Source: Prostheceraeus crozeri | Lineage: Eukaryota; Platyhelminthes; Polycladida; Euryleptidae | NCBI GenBank assembly: GCA_907163375.1 | Contig: CAJQUW010000473.1 | Span: 1-64,000, forward strand | Length of the DNA: 64,000 bases | Direction of reading: 5' to 3' | Part shown: positions 1 through 64,000 of the stretch, in pieces | Numbering within the stretch: position 1 is the stretch's first letter | Layout: each line of letters opens with the position of its first letter | Made by a program: the position numbers and the translations under genes | Notes under the pieces: generated by a model | Database searches by the model: none | What the model saw: the letters and a program-made list of their open reading frames with translations, nothing else | Told to the model about the DNA's origin: nothing

Positions 1-700
1 AAAAATTTTGCTGACCTCCCCCCCCTCTGGACAGCTCGCTTCGATTTTGGCTTCCAGTGGACGGATTTTGTCGTGCGATAGCTCGTTTGAAAGCTAAGAG
101 TGAGACAAATTCACTGAAAGAATCGGCTTGTTCCTATCTGTCTTCGTTTAGATGTGAGACGCCATTTAAGATTTTGGGACATTGGCAAAAAACGACAGAG
201 TTAGAATTTGGGACGTTTTGGGCTCTAGCTTCAAAACGAAGCATCGGATGGGAAAACGGATTTCAGATTTGGAATCAGCGTGAAATTCTCTATCTGTATG
301 GTGAGTTTCAAGTCAATCGGAGAGAAAAATTTCGCTGACTCCCCCCCCCTCTGGACAGCTTGCTTCGATCTTGGCTTCCAGTGGACGGATTTAGTCGTGC
401 CATAGCTCGTTTGAAAGCTAAGAGTGAGACAAATTCACTGAAAGAATCGGCTTGTTCCTATCTGTCTTCGTTTAGATGTGAGACGCCATTTAAGATTTTG
501 GGACATTGGCGAAAAACGACAGAGTTAGAATTTGGGACGTTTTGGGCTCTAGCTTCAAAACGAAGCATCGGATGGGAAAACGGATTTCAGATTTGGAATC
601 AGCGTGAAATTCTTTATCTGTATGGTGAGTTTCATGTCAATCGGAGAGTTTCAAGTCAATCGGAGAGAAGAATTTTCAACATTTTTCGGAAAAACGACAG
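1..700 (+). repeat. Left-arm ~325-bp tandem repeats with poly-C tracts
   Basis: Two nearly identical units (about 1-325 and 326-690) each open with a C8-C10 tract followed by TCTGGACAGCT and end with GTCAATCGGAGAGAA. A third, diverged unit runs from about 650 to 840 and leads directly into the TATA promoter at 902. Open frames across the units (57-338, 360-704) exist only because the unit length keeps them open. They show no recognisable domain and I do not call them genes. Tandem units feeding a core promoter resemble promoter monomers of some retroelements. Confidence 0.85.
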
Positions 701-901
701 TTAGAATTTTTGCGATGGCTGCCTACTGTAGAGCCAAAACGAAGCATCGGATGGGAAAACGGAGGCCAGATTCGGATTCAGCGTCAAATTCTACATGGAA
801 ATGGTGTATTTCCAGCTCAATCGGAGCACTAGAACCGGAGATAGACGGGATTTTTAGTGTTTGGATGATGGGTATTACGTCATCAGCTGATCGCCACACA
901 C

Positions 902-936
902 TATATAAGCTGGGAACCGACGGAGACTTGTCATTC
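902..936 (+). promoter_or_regulatory. Inward-facing core promoter, left arm (TATA + Inr)
   Basis: TATATAAG at 902-909 lies 31 bases upstream of the A of TCATTC (931-936), an exact match to the arthropod initiator TCAKTY. A DPE-like GGTCGT sits at 961-966. Transcription would run rightward into the structured region. GAG|GTAGGT at 957/958 could serve as an early splice donor. Confidence 0.7.
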
Positions 937-1326
937 AGACGAGAGCGATTGTCAGAGGTAGGTCGTCTCTCTGAGCTCCGATGATAGCTTCGGACATTCC
1001 AAATCCCGAGTTTCTGTAAGAAACCGACTTAGAAAATTTCATTGCTGATATCAGCTAAGGCGTCAGACTTAGAGGTTCGCCAGGAGATGGCCTTCGTCTC
1101 CAGGCCATAAAAGACTCCAAAACTTTAAAGGCTTGTAACTTTGCTTCTACAAGTCCGTTTGACTTGATTCAAAAAAGGTTCGGTCGCTATTGACCTGCCC
1201 TAAGTGATAGACTACTTATAAAATTTCATAAGTAGTGCTAAAAAGTTGAAAAATTTAAATTCACTAGTTTTGGAGGTTTTCTGGGGTTTTCGACCCTGCT
1301 GAAGTCAATGAAAGCATTTTTAATGA
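937..1326 (+). other. Hairpin-rich untranslated leader-like sequence
   Basis: No credible ORF. Perfect stems are packed closely: GTTTCT/AGAAAC around a 3-nt loop (1010-1024), the 12-bp palindrome GCTGATATCAGC (1044-1055), a 6-bp stem CTTGTA/TACAAG, GGTC/GACC around the loop GCTATT (1182-1195), and a 9-bp stem ACTACTTAT/ATAAGTAGT around an 8-nt loop (1211-1236). The right arm (about 16973-17362) keeps the same stems. Confidence 0.6.
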
Positions 1327-2027
1327 TGTCTGAGCCAGTCTTCTCATGCTATAAGCGGCTTTTCACTGAAAGCGAGCAAGACACGGAGAGTTTTGCTGTA
1401 ATATTCCACTGACAGGGTGTTCCTTCGGGACGGCGGACGATGCCGTAGTGATAAGTGTGGCAAGGGAATGTGTCATATTTGAGACCGTAACCGCTGGGAC
1501 AACTCATGTCTCATGTTGGGCATTTGACACAGCTCTCAACGTAGCACTTTGAACGCCAATCGGTTGAGTCTTAGCTATCTTGTCATGGGTGGCCTCTAAA
1601 CATCTCCATTGCAAAAACGCTGGTGAATCAAGCTCTCTACGGCTTGCTATCAAGCTGCTAAAAGTCTGTCCACCTCTTACCAACTCTACAGGTTTTCATG
1701 TCTGAGCCAGTCTTCTCATGCTATAAGCGGCTTTTCACTGAAAGCGAGCAAGACACGGAGAGTTTTGCTGTAATATTCCACTGACAGGGTGTTCCTTCGG
1801 GACGGCGGACGATGCCGTAGTGATAAGTGTGGCAAGGGAATGTGTCATATTTGAGACCGTAACCGCTGGGACAACTCATGTCTCATGTTGGGCATTTGAC
1901 ACAGCTCTCAACGTAGCACTTTGAACGCCAATCGGTTGAGTCTTAGCTATCTTGTCATGGGTGGCCTCTAAACATCTCCATTGCAAAACGCTGGTGAATC
2001 AAGCACTCTACGGCTTGCTATCAAGCT
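1327..2027 (+). repeat. Tandem duplication (372-bp period) carrying structured modules A and B
   Basis: 1327-1656 and 1699-2027 are near-identical copies offset by 372 bases. Each contains a structured module (about 1403-1580 and 1775-1952) with a C(TTCG)G tetraloop hairpin (loops 1424-1427 and 1796-1799) and ends in a GCTATC-loop hairpin. The mirror copies lie at about 16272-16972. The right-arm copy matching module B has two changes in this hairpin that weaken it, so its loop is not strictly kept everywhere. Confidence 0.85.
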
Positions 2028-2445
2028 GATCAAAGCAATAACTTGGGATGTTTCCTCAAGGTTTTCAAGTATGCTGAGTTCAAATCTGCTATCAGATTTC
2101 AAATTTAACTAAGACTAAGGCAGCTTTGAGGGGTTAGATCCCAGCTACTGTTCACTACCTTTGACTCGACGTTGCTGTTACCACTTCGGGGCAGTGACAA
2201 TGATGTCTTCAGCTGTAAATAGCGGGTATCGGGGAAGATCTCTCACTTCCCTAGTGATCAGTACAAGGCCTTCGGGCTGTCGACGGGATCGAGTGCCACT
2301 CACTACACTCAAATCTATCATTCCTCACTAAGTGTAAATTACTGACTATACATTTGTCCTGCTATCAGGTTGTTTTGACTTGCTATCTAGTTGAATAGTC
2401 TCTTGCTATCAAGAGATTCACCTCTGCTCATAAAGCACATCATCG
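2028..2445 (+). other. Non-coding stretch between structured modules
   Basis: No supportable gene. It contains four of the GCTATC hairpins (2088, 2361, 2382, 2405) and GC-rich patches around 2160-2310. The mirror lies at about 15855-16271. Confidence 0.5.
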
Positions 2446-2646
2446 CTGTAATACCTCCTTTGCTCGAGCGTTCCTTCGGGACGGCGGGTACTGCCGTAGA
2501 GGGATTGTGTTGCACGGGTTGTTCGTCGTTTGTTAGACCGAAACCTCTGAGCCGTTGCTCATGTTGGGCGTTCGACTTCATACTCAACGTGACGCTTTCT
2601 CTCACCAGGTCAGAGTACTTCAGCCATTCGACAAAGGTTAGTCTTT
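2446..2646 (+). ncRNA. Structured module C (diverged copy of A/B)
   Basis: Shares with modules A, B and D an ordered set of short blocks: TGTAATA, a GTTCC..GG hairpin, GGCGG, CCGTAG, TCATGTT and TCAACGT, over about 200 bases. The hairpin has a TTCG tetraloop at 2475-2478 closed by C-G. One-base length differences between copies fall between the conserved blocks, so a protein frame on either strand is not preserved; this favours RNA over coding sequence. The mirror copy is at about 15654-15854. Identity unknown; I could not match it to hammerhead, twister or HDV-type ribozymes. Confidence 0.45.
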
Positions 2647-2790
2647 ATGATATGGAGTAGAGTGAAATGTAATTCATTAGATGTCCCTTCAATGATTGCT
2701 CCCATGATAAACGTTGATGAGACAAATGAAATGATTCTCATCTTCCCTTTTCAATGATTGAAATCTACTAACACACTACCGTATAATCGT

Positions 2791-2902
2791 CCACTATGGG
2801 GCAAGACATGATAGAGCCTCCACGCGGTTCGCACTGGGCAGTCTTTAGACTGGCGAATACTATCATTAAGTTGAATCTGCTATCAGTCAACTTGAACGTT
2901 GC
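2791..2902 (+). repeat. 112-bp direct repeat E, copy 1
   Basis: Matches 3266-3377 over its whole length with few differences. It contains a CAGTC/GACTG hairpin with TTTA loop (2839-2852) and a GCTATC-loop hairpin at its end. It abuts the TATA box at 2917, so it may be promoter-proximal. The mirror is at about 15398-15509. Confidence 0.85.
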
Positions 2903-2916
2903 GTCGCGTTAGAGGG

Positions 2917-2924
2917 TATATAAA
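2917..2924 (+). promoter_or_regulatory. TATA box upstream of the 88-aa ORF
   Basis: TATATAAA, 32 bases upstream of the ATG at 2956. The short pyrimidine-rich leader between them repeats CATTT. The mirror TATA box is at 15376-15383 on the minus strand. Confidence 0.65.
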
Positions 2925-2955
2925 CCACTGCCTCTCATTTCATTTCATTTCAATC

Positions 2956-3222
2956 ATGCAGACGCCGAACAGTCAAGTCAGCTCTCCTCGCGGACCGCAG
3001 TTAAGGCCGCGAAATTTATTTGAGGAGTTTGTCAGGCTAGAGGAGCAAGACAGAGTTTTTAATAATCTTGCTCGGATTGGCAATCCGATGACAGCAACTG
3101 CTGTCAATCCAACGGAATGGCGCTACATTCCACTTTTTAGCCATGTACCAGTTAGTGTGGAAGTCGACAGTGCTACCAAAGAGAGAGTCAAAGACTCTCT
3201 CAGTAGAATTGGTAGGGTGTAA
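2956..3222 (+). CDS. 88-aa hypothetical protein, left arm
   Basis: I do not recognise this protein. I start it at the ATG at 2956 rather than the in-frame ATG at 2899, because the TATA box at 2917 would place the transcription start after 2899. It begins MQTPNSQ, followed by a Ser/Pro/Arg-rich segment and a charged region with FEEFVRLEEQDRVFNNLARIG. There is no signal peptide, membrane segment or cysteine motif. The protein is identical in the two arms. It sits between two direct repeats (E) and upstream of structured module D. The mild amphipathic charge pattern suggests a helical protein, perhaps nucleic-acid or coat associated; that is inference only. Confidence 0.5.
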   Translation: MQTPNSQVSSPRGPQLRPRNLFEEFVRLEEQDRVFNNLARIGNPMTATAVNPTEWRYIPLFSHVPVSVEVDSATKERVKDSLSRIGRV

Positions 3223-3265
3223 GATGACGTTACTCCCGAGAACGAACCACCGGCTCTCTTAAGGG

Positions 3266-3377
3266 CCACCATGGGGCAAGACATGATAGAACCTCCACGC
3301 GGTTTGCCCTGGGCAGTCTTCGGACTGGCGAATACTATCATTAAGTTGAATCTGCTATCAGTCAACTTGAACGTTGC
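3266..3377 (+). repeat. 112-bp direct repeat E, copy 2
   Basis: Second copy of repeat E, directly upstream of module D. The CAGTC/GACTG stem is unchanged but the loop is TTCG (3319-3322) instead of TTTA. The two copies bracket the 88-codon ORF cassette. The mirror is at about 14923-15034. Confidence 0.85.
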
Positions 3378-3388
3378 AAATGAAGTTC

Positions 3389-3595
3389 GGTGTAATACTT
3401 CCTTTCGACGGGCGTTCCTGTAAAGGGCGGCGGTGAAACCCGTAGCTATGTATACCGCAAGGGACATTCGGCAATGGTCAATCTTGTTAAACCTCTCTGC
3501 GTCATGTTTGCAAGTGATTGCCTCTGTCTCAACGTAGTATGCATTCGCGCCAGGGCGACATTTAGCCAACTGTCGAAGGTTGCCTAAAACTATCC
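3389..3595 (+). ncRNA. Structured module D (diverged copy, GNRA loop)
   Basis: Same block order as module C. Its hairpin has a GTAA loop (3420-3423) where A, B and C have TTCG, with one extra T-A pair closing it. In the right arm (about 14705-14911) the same loop reads GTGA on the sense strand. GTAA and GTGA are both GNRA tetraloops, and TTCG is the other classic stable loop. This holds only if the plus strand of the left arm is the RNA. A 159-codon frame on the opposite strand (3123-3602) is probably incidental. Confidence 0.5.
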
Positions 3596-3623
3596 ATTGC
3601 ATACGTTATGAGAACCATGAGTT

Positions 3624-3824
3624 CTACCTGTCTCTATCAATGAGATGAATTGATGAATGGAATGAAATGGGAGGACACTCACGCGTCACACGCAACATAA
3701 CACACTTCTCTCTTCCGTAGTCTAACAAGCTCTTTACACATGGATCGCAGTCGATTGCTATCCCTGTATCAGAAGTGTAAGCTATCTTAATTTTATCTAA
3801 CACTATTTCATCTACCATTATCAT
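3624..3824 (-). CDS. 66-aa hypothetical protein, left arm
   Basis: Unrecognised small ORF opposite in strand to the 88-aa gene. It has a plausible soluble composition, with two cysteines in DCDPC and an RDR C-terminus. The right-arm copy changes DCDPC to DCNPC. No promoter could be assigned. It could be an exon of a larger spliced product. Confidence 0.3.
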   Translation of the reverse strand: MIMVDEIVLDKIKIAYTSDTGIAIDCDPCVKSLLDYGREKCVMLRVTRECPPISFHSSIHLIDRDR

Positions 3825-3968
3825 CCATATGAAATGTTATAAGAATTGCAAGTTAAACTAAGTGTGCTACTATTTCCAAATGAAAAAGTATACATGGTTA
3901 AATCATCCACTGAAGCCCCATTCAAGTAAGTCAGTATGAAAGCAAAGATAATATGAAATAAAAATTTA

Positions 3969-4181
3969 TTATGGCATGTATTTCAAAAGGTCTTCATCGT
4001 CAATATCGTCCCAGAGTCTGGCTTCACATAGATTACAAAAACAGTTCACTTGCTTCAATCGTTCTTCTACCGCGAGCCTCACTTTGTCGATATACTCCCA
4101 CTCCGCTATAGTTCGTGGCTGGGAGTTAGGGGTGTACCATTCCCATAATTGGTGGAGGAATTTGGTGCTGGCGATCTCCAT
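3969..4181 (-). CDS. 70-aa acidic-tailed hypothetical protein, left arm
   Basis: The ATG at 4181 is used; an extra leading residue would need a GTG start. The protein is rich in Trp and acidic residues, has two cysteines spaced CFCNLC, and ends in WDDIDDEDLLKYMP. The stop codon overlaps a canonical AATAAA signal (TAATAAA, 3965-3970 on the minus strand), which supports a real 3' end here. The right-arm copy is identical. No known domain recognised. The acidic C-terminal tail and aromatic content are more protein-like than the neighbouring shadow frames. Confidence 0.4.
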   Translation of the reverse strand: MEIASTKFLHQLWEWYTPNSQPRTIAEWEYIDKVRLAVEERLKQVNCFCNLCEARLWDDIDDEDLLKYMP

Positions 4182-4194
4182 CACTATTCGTGAG

Positions 4195-4710
4195 TGTCGT
4201 TAGAAAGTGTATCATGGTTTGTAAAAGTTTTACTGCAACACAGGTTGATGTATAGTTAGAAAAGTTTGATCATCAACGTTGTATTCGTAAGTCTAGTCAG
4301 AAACTTTATCATGTTGTACAAAAGTTTTATTGCAACACAGGTTGATGTATAGTTAGAAAGTTTGATCATCAACGTTTTATTTGTAAGTCTAGTCAGAAAG
4401 TGCATCATGGTTTGCAAAGTTAGTGTAGTCAAATAATTTTACTGTAACACCCGTTTGAGAAAGTAAAGTCTGATCATCGAAGTTGTATTCGTGAGTGTCG
4501 TTAGAAAGTGTATCATTGTTTGTAAAAGTTTTACTGCAACACAGGTTGATGTATAGTTAGAAAAGTTTGATCATGACGTTTTATGAAACACACATGTCAT
4601 GAAATGTAAGCGTTAGTGTAGTCAAATAATTTACCGCGACGCACGTTTGTGAAAATAAAGTTTGATCATTGACGTTATATGACTGACCGAACTCATCACA
4701 GCACTAGAAA
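4195..4710 (+). repeat. ~100-bp tandem repeats, left arm
   Basis: The phrase CAGGTTGATGTATAGTTAGA starts at 4241, 4338 and 4542, a period of about 97-102 bases, with intervening diverged units marked by TTTGATCATCAACGTT. The mirror block is 13590-14105; an 86-codon frame there (13784-14044) is a by-product of the repeats. Confidence 0.8.
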
Positions 4711-5320
4711 GTTTTAGAAGGTTTTATTTACTGCACAGTGTAGATTGTCTTGTAACTTACTTTCACAGTGTTAGAAAGTTTTATTGGAGACAGTTGCCAA
4801 ATGTTTCCCTATTAGAAATTCAAACTTCATGACTGTTAGATTAGCTTCATCAGGTTTAGTAAAAGCAGTTTTCTACTGCAGTAAGACTGCGAGTTTAGAA
4901 TGTTATATGAAAACAGTGTTCATCACAGCGCTAGAAAGTTTTACTGCGCTGTGTAGATTGTTTCACACAAGGTCTTATAGTCAGCGTTGAATGTTTTATA
5001 AAACCAGATGTTGTCACACACGTTGAGTGTATGAGAGCTAGTTCCATGACATTGAATCGCATGGATTGTAAAGTTCATAATCCAAGGCTAGGCTCCTGTA
5101 CGGTTGGATTTAGGGTTTTATATTACATGCGTTAACCGTTCGTGTAGAATATGTGAAGCAGATGTTCGCTTAAATGCAAATGTTGAAATAAGTTTGTAAG
5201 AAATCTTTGACAGGTTGTTGTGAAACGTAGCGAACGTTGAAGAAATGTTTCTGCAGTCACACTCGTTAGCGTGCCAGCTTTACTAAATGTATTCTATTCT
5301 CCAATGAGGATTGTTGTCTA
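4711..5320 (+). other. AT-rich spacer upstream of the ORF cluster
   Basis: Holds further loosely repeated GTTAGAAAGTTTTA-type units. A 68-codon frame (4784-4990) lies inside them; it is probably not a gene. TTTCTGCAG at about 5250-5258 is a possible splice acceptor ahead of the next ORF. Confidence 0.4.
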
Positions 5321-5608
5321 ATGAGAATCAAGCCTTCCACAGTGAGAATCATTCCATCGTTGAATCATACAAGTGATGGACGCACATTCTCTCTTTGGGA
5401 TATCATTTTCAAAGTGAATGGGCTATATTATGGTCAGCACAAGGATAACAAAATAGCCTCTCTCTCGATATACACTGAATCCATCCTATATATTCCAAAG
5501 CCACCCAACGTAGATGACATTATTGACTTCCTTAACGGGGGTGGTACGAAGCGCAAGTCGGAGAAGAATGCTACCTCCAAACGCAAGTCAAGGAAAGAGA
5601 ATTGCTAA
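5321..5608 (+). CDS. 95-aa protein with basic C-terminus, left arm
   Basis: Unrecognised. The N-terminal ~70 residues look like a compact alpha/beta fold with DGRTFSLWDIIFKVNGLYYG and IASLSIYTESILYIPKPP. The last 20 residues are strongly basic (GTKRKSEKNATSKRKSRKE), consistent with a nuclear localisation or nucleic-acid-binding tail. The 3' end overlaps the RING-like ORF by 95 bases in another frame. The right-arm copy differs by one residue (Gly to Glu). The overlap and the change of frame suggest either compact viral-type coding or that splicing or frameshifting joins this ORF to the next. Confidence 0.5.
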   Translation: MRIKPSTVRIIPSLNHTSDGRTFSLWDIIFKVNGLYYGQHKDNKIASLSIYTESILYIPKPPNVDDIIDFLNGGGTKRKSEKNATSKRKSRKENC

Positions 5609-5768
5609 TCCTTTCCTAACTCTACCCTATGACAATTCGCTTATGTGCTTTGAGTGTCGTAGACGTGGTCTTATTAGATACATTTTACTTCTTCGTTGCC
5701 ATCATATCATTTGCGTATTTTGTCGTGAAAAGCATCGATGTAATTCTTCATTTTGCAATATGTTATAG
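5514..5768 (+). CDS. RING-like zinc-finger protein (84 aa), left arm
   Basis: The C-terminal half has the spacing C-x2-C-x12-C-x-H-x2-C-x2-C-x5-C-x3-C (CFEC, RCHHIICVFC, then C..C). This matches the first six ligands of a C3HC4 RING finger; the final pair is C-x3-C rather than C-x2-C. RING proteins usually act as E3 ubiquitin ligases, and small ones are common in large DNA viruses and some mobile elements. The N-terminal half is basic and overlaps the 95-aa ORF, so it may not be the true start; the finger could be an exon fused to either neighbour. Identical in both arms. Confidence 0.5.
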   Translation: MTLLTSLTGVVRSASRRRMLPPNASQGKRIANPFLTLPYDNSLMCFECRRRGLIRYILLLRCHHIICVFCREKHRCNSSFCNML

Positions 5769-5802
5769 AACGCTTCCTTAGATGTGTAAATTTCCGTTTT
5801 AG

Positions 5803-6351
5803 ACTTCTATCATCATTTTTATGGATTGTGAGGGTGAACCTGTACAGGAGCTCAGTGCTATTGCTATGAACAATTGGACATATCAGATTGTTAGTGTCTA
5901 TCATCAACATGCCAACTGTGATCCCAATGTTGATCAATGGGCGAGAAAACACATTCATGGACTTAATCTGAAATATTTGCAAGACTATGGCTTTTCTTGT
6001 GAGAGTGCTCTTCTTATTGACTTTAAACGATGGTTAGCTGCTTTCAATGTTATACGCATCTTTTGTAATAATCCTGGTAAGGAGAGGAAAGTATTTCCCA
6101 ATCTAATCATTGATGATATTTTGCTCCCGCCTTGGGATAGTAGAGTGAATCAACATTATCATGAAGTCACGAAACGTTTTAAGGATTTATGTGTTCCTAT
6201 TTTGTCTGTTCGTTGTAGTAGCTACGTTCATAACCAATGCTTCTTTCCTCCTTACCTCAACACTGCCAAAGTCCTGTATGGTTATCATTGCTCGCTGTAT
6301 GATAGTTACCAGCTGTATCTATTTTATCTCTTTCAAACCATTGATTTATAA
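5803..6351 (+). CDS. DEDDh-type exonuclease-like protein, left arm
   Basis: The frame opens right after a TAG that doubles as a splice-acceptor AG (pyrimidine-rich TTTCCGTTTTAG, ending 5802). The residues TSIIIF before the first ATG (5821) form the hydrophobic strand expected before an exonuclease motif I, so the protein probably begins in an upstream exon. From the ATG it is 176 aa. Visible motifs are DCEG with a following ELSAI (motif I, D-x-E), a NNPGKE segment where motif II would fall, and HCSLYD (H-x4-D, motif III of DEDDh enzymes). The motif II aspartate is not obvious, so activity is uncertain. A canonical AATAAA lies at 6374-6379 with a GT-rich stretch after it. Assignment rests on motifs only. 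Confidence 0.5.
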   Translation, partial: TSIIIFMDCEGEPVQELSAIAMNNWTYQIVSVYHQHANCDPNVDQWARKHIHGLNLKYLQDYGFSCESALLIDFKRWLAAFNVIRIFCNNPGKERKVFPNLIIDDILLPPWDSRVNQHYHEVTKRFKDLCVPILSVRCSSYVHNQCFFPPYLNTAKVLYGYHCSLYDSYQLYLFYLFQTIDL

Positions 6352-6373
6352 TGCATGCTTGTTATAGTGATTC

Positions 6374-6379
6374 AATAAA
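6374..6379 (+). terminator. Poly(A) signal of the exonuclease-like gene
   Basis: AATAAA 23 bases after the stop codon, followed by GTTGTTGTTTTC, a reasonable GT-rich downstream element. Mirrored in the right arm. Confidence 0.65.
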
Positions 6380-6485
6380 TGTTACTATGAGAAGAGTTGT
6401 TGTTTTCATGCAATGAATGGGTTAGATAAAGGGCGATCATGTCTTTCTCAAACGACTGTGGAACATTGATTTCCATGATGAAGAT

Positions 6486-9400
6486 TTAAACAGTTAGATT
6501 CGATGACGAATAAGATTTATTAGTTTGCAAGTTAGACTAAGCGTTCTATTATTTGTAAATGAAAGATATAGTTTCAACAGTGTGTACGTTAGAAATAAAG
6601 TTTTATCTGTTTGTAAAATGAGATTGTAGGATTTACTAGTTTGCAAGTTAGACTAAGCGTTCTACTATTTGTAAATGAAAGATATAGTTTCAATAGTTTA
6701 CAGATTACAAAATAAAGTTTCAATAGTGTTTATGTTAAAAATAAAGTTTAAGCTGTTTGTGTGTTAGAAATAGAATAAAGTTTCAACAGTTTGTTGATTA
6801 AAAATAAAGTTTCAACAGTGTGTACGTTAGAAATAAAGTTTTATCTGTTTGTAAATGAGATTGTAGGATTTACTAGTTTACAAGTTAAGAATAAAGTTTT
6901 ATCTGCTTGTATGTCAGAAATGAAATAAAGTTTCACCAGTTTAAAAGTTAAGAATAAAGTTTCAATAGTGTGTATGTTAAGAATAAAGTTCTGTCTGTTT
7001 ACATGTTAGAAATAAAATGAAGTTTCGCCAGTTTACAAGTTAAGAATAAATTTTATCTGCTTGTATGTTAGAAATGAAATAAAGTTTCACCAGTTTACAA
7101 GTTAAAAATAAAGTTTCAATAGTTTGCAAGTTAAAACTAATGTTTCAATAGTGCGTATGTTAAGAATAAAGTTTTATCTGTTTGTATGTTAGAAATAAAA
7201 TGAAGTTTCACCAGTTTACAAGTTAAGAATAAAGTTTTATCTGCTTGTATGTTAGAATTAAAACAAAGTTTCACCAGTTTACAAGTTAAAAAATAAAGTT
7301 TCAATAGTGTGTACGTTAGAAATAAAGTTTCAATAGCGTGTATGTTAAGAATAAAGTTTTATCTGTTTGTATGTTAGAAATAAAATGAAGTTTCACCAGT
7401 TTACAAGTTAAGAATAAAGTTTTATCTGCTTGTATGTTAGAATTAAAACAAAGTTTCACCAGTTTACAAGTTAAAAAATAAAGTTTCAATTGTGTGTACG
7501 TTAGAAATAAAGTTTCAATAGCGTGTATGTTAAGAATAAAGTTTTATCTGTTTGTATGTTAGAAATAAAATGAAAGTTCATCAGTTTACAAGCTAATAAT
7601 AAAGTTTTATCTGTTTGTATGTTAGAAATAAAACAAAGTTTCAACCGTTAACAAGTTAAAAATAAAGTTTCAGATGAAAATAAAGTTTCAATAGTGTATA
7701 TGATGGAAATAAAGTTTAAGCGCTTTGTGCGTTAGAAATAAAGTTTCAGCCGTTTACAAGTTCAAAATAAAGTTTCAACAGTGTGTACGTTAAGAATAAA
7801 GTTCTATCTGTTTATATGTTAGAAATAAGAATGAAGGTTCACCAGTTTACAAGTTAAGAATAAAGTTTTATCTGCTTGTATGTCAGAAATGAAATAAAGT
7901 TTCACCAGTTTAAAAGTTAAGAATAAAGTTTCAATAGTGTGTATGTTAAGAATAAAGTTTTATCTATTTGCAGGTTAGAATTAAAGCAAAGTTTCAACCG
8001 TTTACAAGTTAAAAATAAAGTTTCAATAGTTAACACGTTAAAAATAAAGTTTCAATAGTGTATATGTTAAGAATAAAGTTCTATCCGTTTGTATGTTAGA
8101 AATAAAAATGAAGGTTCACCAGTTTACAAGTTAAGAATAAAGTTTTATCTGCTTGCATGTCAGAAATGAAATAAAGTTTCACCAGTTTAAAAGTTAAGAA
8201 TAAAGTTTCAATAGTATGTATGTTGAGAATAAAGTTCTATCTGTTTATATGTTAGAAATAAAATGAAGTTTCGCCAGTTTACAAGTTAAGAATAAATTTT
8301 ATCTGCTTGTATGTTAGAAATGAAATAAAGTTTGACCAGTTTACAAGTTAAAAAATAAAGTTTCAATAGTGTGTTTGTATGTTAGAAATAAAGTTTCAAT
8401 AGTGTGTATGTTAAGAATTAAGTTTTATCTGTTTGTATGTTAGAAATAAAACAAAGTTTCAACCGTTAACAAGTTAAAAATAAAGTTTCAGATTAAAATA
8501 AAGTTTCATTCAATAGTGTGTATGATGGAAATAAAGTTTAAGCGCTTTGCGCGTTAGAAATAAAGTTTCAGCCGTTTACAAGTTAAAAATAAAGTTTCAA
8601 TAGTGTGCATGTTAAGAATAAAGTTTTATCTGTCTATATGTTAGAAATAAAATGAAGGTTCACCAGTTTACAAGTTAAGAATAAAGTTTTATCTGCTTGT
8701 ATGTTAGAATTAAAACAAAGTTTCACCAGTTTACAAGTTAAAAAATAAAGTTTCAATTGTGTGTACGTTAGAAATAAAGTTTCAATAGCGTGTATGTTAA
8801 GAATAAAGTTTTATCTGTTTGTATGTTAGAAATAAAATGAAGGTTCATCAGTTTACAAGTTAATAATAAAGTTTTATCTGTTTGTATGTTAGAAATAAAA
8901 CAAAGTTTCAACCGTTAACAAGTTAAAAATAAAGTTTCAATAGTTTTCAAGTTAAAACTAATGTTTCAATAGTGCGTATGTTAAGAATAAAGTTTTATCT
9001 GTTTGTATGTTGGAAATAAAATGAAGCTTCGCCAGTTTACAAGTTAAGAATAACGTTTTATCTGCTTGCATGTTAGAATTAAAACAAAGTTTCACCAGTT
9101 TACAAGTTAAAAAATAAAGTTTCAATAGTGTGCACGTTAGAAATAAAGTTTCAACCGTTTACAAGTTAAAAATAAAGTTTCAACAGTGTCTACGTTAGAA
9201 ATAAAGTTTTATCTGTTTGTAAAGTACGATCGTAGGATTTACTAGTTTGCAAGTTAGACTCAGCATTCTACTAGTTGTAATTGAAAATATCGTTTCAACA
9301 GTTTACAGATTAAAATAAAGTTTCAATAGTGTGTATGATGGAAATAAAGTTTAAGCGCTTTGTGCGTTAGAAATAAAGTTTCAGCCGTTTACAAGTTAAA

Positions 9401-9820
9401 AATAAAGTTTCAACAGTGTGCACGTTAGAAATAAAGTTTCAACAGTTTACAAGTTGAAAAATAAAGTTTCAACAGTGTGTACGTTAGAAATAAATGAAAG
9501 TAAGAACTTCATCGTATGAGTATTCAAAGCATGTTTTGTAAATCAAATGTGTATAGTCCTGACATGATAGAATCGTGTTAGAAATAAAGTTTCAGCCGTT
9601 TACAAGTTAAAAATAAAGTTTCAACAGTGTGTACGTTAGAAATAAAGTTTTAGCTGTTTATATGTTAGAAACAAAATAAAGTTTCAACAGTTTACAAGTT
9701 GAAAAATAAAGTTTCAACAGTGTGCACGTTAGAAATAAATGAAAGAAAAGAACTTCATCGTATGAGTATTCAAAGCATGTTTTGTAAATCAAATGTGTAT
9801 AGTCCTGACATGATAGAATC
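6486..9820 (+). repeat. AATAAA-dense central array, left half (~3.35 kb)
   Basis: Degenerate tandem units of about 30-60 bases built from ATAAAGTTTCAATAGTGTG, ATAAAGTTTTATCTGTTTG and CAAGTTAAGAATAAAG. Dozens of AATAAA hexamers occur, all on the strand that reads inward from the left arm. No ORF of note. The array lies directly downstream of the exonuclease-like gene. Two units near 6527 and 6640 resemble sequence beside the 66-aa ORF (about 3848), so the array may have grown from arm sequence. Confidence 0.9.
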
Positions 9821-9824
9821 AAGC

Positions 9825-9844
9825 TTGACAAACGCGTTTGTCAA
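9825..9844. repeat. Perfect 20-bp palindrome at the arm junction
   Basis: TTGACAAACGCGTTTGTCAA reads the same on both strands. Left of it, about 130 bases (9690-9820) have no counterpart on the right; array sequence resumes in the opposite orientation at about 9865. This is where repeat polarity switches. Confidence 0.9.
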
Positions 9845-9864
9845 CATATTGATTCATTAGAAAC

Positions 9865-11815
9865 ATTTTGTTTCTAACATATAAACAGCTAAAACTTTAT
9901 TTCTAACGTGCACACTATTGAAACTTTATTTTTAACTTGTAAACGGCTGAAACTTTATTTCTAACGCGCAAAGCGCTTAAACTTTATTTCCATCATACAC
10001 ACTATTGAATGAAACTTTATTTTAATCTGAAACTTTATTTTTAACTTGTTAACGGTTGAAACTTTGTTTTATTTCTAGCATACAAACAGATAAAACTTTA
10101 TTCTTAACATACACATTATTGAAACTTCATTTCTAACATACAAACACACTATTGAAACTTTATTTTTTAACTTGTAAACTGGTCAAACTTTATTTCATTT
10201 CTAACATACAAGCAGATAAACTTTATTCTTAACTTGTAAACTGGTGGAACTTCATTTTATTTCTAACATACAAACAGATAAAACTTTATTCTTAACATAC
10301 ACGCTATTGAAACTTTATTTCTAACGTACACACTATTGAAACTTTATTTTTTAACTTGTAAACTGGTGAAACTTTGTTTTAATTCTAACATACAAGCAGA
10401 TAAAACTTTATTCTTAACTTGTAAACTGGTGGAACTTCATTTTATTTCTAACATACAAACAGATAAAACTTTATTCTTAACATACGCACTATTGAAACAT
10501 TAGTTTTAACTTGCAAACTATTGAAACTTTATTTTTAACTTGTAAACGGTTGAAACTTTGCTTTAATTCTAACCTACAAATAGATAAAACTTTATTCTTA
10601 ACATACACACTATTGAAACTTTATTCTTAACTTTTAAACTGGTGAAACTTTATTTCATTTCTGACATACAAGCAGATAAAACTTTATTCTTAACTTGTAA
10701 ACTGGTGAACCTTCATTCTTATTTCTAACATATAAACAGATAGAACTTTATTCTTAACGTACACACTGTTGAAACTTTATTCTGAACTTGTAAACGGCTG
10801 AAACTTTATTTCTAACGCACAAAGCGCTTAAACTTTATTTCCATCATATACACTATTGAAACTTTATTTTCATCTGAAACTTTATTTTTAACTTGTTAAC
10901 GGTTGAAACTTTGTTTTATTTCTAACATACAAACAGATAAAACTTTATTATTAGCTTGTAAACTGATGAACTTTCATTTTATTTCTAACATACAAACAGA
11001 TAAAACTTTATTCTTAACATACACGCTATTGAAACTTTATTTCTAACGTACACACTATTGAAACTTTATTTTTAACTTGTAAACTGGTGAAACTTTATTT
11101 CATTTTTAACATACAAGCAGATAAAACTTTATTCTTAACTTGTAAACTGGTGGAACTTCATTTTATTTCTAACATACAAACAGATAAAACTTTATTCTTA
11201 ACATACGCACTATTGAAACATTAGTTTTAACTTGCAAACTATTGAAACTTTATTTTTAACTTGTAAACTGGCGAAACTTCATTTTATTTCTAACATGTAA
11301 ACAGACAGAACTTTATTCTTAACATACACACTATTGAAACTTTATTCTTAACTTTTAAACTGGTGAAACTTTATTTCATTTCTGACATACAAGCAGATAA
11401 AACTTTATTCTTAACTTGTAAACTAGTAAATCCTACAATCTCATTTACAAACAGATAAAACTTTATTTCTAACGTACACACTGTTGAAACTTTATTTTTA
11501 ATCAACAAACTGTTGAAACTTTATTCTATTTCTAACACACAAACAGCTTAAACTTTATTTTTAACATAAACACTATTGAAACTTTATTTTGTAATCTGTA
11601 AACTATTGAAACTATATCTTTCATTTACAAATAGTAGAACGCTTAGTCTAACTTGCAAACTAGTAAATCCTACAATCTCATTTTACAAACAGATAAAACT
11701 TTATTTCTAACGTACACACTGTTGAAACTATATCTTTCATTTACAAATAATAGAACGCTTAGTCTAACTTGCAAACTAATAAATCTTATTCGTCATCGAA
11801 TCTAACTGTTTAAAT
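9865..11815 (-). repeat. AATAAA-dense central array, right half (~1.95 kb)
   Basis: Same unit families as the left half but reverse-complemented and about 1.4 kb shorter, with a different order of units. AATAAA is on the minus strand, so both arms read AATAAA toward the centre. Confidence 0.9.
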
Positions 11816-11947
11816 CTTCATCATGGAAATCAATGTTCCACAGTCGTTTGAGAAAGACATGATCGCCCTTTATCTAACCCATTCATTGCATGAAAACAAC
11901 AACTCTTCTCATAGTAACATTTATTGAATCACTATAACAAGCATGCA

Positions 11948-12496
11948 TTATAAATCAATGGTTTGAAAGAGATAAAATAGATACAGCTGATAACTATCAT
12001 ACAGCGAGCAATGATAACCATACAGGACTTTGGCAGTGTTGAGGTAAGGAGGAAAGAAGCATTGGTTATGAACGTAGCTACTACAACGAACAGACAAAAT
12101 AGGAACACATAAATCCTTAAAACGTTTCGTGACTTCATGATAATGTTGATTCACTCTACTATCCCAAGGCGGGAGCAAAATATCATCAATGATTAGATTG
12201 GGAAATACTTTCCTCTCCTTACCAGGATTATTACAAAAGATGCGTATAACATTGAAAGCAGCTAACCATCGTTTAAAGTCAATAAGAAGAGCACTCTCAC
12301 AAGAAAAGCCATAGTCTTGCAAATATTTCAGATTAAGTCCATGAATGTGTTTTCTCGCCCATTGATCAACATTGGGATCACAGTTGGCATGTTGATGATA
12401 GACACTAACAATCTGATATGTCCAATTGTTCATAGCAATAGCACTGAGCTCCTGTACAGGTTCACCCTCACAATCCATAAAAATGATGATAGAAGT
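11948..12496 (-). CDS. DEDDh-type exonuclease-like protein, right arm
   Basis: Mirror of 5803-6351 with an identical 176-aa protein from the ATG, the same upstream acceptor, and AATAAA on the minus strand at about 11920-11925. The two copies face each other across the central array and are read toward it. Confidence 0.5.
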   Translation of the reverse strand, partial: TSIIIFMDCEGEPVQELSAIAMNNWTYQIVSVYHQHANCDPNVDQWARKHIHGLNLKYLQDYGFSCESALLIDFKRWLAAFNVIRIFCNNPGKERKVFPNLIIDDILLPPWDSRVNQHYHEVTKRFKDLCVPILSVRCSSYVHNQCFFPPYLNTAKVLYGYHCSLYDSYQLYLFYLFQTIDL

Positions 12497-12530
12497 CTAA
12501 AACGGAAATTTACACATCTAAGGAAGCGTT

Positions 12531-12785
12531 CTATAACATATTGCAAAATGAAGAATTACATCGATGCTTTTCACGACAAAATACGCAAATGATATGATGG
12601 CAACGAAGAAGTAAAATGTATCTAATAAGACCACGTCTACGACACTCAAAGCACATAAGCGAATTGTCATAGGGTAGAGTTAGGAAAGGATTAGCAATTC
12701 TCTTTCCTTGACTTGCGTTTGGAGGTAGCATTCTTCTCCGACTTGCGCTTCGTACCACCCCCGTTAAGGAAGTCAATAATGTCAT
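12531..12785 (-). CDS. RING-like zinc-finger protein (84 aa), right arm
   Basis: Mirror of 5514-5768 with all eight zinc-ligand candidates preserved and an identical predicted protein. Confidence 0.5.
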   Translation of the reverse strand: MTLLTSLTGVVRSASRRRMLPPNASQGKRIANPFLTLPYDNSLMCFECRRRGLIRYILLLRCHHIICVFCREKHRCNSSFCNML

Positions 12786-12978
12786 CTACGTTGGGTGGCT
12801 TTGGAATATATAGGATGGATTCAGTGTATATCGAGAGAGAGGCTATTTTGTTATCCTTGTGCTGACCATAATATAGCTCATTCACTTTGAAAATGATATC
12901 CCAAAGAGAGAATGTGCGTCCATCACTTGTATGATTCAACGATGGAATGATTCTCACTGTGGAAGGCTTGATTCTCAT
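12691..12978 (-). CDS. 95-aa protein with basic C-terminus, right arm
   Basis: Mirror of 5321-5608; Glu replaces Gly in the FKVNGLYYG segment. Reading frame intact and overlapping the RING-like ORF in the same way. Confidence 0.5.
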   Translation of the reverse strand: MRIKPSTVRIIPSLNHTSDGRTFSLWDIIFKVNELYYGQHKDNKIASLSIYTESILYIPKPPNVDDIIDFLNGGGTKRKSEKNATSKRKSRKENC

Positions 12979-13589
12979 TAGACAACAATCCTCATTGGAG
13001 AATAGAATACATTTAGTAAAGCTGGCACGCTAACGAGTGTGACTGCAGAAACATTTCTTCAACGTTCGCTACGTTTTCACAACAACCTGTCAAAGATTTC
13101 TTACAAACTTATTTCAACATTTGCATTTAAGCGAACATCTGCTTCACATATTCTACACGAACGGTTAACGCATGTAATATAAAACCCTAAATCCAACCGT
13201 ACAGGAGCCTAGCCTTGGATTATGAACTTTACAATCCATGCGATTCAATGTCATGGAACTAGCTCTCATACACTCAACGTGTGTGACAACATCTGGTTTT
13301 ATAAAACATTCAACGCTGACTATAAGACCTTGTGTGAAACAATCTACACAGCGCAGTAAAACTTTCTAGCGCTGTGATGAACACTGTTTTCATATAACAT
13401 TCTAAACTCGCAGTCTTAGTGCAGTAGAAAACTGCTTTTACTAAACCTGATGAAGCTAATCTAACAGTCATGAAGTTTGAATTTCTAATAGGGAAACATT
13501 TGGCAACTGTCTCCAATAAAACTTTCTAACACTGTGAAAGTAAGTTACAAGACAATCTACACTGTGCAGTAAATAAAACCTTCTAAAAC

Positions 13590-14105
13590 TTTCTAGTGCT
13601 GTGATGAGTTCGGTCAGTCATATAACGTCAATGATCAAACTTTATTTTCACAAACGTGCGTCGCGGTAAATTATTTGACTACACTAACGCTTACATTTCA
13701 TTACATGTGTGTTTCATAAAACGTCATGATCAAACTTTTCTAACTATACATCAACCTGTGTTGCAGTAAAACTTTTACAAACAATGATACACTTTCTAAC
13801 GACACTCACGAATACAACTTCGATGATCAGACTTTACTTTCTCAAACGGGTGTTACAGTACAATTATTTGACTACACTAACTTTGCAAACCATGATGCAC
13901 TTTCTGACTAGACTTACAAATAAAACGTTGATGATCAAACTTTCTAACTATACATCAACCTGTGTTGCAATAAAAATTTTGTACAACATGATAAAGTTTC
14001 TGACTAGACTTACGAATACAACGTTGATGATCAAACTTTTCTAACTATACATCAACCTGTGTTGCAGTAAAACTTTTACAAACCATGATACACTTTCTAA
14101 CGACA
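13590..14105 (-). repeat. ~100-bp tandem repeats, right arm
   Basis: Mirror of 4195-4710 with minor base differences. Confidence 0.8.
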
Positions 14106-14118
14106 CTCACGAATAGTG

Positions 14119-14331
14119 ATGGAGATCGCCAGCACCAAATTCCTCCACCAATTATGGGAATGGTACACCCCTAACTCCCAGCCACGAACTATAGCGGAGT
14201 GGGAGTATATCGACAAAGTGAGGCTCGCGGTAGAAGAACGATTGAAGCAAGTGAACTGTTTTTGTAATCTATGTGAAGCCAGACTCTGGGACGATATTGA
14301 CGATGAAGACCTTTTGAAATACATGCCATAA
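14119..14331 (+). CDS. 70-aa acidic-tailed hypothetical protein, right arm
   Basis: Mirror of 3969-4181, identical protein, with the same stop/AATAAA overlap just after 14329. Confidence 0.4.
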   Translation: MEIASTKFLHQLWEWYTPNSQPRTIAEWEYIDKVRLAVEERLKQVNCFCNLCEARLWDDIDDEDLLKYMP

Positions 14332-14475
14332 TAAATTTTTATTTCATATTATCTTTGCTTTCATACTGACTTACTTGAATGGGGCTTCAGTGGATGATTT
14401 AACCATGTATACTTTTTCATTTGGAAATAGTAGCACACTTAGTTTAACTTGCAATTCTTATAACATTTCATATGG

Positions 14476-14676
14476 ATGATAATGGTAGATGAAATAGTGT
14501 TAGATAAAATTAAGATAGCTTACACTTCTGATACAGGGATAGCAATCGACTGCAATCCATGTGTAAAGAGCTTGTTAGACTACGGAAGAGAGAAGTGTGT
14601 TATGTTGCGTGTGACGCGTGAGTGTCCTCCCATTTCATTCCATTCATCAATTCATCTCATTGATAGAGACAGGTAG
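14476..14676 (+). CDS. 66-aa hypothetical protein, right arm
   Basis: Mirror of 3624-3824 with one Asp-to-Asn change. Otherwise identical and open throughout. Confidence 0.3.
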   Translation: MIMVDEIVLDKIKIAYTSDTGIAIDCNPCVKSLLDYGREKCVMLRVTRECPPISFHSSIHLIDRDR

Positions 14677-15077
14677 AACTCATGGTTCTCATAACGTATG
14701 CAATGGATAGTTTTAGGCAACCTTCGACAGTTGGCTAAATGTCGCCCTGGCGCGAATGCATACTACGTTGCGACAGAGGCAATCACTTGCAAACATGACG
14801 CAGAGAGGTTTAACAAGATTGACCATTGCCGAATGTCCCTTGCGGTATACATAGCTACGGGTTTCACCGCCGCCCTTCACAGGAACGCCCGTCGAAAGGA
14901 AGTATTACACCGAACTTCATTTGCAACGTTCAAGTTGACTGATAGCAGATTCAACTTAATGATAGTATTCGCCAGTCCGAAGACTGCCCAGGGCAAACCG
15001 CGTGGAGGTTCTATCATGTCTTGCCCCATGGTGGCCCTTAAGAGAGCCGGTGGTTCGTTCTCGGGAGTAACGTCATC

Positions 15078-15344
15078 TTACACCCTACCAATTCTACTGA
15101 GAGAGTCTTTGACTCTCTCTTTGGTAGCACTGTCGACTTCCACACTAACTGGTACATGGCTAAAAAGTGGAATGTAGCGCCATTCCGTTGGATTGACAGC
15201 AGTTGCTGTCATCGGATTGCCAATCCGAGCAAGATTATTAAAAACTCTGTCTTGCTCCTCTAGCCTGACAAACTCCTCAAATAAATTTCGCGGCCTTAAC
15301 TGCGGTCCGCGAGGAGAGCTGACTTGACTGTTCGGCGTCTGCAT
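15078..15344 (-). CDS. 88-aa hypothetical protein, right arm
   Basis: Mirror copy of 2956-3222 with an identical predicted protein and the same TATA box (15376-15383). Its preservation without stop or frameshift in both arms is consistent with selection, recent duplication or gene conversion. Confidence 0.5.
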   Translation of the reverse strand: MQTPNSQVSSPRGPQLRPRNLFEEFVRLEEQDRVFNNLARIGNPMTATAVNPTEWRYIPLFSHVPVSVEVDSATKERVKDSLSRIGRV

Positions 15345-17362
15345 GATTGAAATGAAATGAAATGAGAGGCAGTGGTTTATATACCCTCTAACGCGACGCA
15401 ACGTTCAAGTTGACTGATAGCAGATTCAACTTAATGATAGTATTCGCCAGTCTAAAGACTGCCCAGTGCGAACCGCGTGGAGGCTCTATCATGTCTTGCC
15501 CCATAGTGGACGATTATACGGTAGTGTGTTAGTAGATTTCAATCATTGAAAAGGGAAGATGAGAATCATTTCATTTGTCTCATCAACGTTTATCATGGGA
15601 GCAATCATTGAAGGGACATCTAATGAATTACATTTCACTCTACTCCATATCATAAAGACTAACCTTTGTCGAATGGCTGAAGTACTCTGACCTGGTGAGA
15701 GAAAGCGTCACGTTGAGTATGAAGTCGAACGCCCAACATGAGCAACGGCTCAGAGGTTTCGGTCTAACAAACGACGAACAACCCGTGCAACACAATCCCT
15801 CTACGGCAGTACCCGCCGTCCCGAAGGAACGCTCGAGCAAAGGAGGTATTACAGCGATGATGTGCTTTATGAGCAGAGGTGAATCTCTTGATAGCAAGAG
15901 ACTATTCAACTAGATAGCAAGTCAAAACAACCTGATAGCAGGACAAATGTATAGTCAGTAATTTACACTTAGTGAGGAATGATAGATTTGAGTGTAGTGA
16001 GTGGCACTCGATCCCGTCGACAGCCCGAAGGCCTTGTACTGATCACTAGGGAAGTGAGAGATCTTCCCCGATACCCGCTATTTACAGCTGAAGACATCAT
16101 TGTCACTGCCCCGAAGTGGTAACAGCAACGTCGAGTCAAAGGTAGTGAACAGTAGCTGGGATCTAACCCCTCAAAGCTGCCTTAGTCTTAGTTAAATTTG
16201 AAATCTGATAGCAGATTTGAACTCAGCATACTTGAAAACCTTGAGGAAACATCCCAAGTTATTGCTTTGATCAGCTTGATAGCAAGCCGTAGAGTGCTTG
16301 ATTCACCAGCGTTTTGCAATGGAGATGTTTAGAGGCCACCCATGGCAAGATAGCTAAGACTCAACCGATTGGCGTTCAAAGTGCTACGTTGAGAGCTGTG
16401 TCAAATGCCCAACATGAGACATGAGTTGTCCCAGCGGTTACGGTCTCAAATATGACACATTCCCTTGCCACACTTATCACTACGGCATCGTCCGCCGCCC
16501 CGAACGAACACCCTGTCAGTGGAATATTACAGCAAAACTCTCCGTGTCTTGCTCGCTTTCAGTGAAAAGCCGCTTATAGCATGAGAAGACTGGCTCAGAC
16601 ATGAAAACCTGTAGAGTTGGTAAGAGGTGGACAGACTTTTAGCAGCTTGATAGCAAGCCGTAGAGAGCTTGATTCACCAGCGTTTTGCAATGGAGATGTT
16701 TAGAGGCCACCCATGACAAGATAGCTAAGACTCAACCGATTGGCGTTCAAAGTGCTACGTTGAGAGCTGTGTCAAATGCCCAACATGAGACATGAGTTGT
16801 CCCAGCGGTTACGGTCTCAAATATGACACATTCCCTTGCCACACTTATCACTACGGTATCGTCCGCCGTCCCGAAGGAACACCCTGTCAGTGGAATATTA
16901 CAGCAAAACTCTCCGTGTCTTGCTCGCTTTCAGTGAAAAGCCGCTTATAGCATGAGAAGACTGGCTCAGACATCATTAAAAATGCTTTCATTGACTTCAG
17001 CAGGGTCGAAAACCCCAGAAAACCTCCAAAACTAGTGAATTTAAATTTTTCAACTTTTTAGCACTACTTATGAAATTTTATAAGTAGTCTATCACTTAGG
17101 GCAGGTCAATAGCGACCGAACCTTTTTTGAATCAAGTCAAACGGACTTGTAGAAGCAAAGTTACAAGCCTTTAAAGTTTTGGAGTCTTTTATGGCCTGGA
17201 GACGAAGGCCATCTCCTGGCGAACCTCTAAGTCTGACGCCTTAGCTGATATCAGCAATGAAATTTTCTAAGTCGGTTTCTTACAGAAACTCGGGATTTGG
17301 AATGTCCGAAGCTATCATCGGAGCTCAGAGAGACGACCTACCTCTGACAATCGCTCTCGTCT

Positions 17363-17397
17363 GAATGACAAGTCTCCGTCGGTTCCCAGCTTATATA
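17363..17397 (-). promoter_or_regulatory. Inward-facing core promoter, right arm
   Basis: Exact mirror of the left promoter: CTTATATA at 17390-17397 and GAATGA at 17363-17368, giving TATATAAG and TCATTC on the minus strand. The two promoters point at each other across the palindrome. Confidence 0.7.
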
Positions 17398-17599
17398 GTG
17401 TGTGGCGATCAGCTGATGACGTAATACCCATCATCCAAACACTAAAAATCCCGTCTATCTCCGGTTCTAGTGCTCCGATTGAGCTGGAAATACACCATTT
17501 CCATGTAGAATTTGACGCTGAATCCGGATCTGGCCTCCGTTTTCCCATCCGATGCTTCGTTTTGGCTCTACAGTAGGCAGCCATCGCAAAAATTCTAAC

Positions 17600-19245
17600 T
17601 CGTTTTTCCGAAAAATGTTGAAAATTCTTCTCTCCGATTGACTTGAAACTCTCCGATTGACATGAAACTCACCATACAGATAAAGAATTTCACGCTGATT
17701 CCAAATCTGAAATCCGTTTTCCCATCCGATGCTTCGTTTTGAAGCTACAGCCCAAAACGTCCCAAATTCTAACTCTGTCGTTTTTCGCCAATGTCCCAAA
17801 ATCTTAAATGGCGTCTCACATCTAAACGAAGACAGATAGGAACAGGCCGATTCTTTCAGTGAATTTGTCTCACTCTTAGCTTTCAAACGAGCTATCGCAC
17901 GACAAAATCCGTCCACTGGAAGCCGAAATCGAAGCGAGCTGTCCAGAGGGGGGGGGAGGTCAGCAAAATTTTTTCTCTCCGATTGACTTGAAACTCACCA
18001 TACAGATAGAGAATTTCACGCTGATTCCAAATCTGAAATCCGTTTTCCCATCCGATGCTTCGTTTTGAAGCTAGAGCCCAAAACGTCCCAAATTCTAACT
18101 CTGTCGTTTTTCGCCAATGTCCCAAAATCTTAAATGGCGTCTAAACGAAGACAGATAGGAACAAGCCGATTCTTTCACTGAATTTGTCTCACTCTTAGCT
18201 TTCAAACGAGCTATGGCACGACAAAATCCGTCCACTGGAAGCCAAAAATCGAAGCGAGCTGTCCAGAGGGGGGGGGACGTCAGCGAAAATTTTTTCTCTC
18301 CGATTGCGTTCAAATTCACCATACCGATGCAGAATTTCACGCTGAATCCGAATCATGCCTCCGTTTTCTCATCCGATGGTTCGTTTTGGCGCTACACACC
18401 AAAACGTCCCAAATTCTAACTCAGTCGTTTTTTCGAAAAAAAAATTGAAATTTTTTTTAGCCCTTGGACTAAAAAACTCACCATACCATCCAGCACGACA
18501 CTCTATCTTCCAGAGGGTTTTCTATTTCACACTCGACCTCACTCCCTCAACCAACAACCAACCCACGTACACAACCACATCACGAAGAAAACACGAAAAA
18601 CACACACACAATAAGTCAAACTAATCCGGTCGCCGCCCAAGTCCACCACACACTCTACGTTCTCTTTCCGGGGGGGGGGGAGTCAGCGAACATTTTGTGA
18701 ACGTAGACCAACCTGGCCGGCACACCACGACAGACCTCTGTCGTTCCAGAGGGGGGGGGGGACGTCAGCGAAAATTTTTTCTCTCCGATTGACTTGAAAC
18801 TCACCATAGCGATGCAGAATTTCACGCTGAATCCGAATCTGACCTCCGTTTTCTCATCCGATGCTTCGTTTTGACGCTACACACCAAAACGTCCCAAATT
18901 CTAACTCTGTCGTTTTTCGAAAAATGTTGAAAATTTTTTCTCACCGATTGCCTTGAAACTCACCATACCGATGCAGAATTTCACGCTGAATACGAATCCG
19001 ACCTCCGTTTTCTCATCCGACCACTCCTTCCACTCGAAACAACCCATTTTACAACCCAACATTCAGCAGATTGCACGAAAAACATCACACACTATAGCCT
19101 CAAGACTAATCCTGGCGGTCGCCCAAGTCCACCACGACACTCTATCGTTCCAGGGGGGGGGACGTCAGCGAACATTTTGTGAACCCACCTGGCCGGCACA
19201 CCACGACAGACCTCTGTCGTTCCAGAGGGGGGGGGACGTCAGCGA
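17600..19245 (-). repeat. Right-arm ~325-bp tandem repeats plus degenerate outer copies
   Basis: 17610-17961 and 17961-18298 mirror the two left units, including G-tracts of about 10 bases. Beyond the mirrored part, diverged copies continue at about 18299-18470, 18735-19020 and 19140-19245, each marked by a G8-G12 tract followed by a GTCAGCGAA-like motif. A shorter block containing CTGGCCGGCACACCACGACA occurs twice (about 18713 and 19190). The array ends in GGCGGCCATCTTG at about 19246, after which the sequence becomes ordinary AT-rich DNA. This places the outer right edge of the palindromic element near 19245. Confidence 0.75.
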
Positions 19246-19714
19246 TGGCGGCCATCTTGCGCTATCTGGTGTTTGTCACTTCCTTACTACTAACAGACGT
19301 TATACGAAGAGTGGTGTCTCAATATTTCTGTCACACTGTAAACTTTGCGAATACACACGTACATGCCTATGTAACCATTTTACCGAGCGCAAATTTCTGA
19401 CTAAATCAGACACCTGCCTACGAAATAGCATAACTTGTGGCAAACTTTATGGCAATGAGTGATTGACTATCGAACCTTCTATATTTTTCCAACAATATTT
19501 TAACAATGAATCTGAGCTTACTTGTTAATAGTATAATACTTATTAATTTACAAATGCACAAGTATAAAAGTGCTGCAAATGCCAACATCAGAGCATCAAG
19601 GAGTAAAGCGAGTCAAAAATCAATTGAAGTCATTCAATCTAATATGTTGAGTTAATATAGGCCTACGGTAGACCAATATTTGACAAATAAGTTTTGGGAA
19701 TATTGTTCATTTTT
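19246..19714. other. Flank of the palindromic element
   Basis: AT-rich, with no supportable gene. Begins with GATGGCGGCCATCTTG, which resembles YY1/Pho-type binding motifs in opposite orientations; significance unknown. Confidence 0.4.
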
Positions 19715-20432
19715 CTTTTTGTCTGGAGGATCACAAATTGATTATGAAGCAAAAGAAAGCTTTTTATCAGCCGAAGCTTTTTGCCACAACACCGTTGGAC
19801 ATGATCACGGCAACTGATTTATATTTACATTCAACATAGTTTTGAATATTAAATGGAATCGTAAGTTTACTAGCTCACAGCCTAAACATACAATGTACAT
19901 ATGCTTGGATAAGATTTACTTAAAGCTACTTTTATACTGAAACCTATCAATACATCCTGTGAGATGATGTATTTATTTCTTTGTTGATAGATTTCAGAGT
20001 AAAAATAGCTTAAGCAAATCTAATTTAAGCACATGTACATTGCATGTTTAGGCTAAGTATGTAGATCTATGTTTCCATCTAATATTTAAAATCATGCTGA
20101 GTGTAAATGAAAATCAGGCGAAAAGTTGCGGTTGATAAAAAACGAAAAATGTTTTCTCTTGGTTAATCAGCAATTTTGAGGACAGGGAAGAGTCAAGAAT
20201 AGTTTTGTGTCTTCTTATCTATTTTTTGTTGCTGTCAATTTCAATTACTACTCGGTGATGATCTCCATGCAAAAAGGAATTTTAACATTGACTTATATGT
20301 AAGATTCAAAATTATTTTGTGCAATGATATCATAAAAATGTGATATGGAAGGGATGGTATAGGAAATGGGGAATAGAGACATTTTCAAAAATCTTAATTA
20401 GCAATTTGGGATCCTCCAAACAAAAACAAAAA
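19715..20432. mobile_element. Fold-back (long-TIR MITE-like) element
   Basis: About 19835-19955 and 19985-20105 are imperfect reverse complements, sharing GCCTAAACATACAATGTACA and its complement. The outer ends GGAGGATCACAAATTG (19725) and CAATTTGGGATCCTCC (about 20402-20417) extend the symmetry. No ORF. This is the layout of a non-autonomous DNA transposon, but I cannot define a target duplication. Confidence 0.55.
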
Positions 20433-20996
20433 TTAGATTGATATGTTGAAGGCTGCAAGAAAGCGAGATAAGTTGAGGGCATATAACTTTGCTTCCACAG
20501 CAAGATATTTCAGATTTTTGTCGCTGAAATCTTCGAGTGTTCGAGAGTCTTTTTCACCAACAAGAATACAAGGAACCAGCTGAGCCGAATGCAGTGTATT
20601 CACTCATTCAAGCACCCGCAGAGGTGGTCTGGATCAATATATTCAACAGCAGAAGCTAGGTGCGAACAATCAAAGAGCATGGAATAAAGTCAAACAGCAA
20701 ATGCAGCAGCCTAAAACAAGAAGGCTATTTCAGATCACTTTTTCAAATATGCACTTTGTCATTTCAGTCATATGGAAAGGATAATTTAGTACACAGCTAC
20801 AAGTTCGACTTTTTTGCACCTGAGTTCAAATTTCGCACAATTTTGATCCATTTCGCACCAAGTAATCGTACTGGGTGCGGCCTAACTATGTTTTCTGGCA
20901 TCTGATATTTTAAGTGATTAGTGAGCCATCGCTCCCACTAATGTTATTAAGTCGAATGGATTGTTTTCTTATATTTGTGTTTGACAAACGTTTTAG
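20433..20996. other. No gene seen
   Basis: AT-rich sequence upstream of a LINE fragment. The 81-codon frame at 20660-20905 has no recognisable content; part may belong to the degraded LINE. Confidence 0.4.
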
Positions 20997-22015
20997 TTGT
21001 TTTATTTTTTTTTTACTTTCGATATGTCTCGTGCTTTTGACTGCTTGCCTCATCATCTTCTTTTGTCTCCCTTAATGAGCATGAATTTACCTGATTGTGA
21101 CACTTTTGTAAACTGGGTCAACAATTATTTGTGTCAGCGTAAGCAGAGAGTCAGGTTGGGACGTCAAAAAAGCTCATTTGTATCTGTCACCAGTGAGGTC
21201 TCTCAAAGATCAGTGTTGGGACCAATTTTATTCGCTGTTTATATGTCAAGCTATGGAGCGATGAATTCAACTGTTCGTATCTGTAAATATGTAGATGATG
21301 TCACTATTGTCGTACCGATTTTCAAAGAACAATTCCACGATGCAAAGTTGATAAATGATGAAATCAAGAATTTTGAAAACTGATGTCATGATCATAAAAT
21401 GTTCATCAATCGATCAAAGACAAAAATCATGGATGTCAATTTTAGTTCTGCCCCTTTGACTTCAATTTCAGTCATAGAGAATGTGCGAGTTTTGAAAATC
21501 TTAGGAATTTGCTTCAACGAAAATTTAAATTGGGCTGATCATGTCGATTTTATTGGTAAGAAGTTATCTCAGAGATTGTACATTTTACGTATATTGAAAT
21601 CTATTTTGACACATGATCAGCTCGTTTCTATCTTTTTTGCCATCCTTCAGTAACTAATTGATCATGCCTCTCAAGTTTTCATAAATCCAGCTCATGCTTT
21701 TGATAATAAATTGAATCTGATTTGTAAGCGAGCCTTCTGCATCATTCATGGTGAAAATGTGAAAAGCTGTGAGAAATGTGATATTTTGAATCATGACGTT
21801 TGCAGACGATCATTGTCTCTGAAATTGTCCAATGACACCCTTTCATGCAAAGATCATGTTCTTAGATTCCGCCACACTCAGGTCGTAGCAAAAGATTATT
21901 GCTACCTCGTGTTCGAACACAGCGTAGAGTGAATGGCTTTATTTTCTCTTGTACTCGAAGACTGGGTGGCTATAATCGCTGCATCGATATCGGTCAGGCC
22001 TGGAATGACCTATTG
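20997..22015 (+). pseudogene. Degraded LINE reverse transcriptase, C-terminal part
   Basis: One frame carries RT motifs in order: FDMSRAFDCLPHHLLL (motif A region), VSQRSVLGPILFAVYM (motif B) and KYVDDVTIV (catalytic YVDD). It continues through LGICFNENLNWADHV to a C-terminal thumb-like region. Interruptions are an in-frame TGA at 21381, TAA at 21651, and a frameshift near 21900, after which VNGFIFSCTRRLGGYNR continues in another frame. The palm layout fits the Jockey/CR1 group of non-LTR retrotransposons. It is 5'-truncated and lacks an endonuclease in this window. No target duplication found. Confidence 0.75.
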
Positions 22016-23638
22016 TTATGAGTGGACAATGGAAAATTGTGACTTTCTTCTTTTCAATCAATTTGGATGACTATGCAAACATTGAATTTCCTAAATTGTT
22101 GAATTAATAAAATTCATAACGCCGGAAGATGTCTGACTGATCAGTCGAAAGGTGCCTCGCGAAAATTGTAGTTTTCAATTTCTTGGGTGGTACTGTCCGA
22201 AAATAAGAATAAAGATATACAATGTCCACCTTGAACGAATAGAAAACGTATTAGTTTTGAGAAATTCATAATTACGAAGGCTTTCATGTCCACACCTACG
22301 AGCGCCCTTGTTTATGTATAAGGCGTCACTTTTGGGTTATCTCCTCCATATTTTCTAACATGTGTATAACATTATGCCAAGAACGTGGCTTTGAAGCCTA
22401 ATCCTGGTATGTAACGATTCGGCACCATTACCAGAATCCGCTCTCATTCTCGGGGAACCGGTTCCGAAACGACACCGGGATTGAATCCCTACTTACAAAA
22501 CTCCAGTGGTTTGACTGAAGCTCAACACTGAACATGGAGTCATGGAAATACAATTTTTGAGACCAATTTCACGCATCTGATGTCGATGAAACGATTCTTG
22601 CAATAAAAACAATCCATCTTACAAAATCGATCTCCAGGGTGCAATTAGGTATATGCACCTTTTTCCTCAAAACATTTTCTCATTGTTCAGAAAACATTTT
22701 CGTGAAAATCATTTTTTAAGAAATGAATATGAATACATTCAACGCAATGAATACGTCAGTACACGCAGTTTGAAGAAGTAATTGTGTAATACATTCTGAA
22801 TAAAATTGTACCTCAGTTCAACATCTGAACGTACAGAAACGTAAAATGAAATTTCAGATATTGCTTTTGATAATTTAATTCGATAGGGTCTGATTCATGG
22901 CAGATTTCGTGTGTAGCTGATAAAAATATAAAAAAGGTTCGGGTTTGACCAGACCCATCTTATACTAGTATTTATAGAAAGGGTCGTTTAAGCGTCAATA
23001 GACACTAGCTGAAGAAACAATTTGCTTGATTTAACGGAGAAAAAATCAGTTGCGAATACAGGATACACAAGTACACGAGTTTTGAAGATGCTGATTGCGG
23101 AAATTTTTTATACTGTTAATTCACCAATATGCTTAATTCTCCATTTTTTGTACGTCCCGAAGGGTGACGAATTATCCGGAAAACACTATTTTTTCATACA
23201 TAAACATAAGTCCATTATTGTCCATAATATTGGAGAAACACACTGACTTATTAACATAATACCATGGCAGAATAATATCTCGATTATCAGCCAAAATGAA
23301 AGCAAGGTCTCAAATATGCTGTGCATCGTCTCATAGTATCTGAAATTTTTCAGATATGAGTATTATCTTGCAAAGTGATGTTGATACACATTTTCACAAA
23401 TTGCGGCGCAATATTTATTAATGTTTTCGAATAATTACCAAATATCTCATATACTACGTATGCTCGTACATGATCGGAAGTAAAAATTTTCCTATGATAT
23501 CTACAATTTGTTTACTTATTTGGAATTCATACTGTACGGAAAATAATCTTAGACAGTAACGGGTATAGGAATCAGCGTGCATTGTAGATGAGAGACATTA
23601 ATTTGGACAACAGCTGATTAGAAGGAGGCTGTTGAGAC
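22016..23638. other. No gene seen
   Basis: AT-rich. AATAAAA at about 22107 may be the 3' tail of the preceding LINE. A GC-richer patch at 22400-22520 contains the palindrome GGGATTGAATCCC. No supportable ORF. Confidence 0.4.
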
Positions 23639-24180
23639 TTGAGAGTGCACGTGATGTACATTGGAGAACTTTATTTCCATGGCACCACTTCAGGATATTG
23701 CCCCATTTCATCGAATCTGATCACTGCAGTATACGGCTGGATACTATTGGATAGCTACTGCAGCACGTTGGATGCGGCTGAGATGTCCATGATGCGTCGA
23801 ATGTGTGGTGTGTCACGCAAGGAATGTTACTCAAGCGCGATTAGACTTATAGCCAATAAGCAACACTATCCGCAGAAATCGTTTGAGTAGTTTAGACATG
23901 TGTACCGAAAGAAGGAAGAAGACTGGGAAAAGAGAGTTTGGAAGTTGGAAGTGACGGGGAAAAAGAACAAACGGGCGTCGAAAGAAGACCTGGAACTAAA
24001 CGGTGGCATTTGATTGCCGTCTGCTTAACGTAACAGCTGAAGCAACCCTTGACCGTCAGACTTGGAGGAGATCCATAAGGAGAAGCAGTCTGACCCAATG
24101 ACAATGGAGCAAACGGATTCAAAATGCGAAAGTAAGCTGTATAATATAAACTGAAGACCTCAAGGCAGCGTGGATCCGAG
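23639..24180 (+). pseudogene. LINE 3' fragment (RTE-like C-terminal domain)
   Basis: Conceptual translation gives LDAAEMSMMRRMCGVSRKE, then in another frame FRHVYRKKEEDWEKRVWKLE with GKKNKRASKED, and then LDRQTWRRSIRRSS. This is the characteristic end of many non-LTR retrotransposon polyproteins (RMxGVxRxD, WFGHVxR, GKRxRGRPK, DRxxWR). Several stops and frameshifts break it. Upstream RT motifs are missing. Confidence 0.65.
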
Positions 24181-24526
24181 ATGTGGTTCACTAACGAAAA
24201 GTGTGCCGTACCCACATTTATATATTCCGTAGAATAAGAGGATAATGATAAAACTATGAATACCCATTAACATAAATTAAATTTGATTATAATGAGGCAC
24301 TAGTGATGCTCAATAGCCGCTTACTTCTATGCTGTCGTTTAGAGGACCATTCCTTTTTAGCTATGCTACAAATGTTATCTTCTTCAAATAAAGAATTGAT
24401 TATTATTATTGATATATTATAAATTAAAATTATTAATTAATTATTCATTACAAAAAATGAATAGTTTTTACGAGCTCAAATTTCTCATCAGTAGCATTCA
24501 TTAAATTACAATCGACTTTTACTCAC
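24181..24526. other. No gene seen; 3' of the last helicase exon found
   Basis: Very AT-rich with TTATTATTATTGATATATTA. The missing C-terminal helicase exon would be expected at or below this region on the minus strand, but I could not recognise it. Confidence 0.4.
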
Positions 24527-25132
24527 CTTTCTCACAATGCGATCTGCTTCGCGAACTTCGGTCATTAATTCGTTCATTGACTCTGACTTCACTTCGAAAG
24601 TCGTTAATTTCTCTTTCAACGCTTTCTCAACCAATTGCAGATTATCTGCGTCGTATTGTGAGACTAGACTGATTGCTTGTCCCTTTCGACCAGCCCTTGC
24701 CGTCCGACCGACGCGATGCACATAGTCTTTGACATTCGAAGGGACGTTGTAGATCAGAACTGTATCAACCTGAGGAATATCCAAACCACGACTAGCAACA
24801 TCTGTAGCAACCAAACAAGTAGCCACGCCAGCACGGAACTTATTCAAAGCAGCCAGACGTTTATTTTGAGTCATTTGTCCATTTAGAGGGAGAGCAGTGA
24901 CTCCGAAATATCGAAGTGTCATTGCAAGGCGCATGGAGTCTCGGCAAGTATCGACGAATACGATGACAGAGTTATTTTCAACATCATTTCGGAACAGATG
25001 GATTAGAGCACAGTCTTTCTTTATATGCGGTACCAGGATGTAGTACTGATCCAATCCAGCGACCGTTTTGCTCTTCTGAGAAACTTCAATTCGAATCGGA
25101 TTTTTCAATGATGCTCGCTGCAGCTTCTCAAC
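24527..25132 (-). CDS. DDX47: DDX47-like DEAD-box RNA helicase, exon 5 (helicase domain 2)
   Basis: Acceptor TTTTCAG precedes 25132 and a strong donor GTGAGTAAAA follows 24527, giving 606 bases (202 codons, phase 0; residues 196-397). It begins VEKLQRASLKNP directly after the MTKK of exon 4, as in DDX47/Rrp3. Helicase domain 2 motifs are VIVFVDTC (motif IV region), LNGQMTQNKR, ATDVASRGLD (motif V) and HRVGRTARAG (motif VI). The family acts in nucleolar pre-rRNA processing. Reading past the donor gives a stop within five codons, so splicing to a further exon of perhaps 40-60 codons is expected. That exon was not found in this window. Confidence 0.93.
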
Positions 25133-25546
25133 CTGAAAATGTAATCTGGATATACACACCTGAACTCACGAACAGCAAGACATATGAAGCAAATTCTTTA
25201 CTTTTGCAAATTTGCTTCATCTTCTTAAGTGATGCAAAAAATGATGAATATGGGAGGATCTTCATCGAAATACTTTTCACAAGTAAAGAATTTTTGACAG
25301 AAATAAAAGTGCCAAATTGATATTTCGACCATCTGAAGTGGTCATCACCAGAATTGTATTTTCTTAATCATTGTACTTGCTAAGCTACACAAAATTCAAA
25401 AACATAGATAACTGTTTAAAGAACTTAAAAACTTATTTATAAGTCTTGCGGAATGAAATCGAAATCACTCATACAAAGGACTATTACAATTTCTATGTTT
25501 CAGGGCAACTTAATTCACTAAGACTTAATTTGTTTCAACTTAATTC

Positions 25547-25610
25547 CTGACGAAGATTGTGATCGCAGTAGCCCATCTCGTTGTCCTCCAATCGAAACCG
25601 GTTGAAGTTT
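25547..25610 (+). ncRNA. Possible hammerhead-ribozyme-like remnant
   Basis: CTGACGA (25547-25553) and CGAAAC (about 25593-25598) are the two conserved hammerhead core strings. GATTG after the first and CAATC before the second can pair to form stem II. GAAACCGGTTG is a phrase seen in hammerhead-bearing Penelope-like elements. Stem I and a cleavage triplet are not resolved, and no Penelope RT is nearby. Confidence 0.3.
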
Positions 25611-26727
25611 TCATATCATAATTATATTGATTTGATAAGACGTTGTTTATTTTCATAAACACTTGTATTCAAGTGTCATCGAACTTTGCTGTTGACTATC
25701 TAAAGAAGCATGTTTCAGGGCAAACCAATATCAAATCATCAGTGTAAATTTTTTCATGGGATGACTTTTCAGCTTTAGATATTGCAACGATCATTTTTGA
25801 TGTTAATTAAATTGAACTTGTTACTGTCAGTGGAGGATTGATCATGGCAGAATGATGAGAGAAAGCTTAATCGAGAGGCAGCTTCGATAAAACGCTTGGA
25901 ATATGCTTTTTGAAGGAGTATAGTACACCACAGGACGAAAATCTTTGGTAAGTAAATCTTCGTGAATGAAGAAATGTTTCCGATGAATTCGGCGAACATA
26001 TTGAAAGTGCTTGTTAAAACGACTGTAAATGTTACAATTTAAGCGACAGCATTGCTTATGGTGTCAGTAGAAGCAATTATGCACAAAAAATCAAATGAAG
26101 ATTTATTTGGACTTGAATTTGGAATACACCATCTGAAGCCGAATAAGTAATGGATCTGAAGCTGGATTGTTTCAAAAATGCAGACTGCCCAGCACCGTGA
26201 AAGTGGCCGCATCAATTATCAGCTTCATATTGGCCTATCAATGTAATAATAAAAAATCCTTCAAAAAAGCAAACAAGTAAATACAGATTGAGATGGGCAT
26301 GTTTTTCAATTGCAGCATTATCACAATTTGCTTAAGTAAATGAACTGTCATGACTTGCAGTTCTCATGCTGATATTGACATTTGCGGTAGACAGTCATGG
26401 TTGTTTCGATAAATTCACAAAACCTGTCTGTTGCATTTGAGAAATTAATCATGAATCTAGTTATAATTATTAGAAGCACATGGTATCAGATCCTCCGTAT
26501 TACAACTTATGAAATCATCTCAGAATAATACAGTAACTGTATTCGAATTCTTGGTAAAACGTACGATAATTGTTATCGTACACACAAATACACACAGGGT
26601 TAATATATTTCTGATACATTACTTATTCCTGGTTACAAAATGCTCATATGGTGGAGTATGAAAATGATAATTTGCTATGGATATTGGTGACACTGTATAA
26701 CTCGTTCAAGATATTATATCATTGATT

Positions 26728-26768
26728 TTGCCATATATATTCTCTAACAAAAGAAACCTACCAGGTAG
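26728..26768. repeat. Dispersed repeat, inverted copy of the Harbinger insertion site
   Basis: The reverse complement of this block reads CCTGGTAGGTTTCTTTTGTT and continues into AT-rich sequence, matching the sequence immediately right of the Harbinger element (31020-31056). It acts as an uninterrupted paralogous target site. Confidence 0.6.
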
Positions 26769-28022
26769 ATTTTCCAAATTTTTACAATGCTGAAAGCGTT
26801 CAATTTGACTTAAAGGCACATGTCTATATTCTATATTGCATTCTATATATATTCTAGATATATGATACTCTATATTTATGCTTTCCAATAGAAAATCAAT
26901 TAAATCGTATATTGCTACGTAGTCTGCTATTGTGAGGCATCTCTTGTGAAGCGTACACCCATGGATGAAAACTACATTGCTTGATCAGATTATTTCAGAT
27001 AAAAGTGCGTTTATGGAAAACATGAAACAGCAACTTCCAAGCAAAAATTTATTAATTAGGCAAAGATAAGGTTAACAAAAGAGTGAGTAGCGAGTATGAC
27101 CTCCTCGGGCATCAACAACAGCTGCACAACGCCTTCTCATACTGAGTACCAGTCGTCTCATGAAAGTCTGTGGGATATTTTTGATTACCATGTGGTGTGA
27201 TCGGTATCAATACAGTCGAACATCGATGAATGGCGCTAGTTGGGGTCCTAAAAAATCGACCATGTTGTATCTGATTGTGCCTTATACTGATGTAACAATA
27301 CAGTACAATAGAGGCAAATAAATAAACTACTTTCACCAATGATATCTCATACCAGGGATGCGGAGTCGGACTCCGGCCTATTATTAGACTCGAAATATAA
27401 TACAGTAGACAGCAGTGTATGCTAAGCTTGAAATAGTTGAGGGAATGACTCGTGATAGTGAAAAAGGGATTGTCTTTTCACTCGGTGATTCAGTAAAGAA
27501 GACAAGCCTCGATCACACCTACGCGCCAAAGGTCACATCAGAGACAAAAATGAAATACTAGTTTGTTTGAGAACATTATCCTCTTACCCTCACGTTAATC
27601 GTGTGTGATGGGTCCTCTAAGCGAAAATTTTAAATAGTAAGTGTACTCATATTTTTGAGAAGGATGGAGATTTTCCTGCCTGGGGCCTATTGCATAAAAG
27701 TTTATGAGTGTATGAGAGATGAGTGGATAGTGAAAATGGATAATGTATGAGAGATGAGTATATCGGTTGCATAAAGCCATTTTGCCAGTCATAAGTATGA
27801 GTGATCGATCTGAATTTACTATAATTGGCAATTGTCTGACCTCGTTTTGCAGTCGTCTGGTCATTGTCTAAGATCAGAGGTTATTTATACCAAGCGTGAA
27901 ATGAAGAAGAACCTTTTTGGTTATGAAAGAATGAACTTTTCTGATTAGTTGAGGTCATCGATTAACTATCGCTTTGCAACGTATAGTAACAACACTGCCA
28001 ATGTCATCAGCAAACGATCAAA

Positions 28023-29294
28023 ATGGAGTGTAAGACTGGTACAAGTAGTCGTCTGATACTTCTTGATGCAATTTACGAGCGTAAGAATGTACTTTTCGGC
28101 AAATTCAGCGCTGAACTCACTATGAAAATGAAAGAAGATGCGTGGAAAGATATCCTCAAGTTAATGGAATCACTAGGACATTCAATCGTCCCGAGCACAA
28201 CCAAAGTTGCATCGTGGAAGTATTTGCGAGATGTTGTGTGGGCAACAAATTTAAAAAGGAAAACGTTGGTGAGTACCTAATTTTATTTGGCTAGTATAGT
28301 AGTAATTGCATGTTTTTGTAATCGTCCAATCGCTTCAATCGTCCTCTTATGACGCAACTTTGAAGTACTGCATCTATGTTTGTATGCGGTTTTTGAGAAA
28401 TTCAACAAAGCACCAACAATCCACATGGCACATCTTTTGATGATTTCTACACGAAAACTTTACACTTCAAGATTTTTCAGTGGAATAAAAACAATTAGTG
28501 TCGAAGCGTCGTCTTATGACGATTATGAAACTATGAATTTATCTCATCATATCATCGCTACTGATAAAGATATTATCAAATTTCAAGTTTTGAGGAATGC
28601 TTCAATTCAAATGCAAAAAATATATCAAAAAGCGATAGCAATAATCAATAATCAATGACCGATAATCAATCATGTCAATATCACGTTCTGAAAAAAGGCA
28701 TTTTAGAGAGAATCAAAATGAAGAAAATAATAAAAAAAATTTTTATGTTTAATAAGTCGTTTGATCATCAATTTTCATAAAACAACTTCAACACTATTAG
28801 AAATAGGGCATTAGCATAATATTTCAGTGAAAATATGCCGTCTAATCTAATTCATATTTTTCTGCAAAATGTTGCCATTCACGTTGAAATGCTCATATGT
28901 CAATGAGATCTCTCCATAATTTCAGGAAAAGCGCGATAAGAAAGCAAAGACGGGTTCGGCCGGAGGGCGAGAAATGCAATACAATCAAATAAATTTGAAA
29001 GTTTTAGAAATTCTCGGAGAAACATCGGCTATCGTGGAAGGCACCGGGGTTTTGGAGTCGAGCAGTTTTGATGGAATTATCGAAGAAGGAACATCTACTG
29101 ACAGTGCTCCCGCATCAATTCCGAAAAGATTTAAGCGCGCACCAACTGATATGATAGCTGAGGTTGACGAGCTCAAATTAGAAAATTTGAAGCTTGAAAT
29201 TCAGCTGAAGCGGAAGCGACTTGAGGAGAAGGACTGTGAAATCGAACTGAAAAAGTTGAAATGCAAAAAAGCTTCGCAAAGAGCTAGAGGATGA
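28023..29294 (+). CDS. Harbinger MSANT/Myb-like partner protein (two exons)
   Basis: Exon 1 (28023-28268) encodes a Myb/SANT-like trihelix domain with three Trp landmarks (DAWKDI, ASWKYL, VVWATNLKRK). A donor TTG|GTGAGT and acceptor ATTTCAG (ending 28925) join phase-0 to exon 2 (28926-29294), which starts EKRDKKAKTGSAGG, then GETSAIVEG, and ends in a Lys/Glu-rich coiled coil (about the last 40 residues, ELKLENLKLEIQLKRKRLEE). The joined protein is 204 aa, with no stop or frameshift. In Harbinger elements this partner binds subterminal DNA and helps bring the transposase to the nucleus. Stops in the intron confirm that splicing is needed. Confidence 0.85.
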
Positions 29295-29722
29295 TGAAGC
29301 CGATAACAACTTCTCTGTAGGCCTACAGACATATTTAAATCTTTAATTTGTCTATTTGTGCATTTATTTACAGATCTTTTACTAAAAAATACTGGAATAA
29401 AATATCTAACGATTGACGCGTCTTTGTTTTAGCAAACAACAATACAGGATTGGGAATTGGAGTTCAGAATTTGATGTTTCACTTCAGGAAATATACATTT
29501 CGTATAAAAATCATAAGTATTTAATCCAAAAATCGTATCACTGCAAAACACCTAAAAATTCAAGTTAGCAAATAATTGTTTGATACAAATTGTATGCAAA
29601 AAGTCTTCAAAATTTGAGGAGCATTAATTTAATTTTAATGACTAAATAACTAATTGAATGCATAAGTAGCTGCACAACAGAATACAAGATGCTTATGCAA
29701 ATGATTTATGATAGATCAAATA

Positions 29723-30681
29723 TCACACGAGTCTAATTATTTTGTGCCGTGGATCTGAAAGGATGGGTAGTGGGCTATTGATGTCTTCATCTTCATTTTC
29801 AGGAATTTCGATATCCATGCCACTTTCACTTTCTTCTACATGTGCCATGCGATTTTGTAAAACACAACAGGCTTTAAAAATTTCACCAGCTTCAACCGGA
29901 TCTACTCGCAGAGGAACGTTGAGGCAGTTAAATTTCTGCTTCAGAACACCAAAAAAACATTCAATCAAGTGACGAGTCGATCGATGTTTTCTATTAAAGG
30001 TTTCTTCTTCAGATGAAAGTTCATCACCTCCGAAAGGTGTAAAAAATCCTTTGTGGAGTACTCTCTTATCATTGACACAACTGGCCACCTAGCAGAGACG
30101 TAGTACGGCTGCAATTCGGGTCCACACACTACCATGCAATTCAAGGAATGATCTCCGTGACGGTCAACAAACTGCTCCTCAAATTCTGTAGGACACTTTA
30201 ATTTGATAAGAGTACCATCTATACAGCCCGCGATACGAGATAGTCCAGCTACAGAAAAGAATGATGCGGCTATCATTGCTGCAGCTCGTCCACTCGGCCA
30301 TTTTATATCTTGGAAGAAATTTTGATTTATAGCATTGACCACCTGACTTACATGTCGACAAACAGTAGATTTGTTAACTCCATGACAGTCTCCAATTACA
30401 TGGTAAAAGCTACCAGTGGATAACCATCTCAACGTAAGGAGAAGCTTTTGCTTTGGAGATAAAGCATGATTACGATTGGTTGTAGATTGTATTTGTGAGC
30501 CTATAACACTGAGAATTTCTTGACACTGCTCCATGTTTAAACAGAATTTTTCCTTGAAATCTTTATCCCCAAAGTTGATTCTATCCTGAAAGACTCTCGG
30601 TTTTCGATTTTGCCGTCTTCTCAAGCGATTATAGATGATTGGGTTGATTTCTTCATCTTCACTATCGCTGCTCATATTCAT
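29723..30681 (-). pseudogene. Harbinger DDE transposase with a single frameshift
   Basis: The first frame (30681 downward) has an acidic start, then a helix-turn-helix-like segment (LTLRWLSTGSFYHVIGDCHG, NKSTVCRHV) and GCIDGTLIKL with the first catalytic Asp. At YVSARWP (about 30095) one base is missing. In the next frame the protein resumes SCVNDKRVLHKGF (second Asp), and RHLIECFFGVLKQKFNCL supplies the catalytic Glu. All three DDE residues are present and about 320 codons are recoverable, so a single indel separates this copy from an intact gene. It could be an assembly error or recent decay. Confidence 0.88.
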
Positions 30682-31020
30682 AATTTCCGTTCAGCTGAAG
30701 TGATCGGACAAACCAATATATACTATCAACACTAAACTTGATTCAATAAAATATAGATATCGGACAATAGAAAGATAAATCGGATGTTAGATTATGAGAG
30801 CTTGTGGCTCTCATAACAATCATACCTCTAACATCTGCCAAAATCTATGAGAGGTGGGAAATCCACGGAAATCCCACTCATACAAAATGTTTTATGCAAC
30901 CGAATCTGATTATTCTAGTTGCCATCCACTCATCACTCATCTCTCATACCTTTATGCAACCAAATTCTTATAAGAGAATCGAGTACTCATACACTCATAA
31001 ACTTTTATGCAATAGGCCCC

Positions 31021-32993
31021 CTGGTAGGTTTCTTTTGTTAGAGAGTATATATATAAAACTGCATTTGCAGCAGCAAATACATTGGCAAAACTGGTAGGCG
31101 ACATGGTGACAGAATTTGTGAACATGAATTGGCTTCACAGCACAAGCTGCTGTCGATCGCGCTCCAATCTGCCAGCATCCAGTGCCATCACCCGTCATCT
31201 TCAATTATGTTTTTGTAATGTTGATGACGCATTGGATCGCTTCAAGATTGTTTTCCGTCCTCGCAATTTCCAGCCATTGTCCATATACGAAAAATTGTGC
31301 ATTAAACGGTTCGCACCCGACCTTTTAGTCCAGGCATTATATATTTCGACCGGCCACAAATTACAATGGTTTCAAGAATCGGATCATTTTGTAGAGAAAG
31401 CATCTCTTATCCTTATCAACATATCAAAATTCTAGGAAAATCTAGTTAGTGGAACACCCTGAACTTTGCAGTTGAAGTCGAATATAAAAAGTTGAAGTTT
31501 CGAAATATAAAAGCACGCCTACTCCAATGAAATCGCAGATAGAGATAGCAACAGCCAATCAAAATGAGGCGCTGCAGCTTTGTCCCACTAACTACATTTA
31601 CCTTCCACATGATTCTTTCTAATATCAGCTATCTCTACTGAATTATGTCCTTTGCAAGCGCCTAGATTTCTCAGCCACTAGTTCAAGAATACTTGTAACT
31701 ATCTACAGATGCAAACTGACACAGATTTGTACTAGTTAAGCCACAAATCTGCGAGTTTTACCATCAACAGGCCTGTGATTAGCTTATGACAAAAATTGAG
31801 GATTTTCCTTGAAAAATTTGAGGAATGGAAGCGGAGCCTAATATGGTAATTGCAAAAAAGATGCAATTTTTAGCATGGATTTTGGGCCAAACTTCAAGTC
31901 ATGAAGGTCGAAGAAGGCAACCCCAGGGTTGACCACACCACACTTTTTGAAGTTGTGTATATTACAAAGGGATAATGGCCTGGTCATAATCACTTCCCGC
32001 GTTGTTACGAATTTAATTTGTTGACCTCAAGTACTATCTGCTTAGAATGTGTCGAACAGAGGATGTCAGATCAAGCTGCTGATATCGCTGTGCTTCACGC
32101 TATCGTCACCAATTCAATTTTGCTTGTCAGATTTGTATACTGCAATATTTTGAATGCAGGAAATATCCTAAATACAGGCATCTGGGGATATTGTGACGAT
32201 TAATTTTCACAGATTTTAGACAAATTTTGGGAGGAGAGTAACCCATAACTAAAAAAGGATCAAAATCGTTGACGGAATGCATTGATCTTGGGTTAAAAAA
32301 ATTCAGTATTATGAAGGATACGCCACATTACACACGAATATATTCATATTATTTTTTACTGCATAAGTTTTGGTAGCTCTTGCTTACCTGTCAGCGCTTT
32401 GATCATATCGCTTCAATCTACATTCAAATGAACATGAATTCTCTCAGACGACACAAAACAACTGTCAGGAACAGACTTGCCAGCTAAGTCGTTGGTATCA
32501 TCCAGGCAAAGAGTGAAAGATTATCACCTCCATTCGTATGAAGTTCCGAATAGAGATTGACATCCACATCTTGCAGTAGACCCAGGTTGAAAATCTACCA
32601 ACCCAGTAATATGTGGTTTGAATGTCTTCATTAATTTAAGTTCGCATACAACGATAAACGATGTGTGCATTACTTTCACAACAACCTGTGTTCAGATGTC
32701 GGTCTGCAAACCCTGAAAAACGTAGCTGCAGACTCATGGGCTTCTCATAAGCTTCATAGCCTCATAAGCTTCTAGCTCCCACACACTAGTGACCAGGAGG
32801 CATATAGACACTATATTTACAGACCATCCGCTTTACCCCCCCCCCTTGGATGTGTTCATATTCAGCAGAAATATAATGGAAGAGAATGAGTAAAGCAAAA
32901 GCTTCAGTTGATAAAACCATTGAAATCCACGTGGACTAGGCTACCTACAATTTATCACATAATGGATATAGAAGATCGATATCCTAAAGTTCT
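31021..32993. other. DDX47 intron 4, middle part; no clear gene
   Basis: AT-rich. A 117-codon open frame at 31082-31435 (plus) has a protein-like second half (FRPRNFQPLSIYEKLCIKRF) but no recognisable domain, and I do not call it. A C9 tract occurs at 32837. No other structure seen. Confidence 0.4.
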
Positions 32994-32997
32994 TTAA

Positions 32998-35900
32998 CCC
33001 TCAAACGTTCGGATTCTTTTACCATCATATTTCGTTCACCTGTCTACCAGTGTAGACAAGTCATTTAATATGATATCTTAGTGTTTTGAAGCGAACAAAA
33101 GCATTGCAAATTGAATCACTACTGTTTCTTATGTTTCATTATCAATATTCATCACTTAGTTTACTTTGTATAATGATTGTATAGCATAGGCCATTAATTA
33201 AATACATGAGTAGGCCTATTGGTGATAATTGCCAAAAATGAAAACGATCTTTTTATCAGTAATACGACTTTCTTTATCAACAAAATCATGAATCTTTCGT
33301 AACATGAACAAATTACTTATAATAAGATCATCTCAGTAAAGTACTATGAAAAACTGTATAAGGCAAATGTCCAAATGATTTGGTGACATCAAAATATACC
33401 GTTCATACATGTATACACTGAAATACAACTACATACGACCTTACTAGGGCTGTAGCTACTTTCTTATCAAAAGCGTGATGAATAAACATTGTTTTAAGCC
33501 TAATCACAAGTTTTTATGTTCACAGCAAAAAGCACTTACGCAGGATTGATAATTTCAGGCGCAGTGGAAACAGATAATGTTGTCAACATGGTGGATAGTA
33601 CACACGTAAATAAAGCAGCGAGCACACCGTCTTCTTGTCGATTTTCTATTGGGCAACTTGACATTTGCGAGGCTTGTTGTCTCGTGGCTGGGAGAGCCTT
33701 TGTCTCTCTGGTGGACGTATTCCAAGTGATGTAAATGCATGATGGGTTTGCGCATAGATTTGACTGTCATTGAATCTTCGGTTCATATTTGCATCGGCAA
33801 GTTGTCGGGCCACAGATTTTATGAAGGTTGATCGACTTCTCGTGTATCCATTTTCTGACATGATGAGGAAGGAGTTGACGAGGGCTGCGTCTAGCATATT
33901 GAAAAAATGTAGCAGCGGATAACGTCGTGTCTTACGTCGACAAGTGAAATCTTCAACTCGCGCGTCCATTACGTCCACTCCGCCTTTTCCGGAGTTATAA
34001 TCAAGAATGACAGTCGGCTTCCGATCATCACGGGAGGAAATGCTGTTAGACGAATGTTGGGTACTCAAAAGTAGCACATTCTTGTTTCGTTTTGGGGCAT
34101 ATGATGACAAAAGTACTCTATGTTCATGATTCCATAAATTTCGTGTCTCGAACTGTGGAATGTTTCTAGTTGTCTTCATAACAGACTTCACGTCGTTACA
34201 ACGTTAACAGACGTCGTTAACAGACGTCAGTACTTCACGTCGAGCGGCGATGATGGTACCAGTTATGGTCAGTCCATTTTTCAACAGTTCTTTAGAAAGA
34301 TCAAATGAGGTAAAGTACCTGTCAGTTACGATGTTTCGACGTGTCTGATAGTACGGTTCAGCAAGTTGAAGTACGATGGATTTCGCAAGGCCAACTGCTC
34401 TCACTCCTGTTGAGCCAGAATACGGCAAGGGCTTCAATGCGTAGCCATTTTTTGCGTCGCAGATCCAGAAAGTTTTTATCCCATACTTAGCTGGCTTTTG
34501 GGGCATATACGATCGTCCGTGAATAACCACGGTAGGCATAGAGTTGCTCATCTACCGTAAGAGTTGCCGAGGGCACGTAGTGTCTTCGAAGATTCTGAGT
34601 AAACAAGTCCCAGAATTCCCTCACCGCAGCAAGCTTGTCAGTGATTTGTCGATCACGCCGTGTTATTTGTTGTCGAAGGTGATGTGGCTGAGAAGTAATT
34701 TCAATCTGGTGGAAGAGATCGCGCATCTATAAAATGGGCGACTATCAGTCGAGTCATACAGAGACGATATATTAGACATGTTATCGCGATCAGCTCCGGC
34801 ACGAATTATAACCCCGATGCCTGCTTTGAATTCCTCGTAGGAAAATTTCTTTTTTTGAAGAGAACGCATTCTTCGATTGGTGTACCGCAATGATGTGCGG
34901 ATCATCTGATCGTCGATAAACAACATAAATGACTCAAATTCAGATGCTGGGTTTACAGTAGGACCTTCGCGGAAGTTTATCACATTTCTTCCCAGACGTT
35001 CTCGCAGGAGGAGCATTGAATTTCCAGACGATACCATTCGGAGATACTATGTCTGCTGGATCGGATATAACACCATCACTGCTGTCGCTTTCTCGAATTA
35101 TTGGTTGATCAATAGATTCCAAATCAGACTCTTCTTCACTGTTGTTACTGTCATTACTATCGCCGAATACTTCGCCGTCACTGGATTGCTGATACACTTC
35201 AGAATCTCCTACTGATGTATCAGACTCCGAGTCCACGGAATTGTCGTCTTCGTCAGAAGTAAGTGGCTCGGAATCACTGTCCTGTCGAGCTTATCGAAGC
35301 TGTTGCACTATCTCTTCAAGTGTTCTCCCAGGTCGCCGCATGACGAAATCGGTGAATGACTTTACTATCCTTGCTATAGAGTTTTATCAGCTCCATTAGT
35401 TGCGCAATCAGTCACTAGGAGAGTTAGGATCTTGGCATCAGTCCCATCAGGTAGACACGGTTAGAAGCTGACTCATTTTCACATGACAACTGGGCAGAAG
35501 TGTCACATGAAACCCAGTCATTGCATAATCATTCACAGATTTCCTTCATCATATCGCCACAGACTATTGAGAGACTATTGTATTGGGAGCAGAGAGTGTG
35601 CTTGCTAATTACGCGTGCTGTGTGTGTACAGTGGGCGCAATGGAAATCTTGACATTTGCCAGCGCAACTGAAATCTTTACACTTGCAGTAGCCAGCTGGT
35701 CTCAGTGCAGTTGTCAGTGCTAGCCGTGCTGTTGAGCGAGGCATTCCCATTGAACAATGACTAATATCCCCTGACCCCCATCGTCACGTGGTCTATCTAC
35801 CAAGTGGTGATATCTACCAATATCATTGCATTTTTTCTTTTGTAAAGATTTCAATTGCGCCCACTGTATGTGCGCTTCCTGAATGGGTTTCAATAGTGTT

Positions 35901-36223
35901 GTGCACGTTAGCACGACAGTTAGTAACACTTACATATTCATCAGTTTCATGTTATGCATTTTGAATAAAGTTATTCGAATAGAAAATATATTATCTTATT
36001 ACGATTTTAGATGTCTACACTGGTAGACAGGTGAACGAAATATGATTGTTAGTCATGTTCAGTAAGAAGAAAATTTGATAGAAATTTGAATTCATGGTTG
36101 TAGGTTCTTAACATGAAAAAAATCTTGGAAATGAAATTTGAAGTCGATACGTACATTTCTCTGGTCATGACATCATTTCAAAAATCGATTGTCTACGCTG
36201 GTAGACAGGTGAACGTTTGAGGG
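32998..36223 (-). mobile_element. piggyBac-family transposon, complete ends
   Basis: 13-bp perfect terminal inverted repeats CCCTCAAACGTTC (32998-33010) and its complement (36211-36223), each flanked by TTAA (32994-32997 and 36224-36227), the hallmark target duplication. Subterminal inverted copies of TGTCTACNCTGGTAGACAGG lie about 20-35 bases inside the left end (one) and at the right end (two, about 36011 and 36190). The transposase on the minus strand is frameshifted. Inserted in DDX47 intron 4 in the gene's own orientation. Confidence 0.95.
33520..35236 (-). pseudogene. piggyBac transposase, multiple frameshifts
   Basis: Segments follow in order. The acidic N-terminus runs MDSESDTSVGDSE. 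The core N-terminal domain continues through GRNVINF and DDQMIRTSLRYTN. ATLTVDEQL has the first catalytic Asp, and MPQKPAKYGIK follows it. TDRYFTSFDLSKEL has the second Asp. GKGGVDVMD has the third Asp. The C-terminal Cys-rich finger RRCARCFIYVC ends in CFHC. Frame changes occur near 35000, 34690, 34515, 34200 and 33650. The one near 34200 sits in a short tandem duplication of GTTAACAGACGTC. The full complement of domains argues that the copy was once autonomous. Confidence 0.9.
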
Positions 36224-36227
36224 TTAA

Positions 36228-37024
36228 GAAGTACAGGCATACATTTGGCAACCCTATAGTCGCAGAAACATAATGAAGGCTGTGAAACAGGTCAAGATAA
36301 ACAATGAAAATAATTGAATAAGCATTTTATTGTTGGAATTCTCCGCAACATTATGATGTTGGAAGTAAAAATTGATTGCAGTGTTCAAATATACAATTTC
36401 TGTAGGTTGATCGCAGTGTTTCACTCATTAAATACGTGAAAGTGTTGCACTAAGGAGTTCGACAGACAACAACTTCTGACTTCTCTGCATAGCATAGCAA
36501 AATAAGTACGGACGAACCCAAACATCTGCAGCCATGTAGCTTCCAGAAATGAAAACAACGTGAAATAAGAACACGTTATAAATCATAATTGTTCAAGCTC
36601 AGCAGTCAGAATGTAGGATACATGTTATAGGATTCTATCTCAGCTTCTTGACTGGAAGTTTACATATCATCGCCATTCGCTAAAAAACAATACATCATCC
36701 TACATTTAGTCTGAAATGTGTCACATTTGAGGAATTTCTCTTAGTTAAGCTATATTTGAGGAATTTTTGAGGATTTGAGGAGTAAAAGAAATATTTGAGG
36801 AATCTGAGGAATTTGAGGAGTAATCACAGGCCTGCATCAATAAACGATTACTCTTTGGAGCCAGCGTCTTGTGAAAACACACAGCTGTTCAAGTTGCTTG
36901 GTCGAAAGCGCGTTTACGTACCCTTGTCTTGTAGATGACTTTCTTAGGTACCCGTAGGGTGCAAATTGATAAAGATTTGTATAAGTTAGGGATTCGATTT
37001 TCATCTTTCTCCTTCAATAAGCGA
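36228..37024. other. No gene seen
   Basis: AT-rich intronic sequence. A GAGGAATTTGAGGA-type short repeat occurs at about 36730-36825. Confidence 0.4.
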
Positions 37025-37525
37025 AGCATTTTTGCAAATTCAATCATCTCTATCAAAAACACGTTTCCACACGCTTATCATCTAATACACATTCAAAGGC
37101 ACCGTAGATGTAAATTGATGCAAATTTGCCTATGGCAAGGGAAAAATCTGTGAGTATTTCTATCACCAAAACATCCATCTCACGGTTGCTTCAAAACGTA
37201 GACGCATACAAATGCATAGAATGATTGTCTTTTAAATCAAATGACGGCTTCTAAAACAGTAAACTGAAGCAGTCAAACAGGATTATGACATGTGTTAACT
37301 TACTTTTCATCTAAAGACTTGAAATTCTATGCGTTTTCATGAGAGAGCAGCTGCTACAGGGGATGTTTTGGTTGTAGAAATGCTCACAGATTTTCCCTTG
37401 CACATAGGCAAATTTGCATCAATCAATTTTCATCTATAGGTGCCTTAGACTGTTTATTAGATGATAAGCGTGCGTAAACGTGTTTTTGATAGAGATGATT
37501 GAATTCCTATGCATATTCACCATAG
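37025..37525. mobile_element. Fold-back element (~150-bp arms)
   Basis: 37030-37180 and 37367-37525 are imperfect reverse complements. Shared strings include CATCTCTATCAAAAACACGT and GATGCAAATTTGCCTATG with their complements. The loop of about 190 bases contains a smaller inverted pair (GCATAGAAT/ATTCTATGC). No ORF. Probably a non-autonomous element; ends not defined. Confidence 0.6.
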
Positions 37526-38087
37526 AGTACCACAAGGTTAGCTACAGTTTGCACGAGTGCCTGCTTGAAGTGGCGCATCTTTAATCGTGGGGTATCTCTA
37601 ATGGTCGTGGGCGAAGGCGAATCCATGCTCGAACAGCGGTGACGGGAAAGGCTCTGTCCTTTCTGCTGGCTTACGTAACTCAAATGTCTTTAGACAGATG
37701 CGCGATGTCTCAAGGAGTCCATAACCCTGAAAATCATAATTTCAAAAAATGCGACTTTCGCGTTTGAATGTCATCGACGTTATGCCCTTCGATTTTACAT
37801 ACAAACTCTATCAATTCTTTACTAGAATCTGATCATTTCACAGAAAACATTCACTGTTGACATCTTAGTCACAAATTGTTCAAGTTTATAATGGGTTTTC
37901 TTGAGAAAACACTACTCAACTGCTCAAATATTGAAAGTGTCAGACACAAATTAAGCTAGAATTCAAAATTTTAATCTCATAAATAAACCCCAATTGACAT
38001 TCCTGATTGAGGATCCGAGAAATCACTATCACTATGTTGATTGCGTTGAAATATCCATCGAAGGCACATACATCCTTTCATAAGTAA
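37526..38087. other. No gene seen
   Basis: No supportable feature. A GC-richer patch at 37560-37700 has no recognisable protein. Confidence 0.4.
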
Positions 38088-38393
38088 GGGATAGAGTCCA
38101 TTATCCACGTGGACAAAAAATGAGATTTTTGATGCTGGTTTCAGGTTGGTACGCTTTATTGTCATTATGTACATGCATGAATCATGTTTAATGATATCTA
38201 GTTTTGCTCTTTGGTATTAAACTTTGACTGTTGTAGAAATTCGATCCCTGATAATATATTTGTAATTATAATAGTACTAAAATAATTTTAACATTTTCCC
38301 TCTAAGTGTCCACGTGGAATCGTCCAATTTTGCCCTTCACATGGACAAAACCCCCTCCCCTTCAGCTGTCCACGTGGATTATGGACGATCCCC
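38088..38393. mobile_element. MITE with TCCACGTGGA-containing terminal inverted repeats
   Basis: Left end GGGATAGAGTCCATTATCCA followed by CGTGGACA; the right end is the complement of GGGGATCGTCCATAATCCAC followed by GTGGACAG. The ends are imperfect 27-28 bp inverted repeats about 306 bp apart with AT-rich DNA between. A third TGTCCACGTGGA copy lies inside at about 38310. Superfamily unknown. It sits 33 bases from helicase exon 4. Confidence 0.5.
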
Positions 38394-38425
38394 AATCGCA
38401 TTTAGAAAAACCGCAAAATTCTTAC

Positions 38426-38622
38426 CTTTTTAGTCATTGTGGCCGAGAATAAATAAGTGTGTCGTTCTTTTGGCAAGGTAGAAATTATCTTTGACAATGG
38501 CACTTCAAAGTCCATATTAAGAAGACGATCTGCTTCATCCAAAACCAGGTATTTCAACCTCTTCAGATGCAATTCGAAGCTCTGAGTGTTTTCTAAATGA
38601 TCCACGATTCTCCCTGGCGTAC
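38426..38622 (-). CDS. DDX47: DDX47-like helicase, exon 4 (motifs Ib, DEAD, SAT)
   Basis: Acceptor TTTTAG precedes 38622; donor GTAAGAA follows 38426. The 197 bases begin with two bases completing a split Gly codon (HIII-G-TPGR). They encode [12 protein letters not shown] (motif Ib), VLDEAD at residues 156-161 (motif II, ATP hydrolysis), and FSATMTKK at 188-195 (motif III). NMDFE after the DEAD box is typical of the DDX47 group. A competing acceptor 18 bases upstream would break the family alignment. The intron to exon 5 is 13.3 kb and contains the Harbinger and piggyBac elements. Confidence 0.93.
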
Positions 38623-41307
38623 CTAAAACAAACATCGGCGATTCTGAGAACAGGCAAGTAAAAATCAGTGGAATTTCCATCCTGGTACTGGAATACGGCA
38701 GCGTCCAGGTCTTGCACTTAAAATTCCCAGGATTCCAGGCTATTCCTTTCTGAATTCAGAAAATCATTTCGGGGCGGGATGATCAAACTGTACATATACT
38801 GTATTTGTGAAAACAGTGAAGGAAAACAATAAACTGTACATTAAATATAACTGCTAAAGGCAAATGTTATAGAAATAAAAAGAATATTTGTTTCAGCAAT
38901 AACAATCTTTACGGATAATATCATCTTATTATAAAAAGGACAATATGCAAATTACCTCGTATATGTAAGATAAATTTCACACGCCTTAGAATATTCATGT
39001 GTCAAATAAGATCTCAATACTATGACAAGTTATGAATAATAAGACGTCTATAATTGTGATACTCTATACGATGATTAAAGCATAGGAGCTGATACAAAAA
39101 GGTCATAGCAGTCGCATAGGACGTCATAGCAGACGTAACAGTAAATATTACAATAGCAGGAAAGAGGAAAAATCAATCAAGACTATTTGGAAATATCAAG
39201 TCGACTTTCGGTTGCAATTATTTAGCACAGCTCGTACTGAAAAGATTAGTGTTGTTGTTTACGATTATTTAATGTTGTTGAAGTAAAAGAATAACTGTAT
39301 TTCTACTGTGATCACTCCAAAAGAAAATCGACTTCTCTCTTCAAAAAATGAAAGGCTTCGTCCCTCAAACGAAATTGGTTGGCACGCGAGCCAATTCAGA
39401 AATATGTCGACCTACTAATTTTTTGTGAATTCATGATACGAATAACCATTTTAGCTCAACCACATCGATAACAGGCTCCGTGCTAATGTGCATTGAGCTT
39501 GAACTATGTTGTCATTATTATTATCATAAGTAAATGAAAACACGTTATTTCAACTTAACAAAACATCCCAATCGACATAACTCACAAATACAAGTTAGAA
39601 AATTCGGACATCAAATCAAAGTCAATTTCAGCAATATGCCTACTTACTCGTACATACATAATAGTTGAATCATGCTAAATAAAATCAAAGTAGTAGTTCT
39701 AGCAGAAAAAATGTTTCATTGTATATTTACTCGAAATAAGTTACCGGTACTTCAAAAAAACATATCTCTTCTAAATTTATAACCCCAAATAAAAGAACAT
39801 ATTTCTGAGACCTTCATCCGCACAGGTTCAGGTTCGTCCGCGCACCTGCGCGGAACCGCGCAGTGGTGGCAACGCTGAAAGTAGGTACATACGAGCATGG
39901 CTCTTTGACGCACCGAAAACAAGGATCGATCTTTTCATATTTTGTGAAAACGCCTTTGCTGAAACTGGCCGTCTCGGTCAATATTCACACATGGACTCTA
40001 AATGGAAAAGAAGGCATGATGAATTTTACAACACAAGAGTGCTATGCAAAGACAAATTATGAAGGGATTAAGATTGAGACGATGCCATCGAAAGTTTTCA
40101 ATGAAGGAAAGGCTATAGCGGACCAAGAACATGGGACTATGAAAGCACGGGGACGATAATACGACATCAATTCTTGAAATTTGAAACTCTGCTTATATTT
40201 CATCCTGATGCTTTTATTTACATTTCTATTAATACTGACTGAGGCGGCTTCAATATAAAAATATCGTTGTTTTGGGTATACGTCAAAGAAACATATTTTT
40301 CTTAAAAATAGGAGAATAATGATAATAACAATGTGAATCAATGTAACAACATAAAATTCATTTTGAGGACACCAACAAAATTACAAGAAAATTTTTAAAA
40401 CTAAGTTATTTTTTAAGCTAGAAACCCGCATTCCAAACTTAGGTTCCTATCGCGCCCCTGCATGCGCCTCAACAACAAAAATTGGTGAATTTGTTTAATG
40501 GAGCAGCAGATTGGAGAGCAGCTGCTGACGATGTCTATGTTATTAGCGAATTATTGCCCTCCCTAACCAAGTCACTTGTCAAAGAAAGTGACTGATGTTA
40601 GGGATAATAGACTCCATAAAGTTAAAGTTCAATATGACAAACAGCGCTTGACTTTCGATGATATAGATGACTATGATTTCGGGTGGAAATACGTCCTACA
40701 TGTCCCTTCCCTTGCACACGCCATTGTCTGAATTCATCAAATTTAAAGGACACATTTTGATTTTATATTAACTAGTTATATTATTTCCACCATGCATCCA
40801 AGTTATCATAAATACATGATGTGAGTTATCAAATCATAAGATAAGATAAATTTATTCCGCGAAGTAATTTACAGAAAAGCAAGTCATGGTCACCGACGGT
40901 AGCTCTTACAGAAGAGCGTAAAAGTGATTTCTCTCGTCACAACAACACAGTCAAAGCTCATTCTTTAAAGGCAAAAATTGACGGAGCCAAAACACACGGC
41001 AGAGACAATTTGTTCCAAACCTTGCAAACACGAAAAAAATTGCTCAAATGATTACGCTTTGGGAAAATACGGGGAACTAGTTGAAGCGGATTACTGGCAA
41101 AACTACGTGTACAGTGAGAAAAGGGACGGAAATGAAGAATTTATCGAAGTCAAAGTCTATGAAATTGTGGAAGGCTTTGTAAAGGAAACAAAGGTCCAAC
41201 ATGGTTCTTCTCTTCCAAAGGGGAGCAATAGACAACAGTTTTAGTCGGTGATCGTAATCGGTGTACGAAATGCCACATTTTTTACAAACTTGTCGAGTAA
41301 AATATCT
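38623..41307. other. DDX47 intron 3; no clear gene
   Basis: AT-rich. Two open frames at 39863-40159 (98 codons) and 40978-41244 (88 codons, charged) and a readable stretch near 40590-40720 (KVKVQYDKQRLTFDDIDDYD) hint at an old protein-coding remnant on the plus strand. Nothing is recognised and no consistent frame links them. Confidence 0.3.
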
Positions 41308-41846
41308 CTACACACGTTCAAGTCGATCGATGTCACGTTTTAAATATGGACTAAATATTTGAGAATTTGTTTCAAGAATAGGACGAACAAAGGATTTGCA
41401 GCCGTGGATCAACAAATCGACTTTAGGTGACATAAAACCTTTCAGAAGACAGTAGGTACGAGATTTGGCTTTGCTAGCAATTCTTTCACAATGAGAACTA
41501 AACTTTAGGTCCGATGGAATGAAGATTCCCAAATCGTTGACAGAATCAACAGATCTTAAGTTAACATCATTCAATACGCAAGGAACGTCTTCAGAGAATC
41601 TTTTGCCGATAGAAAATACACAGCATTTATCAATGGCTAAATTTAGTTGCCACGTACGACAACAAATCTCAATTTTTTTAGACCATTAATGAACGCAGGA
41701 GTACTGGCATCATCATAGGAATGATAGAATTTGGAATCATCAGCAAATGACTTCACAGATGTGTTTGATTCGAAACATTCAAAAATATCATTTACATATA
41801 TTAGGAAAAGTAGAGGTCCAATCACAGTACCTTGGGGAACCCTCAC
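41308..41846 (-). pseudogene. LINE reverse transcriptase fragment
   Basis: The first segment (41846-41643) has VPQGTVIGPLLFLIYVNDI (motif B) and SFADDSKFY (catalytic FADD). After a frame change it continues WQLNLAIDKCCVFSIGKR and VNDLGIFIPSDLKFSSHCE, the usual region after the catalytic site, to a thumb-like end at 41308. It resembles Jockey/CR1-like non-LTR elements. Truncated at both ends, inside DDX47 intron 3 in the gene's orientation. Confidence 0.75.
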
Positions 41847-42026
41847 TTACCACAGGGAGAGTATTAGAAACAATCATGTTATAAATACATTATCAGTTCA
41901 TCAATCATGTATATGAAGTTTTCAATTTCAAATTTCAAGAAATATCGGATGATAGATTATTTCATCATTCCCATGCATTGCAATGTGAAAAATTACTTCA
42001 AAATAAGATCAATCCTCTTCCCTTAC

Positions 42027-42219
42027 CAATGATGATGTGTGGCTTCAACTGACTCAATTGTAGTGCTTGGTCACGATATTGCGCTCCACCAACAAGACAA
42101 ACGCAGCGTGCGCCAACTGCAGAACCTAAAGCTTTCACTTGTTCTTTAATTTGAATAGCCAATTCTCGAGTTGGAGTAACGATAAGACCAAAAAACATGC
42201 GTGGCGTCTCCATAAGGCC
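42027..42219 (-). CDS. DDX47: DDX47-like helicase, exon 3 (motif Ia)
   Basis: Acceptor TTCTTCTTAG precedes 42219 and donor GTAAGG follows 42027. The 193 bases encode GLMETPRMFFGLIVTPTRELA (motif Ia PTRELA), a GG pair in CLVGGAQYRDQ, and end KPHIIIG with the Gly codon split 1/2 across the intron. The intron to exon 4 (3.4 kb) contains a LINE fragment in the same orientation. Confidence 0.93.
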
Positions 42220-42352
42220 CTAAGAAGAAAAGAGATGAAATGCAAGTTACATTATCGGAGCTTTGACTAAAAATTCTTAATAAGCATGAAGACTGGACAG
42301 AATATCCGCTTCATATTCAACATTAATCGCGAAGGCCTTCGATCGACTCTTT

Positions 42353-43059
42353 GTCCGGCAGCCAGAACGAGTTTCTGCAGGGCACGAGGCCGAAAATGAG
42401 ACTTTCACACACAGAATGATGTGCCCCTATGTCTACTACGAATCTGCACGTTTGCCGAGTTCTAATGAGTTCCTCTTCTTGTCAGACGAGATCAAAGAAA
42501 AACACGTTAATCCAATGGGACGCAGATTGCAGTTTTGGCTGAAGTGAAATTTTGTATGTTTTCTCTAATTAAACGAAAAGCATAAAGTCAAAAGTTATAA
42601 TGTTTGACATGGAAAGTCTTTACGTCATTTCCTATCATGTGCATCTGCTATTATCATGCTTCTGATCGGCAATGTATGTGAGAATGTGGTTGAATGTGGA
42701 TAAAGGTGGACAAAATGTTTGTGTTTGCCGACATCAAGAGGCTCTCCAAATCTAAATGTGCTTAGCTTTATAGACAGGGGTGCATGAATATGAAAGGAAA
42801 TGACGTGAAGACATTCCATGTCAAACATTATGATTCTGGGCTTAGTACTTTTCGTTTAATAATTTCATTTTAGCCAAAAACTGCAATCTGCGTCCCATTG
42901 GATTTACATGTGTTTTTCTTTGATCCTGTCTGACAAGAAGAGGAACTCACTAGAACTCGGCAGATGCACCAATTCGTAGTAGGCATAGGGTGTACATCAT
43001 TCTGTGAAAGTCTCATTTTTGGCCTCGTTCCCTGCAGGAACTCGTTCTGGCTGCCGGAC
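42353..43059. mobile_element. Fold-back MITE (~260-bp arms) in DDX47 intron 2
   Basis: Ends GTCCGGCAGCCAGAACGAGT and complement. The arms 42353-42620 and 42800-43059 are reverse complements with about 85% similarity by eye, for example CCAATGGGACGCAGATTGCA and its complement. The intervening loop is under 200 bases and there is no ORF. No clear target duplication. Confidence 0.7.
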
Positions 43060-44374
43060 TATCTATTCATGCGATTGCGTTAGGGAATAATAACAAAGAA
43101 GAAAGGGACATTACACACAAATTCAAGGGGAGTAAATCAAATCAGTGCTATAGCACGGTAGGTGTCTATGCTGTCAGCTTCTGAACGTACAGCACTGTAC
43201 AAAACTGATGAATGCATATTGCTTCCAGATATGGCAGTAGCATTGGCTGCCGTGACGCCAAGATCCTGGTGAAATGGCATTTTCAGTCAGTCAGTCGCGC
43301 GAAGGATTGCCAGGTTCAGCGGGCGAATTTGGGTCATCACTTCCTCGTATCGTCCATGCTGGAATGTGCTCGCTAGGACGCTTCTGTAGCTATCGGTCGA
43401 TGTGTCCAATAAAACTTATACTAATTTCATTCTAGGCACGAATCGGTGCAATTTTTGAGAATAAATGTGAAGAATGAAGATGCAAGTACATCAATAATTA
43501 ATGATAATCTTTTCATTGTTTTTATCAAGGAGTCTTGAAGTCCAACTACAGCAATTGCAATTGAGAAGGATGAACTTTGATAGGGTTACCAAGAGTACAT
43601 GATTTACTGTATATAAATAATTGACAGGCTCGAAATGCTTTTTGGAAAGCTCTGATAATATGGGGAAGAACGATGCTTAAATTGTACATAAACTTTCTAG
43701 AAAAGATTGAGATATTGACTTAGGCCCATTCTCTGTTGTGAAAGCATGAAATTAATCTGATGAAATAATGAATGATGAATTAATGCTCAATTAGTCTGTG
43801 CGTAACATTAACTAATTCAATGTTTTCACTTCATCATCTGTTAATACAAAAATTGAAAAAAATCCTTGAAAATCAAATCATTTCTTTATTGATTTGTATA
43901 ACTAAAATTTCGGTACACGCAATCGCAATGTAGGAGTCGAGAGTAGTGCCGTTTTCCCACACATTTCTCCAGAAGCATCAAAAGAATTGCTATCTCAAGA
44001 TTTTATGAAGACACTGAAATGATCCTATCATTGTTCCTCTGTGATAATTTGAGAAGACAAAAAAGCGTTTGTATTTGAACTTGAAAATTTACTTTGATTC
44101 CCAGCCTGATCTCTGCTGATCAGGTATAGCCTAAGTAAGGTATGATATTACTCTCTTCAACTTGTTAATCGCAGGATTTCTAAACTCCTCATAATATTTT
44201 GCAGCAAAAGCAATGCACTATTTTCGATTTCAAAATGAATCTGTCATAGTATTAGAAATCTTCATGCATCAAACAGTTTCTTTGATTCCCGCATGAAATT
44301 CCTCAGGTTGTCAAGAACTTCAAGAAATGTTCTTGATCCATCGCTTGAGAAGATCCATCTCTCTGGTCTCAGCA
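43060..44374. other. No gene seen
   Basis: Intronic. A GC-richer block at 43140-43430 contains the palindrome GTGCTATAGCAC; it might be a decayed element but shows no readable domain. Confidence 0.4.
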
Positions 44375-44562
44375 GCAAAATGATGGTTCAACGTCAATAC
44401 TCCCCTATACTGGAGGCTCCGATGATGTTGACATGGTCAGACTTTTGACTGGAGCGTTGTGATCTTTAGCCTGATACCCTTCCTGACAACTTGCAATGAC
44501 ACTTTTGGGGCTCGACCTCTGGACCGAAAGATCACTAAGCCAAACACCTAATCACTGTGCTA
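44375..44562 (-). mobile_element. tRNA-derived SINE with 12-bp target duplication
   Basis: On the minus strand the element starts TAGCACAGTGATTAGG, a tRNA A-box with the D-loop region, followed about 30 bases later by AGGTCGAGCCCC, a B-box-like sequence. A non-tRNA body of about 120 bases follows. CTGGTCTCAGCA occurs directly on both sides (44363-44374 and 44563-44574), a 12-bp target duplication. The tRNA head begins near tRNA position 8, so the 5' end is short by a few bases. Confidence 0.8.
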
Positions 44563-44927
44563 CTGGTCTCAGCAACAACAGCAATCAAAAAGATTGAACA
44601 TGACACAAGGGAATAGGGCATCCAAGTTGGCAGTAACTTAAAGAGTTGATCATTTTGTCTCCAAATTTTCCTACCAATTCAGTATTAATTTCTTGAAAGC
44701 ATTACCTCGAGAATGTCATGAGAAGACAACTGCTATAAACTCAATGTGCCATTTGATGAATTTATCGAGCATTGCCATTTATATACGTGAATTCATTTAA
44801 AAGAAATGAGTCGAGTACTCTAATTTGGATTTGCCGCTTTCGAATGTGCGACATAACTGATGGACAAATGCGGAACCACAGAATACTATACATAAAGCAT
44901 TCCACGATACAAAAGTTTGATTATTAC

Positions 44928-45092
44928 CTGAAGAATTGGTAGAACAAATGCACCAGTTTTTCCACTGCCTGTTTCCGCCAAGCCAATTATGTCCCGGCCG
45001 TCAAAGGCAGGTGGAAGAGATTTCGTTTGAATAGCTGTTGGTGTTTTCCACCCTAATCGTTCAACCACTTCACAAATCGCGTCATTGACTCC
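44928..45092 (-). CDS. DDX47: DDX47-like helicase, exon 2 (Q motif, Walker A)
   Basis: Acceptor TCTTTCAG precedes 45092 and donor GTAATAA follows 44928. The 165 bases (residues 11-65, phase 0 at both ends) encode [20 protein letters not shown] with the Q-motif Gln at about residue 32, and AETGSGKT at 49-56, the ATP-binding motif I, followed by GAFVLPILQ. The ORF boundaries visible without splicing are misleading because GTG precedes the true in-frame start. Confidence 0.93.
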
Positions 45093-46798
45093 CTGAAAGA
45101 CATGTAAATGACAGATTACATAATTAGATTAATTAAATTCAATTAAAATTAAATTAATAATAAATTAAAATTATTAAAATATTAGACTCATTCACATTAG
45201 AACTCATATTGTCTTGATCCGATAGATTCTATGCTACTCGTTATTTGAATAGATATAAATTTGATATCCCTTTCACAGACAATTGGGTCATCGAACATGT
45301 CTATTTAAAAATCATGATCGTTTTCTTTTTTGTTGAAGTGTTATTTGTCAAAATTTTCATGAGTAATATAAGAAGCATGAATTCATCAAATTCATGCATA
45401 CAGAAAGATTAAGAATTAAACAAGTAAGACCGTGCGCGACGCAACGGTGCACTGGTTATTTCTGTTGCACCGGTTCTCGGGCCGGTCCACCGAAATATGT
45501 GAATTTCGAGCAATTTCATGTCCTATCTCACTATTTCAATGACCGTAGCAAAATTAATGATCTTTTACCATATCGAAGTCACACAAAACATGGGAAGCAA
45601 AATAATACAATTTAATAATCTAACTAAGAGAACATTTTTCAGTTCTGAGCTGCCTGTGAGTGTGTGTGCGTGTGTGTGTTCTACCGGCATGTTTATTCCA
45701 TACATTTTTATTCAAATTTCAAGTTTGTTGCCAAAAGCTATGGAAAAACAATGACAACGAATGATAACAAACAATAAACAAAAAAGACCCCAGTAGGCTG
45801 AGGATTGAAGGAAGGCAAGGTCGGAAAATTTTGCTGTACATCTTTATAATATCAGAAATTCTTCAGTGACAGTCATGATGTTGATACATATGTGAATATT
45901 TTACACAGAATGCGTATTTTAATAGATAAAAGGGTAAACCCGCCACAGAACATTTATGAAAATAAGGGAGATCATTGCGTGATAAGAATGAATGAAAGTA
46001 TACTAGGAAAGACTTATCACAAGCGATGATAATTTTCAAGCAGTGATTGAGTTGCCCACAATGTATTCAGCCGGTTCACCTCGACAGTTGATATCATGAA
46101 AATCACAGCTACATCATAAATTAAACGATCATGCATTTTCTGATCTTGAGAAGAAGTGTGGTGAGATGAGTTGTTTCACTTACGAAAATTAGATACATTT
46201 TAATATCACAGAGAGGCTGCTTGAAGCCGACTACTGTCGAGAGGATGACATTATTGCATAGTGACTAAGTGGATTGCGTAGTTATGACATATATACAGGA
46301 TTGCCACCCTATGTCAAATCCCTGAATTATTCCGGAGTTTGATTGCTTTGAATATTTCAACATTCCCTAATAGCTTTATGAATTGAAATTTTACCAAGAT
46401 TTTTATTGTCATGTTAACAGGACGCATATCTTAATAATTTCTGAAGAAGTTTAAAAGAATTTCATTAAAACTATCACAGAGACATACGTAAGAAAGATGA
46501 GTGTTACTTGCAGGAATATACAAAATGAAATTAAAAAGGCTCATGTAGGCCTAAGTCTGCTTAAAGTTCTTTAGCACAACTTCCTAGTATTTCTCATAAT
46601 TAGCACATAATTCTAGAAAACATCAACACTTATGATAAAAGATAGAGACCCTAACGTTCTACCTTCCAGATTTTAGGGGCTAAATTAACTATCAAGGGAC
46701 TATCGATGACGTGAAACAACTCATTTTCGGCCTATAGCAACCGTTGCTAGGCAAAATTATAGCCATTGAATTAGTGGTGGCAGACATAAGTTTCGAAA
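45093..46798. other. DDX47 intron 1, 3' part; no gene seen
   Basis: AT-rich, with a TGTGTGCGTGTGTGTG stretch at about 45661. The last 16 bases (46783-46798) are the left target duplication of the LINE. Confidence 0.4.
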
Positions 46799-48470
46799 GC
46801 TCCTGGACCGTCAGGGCTTTCAGCAGAGGTGATTATTGAGGAGGCGACGCCCATCTTTCAGAAAGCTATGGAATCGAAAGAAATTCCTACAGCTTGGCAG
46901 AAAAGCATGACGATCCCATTGCACAAGGATAAAGGAGACTCGCTGAACTGTGGATCGTACAGAGGCATTAGGCTTCTGGAACATGGATTCAAGCTGTTTG
47001 AAAAGGTTCTCGAAGAGAGACTTAAGAAGCTCGTACAAGTGGATGCTCGCCAATTTGGGTTCTCGAGTGGGAAGTCGACGACTGATGCGATTTTTGTTGT
47101 ACGTCAAGTACAAGAAAAGTATACGCAGGTGCGAAAGAAGTTGTTTCATGTATTTGTGGACTTGGAGAAGGCCTTTGACCGAGTGCCGCGTGAAGTTATT
47201 GAGTGGGCACTTCGTTGGCAAAATGTGCCCGAGTACCTCGTAGCATCTGTAATGTCCCTATACAAGCATACATCCTCGAAAGTGGTGACATTAGCAGGCA
47301 TGTCAGAAGAGTTTCAGATCAGTGTCGGTGTCCATCAAGGTTCAGCGCTGAGCCCGTTACTTTCTTGATTGTAATGGAGGAGGCGACCAAAGAATGCAAA
47401 GGTGATGGTCCCTGGGAGTTACTTCATGCGGACGATCTGGTGCTAACGGCTGAGACCAAGAGTGAGGCAAAGGAGCTATTCTGCAGATGGAAAACTGACC
47501 TTGAACGTGGTCTCAAAGTGAACATGCAGAAGACATTATTATGATTATGGTTATTATTATTATTATTATATTATATAATTTACATTATATATATATTATA
47601 TTATTTACATTATTATTATTATGGTCACAGGAAAGAAGGTGCAAAACGCGAAGCAGTCTGGCAAGTGGCCGTGTGGGTGCTGTGGCAGGGGAGTTGGTGT
47701 CAATTCCATCCTTTGTGTCTCCTGTAAGAAATGGTGTCACAGGAAATGTGCTCGTCTGCGAAAGGTGACAGGAATTGCAAACTTTCGCTGTCCGACTTGC
47801 ATGGGACACAATGACATACCAGAGGACGACTCCTTGAGCTTTGACGGCCTCTCCGTAGAGGAAGTACATGAGTTCTGCTATTTGGGTGATGTGCTTAGCT
47901 GCGATGCAGGAGCAGAGAAGGCAGTGGGGTCCTGAATTTCGGCAGCATGGTTGAAATGGAGGGATCTTAGCAGCCTGCTGTGCAATAAAGACATCCCAAT
48001 AATGTGTAGAGCGAAAGTGTGCGATCAGTACTATTATACGGAGCGGAAACCTGGCCGTTGACTTAGCAACAAAGAAGCCGACTTGAAGTGTGTCACCAGA
48101 GGATGCTGCGCTACATGATGAAGATCAAATGGAGAGACCGGGTCAGTAATGACGATGTAATGGGAATGTGCGGGCTGACACACCTGAGGAACCGAATTCA
48201 ACAGAGGAGGCTTCGGTGGTTTGGTCATGTCAGGAGAGCGGAAGAGAAGGTCATCGGGAGAGTGGAATCCATGAAGGTGGAGGGAAAGCGCCCAGTTGGA
48301 AGACCAAAGAAATCATGGCGAAACTGCGTTCAAGAAGACCTGGATGCCCTCAACATCAGCGAGCACCTTGCCCAAGATCGGGGCCAGTGGAAGCGAGCCA
48401 TCAAACTCCGTCCAACCTCAAGCAATGGGACAAGAAGGACGTAAAACGAGAAGTGAAGTGAAGTGAGTGA
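46799..48470 (+). mobile_element. 5'-truncated LINE (RTE-like) with 16-bp target duplication
   Basis: GACATAAGTTTCGAAA flanks the element (46783-46798 and 48471-48486), and the 3' end is a short AAGTG tandem tail. Coding content is RT fingers and palm (GSYRGIRLLEHGFKLFEKVLE, FVDLEKAFDRVPREV, VGVHQGSALSPLL). A one-base frameshift near 47362 follows, then LLHADDLVL, where the usual YADD is HADD. A TAT-rich microsatellite interrupts at about 47536-47625. A PHD-like Cys finger (CVSCKKWCHRKCARL, RCPTC) follows, then the C-terminal QRRLRWFGHVRRAEEK region with GKRPVGRPKKSWR. The missing 5' half is normal for target-primed reverse transcription. Confidence 0.9.
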
Positions 48471-48499
48471 GACATAAGTTTCGAAACAGCAGCTATCAT

Positions 48500-49195
48500 C
48501 AGGGCTGGGGTGTCGTGCTTTTTTTGACCGACACCGACACCGGGTTCGAGCACGACACCGACACCGGATAATAATAATAATAATGATAATAATAAAATTG
48601 ACTGAATTGCCCGACTTGTCTTTACTTTTGCTTTGTTTTGTGTCCCTGACTTTCTTTTTTCGTTGTGCATTGATGATTGATCACTATGACTACGCGTCAG
48701 CCACAGACAATAGCATCAGGCGTAAGAAGCGTGCTAAGCGCACGCCAAGATGAGAAGCGTCCTCAATGCGTGATAGCCATTGATATAGAAAAGGGGAGAG
48801 CGCTAACCTCACTAGAGGCTTGCACCTCACTACGATCACTGACTGGCCTAATCTATCTCAATGGTGATAGGCATGATGATAGCATTCAGAGCACATAGCA
48901 TAGAGTGTATTAGGGACCTATCAAGGCAAGAAGAAACAAAGGCCTGTCACCTTGAACTTTTTGAACCTACATGTAGTAGAGTATACATTAATAACTAATT
49001 ATGCCTTCCAGTCCGTTTTAGTGAAAATATGACTATTTGCAAAGAGAAGGAAATCCTTGTGCGATAAAACAATTTATTTTTTCCAGCTAAAATTTAAGGT
49101 CGGTGTCGGTGTCGTCCCTAAAAATCACGACACCGACACCAGGAAAAAGGGCACGACACCGACACCGACACCACGACACCGACACCCCAGCCCTG
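48500..49195. mobile_element. hAT-type non-autonomous element with 8-bp duplication
   Basis: Terminal inverted repeats begin CAGGGCTGGGGTGTCG and end with the complement. GCTATCAT flanks both sides (48492-48499 and 49196-49203), an 8-bp duplication as expected for hAT. Both ends are rich in GACACC/GGTGTC repeats. Interior ORF (48677-48898) has no transposase motif. The element landed 13 bases downstream of the LINE's target duplication end. Confidence 0.92.
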
Positions 49196-49355
49196 GCTAT
49201 CATAGTTGACAATTAAGCAGAAGAAGAATAATATCAAAAGGCGCTAAATGCACTGTTTCAGCGAAACTTTTTTAAAACTTTCGATGCACCGTTGCGACTA
49301 GCGCACACCTATTTGCACAGGCTTCTAATTGTAAGAAATTTTAACTCGTACTCAC

Positions 49356-49387
49356 CAGTTCTGAGAATGTTTTATTCTCTTCCATTT
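49356..49387 (-). CDS. DDX47: DDX47-like helicase, exon 1 (start codon)
   Basis: A short exon too small for ORF calling. Acceptor CTTATTTTTTCAG precedes 49387, then two untranslated bases, then ATG at 49385, then nine codons, ending at donor CTG|GTGAGT. It encodes MEENKTFSEL, which joins exon 2 (GVNDAICE) in frame and matches the ETKTFxxLGV start region of DDX47 proteins. A non-coding first exon must lie upstream (higher coordinates) and is not identified. The protein is shorter at the N-terminus than vertebrate DDX47. Confidence 0.8.
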
Positions 49388-51423
49388 CTGAAAAAATAAG
49401 AATTGCTTATCATAAACGATTATGTGACAGTTTTACATTGATTCAAGATAACGGAAATGAACATGATATATATATTGCCTATTATATTTGCAGTACCACA
49501 AGGTGTCAGCAGGATCATGTTTTCCGCTTCTCATGGAGCATTCCTAAGAAGCCAATTTCCTGGATGTCGATGCAAACCTGTGACTGACGAAAATCATATG
49601 AAAGATCAAGTACACCATATGTCATTCATGACATTGTGATTGTGAAGAAGAGTTATTATAATCAAAACTTTGTGATTAAAAATTGTATTAAAAATCGTAT
49701 TAGTCATTATGTTTAGTATCGGCCTACTATTTCTGTATAATTTTTACAGGCCTGTACAATGTTGCGATGAAGATGTCGACTATTTATATTTAAGTGGAGC
49801 CATAAAATCTTGCAAATCTGAACTCACAAAAACATAAGCTCCTGCTTTACCGCGGAGTATAGTGTGCAGGATGTGACAAGGACAGTTTACTGTCTGAGGG
49901 TCACAAATCTGCGTAACAAAATGTTATTACAGTATATATAATATACTGTACAAAGCTTAGCACTGAAGAGTATCGACCGCAATGGATGGGTGCCGCCGTC
50001 TACGGCTGGCCGGCCAGGCGAAATGGGGAATTGCCTTTTTAGATCAACATTTCTAGGTCCCCCTATCTAATGGCAGGCGGGCATCCTTAAACAGGACCGT
50101 GTTTTCTTAAATCGTTGCATGTCTGAAACGAAAAGTTCCCTAGCTTTTGCTTGTACTCATCAAATTTAACTGCAAGCTCATAATTAATTGACTACTGAAT
50201 TTTTTCACTTGGCCAGTCGAGACACTGGGTTTAGGTAACAGTGCGTTCTACCTAATTAAATGGTAGGTAGCAAGTAGTGATAGTAGTAATAGCAAGTAGT
50301 GATTGGAAGTTTGTTACTTCACAGATTTCATGTCGGTCACAGAATTAAATATTTTATTTATCTGCTTCGGTTTGCTAGAAGTGTGACTGATGCGGCAAGT
50401 GGGCAAAAAGAAATTCCTAATACCTTACAGAGATAGGAAAAAAGTCGTGCGTCGCTTGCGGATTAATGTGAGTTCAAGCACAGTGTTTCGATTGCCAAAA
50501 TTCCTTCAGATTCGAAGAATTCAAATCATTGCACAAGTTTTCTCCATAATGTTGGCCCTTTCGATCAGTATTAAAGAAAGTAGCAGGCGTACGAAAATTA
50601 GTTCACTTGATGTTTTCACATCCTCTCCTCGGCATTTTTCAGTGCATAGTGCATACACTGAATCGAATGTTAGCCAAGACAGCCATGTGTATTTTGGTGT
50701 GCGCGAAGTGATATCACAGCACGCACGCATCTCTCACTGGCTATGGTGTCCTCTGCTGACAGCATATTGTTTGCCATTTCCAATAGCAAGCGATACACGA
50801 ATTATCCATTCGAGAAGAAGCAAGTTGCTTAATTCTGTGATGTGCCATTTTGATATAAAGGTTACATATAACCCTTCCTTTCTAGGAAACCGAAGCGCGC
50901 GCAGATGAATCTAATTATGTGATGTCGGCCCTCGTCTGTCCTGTCATCATTGAATGAGTTGCTAAAAATGATATCGATCCACTTTTCAGACGCAAGCGTC
51001 AGAAACTACGACGTAGAAATTACTACTATTTTCAACAGACGCGGACAAGCCTCGTCTGCAGATCTGAGATTTGAAATCTTCTGACCTCAACCGAGGGATA
51101 AGATGATTCACCAAATGTCTGTGTATCAGAGTTGTGACAAATGAAGCCGTCTCATTACCATGTTAACTACCAATTATGCAAGTAAGTCTGTGCTCACTGC
51201 TGGTGCCATGAGAAAGTTGCAAGGACACTGGGTGGGGATCAGTAATGGGTACCTAGAGCATGGTAGCTTACGCTTGAGCGGTCGAGTGGAAAAGTGGCCT
51301 CTTTACAGACTATCTCTCGATTGAATACTCCTCTGAATTATTGGAGGTATATCGACACAAAAGTAAGTGGAAGTTCAGATGGAGCGACGTGTAATTTCGC
51401 ATCTCTGATGAAAAAGATACATG
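49388..51423. other. Upstream of DDX47; no clear gene
   Basis: Should contain the helicase promoter and a non-coding first exon, but I cannot place them. A 172-codon frame at 50390-50908 is open but unrecognised. A GC-richer block at 49985-50100 (GCCGGCCAGGCG) may be a repeat. Confidence 0.35.
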
Positions 51424-51552
51424 TTTCGCCTCCTTGGAGCGCATCTTCTCCTCGATGGGCCTCATCCACACCGATTCGAGGAATCGGCTGAGCAAAAACA
51501 CTTTGAAAAAGCTAACGATAGTATATTCTGTATTGGCTCAGTCAGACGAATA
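51424..51552 (+). pseudogene. hAT transposase C-terminal dimerisation remnant
   Basis: One frame reads FASLERIFSSMGLIHTDSRN then RLSKNTLKKLTIVYS and stops at TAA. This matches the conserved hAT C-terminal block (SxERxFSxxGxixxxxRxRLS). The rest of the transposase and the ends are not recognisable. Confidence 0.7.
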
Positions 51553-51601
51553 ACTATAAAATTTCCAATTTATTTGTCTCTAACTAATACTTATTCCTTT
51601 C

Positions 51602-52595
51602 ATGATGTCTTCATCCCATTTGTTCACCCTATTAAAACACCGTGTGTCGACTCACCTCGACGCAGGATCTGGAGCAGTACGACTATTATCTACTGACTTC
51701 TCAAAGGCCGTCGACAAACTAGATCATTCATTGATTGTCTCGGCGTGCATTCGACTGGGTTTTCCGATGCAGGCATGCTATTGGATCAATGACTTTCTCT
51801 CCAACCGGACCCAAAATGTGAAATTAATTGGTGAGTCTTTCTCGCCTTCTACCGTTGCAAGCGGTGTTCCCCAAGGCAGCGTCATTGGGCCTATATTGTT
51901 CTGCATAGCCGTCGACCACTACGGCCCCCAATTCAACAACTCCAAGCGCATTCGCTCTGCTGTTGAATTCACTCTTCTCCATTTCATCAACAACTCTAGC
52001 GAAGACAGACTTCAATCTGAGTAGGATGCGTCAGAAACTTGGTGGAAAGACATAGGACGGCCACTTTATCATGAAAAGTGTAAGGCTATGACATAATCAC
52101 AAGAAAAAGTCTCAATCACGACTATGTATCAACCTCAAACGGTTCTGTCCTTTCTCGGGTTGGTAGCCTTCCACTGTTTCGTGTTTTTTTTAACAGTGAC
52201 TTGCGATGGGACTGTCATGTGACTTAAGTCATAAAATCAGCTTCGCGCAAAATGTATATCATTCGCAACTTAAGATCAGGATGTCCGAAGAAGTGCATAT
52301 TCAACGCCTACATTTCATGCTTTTTGCAATTTACCTGAGACTTTTTTCACAGCTCAAAAAAGTTGAACTGACGGCCCATCGGATTGCCAGAATGTCGGTG
52401 GACGCCAAGAACGATGTCTCAAGGACCGCCGGTGACGAGCTATGTGACAACCCATTCTTGCAGATCGCATCCAACGACACCTATTCCCTCTGCAGCATTT
52501 TTCTAACTCGCCCACTAAGATCGAGGTTGAATACCTCCATTATGCAGCATAAAGCACGCTGTAAAAGACTCGGTAACTCCATCATCAAGAACTGA
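51602..52595 (+). pseudogene. LINE reverse transcriptase remnant
   Basis: HRVSTHLDAGSGAVRLLSTDFSKAVDKLDH (motif A, with V replacing F), WINDFLSNRTQNVKL and VASGVPQGSVIGPILFCIAVD (motif B) are readable. The expected catalytic ADD is replaced by a scrambled stretch before FTLLHFINNSSEDRLQSE. Downstream pieces resemble the post-catalytic SDLRWDCHV and a C-terminal LTAHRIARM region to 52595. Several frame changes. Jockey/CR1-like; 5' and 3' limits unclear. Confidence 0.7.
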
Positions 52596-53946
52596 CCTTA
52601 GCCCAATTTTCTTAATATCTTACTCTTTTTTCATGTAATGTGCTCATCAATTTATGTGAGACAAAAGTGACAATTCCATTGTATTGATGAGATTGATCCA
52701 CATGTTATTTATTTACGTCATTATTTGTAATGAACCTGTTTGTGCTGTAACAGTTGTTAGTTTTTGTTATTGGTGCTATTTATGAATTCGGATTATGACT
52801 TACATATTTCTCTATCAATGTCATTCACAACGACGGAAATTTAACTTTTTAACTGAATTTTCTAATAATGTAAGTTGGCAATATCGAGAATCTGTTGTAT
52901 CTAAGCGTGTAAGTCACTCCAAAGATCTTGACAAAAAATCGCCACCGTCCAAGGAGGGTCCCAAACATTTTTTTGTTAATTATCGGTGTCATTAGCTATC
53001 ACTACTGATTATATGCCTGCGCCTACATCAATATAATTAATGGAAGCCTACCATATTTCTCAATGATTCCAAAGCACAAGAACAAATCCTACCGACTTGA
53101 AAGAATAGAATACTCCAAGCAAAAGCGTCAAGAATAACTGCTGATAATTAACCGCAAATAGCGCATGTACCTGTCAATTGTTTTCATTTAGACTCATCAC
53201 CCACTGGCTGACACTTGAGAAAATGCGTAGGTTGAATCCTAGTTCACCGGCGCGACGAAAGATTCCTCCAAAATCAACCCCAAAGATTTTGGTCGTCATA
53301 TTACCGGTAATCTCATATTACCCGACATTCGGACTCTGTTCCTAAATGACCCCAAAAGGACAACTAATTAATGAATGAGTGACTTCACTATTTTCAGTTT
53401 CACAATCAAAATCTTACCGACGCAAGTGAGTACATTCTTCATGCATGAAGGTATTCGATAGAAAAAAACTGCTGGTAATTACCATGGCATAAATAGTTTT
53501 ACATTACCGGTAAATACCAAGTGGTAATTACCACCGACACAACCCTGCTGAGCATGGGAATAATACAAATATGAAGCCTGTCACCAAACAGATTGGCCGA
53601 TCTTGATAAAACTTACATATCCTTGGAGCTGATAACGCCAGCATTCTTTTGAGCAAAAACTTGAAAACGCCAGCGTTAATGCAGCAAAACGCATGAAGTG
53701 GTGTTCAGTTGACCATTTGAAATATTGCTAACGCGTAAAACAAGGCAGAAGCATAAATTGAGTGAAATTGTGTCGAAATTCGAAAAAAATTATATCGCCT
53801 GAAAGCTTAACACGTGCCCGATTTAATGGTGATAATCTTAATTTACTGTATTGCGTAGCTTAGTCTGTAGGCATCAGTGAATGAATTGACTGAAAATTTT
53901 GTGTTTTTTAAGTCTGCTTACCACAACTGATTTAAAATGCTAAATG
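52596..53946. other. No gene seen
   Basis: AT-rich. Palindromic TTACCGGTAA occurs twice (about 53302 and 53501) with nearby GGTAATTACC, possibly ends of a small unrecognised element. Confidence 0.35.
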
Positions 53947-54411
53947 TAGTGCAATCCGGATAAGCGGAATAGTTTGGGAGCGAGATGTTTCTCCCACTTT
54001 TACGAAGTTCACGCTTAAGCAGAGCAACAATGTTCGAACTAATTTTAGCCTGAATAATTACTATGTGAGCTGTGAACTACTGCGCTGTCAACTAGTACAT
54101 AAATGAATTCTTAGGAATTCTGCATAAATAGATGAACAGTAATTGCTTGTAAAAGAAGTGTAATAACAAGTGGTAAGAATACAAACACGGTTTTGGTTGA
54201 AACATAAACGAAGATCACCAAAAATGCAGAAGTTCAGATCCAGTTATCCACAAAATATTGCTAGATGATTAAAAATACAAAAAAATCATCCGCTTAAGCG
54301 GAGTGACTTCCGAAAAATCTCCCTCTTATCTGCAGCGCTTTACGTGTGTTGGAAATGTTTACTGATTTTTCTTCCGCTTAAGCGGGATTCTCGCTCATCC
54401 GTAGTGCACTG
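53947..54411. mobile_element. pogo-like MITE
   Basis: Left end TAGTGCAATCCGGATAAGCG; the right end is the complement of CAGTGCACTACGGATGAGCG. Both match the CAGT..CCGGATAAG theme of pogo/Tigger ends. TA dinucleotides flank. Internal CGCTTAAGCG palindromes occur at about 54290 and 54371. No ORF. Confidence 0.55.
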
Positions 54412-57400
54412 TATAACCTTTCGCAGGGTACAAAGCATATTGAAATCGAGCATCTCCATCAATGAAAAATCATGTCAGATGTCTTTTAGCAATAATTTTT
54501 TGGAAAAACTTATTAGTAGACATACTTTATCATTTTATGCATTCAACGAATACGAAAGGTCTTTAATCAGGAAAATAAGCTGATTGGTAGTTCATACAGC
54601 CTGTCAATCTTTATTAAAAAGTTCTGTCGTTTTTATGTTGAAATCCTGCAAACAAAGAAAACGTCCAATTTTCTTTCGCATGGCCCACTGACCATATAAG
54701 TAAGCAAAATATGTGTCAAAATAATCTATGGAACAGAAGGTTTCATATGGCATGCCGTTTACTAAAATTGAACCAGGACTTCAACAAGGAAACTACATTT
54801 GAAAATGTGTTGCTTTTTTGTAATTATGAAACGGCCTGTACCTTGATGAGTTGTCTTAAAAACGACTAAACAGAATCTATAATAGCAAGGATTTTTTGTA
54901 AAGTGAATTGCAAACAGAGGTGGAGTGATTTATCTTTCATTTTCAGTGGTCGGATTTAGAATTTTCAGATTTTTCGTGCCCACCCCTCGAAATTCGTTCC
55001 CAGTCCCACCAGCTCAGAGTTTGCTGCTCCTTTTGCTTTTCTAAGCCCGTAAATGCACAATGCTGCATATGCGTGCAATAGGAACTAATCAATTGAAAAC
55101 ATCCCAAAATACCTAGAAATGTACTTAGTATTTGGGTGCAAATAGGGCCTAGTACACATATTGCGTGGAGAAATAAATTAAGATCATTTCTTATTAGGAA
55201 CAACATAATCATCGTCACTGTCGAGGTTAACACAGATGTTTCTTTTCATAAACTTTCGAGATAGTCCGTCTAATTACTGACTTTTCTAATCCATTAGTTT
55301 CGACTTTTCATTCAGAAGACCTTTCAGATCCGCATCCGCATCATTGATACTTTTGGGAGTCTCGTCATGACATCTTTCTAAGCATTTTTGTTTCATCAGT
55401 TCTTTGATTTTCTATTAATTTTATCACACATCAGCATGAAGTGGCTTCATGACTGTATTTTTGCCCGTTCCTCTGTCACTCTTGAATTACCTTGTTTTCT
55501 TTCTGCTGACGATTTTTTCTTCTCCAAGTCTCGACTATTCTTTTGTTCTTTTAATGCAGGAGGCATGAGCATCTGTAGACAGCTTTATAAGTCATAATTT
55601 ATCGGTAGGCTAGAGGAAGTATATTTGCGAAAAATCTTTTTTTGATAGCTTGCTCAGTACTCCCATGAGGTAGAATCATAACAAGACGAGCAAGACGCGA
55701 CAAAGTTGGATGCTTCTGAGCATCTCCTCCAACTCAGAAGAATCGGTTTTGGTATATTGAATAATCTATACTGGCGATATGTGTGCGAAGGTTCTGTATG
55801 TGCATGAAACAAACATATATGAAAAATATTTGATTTCAAGAATCAGCCACCAGTACAGTGTTGTTTTAATGCATACAATGAATTAATGCATGAAGCATGC
55901 AGAGTTGTAAATATAGATCGTGTTCGAAAATTCAAGTAATTCTCATAAAAAGATGGGCACGAAATTCAAGAGGTTCAATTTTCGTGCCCAGGCTCGTTTT
56001 TCGTGTATGCGTGCCCAGTTTCGACAAATTCGTGCCCAGACACGAAATTGTGCGCGAATTTCTGCACTGCATTTTCTCTATTAATCGTTTTTAAGAAAGC
56101 TCAACAAATTTAAAAATACAGCTACATTGTTTAGTGGATCCACGACAATTCCCCTTCACCCCGGCAAAATCCCACTGAAGACAAAATCCCCCAACCCTAG
56201 GCCTTTTTCTTTGTATACCTTGCATATAGCATCGCTGAGGGATATTATCGAGGCTCCAATTAAGTAATCAGATTATAAGGCGACAACTGTGCATGCGAAT
56301 CACTCACTGATCTTTGCTTGACACGTAGCTGGTTAGTTGAGTAATAAGTGGGTAGTGACAACTGATAACTGTTAAGGGTTATATATTAGATAATGGTTCA
56401 AATGAAGTAAAAAAAAATGTTGGCAGGCTTTTTCCTTGCTCGTTGATTGACTTTGTTTATCTAGACCCGCATATGAATGTTTCTTCATTCACGTAAAACT
56501 CTAAATGATCAGTAATGCACTACATGTTCGTCTGCGTCTAAAATACTAATTCCTCAACAATAACACATGTAAACTTTTGTCCAAACATGCAGGAAAAGAA
56601 GCTTCAAAACTGCTGCAGGAATAGTGCCGATATTCTCTACGGTCGGTTTGATTCAATCAAAACTGCAAAACTTTGAGCACTTAGTCACCCTTTCGCGCCT
56701 TCTGAGGGAAGACGAAAAGATCCTTCAGTTAGAAGAATCGTTTGACCAAGAATAGTGATGGGAACTATTCGCTGTTTTAGATAAGCGATTCATGAAACAT
56801 TTTCAGTTATTCTATTTATTTTATATCAGTTTTGACCATTTAACCCATCGACCATTTCAGTCAGGGGCGGGCGGTTGGATAAACACCGATTCCGAGCGGG
56901 CGGGTTAAACCCGGTGACCTACCCTACAGGTAGACCACCCTAAATGCGAGCTATAATGTGCACTGGCAGTGAACTCGTGGCATCTACTCCGGCCACAACT
57001 GTCTACCACATGGCTTCCTTTTAGTCGTCTCTTAAGATTTTTAGTTTAAAACGAATTTTAGTTGTGTAGGGTTCAATCAAACGTCAGTACGAGTAGAAAA
57101 CTGTCACCTTTCCTTGCTTTCTAGATCTGGGAAGTGCGAGTAATTGTCTCTTTCTGTTCGATGGCCAAACTAAATCGAGTACTTACTTTCAGCAAGCTCC
57201 GCTCGAGAAAGCTCTTTGATTTCAAAACTTTTAGAACTCTGAATTTGCAGCTGGAATTTGCCCCTCCATCACTTCGATTTTTTTGCTACTTCAGTTAATT
57301 TCATTTTCACGCTTTCTTTTCAAGTCAAGTCCTTCAATTTATTTCTCAGCGCCTGTCTGCAGTGGCTTTTCTCAACGAAAATGTGATTCAGAGACCGCAA

Positions 57401-57649
57401 TAACGTGACTAAGCATTTCATGTGATGGAGTGACCGTCCATTACTCACTTCATCGCAGATATATTCTTTTGATCTAGTTCATGATTGTTTAGTCGAACGT
57501 GAGAATGCAGTAAGAATGGACTGCAGTGGCTCCAGAATGAAAAGGATGGTGCGGGATTTTGAGGAAAAATAATTCAGATCATGACAGCTATCTGGGTGAA
57601 GCATGATTCCGTCTTATGGCACCGTAGAATCAGAGGAAAGATAACTTTA
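54412..57649. other. Intergenic, no clear gene
   Basis: AT-rich. CGTGCCCA recurs at 54978 and at 55982-56040. CAGGGGCGGGCGG at about 56860 resembles a hAT-type end but no partner end was found. Small ORFs at 54344-54583, 54943-55233 and 55388-55597 have no domain. Confidence 0.35.
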
Positions 57650-57883
57650 TCAATTGCTGAAAACTACAAGTAGGCCTTTCACTAACACATCAACACAAGC
57701 ATTCTCGAATTTCTCCACGTCACTTTCAAAAACTTCGTTGTTCAATAAATACATGACTTTCGTTCCAGCATTCTTGGAAGACTTTCTGCTTTCGGGCATT
57801 GTCGAATAAATTTCTGCAAAATTCTCGGCAAACTTCAATGTCTCCTGAGTCTTGTGCAATCCTGCTAGCGACATATTCTCCAC
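57650..57883 (-). CDS. Unrecognised 77-codon ORF, possible exon
   Basis: Protein-like composition (SLAGLHKTQETLKFAENFAE, VMYLLNNEVFESDVEKFENA). The frame stays open upstream of the first Met through IGIWVGGIDVEN, so it could be part of a longer exon reaching about 57925. No confident splice sites and no family recognised. Confidence 0.3.
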   Translation of the reverse strand: MENMSLAGLHKTQETLKFAENFAEIYSTMPESRKSSKNAGTKVMYLLNNEVFESDVEKFENACVDVLVKGLLVVFSN

Positions 57884-58145
57884 ATCAATTCCACCAACCC
57901 AGATGCCAATGTTGCATTCAAGACATGAATCATAGGTACTCTTATTTGGAAATTCAATAAGAATGCCTCAAAATGCCGATTGACGAAAGTCAAGATGCAG
58001 GGAATCTTGTGAAAAACACGTGATACGTTTGTAGCGGTAGCTGACTGTGGACTAATTTTAAAATACTTGAATTACTTTTCATAATTCAAAAAAAACTTTG
58101 ATCAACTCACAAACCGCACGAACCCTGTTTGGGCTGTTTCAAAAT
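57884..58145. other. Flank of the LTR retrotransposon
   Basis: No gene seen. The final five bases AAAAT (58141-58145) are the left target duplication. Confidence 0.5.
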
Positions 58146-58568
58146 TGTAAGAGTTATTACTTTTGTTTTAACGTGTCATTTAATTACTCGATTCTCTCAT
58201 GACCTTATATGAAATTTCGCGAGTTGATCGCATTTTTATTATCGGCTGAACCTAGAAATCTTGCGTTCGCGGTAACATTGATATTTGATTGTAAGTTGAT
58301 ATAGCTATGCGATCCTGGACTGTATATAGAATCTAAGCGTTAGTGTTTTTGTAACAGACTATGTATGTGTCATAGTAAGCCAGTAATTTCTGTGATTATT
58401 GATGATATAGCTTTTTTGACTTTTGAGAAGCTGTTACTAAGCAATTTTGTGATCTGACAGTTTCGGTTTGTACGTATTGTAACCTGGTGACTTAAGTGGT
58501 CGTAAGTGTATTTTGATATATTGCTTCAATATACTTAAGTGAGTTTTGGGCCAGAAATCGTTCTTACA
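58146..58568 (+). repeat. 5' LTR
   Basis: 423 bp, starting TGTAAGAGTTATTAC and ending TTCTTACA. TGTATATAG at about 58320 is a candidate TATA box. Confidence 0.93.
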
Positions 58569-58594
58569 AGCTATCCGGCGTATAACAATCGATA

Positions 58595-59275
58595 TGAAGG
58601 CAATGAAGAAAGTGAGTAATTATACAGGGGAAGATTGAGGTTGAGCGTTGGATTGATAAGTTTGAGTGGCGGTGGACATTGATGGGTTAAAAGAGAAGGA
58701 AGCTCAATTGCTGACGATGTATCTTGAGGGTCCAGCATATGATACGTGGAAAAATCTGTCTGAATCAGACAGAAAGGACGCCACTGCCATTAAAGCTGCT
58801 CTAAGAAATGCGTTTGGGTTGCGAAGGGTAGATGCGTGGCGATTCGCATTGTCAAAAAGAGTGCACATAGGGGATTCAATTGATGCAGTAGGGGATAACA
58901 TTCGGAAACTCATGACAATTTCATGTGCAGGTGGTGACCCATTCGAGTACATATCAGTATAGTGTTGCTGGAATCTTTGCCAAGAAACATTCGTGAACAG
59001 GTGGTCTTATTTCTGGGGAACAATCTTACGTATACGATGGTATTGAGTGTTGCTAAAAGAATCACCCCATCTGTGACTCCATCCGCTTCGGAAATAACTG
59101 CTTGTAGTGGCGTGTATGCACCATCTGAGAATAGAAGGGTCGGAAGTCACGCTGAAAAAGCGCTCAGATGCTACTGTTGTCAACGCATAGGTCATCTTCA
59201 AAGGACTGTAGAATCACTTGTCATAAATGTGGACAGCGTGGTCACATGAAGCACAATTGCTCTGCGGTATCTTAA
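58595..59275 (+). pseudogene. gag of the LTR retrotransposon, frameshifted
   Basis: Starts at about 58595 (MKAMKKVSNYTGED). After frame changes it continues VERWIDKFE, then EAQLLTMYLEGPAYDTWKNL and IKAALRNAFGLRR (58666-58962), typical capsid-like sequence, then LLESLPRNIREQVVLFLG. Two nucleocapsid zinc knuckles follow: CYCCQRIGHLQRDC and CHKCGQRGHMKHNC, both C-x2-C-x4-H-x4-C, readable only by crossing frames. At least four frame changes. Confidence 0.8.
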
Positions 59276-62200
59276 ACGTCGAACAGGGGCAACGTCCTCT
59301 CCGATTGCCCCCGGTCTCAAAAGCCTTTACGCAACCAATTGATTGCCACAACAGCAAACAAACACCAGAGCTATAATTGATCCTGGTAAAGTTGACAACA
59401 AAGACTGCATAGATATGATCGACTGTGGCTGTAGTATGTCAATGGTTTCTTGGCGATTTGTAGGAAACGCAAAATGACAGCCGAAACATTCTCTCTAGAA
59501 ATAATGGACTGTAGGTTCGTTAATACCAAAGGTTGTGTTAAGTTGCCCAACGTTACTGTTGGTGAAAGTGAGTACAATGTTGGACCAGTCGATGCAAATG
59601 TGCTGCCAAGATTGCGCTTGATGTTGACTTGATCGTGGGACTAGATGTCATCGGCCGAGTTGGTCTGTGGATTTTTTGATGGTGATAGTAGGAAAGTGAA
59701 ACTTGGACTTTCCACTGCGATGATGCAAGTGCATTGACATGCCGCTCGTAAAAAGCAACGGTATTGCGTCAGCTAGTTTGCGTCAAGATGACATTATTGA
59801 TGACAATTGACTTTCGTGCTTCTTTTGATGGGACTTGGACAGTGAGTTGGAAATGGAAAAGTGCTCCTCCCTCCACCAATAACAGTAGAAGATGCAATTA
59901 TAAGGTGAAAGATGATGATCTGGAGTTGTTCGATCGGGAAATTGAGGCATGGATCTCCCGACGGTGTGCTTGTTCCTTGGGACAGAGCAAGAGATGGCGA
60001 CATTAAGAATTATTGCCTCTCATGAGCGTTAGGCAAGAGAAGGGAGAGACTGTGAAAAGTGCGACCTGTGCTTGATTTTCCGCTATTTGAATGACTTTAT
60101 TGTTAGTCACACTGGATCTGCTACACCTTTATGCCAGGACCGTTTGAGAGAGTGGAGGAGGCTGGGACCAAGTTGCTCCGTGTTGACCTCAAAAAAGCTT
60201 ATCTCTTCAGTCAGGATCGATCAATCATTGTGGCCGTATCAAGCAGTTCGTTTGGAAGGGCAAGACTTTCGTCTTGACCAGGTTGGATTCGGATTGAACA
60301 TCGCTCCGAAGGTGATGACGAAGATTGTCGAAAATGTTGGGGGCGTGACAGAAACGTTGAGGCAGCGGCTACGAGTTACATTGATGACATATATGTGAAC
60401 GAAACCGTGACAAGTGTCGAGAAGGTCGTGTCTCAATTGAAGGAGTTTGGTTTAGTCACGAAACCTGCTGAGCGACTGGGGACTGAGAGTGTGAGGGACT
60501 GGGTTTGAAGGTTATAAGAATCTACGATGGACTCGAGACAGCCAGTTGCCGGAAGTAGCAAAAGAAATGATGACGAGACGGCAAGTGCATAAGGTTTTGG
60601 GGGAAGGTTAGGACACTTCCCGGTTTGTGGTTGGTTGCGGTCACTTGCGCGTTTCACAACGTACAACGGCAGAAGAAAGTATCGGATGGGATGAAAACGT
60701 GAGCAAAGAGACGATGGACAAAGTTGTGCAAGTGAATGAAAGACTACGTTCAGGCGACGACCCAGTTGCTGGTCGATGGTTGGCTCCTGAAAATGGTGCT
60801 TTGACAGTGTGGACTGACGCCAGTAATCTGGCTTTGGGAGTTGTGGTTACGATCGATTCGCAAGTCGTAGAAGACGCAGCATGGCTACGAAAGAAATGAC
60901 ACGTCGCACATCAATATCAGCGAGCTCGATGCTGCCATCAAGGGAATCAACTCGCACTAAAGTGGAAGGTCAAGACGTTCGTGCTCAAAACGGATTCGTC
61001 AACCGTCAGTGGGTGGTTGAGGTCGGCTTTTAGTGACACACATAATGTCCATACTCATGCCCTATCTGAACTGCTTATTCGCCGTCGTATTGATATTTTG
61101 CGGGAGCTCAGAAAACAAGAAGAATTAAGGTTGAAGTTCAACTCGTGAGGTCGGAGGAAAACATAGCCGATAAGCTGACGCGTGTCCCCAAATCTTGGTT
61201 GTCTTCCAAGACGTTAAGCCTATCATGAAATGCCTGTTCTGCGGGTAATGTTGGGAACAACAAATCCATTGATGAATCGATTCTAAATATTCATCGTCAA
61301 CATCACTTGGGTGTACACAGAACGATGACATTAGCTAAATTGAAGCATGGAGAAGTCATAACAAGAGACAGAGTAGCTGCTGTTTTATCGAAATGCAGTG
61401 TTCGAGAATTGGTCCATCTGGCAATCCTCATTATCGAAAAGGTTTTTGTCATCGAATGAAGTGTGAAGAAGTTGTCTACTGATATGACTCATGTTGGGAA
61501 CAGGCTATACTTAACAGTTATAGATATGGGTTCAAGGTACTGCATTTTGGAAACAACTAACAAGTGGATCATCAAGTGAAGTCTGTACGCATTTCAATGA
61601 AATTTTTTGCTGAATTCGACCCCTGCAGTAATCCTGTCTGATAATGGTGCAGTGTACAGAAGTGTTGATTTTAAAAACTTGATGAGTGAATGGGGTGTTG
61701 TCCAAGAATACTGTTGTGCGTACAGACCTCGTGGAAATGCATCAGTGAAAGGAATCACAAGACCATAAAGACAATGATCGCTCGTTCGAGAAATTCAGTT
61801 CATCAGTGTGTTTTTTTGGTACAATTCTACCAGCAGTTTTGGTCACGTTCCTCCATTTACATTGTTGTTTCATGTTCGGAGTCGAATGCCAAGCGTTAGT
61901 GGAGAGCGACCGCTTATGTGTGAGGATGTCAGTGAGTGGAAAAGGCCCTTCTGAAGTGCAATCGAATGTGGAATATAACGAGAGAAATCCTTTTGTTGTT
62001 GGTGACAAGGTTTTATGTTAGAAGTGATGGTAAATGTGATTCTGCTTGGACCGACCGCACAGAGTAACTTCAATCAAATCTTTTGGTATCACTCGAAATA
62101 GACAACGATGGTATTGTGAGACACATCTCTCATCTGGCGACGCGTCCCTTCAAAACTGCAACTTATGGTGAACTATCTGATAATTCGGACTCCTTCTCTT

Positions 62201-62330
62201 CTGATGAAAATGACAATCATTCTTACTCAAGCCTCAGTGATTGTAGTGATATTTCTGTACAAGATGCAATTCAAGGATTACTGACGCCATGTGACGGTGC
62301 CTACTCAACCTCGCAGAAGTGAAAGTACAA
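59276..62330 (+). pseudogene. pol of the LTR retrotransposon, frameshifted
   Basis: Domains are readable in order across frames. Protease: MIDCGCSMSMVS, later LIVGLDVIG, about 59400-59660. Reverse transcriptase: FRYLNDFIVS, LWPYQAVRLEGQDFRLDQVG, FGLNIAPKVM, and catalytic YIDDIYVN at about 60380. RNase H: LTVWTDASNLALGVVV, about 60800. Integrase: LGVHRTMTLAKLKHGEV, LTVIDMGSRYC with an Asp, LSDNGAVYRS with an Asp, and YRPRGNAS followed by ERNHKTIK with the Glu, about 61300-61780. A Ser/Asp-rich tail ends near 62320. Numerous single-base frame changes make this copy non-coding as sequenced. Confidence 0.85.
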
Positions 62331-62418
62331 GACGAAGACCAAACCACCTATCAGACTTTCTGATTCGTTGAACTGTTCATGTGTCCAAGTATCCTGCCAT
62401 GATTTACAAATCAGGGGA

Positions 62419-62839
62419 TGTAAGAGTTATTACTTTTGTTTTAACGTGTCATTTAATTACTCGATTCTCTCATGACCTATATGAAATTTCGCGAGTTGAT
62501 CGCATTTTTATTATCGGCTGAACCTAGAAATCTTGCGTTCGCGGTAACATTGATATTGATTGTAAGTTGATATAGCTATGCGATCCTGGACTGTATATAG
62601 AATCTAAGCGTTAGTGTTTTTGTAACAGACTATGTATGTGTCATAGTAAGCCAGTAATTTCTGTGATTATTGATGATATAGCTTTTTTGACTTTTGAGAA
62701 GCTGTTACTAAGCAATTTTGTGATCTGACAGTTTCGGTTTGTACGTATTGTAAACTGGTGACTTAAGTGGTCGTAAGTGTATTTTGATATATTGCTTCAA
62801 TATACTTAAGTGAGTTTGGGCCAGAAATTCGTTCTTACA
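62419..62839 (+). repeat. 3' LTR
   Basis: 421 bp. Five differences from the 5' LTR; four are single-base indels. Confidence 0.93.
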
Positions 62840-64000
62840 AAAATCAGCCCAACGAAGCAGTGTGGCAGTTGAATTTTAGTTTTCTGATTCGTTTGTCATG
62901 TTGTAAAGATTCAGTGTTGACAAATAGCGTAAACATGCCAACGATTCTCCCAACGACCTCTCCATGTGTTGCTCATTACATGGACATCCAGCCGTGCGGA
63001 TCGAAAGGTCACTATCACCGTTTCATTTCATATCTTGTTATAGATCTAAAATCTACGCTGGATATTTGTTCAATCTGGTATTTGCATCTCGTATTGTTGT
63101 ATGATATGAATAGAAAGTGAAAAACTGAATGAGCCAAAAATCATTGCTGACTATCTGCTTCCTTAGTTAGAGCCGGACGTATACTAGAATTATTCAACTA
63201 ATAATGTCTGCGAAGGTTCAGAATCGGGTAATGAAATCCATATAATGCTGGTGGGTAATAAACTGAAAACACCATTCCAAGCACATTTAATAAATTAACA
63301 ATAAAATGGTAACATTTACTAGGAAAGGGAGGGTAATATGATTGAAATATGACTTAATTTACTTAATTATGGTGCACATCATGACTGGAAATTGTATTAT
63401 TTTTAATAGACAACAAAGTAAATTTCGGATATATTCCATAGCCAGTCTCAAGTAAAAAAAAGAAAAACATATGTGCATTTTAGGGACGGCGGAAATGAAT
63501 AATAAACAGAAAATTCTCTAACGCTTTTCAGGTATTCGAATGCCATAGGAAGTGTTGAGCGCAAGGCGTAAATGGAGCAAGATTTGTTCCGCATGGATTT
63601 CCCAAATCTGGTATGACCGTACCAGATGATCACTGGCATGGCAACATGATCAAATAAGAGTAGAAAGTGAAAAAAGATGATTGAGATTGAGAGACAGAAT
63701 CCAAAATATCAACTGATGCAAGTGGAAGGATGATAGAATGTACTACTTGATTCGACACAATGAAAACGACGGCACATATTTTCACATCCGATTCTGCAAC
63801 TGCGCCTACAAATCACAATCGACATTGAAAACTTAATTAATTATTGTGAGTAACTCTGGCCACCGACAAGAAGGTATTAAATGCAGTGATGAGAAAAGAA
63901 TCAGATCAGAAATGCAATCAGATGAGTTGATTCGATGAAAAGTTTTACCTTTATCACTCTACGCTTTCGATATTGAACAGATAGATGCAACTAAAACCCA
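62840..64000. other. Right edge, no clear gene
   Basis: AT-rich. An 86-codon frame at 62860-63120 and a 63-codon minus frame at 63448-63639 show no recognisable domain. Confidence 0.35.

Follow-up and report, generated by a model that had tools for sequence, protein, structure and literature searches.

The window, a stretch of 64,000 nucleotides from the polyclad flatworm Prostheceraeus crozeri, begins with a copy of what is probably a family of palindromic, non-autonomous elements of about 20 kb that use the machinery of Polintons (Mavericks) in trans. Judging from their sequence, the small genes of this element appear to end their mRNAs in histone fashion, with a self-cutting RNA replacing the usual machinery. 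A broader proposal, to which we give about even weight, is that histone-mimic genes evolved in a mobile-element lineage, with interchangeable small ORFs, an HDV-like ribozyme cutting 5 nt past a histone-type stem-loop, and poly(A)-free S-phase mRNAs made without the U7 snRNP; thousands of such cassettes would exist, riding, in the copies that were read, in palindromes kept by snap-back copying on Polinton machinery.

The window corresponds to contig C392 starting at base 1, and the left terminus of the element is missing from it because it begins at a contig end. As the initial annotation had proposed, the arms are collinear inverted copies, positions 1-7960 aligning with 18294-10310 at 96.8% identity over 8014 columns; from left position 500 to position 6512 they are separated by 15 substitutions and 3 indel events, and 14 more substitutions lie in the first 500 bases. 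Arm alignment, together with the contig start on one side and terminus comparison on the other, delimits a left arm at 1..9677 (+), its outer end lost at the contig end, and a right arm at 9865..19291 (-), which runs up to the terminus ...TTACTACT. This terminus, 5'-AGTAGTAA when read inward (19284..19291, -), is the actual right edge, previously placed at 19245. At the axis lies a spacer of 187 nt (9678..9864) between array arms that are 97% complementary (9574-9677 and 9865-9968), with the axis near 9771; the perfect 20-bp palindrome at 9825-9844, formerly taken for the centre, stands within the spacer off the axis.

Outward, each arm carries subterminal repeats, comprising two of 324 bp on the left (1..648, +), the number varying among copies, and two of 324 bp with partial diverged copies on the right (17649..19243, -). 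The inward promoters and unequal arrays of the same annotation were likewise recovered. TATATAA occurs twice in each arm in inward orientation, including the T1 promoter, where it accompanies a CATTC cap-like motif (902..936, +; mirror 17363-17397, -). The AT-rich array (6512..9677, +; mirror 9865-11787, -) has a sense strand rich in AATAAA, with a polarity of 86 to 1 in one arm and 1 to 51 in the other, and measures about 3.3 versus 1.95 kb within limits set by the analyst. The "hairpin modules" and structured RNA that had been described hold as far as sequence kinship is concerned: the copies M1 and M2 (1326..2035, +; mirror 16265-16973) and the related modules M3 (~2447-2665, +) and M4 (~3391-3612, +) have sequence in common, with a mean column identity of 71%. 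Most, however, fold no better than shuffles, z falling below -3 in 4 of the 65 150-nt windows of the + strand (801, 1101, 3001, 4001), in 1 of 65 on the - strand and in 0 of 62 host windows, with most element windows near 0.

The unit T2, absent from the initial annotation, consists in order of a TATA box (2917..2923, +; mirror 15377-15383, -), an 88-aa ORF (2956..3222, +; right-arm copy 15078..15344, -), a histone-type 3' stem-loop and a candidate HDV-like ribozyme. The stem-loop, GGCTCT-CTTA-AGGGCC followed by ACC (3252..3270, +; right arm 15033..15048, -), was identified by consensus and Rfam comparison; it has one mismatch to the histone consensus GGYYYTTTTMARRRCC, with 2 matches found against 0.11 expected, and scores 18.6 bits against an Rfam gathering threshold of 34. 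The putative ribozyme (3273..3341, +; right arm 14959..15027, -) has a predicted cut at 3272/3273, which would lie 5 nt past the stem, approximately where histone mRNAs end. Its architecture is a nested double pseudoknot with a G1-U wobble and a GCGAA joining segment, which we take to be HDV-like motifs, and its Rfam scores are all below gathering (26.8 of 44, 25.9 of 50 and 16.2 of 35 bits). A descriptor drafted after the candidate had been seen matches twice in the window, once per arm, and four times in 448 block-wise shuffled strands (blocks of 500 bases). Five of the changes in the ribozyme preserve a pair and six disrupt one, and no two-sided compensatory change was found among those examined. 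An upstream ribozyme copy (2798..2866, +; mirror 15434-15502, -) lacks the stem-loop, and two of its P1 pairs are broken. Across the genome, the stem-loop-ribozyme junction occurs 13,477 times, with 0 occurrences of the reversed control, and sits behind at least three distinct small ORFs among 15 places read; the stem-loop followed by GGG gave 0 matches in IMG/VR.

The 88-aa ORF and three inner ORFs of 95, 84 and 176 aa are found in both arms. The 95-aa ORF lies at 5321..5608 (+; mirror 12691-12978, -), the RING-like 84-aa ORF at 5514..5768 (+; mirror 12531-12785, -) and the DEDDh-exonuclease-like protein of 176 aa, which has a family of database relatives, at 5821..6351 (+; mirror 11948-12478, -). 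DEDDh exonucleases are characterized by D-x-E, motif II and H-x4-D; in the family alignment, D-x-E is nearly invariant and the H and D of H-C-S-L-Y-D are invariant. The RING-like and exonuclease-like ORFs reported earlier are present in both arms, and the conserved residues of the latter may be of exonuclease type; RNase_T of Pfam was matched in 1 of 23 (E 0.032), and the weak RING match (PF14634, E 0.33) reaches 11.4 bits against a cut-off of 27.9. No candidate RING homologue had three words in common with the 84-aa ORF, and the sole match of a PDB profile search was a lyase (E 0.069). Relatives of the exonuclease-like protein were not confirmed in IMG/VR or GTDB scans, which require short conserved peptides; a looser IMG/VR pattern gave at least 120 stretches, judged to be chance and left unused. 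Pfam recognised no transposase, integrase, reverse transcriptase (RT) or capsid among seven element ORFs scanned, consistent with the absence noted before. The few non-synonymous arm differences also noted there occur in the 95-aa ORF (one, at 5421) and in a 66-aa ORF (one, at 3746), whereas the single change in the 176-aa ORF (6309) is synonymous and the 88-aa and 84-aa ORFs have none. Two further changes (3422, 3529) fall inside a 159-aa antisense ORF, which was not taken for a gene.

The window palindrome belongs to a dispersed family: further copies, which the initial annotation had suggested seeking, were found at several loci. These share its inverted arms and its 5'-AGTAGTAA ends; all five other copies read on both sides are palindromic, and each of the three copies with both ends read is flanked by a target duplication of 6 bp (AATATC, CAAATG and TATGAC). 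Two types of element ends, alpha and beta, exist, with over a thousand beta ends in the genome. Arms differ by a mean of 1.7 substitutions per 1261 within a copy (6 copies) and by 6.3 per 1261 between copies (114 pairs), and nine private columns (8 events) are common to both arms in four of the six copies. The arms of one copy, C12081, are split at three sites and are not sisters, which counts against the reading favoured here; gene conversion between arms would explain the within-copy likeness equally well. In the protein and genome searches run here, the arms matched no named element family, the outcome that the initial annotation had listed as refuting; the ends are of the Polinton type.

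In the same genome, the Polinton C10109 has AGTAGT ends, 750-bp TIRs, a 6-bp duplication (GTCTTG) and genes for PolB, an A32-like ATPase, a double-jelly-roll capsid and an rve integrase; it has the terminal hexamer and the duplication length in common with the window element, and nothing else of the ends is alike. A palindromic Polinton is integrated at C6304:57296-74664, with arms of 99.8% identity, a loop of about 110 nt and the duplication CTCTAG, and PolB genes are abundant. Both ends were established for a single Polinton family; those of three further families were not found at guessed positions. None of the Polintons read had the alpha or beta end of the element, and 0 of 100 beta ends among the matches listed lay on a contig listed with PolB (zero mismatches, contigs up to C5109, hand comparison). 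The window family has the 6-bp target duplication and the 5'-AG... termini on long TIRs that characterize Polintons. PolB, integrase, ATPase and capsid were not recognised in the element ORFs (ORF list; Pfam for seven ORFs), and the element is therefore not filed as a Polinton but regarded as possibly Polinton-mobilised.

In the mechanism proposed, the protein-primed polymerase of a Polinton would start replication of the linear DNA at the AGTAGT ends, and a displaced strand would snap back and be copied, so that both arms are remade from a single arm; the product would then be inserted by the Polinton integrase, generating the 6-bp target duplication. The small gene expressed from each arm would follow the plan of replication-dependent histone genes, with a TATA box, a short leader, a small ORF and a histone-type stem-loop, the mRNA 3' end being produced by the HDV-like ribozyme instead of U7-directed cleavage; such an mRNA may therefore lack poly(A), bind SLBP and be available during S phase. 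For the inner exonuclease/RING unit, the poly(A) signals in the central array would be used instead.

An independent virus-like replicon of its own kind, with replication genes as yet unrecognised, is an unlikely alternative for which two own end types, over a thousand beta ends, many cassettes and a conserved exonuclease-like family speak, while the ORFs scanned yielded no polymerase or integrase, the ends and duplications resemble those of Polintons, and PolB genes are plentiful. Quite improbable is a cut-and-paste transposon of the Foldback type, with TIRs of great length and no Polinton kinship: Foldback elements, like this one, combine long inverted arms and subterminal tandem repeats, but the AGTAGT end and 6-bp duplication match C10109, and no transposase was recognised. 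The initial annotation had inferred a tail-to-tail dimer of a linear viral or plasmid-like DNA, integrated or terminally associated, which is supported in kind, as palindromic integrated virus-like DNA with 6-bp duplications, Polinton-like ends and a palindromic Polinton elsewhere, but not as a hairpin-ended dimer. The closely related idea of an integrated pox- or asfarvirus-like hairpin-telomere concatemer junction would account for inverted arms, inward genes and an AT-rich array beside the axis; it was rejected as lacking hairpin-telomere geometry, given the asymmetric 187-nt spacer, the off-axis palindrome, target duplications at the outer ends, dispersed copies and palindromy in five of five others, and is now scarcely credible. 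An assembly artefact or host segmental palindrome is highly implausible: long palindromes frequently break assemblies and the window begins at a contig end, yet copies occur at several loci that differ in their flanks and target duplications, and the arm differences are scattered substitutions.

If Polinton-mobilised palindromes with histone-like genes are the correct reading, a natural gene 3'-end device would consist of a self-cleaving ribozyme joined to a histone stem-loop; no paper in the literature searched contains "histone stem-loop" together with "HDV-like ribozyme" as literal terms, and wider searches gave, among the matches listed, no title or abstract opening on such a device. Additionally, defective genomes of palindromic form, derived from a virus-like transposon, could become a multi-copy genomic family, and the Polinton replication mode would become testable from genome sequence.

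Replication-dependent histone genes have a TATA box, a CATTC-like cap, a short open ORF, a 3' stem-loop with an ACC flank and a U7 target. The element resembles them in all but the last, with non-histone ORFs, the putative ribozyme at the place of the U7 target and a loop beginning with C. Symmetric recombinants of adenovirus are known. Snapback genomes of AAV, likewise symmetric defective DNA-virus genomes, are described in PMC8235507. Like these, the element is an inverted duplication with one end on both sides, and C6304 is such a form of a Polinton; unlike them, it occurs here as an integrated element, at several places in the genome, and has a gene set of its own. HDV-like ribozymes occur in R2 and other retrotransposons, as excerpts of PMC3774820 indicate. 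The candidate has in common with them the nested-pseudoknot fold, the G1-U wobble and the GCGAA joining segment, yet it stands at a gene 3' end directly after a histone-type stem-loop, whereas R2-type ribozymes stand at the retroelement 5' junction, and no RT was recognised in the element. Terminons of bdelloid rotifers, which are likewise giant elements of animals and contain ribozymes and exonucleases, differ in encoding RT and carrying hammerhead ribozymes at telomeres, according to parts of PMC6431247; a Terminon-like element was rejected, RT not being recognised. Polintons are described in sections of PMC4028283 at a scale of 15-20 kb. The element is like them in this size scale, in its AGTAGT termini and in 6-bp target duplications as in C10109, and differs from them in being wholly palindromic and in holding a histone-like cassette, an exonuclease-like cluster and an array.

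Alignment of the two arms with each other confirmed the inverted arms that the initial annotation had reported over the first ~19 kb, with the opening 19.3 kb of the window forming an imperfect palindrome. Against its mirror, the left arm shows 15 substitutions plus 3 indel events across positions 500-6512, and a further 14 substitutions in its first 500 bases. The 20-bp palindrome at 9825-9844, earlier taken as the centre, lies off the axis (~9771), because a 187-nt spacer separates the central AT-rich arrays, which are of unequal length. In the assembly (2.05 Gb, 14,165 contigs), the window's contig, C392, starts at window base 1, and the left end of the element is therefore missing. Elsewhere in the window, two direct 425-bp copies (98.8% alike) flank gag- and RT-like ORFs at 58146-62840, probably an LTR retrotransposon; transposase ORFs of Harbinger type (29965-30681, minus strand; HTH_Tnp_4, DDE_Tnp_4) and piggyBac type (33646-35037, minus strand; DDE_Tnp_1_7) are also present, and Helicase_C and DEAD-box-like exons (24506-25159 and 38402-38680, both minus strand) represent host gene sequence.

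The element is one member of a family, as at least 59 places in the genome match a 3-kb query from the element (40 of 5144 candidates scored), many of them as inverted pairs on one contig. Six further loci were read, five with both arms (C116, C6711, C12081, C10087, and C7278) and one with a single arm (C5827). Each of the five two-armed copies is a palindrome, and the outer arm is common to all of them. Copies are not uniform in array length or in how many 324-bp subterminal repeats they have; the C7278 copy is devoid of the inner cluster of 95-, 84-, and 176-aa ORFs, and the centre of the C10087 copy holds ~5 kb of other sequence. Part of that centre (939-4300 of stretch L140) is unrelated sequence containing an ORF with a weak DUF1258 match (E 1.2e-4, below cut-off).

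The element copies terminate in ...TTACTACT, and a 6-bp target duplication was found in all three copies with both ends read (AATATC in C116, CAAATG in C6711, and TATGAC in C12081). No right terminus is visible in C7278, the ends of C10087 lie outside the stretches read, and a single end was read for C5827, C7573, and the window. Two types of terminus can be distinguished, namely alpha (window, C12081, and C7278 left) and beta (C116, C6711, C5827, and C7573). With up to 3 mismatches allowed, the genome contains 1065 beta ends (none in the reversed control), with element arms behind this end verified at its four named loci. By hand count, 100 listed ends include 21 facing pairs, 14 of which are spaced 17.7-24.9 kb and the other seven 10.2, 28.1, 33.7, 37.8, 40.5, 40.5, and 43.7 kb.

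The relation of the arms was assessed with 16 arms from 10 loci over 1261 columns. Arms of one copy are 0-3 substitutions apart (mean 1.7, six copies), as against a mean of 6.3 between arms of different copies (114 pairs). In nine columns, representing eight events, a variant occurs in both arms of a single copy and in no other arm (four in C7573, three in C10087, and one each in C6711 and C116), and each C7573 arm carries an identical 2-bp deletion in the 88-aa ORF; the contrary case is C12081, whose arms split at 3 sites. The pattern suggests that arms are inherited together and fits one arm having been copied from the other, by snap-back, in which a displaced strand folds back and is copied, or by gene conversion.

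The surprising part of the element is a histone-like cassette, identical between the window's two arms over 540 bases. On the plus strand of the left arm, TATATAA (2917, once per arm at this unit) precedes the 88-aa ORF that the initial annotation had described, located here at 2956-3222 and found in each arm, followed by a stem-loop (3252-3267) and an HDV-like ribozyme (3273-3341), with the same layout in the other arm. The stem-loop, which we take to be of the histone 3' type, has one mismatch to the histone consensus, and the ribozyme is predicted to cut 5 nt beyond the stem; histone mRNAs terminate 4-5 nt beyond theirs. The stem-loop pattern has two matches in the window versus 0.11 expected, and when widened to fit the candidate, it retains two, with none in 100 shuffles. 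Rfam scores are below gathering for both the stem-loop (18.6 of 34 bits) and the ribozyme (26.8 of 44, 25.9 of 50, and 16.2 of 35 bits). A ribozyme descriptor, composed after the candidate was seen, recovers exactly these two, one per arm, on both strands of the 64 kb, and four in 448 shuffled strands. An upstream ribozyme copy (2798-2866, plus strand) lacks a stem-loop, and two of its P1 pairs are broken.

The 34-base stem-loop/ribozyme junction, counted regardless of palindrome context, has 13,477 matches in the genome when up to 3 mismatches are allowed, against none for the reversed control, and a variant stem-loop pattern occurs at 38 places (control, 0). Fifteen of the 38 were read (9 of 9 of one variant and 6 of the remaining 29), and the ribozyme continues after the stem-loop in every one. 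Upstream of them lie the 88-aa ORF (three), an acidic 83-85-aa ORF (three), or the tail of a 195-aa ORF (seven), with a fourth peptide possible in the remaining two, which are short stretches. In C20 (104300-106400, stretch L174), 195-, 88-, and 83-aa ORFs stand in tandem, as do an 88-aa and two 83-aa ORFs in C8, each followed by a stem-loop and ribozyme start; the 195-aa protein has weak coiled-coil-type matches only. A scripted scan returned 36 ribozyme-like 69-mers, 33 with a stem-loop, tallies that count overlapping stretches twice and, with a best-match setting, miss most upstream copies, of which another comparison shows 17. Across 12 distinct stem-loop-linked ribozymes, pairing is preserved at 282 of 288 base pairs, five changes keep and six break a pair, and no two-sided compensatory change was found. 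The 88-aa ORF is intact in 14 of 16 arms; between the window and stretch L163, its 59.7 synonymous sites carry 10.0 changes and its 204.3 non-synonymous sites carry 9.0 (uncorrected ratio 0.26). A putative function of the cassette rests on its architecture, copy number, and constraint.

Among the inner genes, the 176-aa ORF, intact in 9 of 9 full-length matches, is part of a protein family that comprises 122 database clusters, counting its own, at E values of up to 1. The initial annotation placed an exonuclease-like ORF in this cluster; the family's D-x-E, P-x-K-E, conserved C and H, and H-C-S-L-Y-D features resemble the motifs of DEDDh exonucleases, but Pfam RNase_T matches only 1 of 23 members (E 0.032). 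In the central array, AATAAA occurs 86 times on the sense strand versus once on the opposite strand in the left arm, and 51 versus once in the right; by our own pattern, a GU-rich stretch lies downstream in 33 left-arm and 21 right-arm cases, an arrangement that could provide the inner genes with poly(A) sites. CTAT-loop hairpins cluster on the arm's sense strand, where 8 of 51 CTAT occurrences are flanked by stems of at least 4 bp, compared with 0 of 49 on the opposite strand and 6 of 330 in the host; at 1647-2413 (plus strand), the loop is constant and the stems vary.

Polintons, which are virus-like mobile elements, are present in the same genome. A profile search with DNA_pol_B_2 gave at least 176 matches (88 of 18,708 candidates scored), and dozens of those listed have open frames of around 1200 aa. 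One of these matches lies in the Polinton at C10109:422697-440921, which has 750-bp TIRs (98.8% alike), ends in AGTAGT, is flanked by the duplication GTCTTG, and encodes an A32-like ATPase, a double-jelly-roll protein, and an rve integrase above Pfam cut-offs. An integrated palindromic Polinton (C6304:57296-74664, stretches L153-L155) has its left half inverted-duplicated, a TIR at both ends, and a 6-bp duplication, CTCTAG; its arms are 99.8% alike over 6970 bases, with ~110 nt at the axis single-copy, and the simplest reading is that the palindrome formed prior to integration. The window element is not a Polinton, because its scanned ORFs yielded no recognisable Polinton gene. No autonomous partner was found among the Polintons of this genome examined. 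With the C10109 Polinton, it has in common only the terminal hexamer and the duplication length, and it appears to behave like a Polinton-mobilised satellite.
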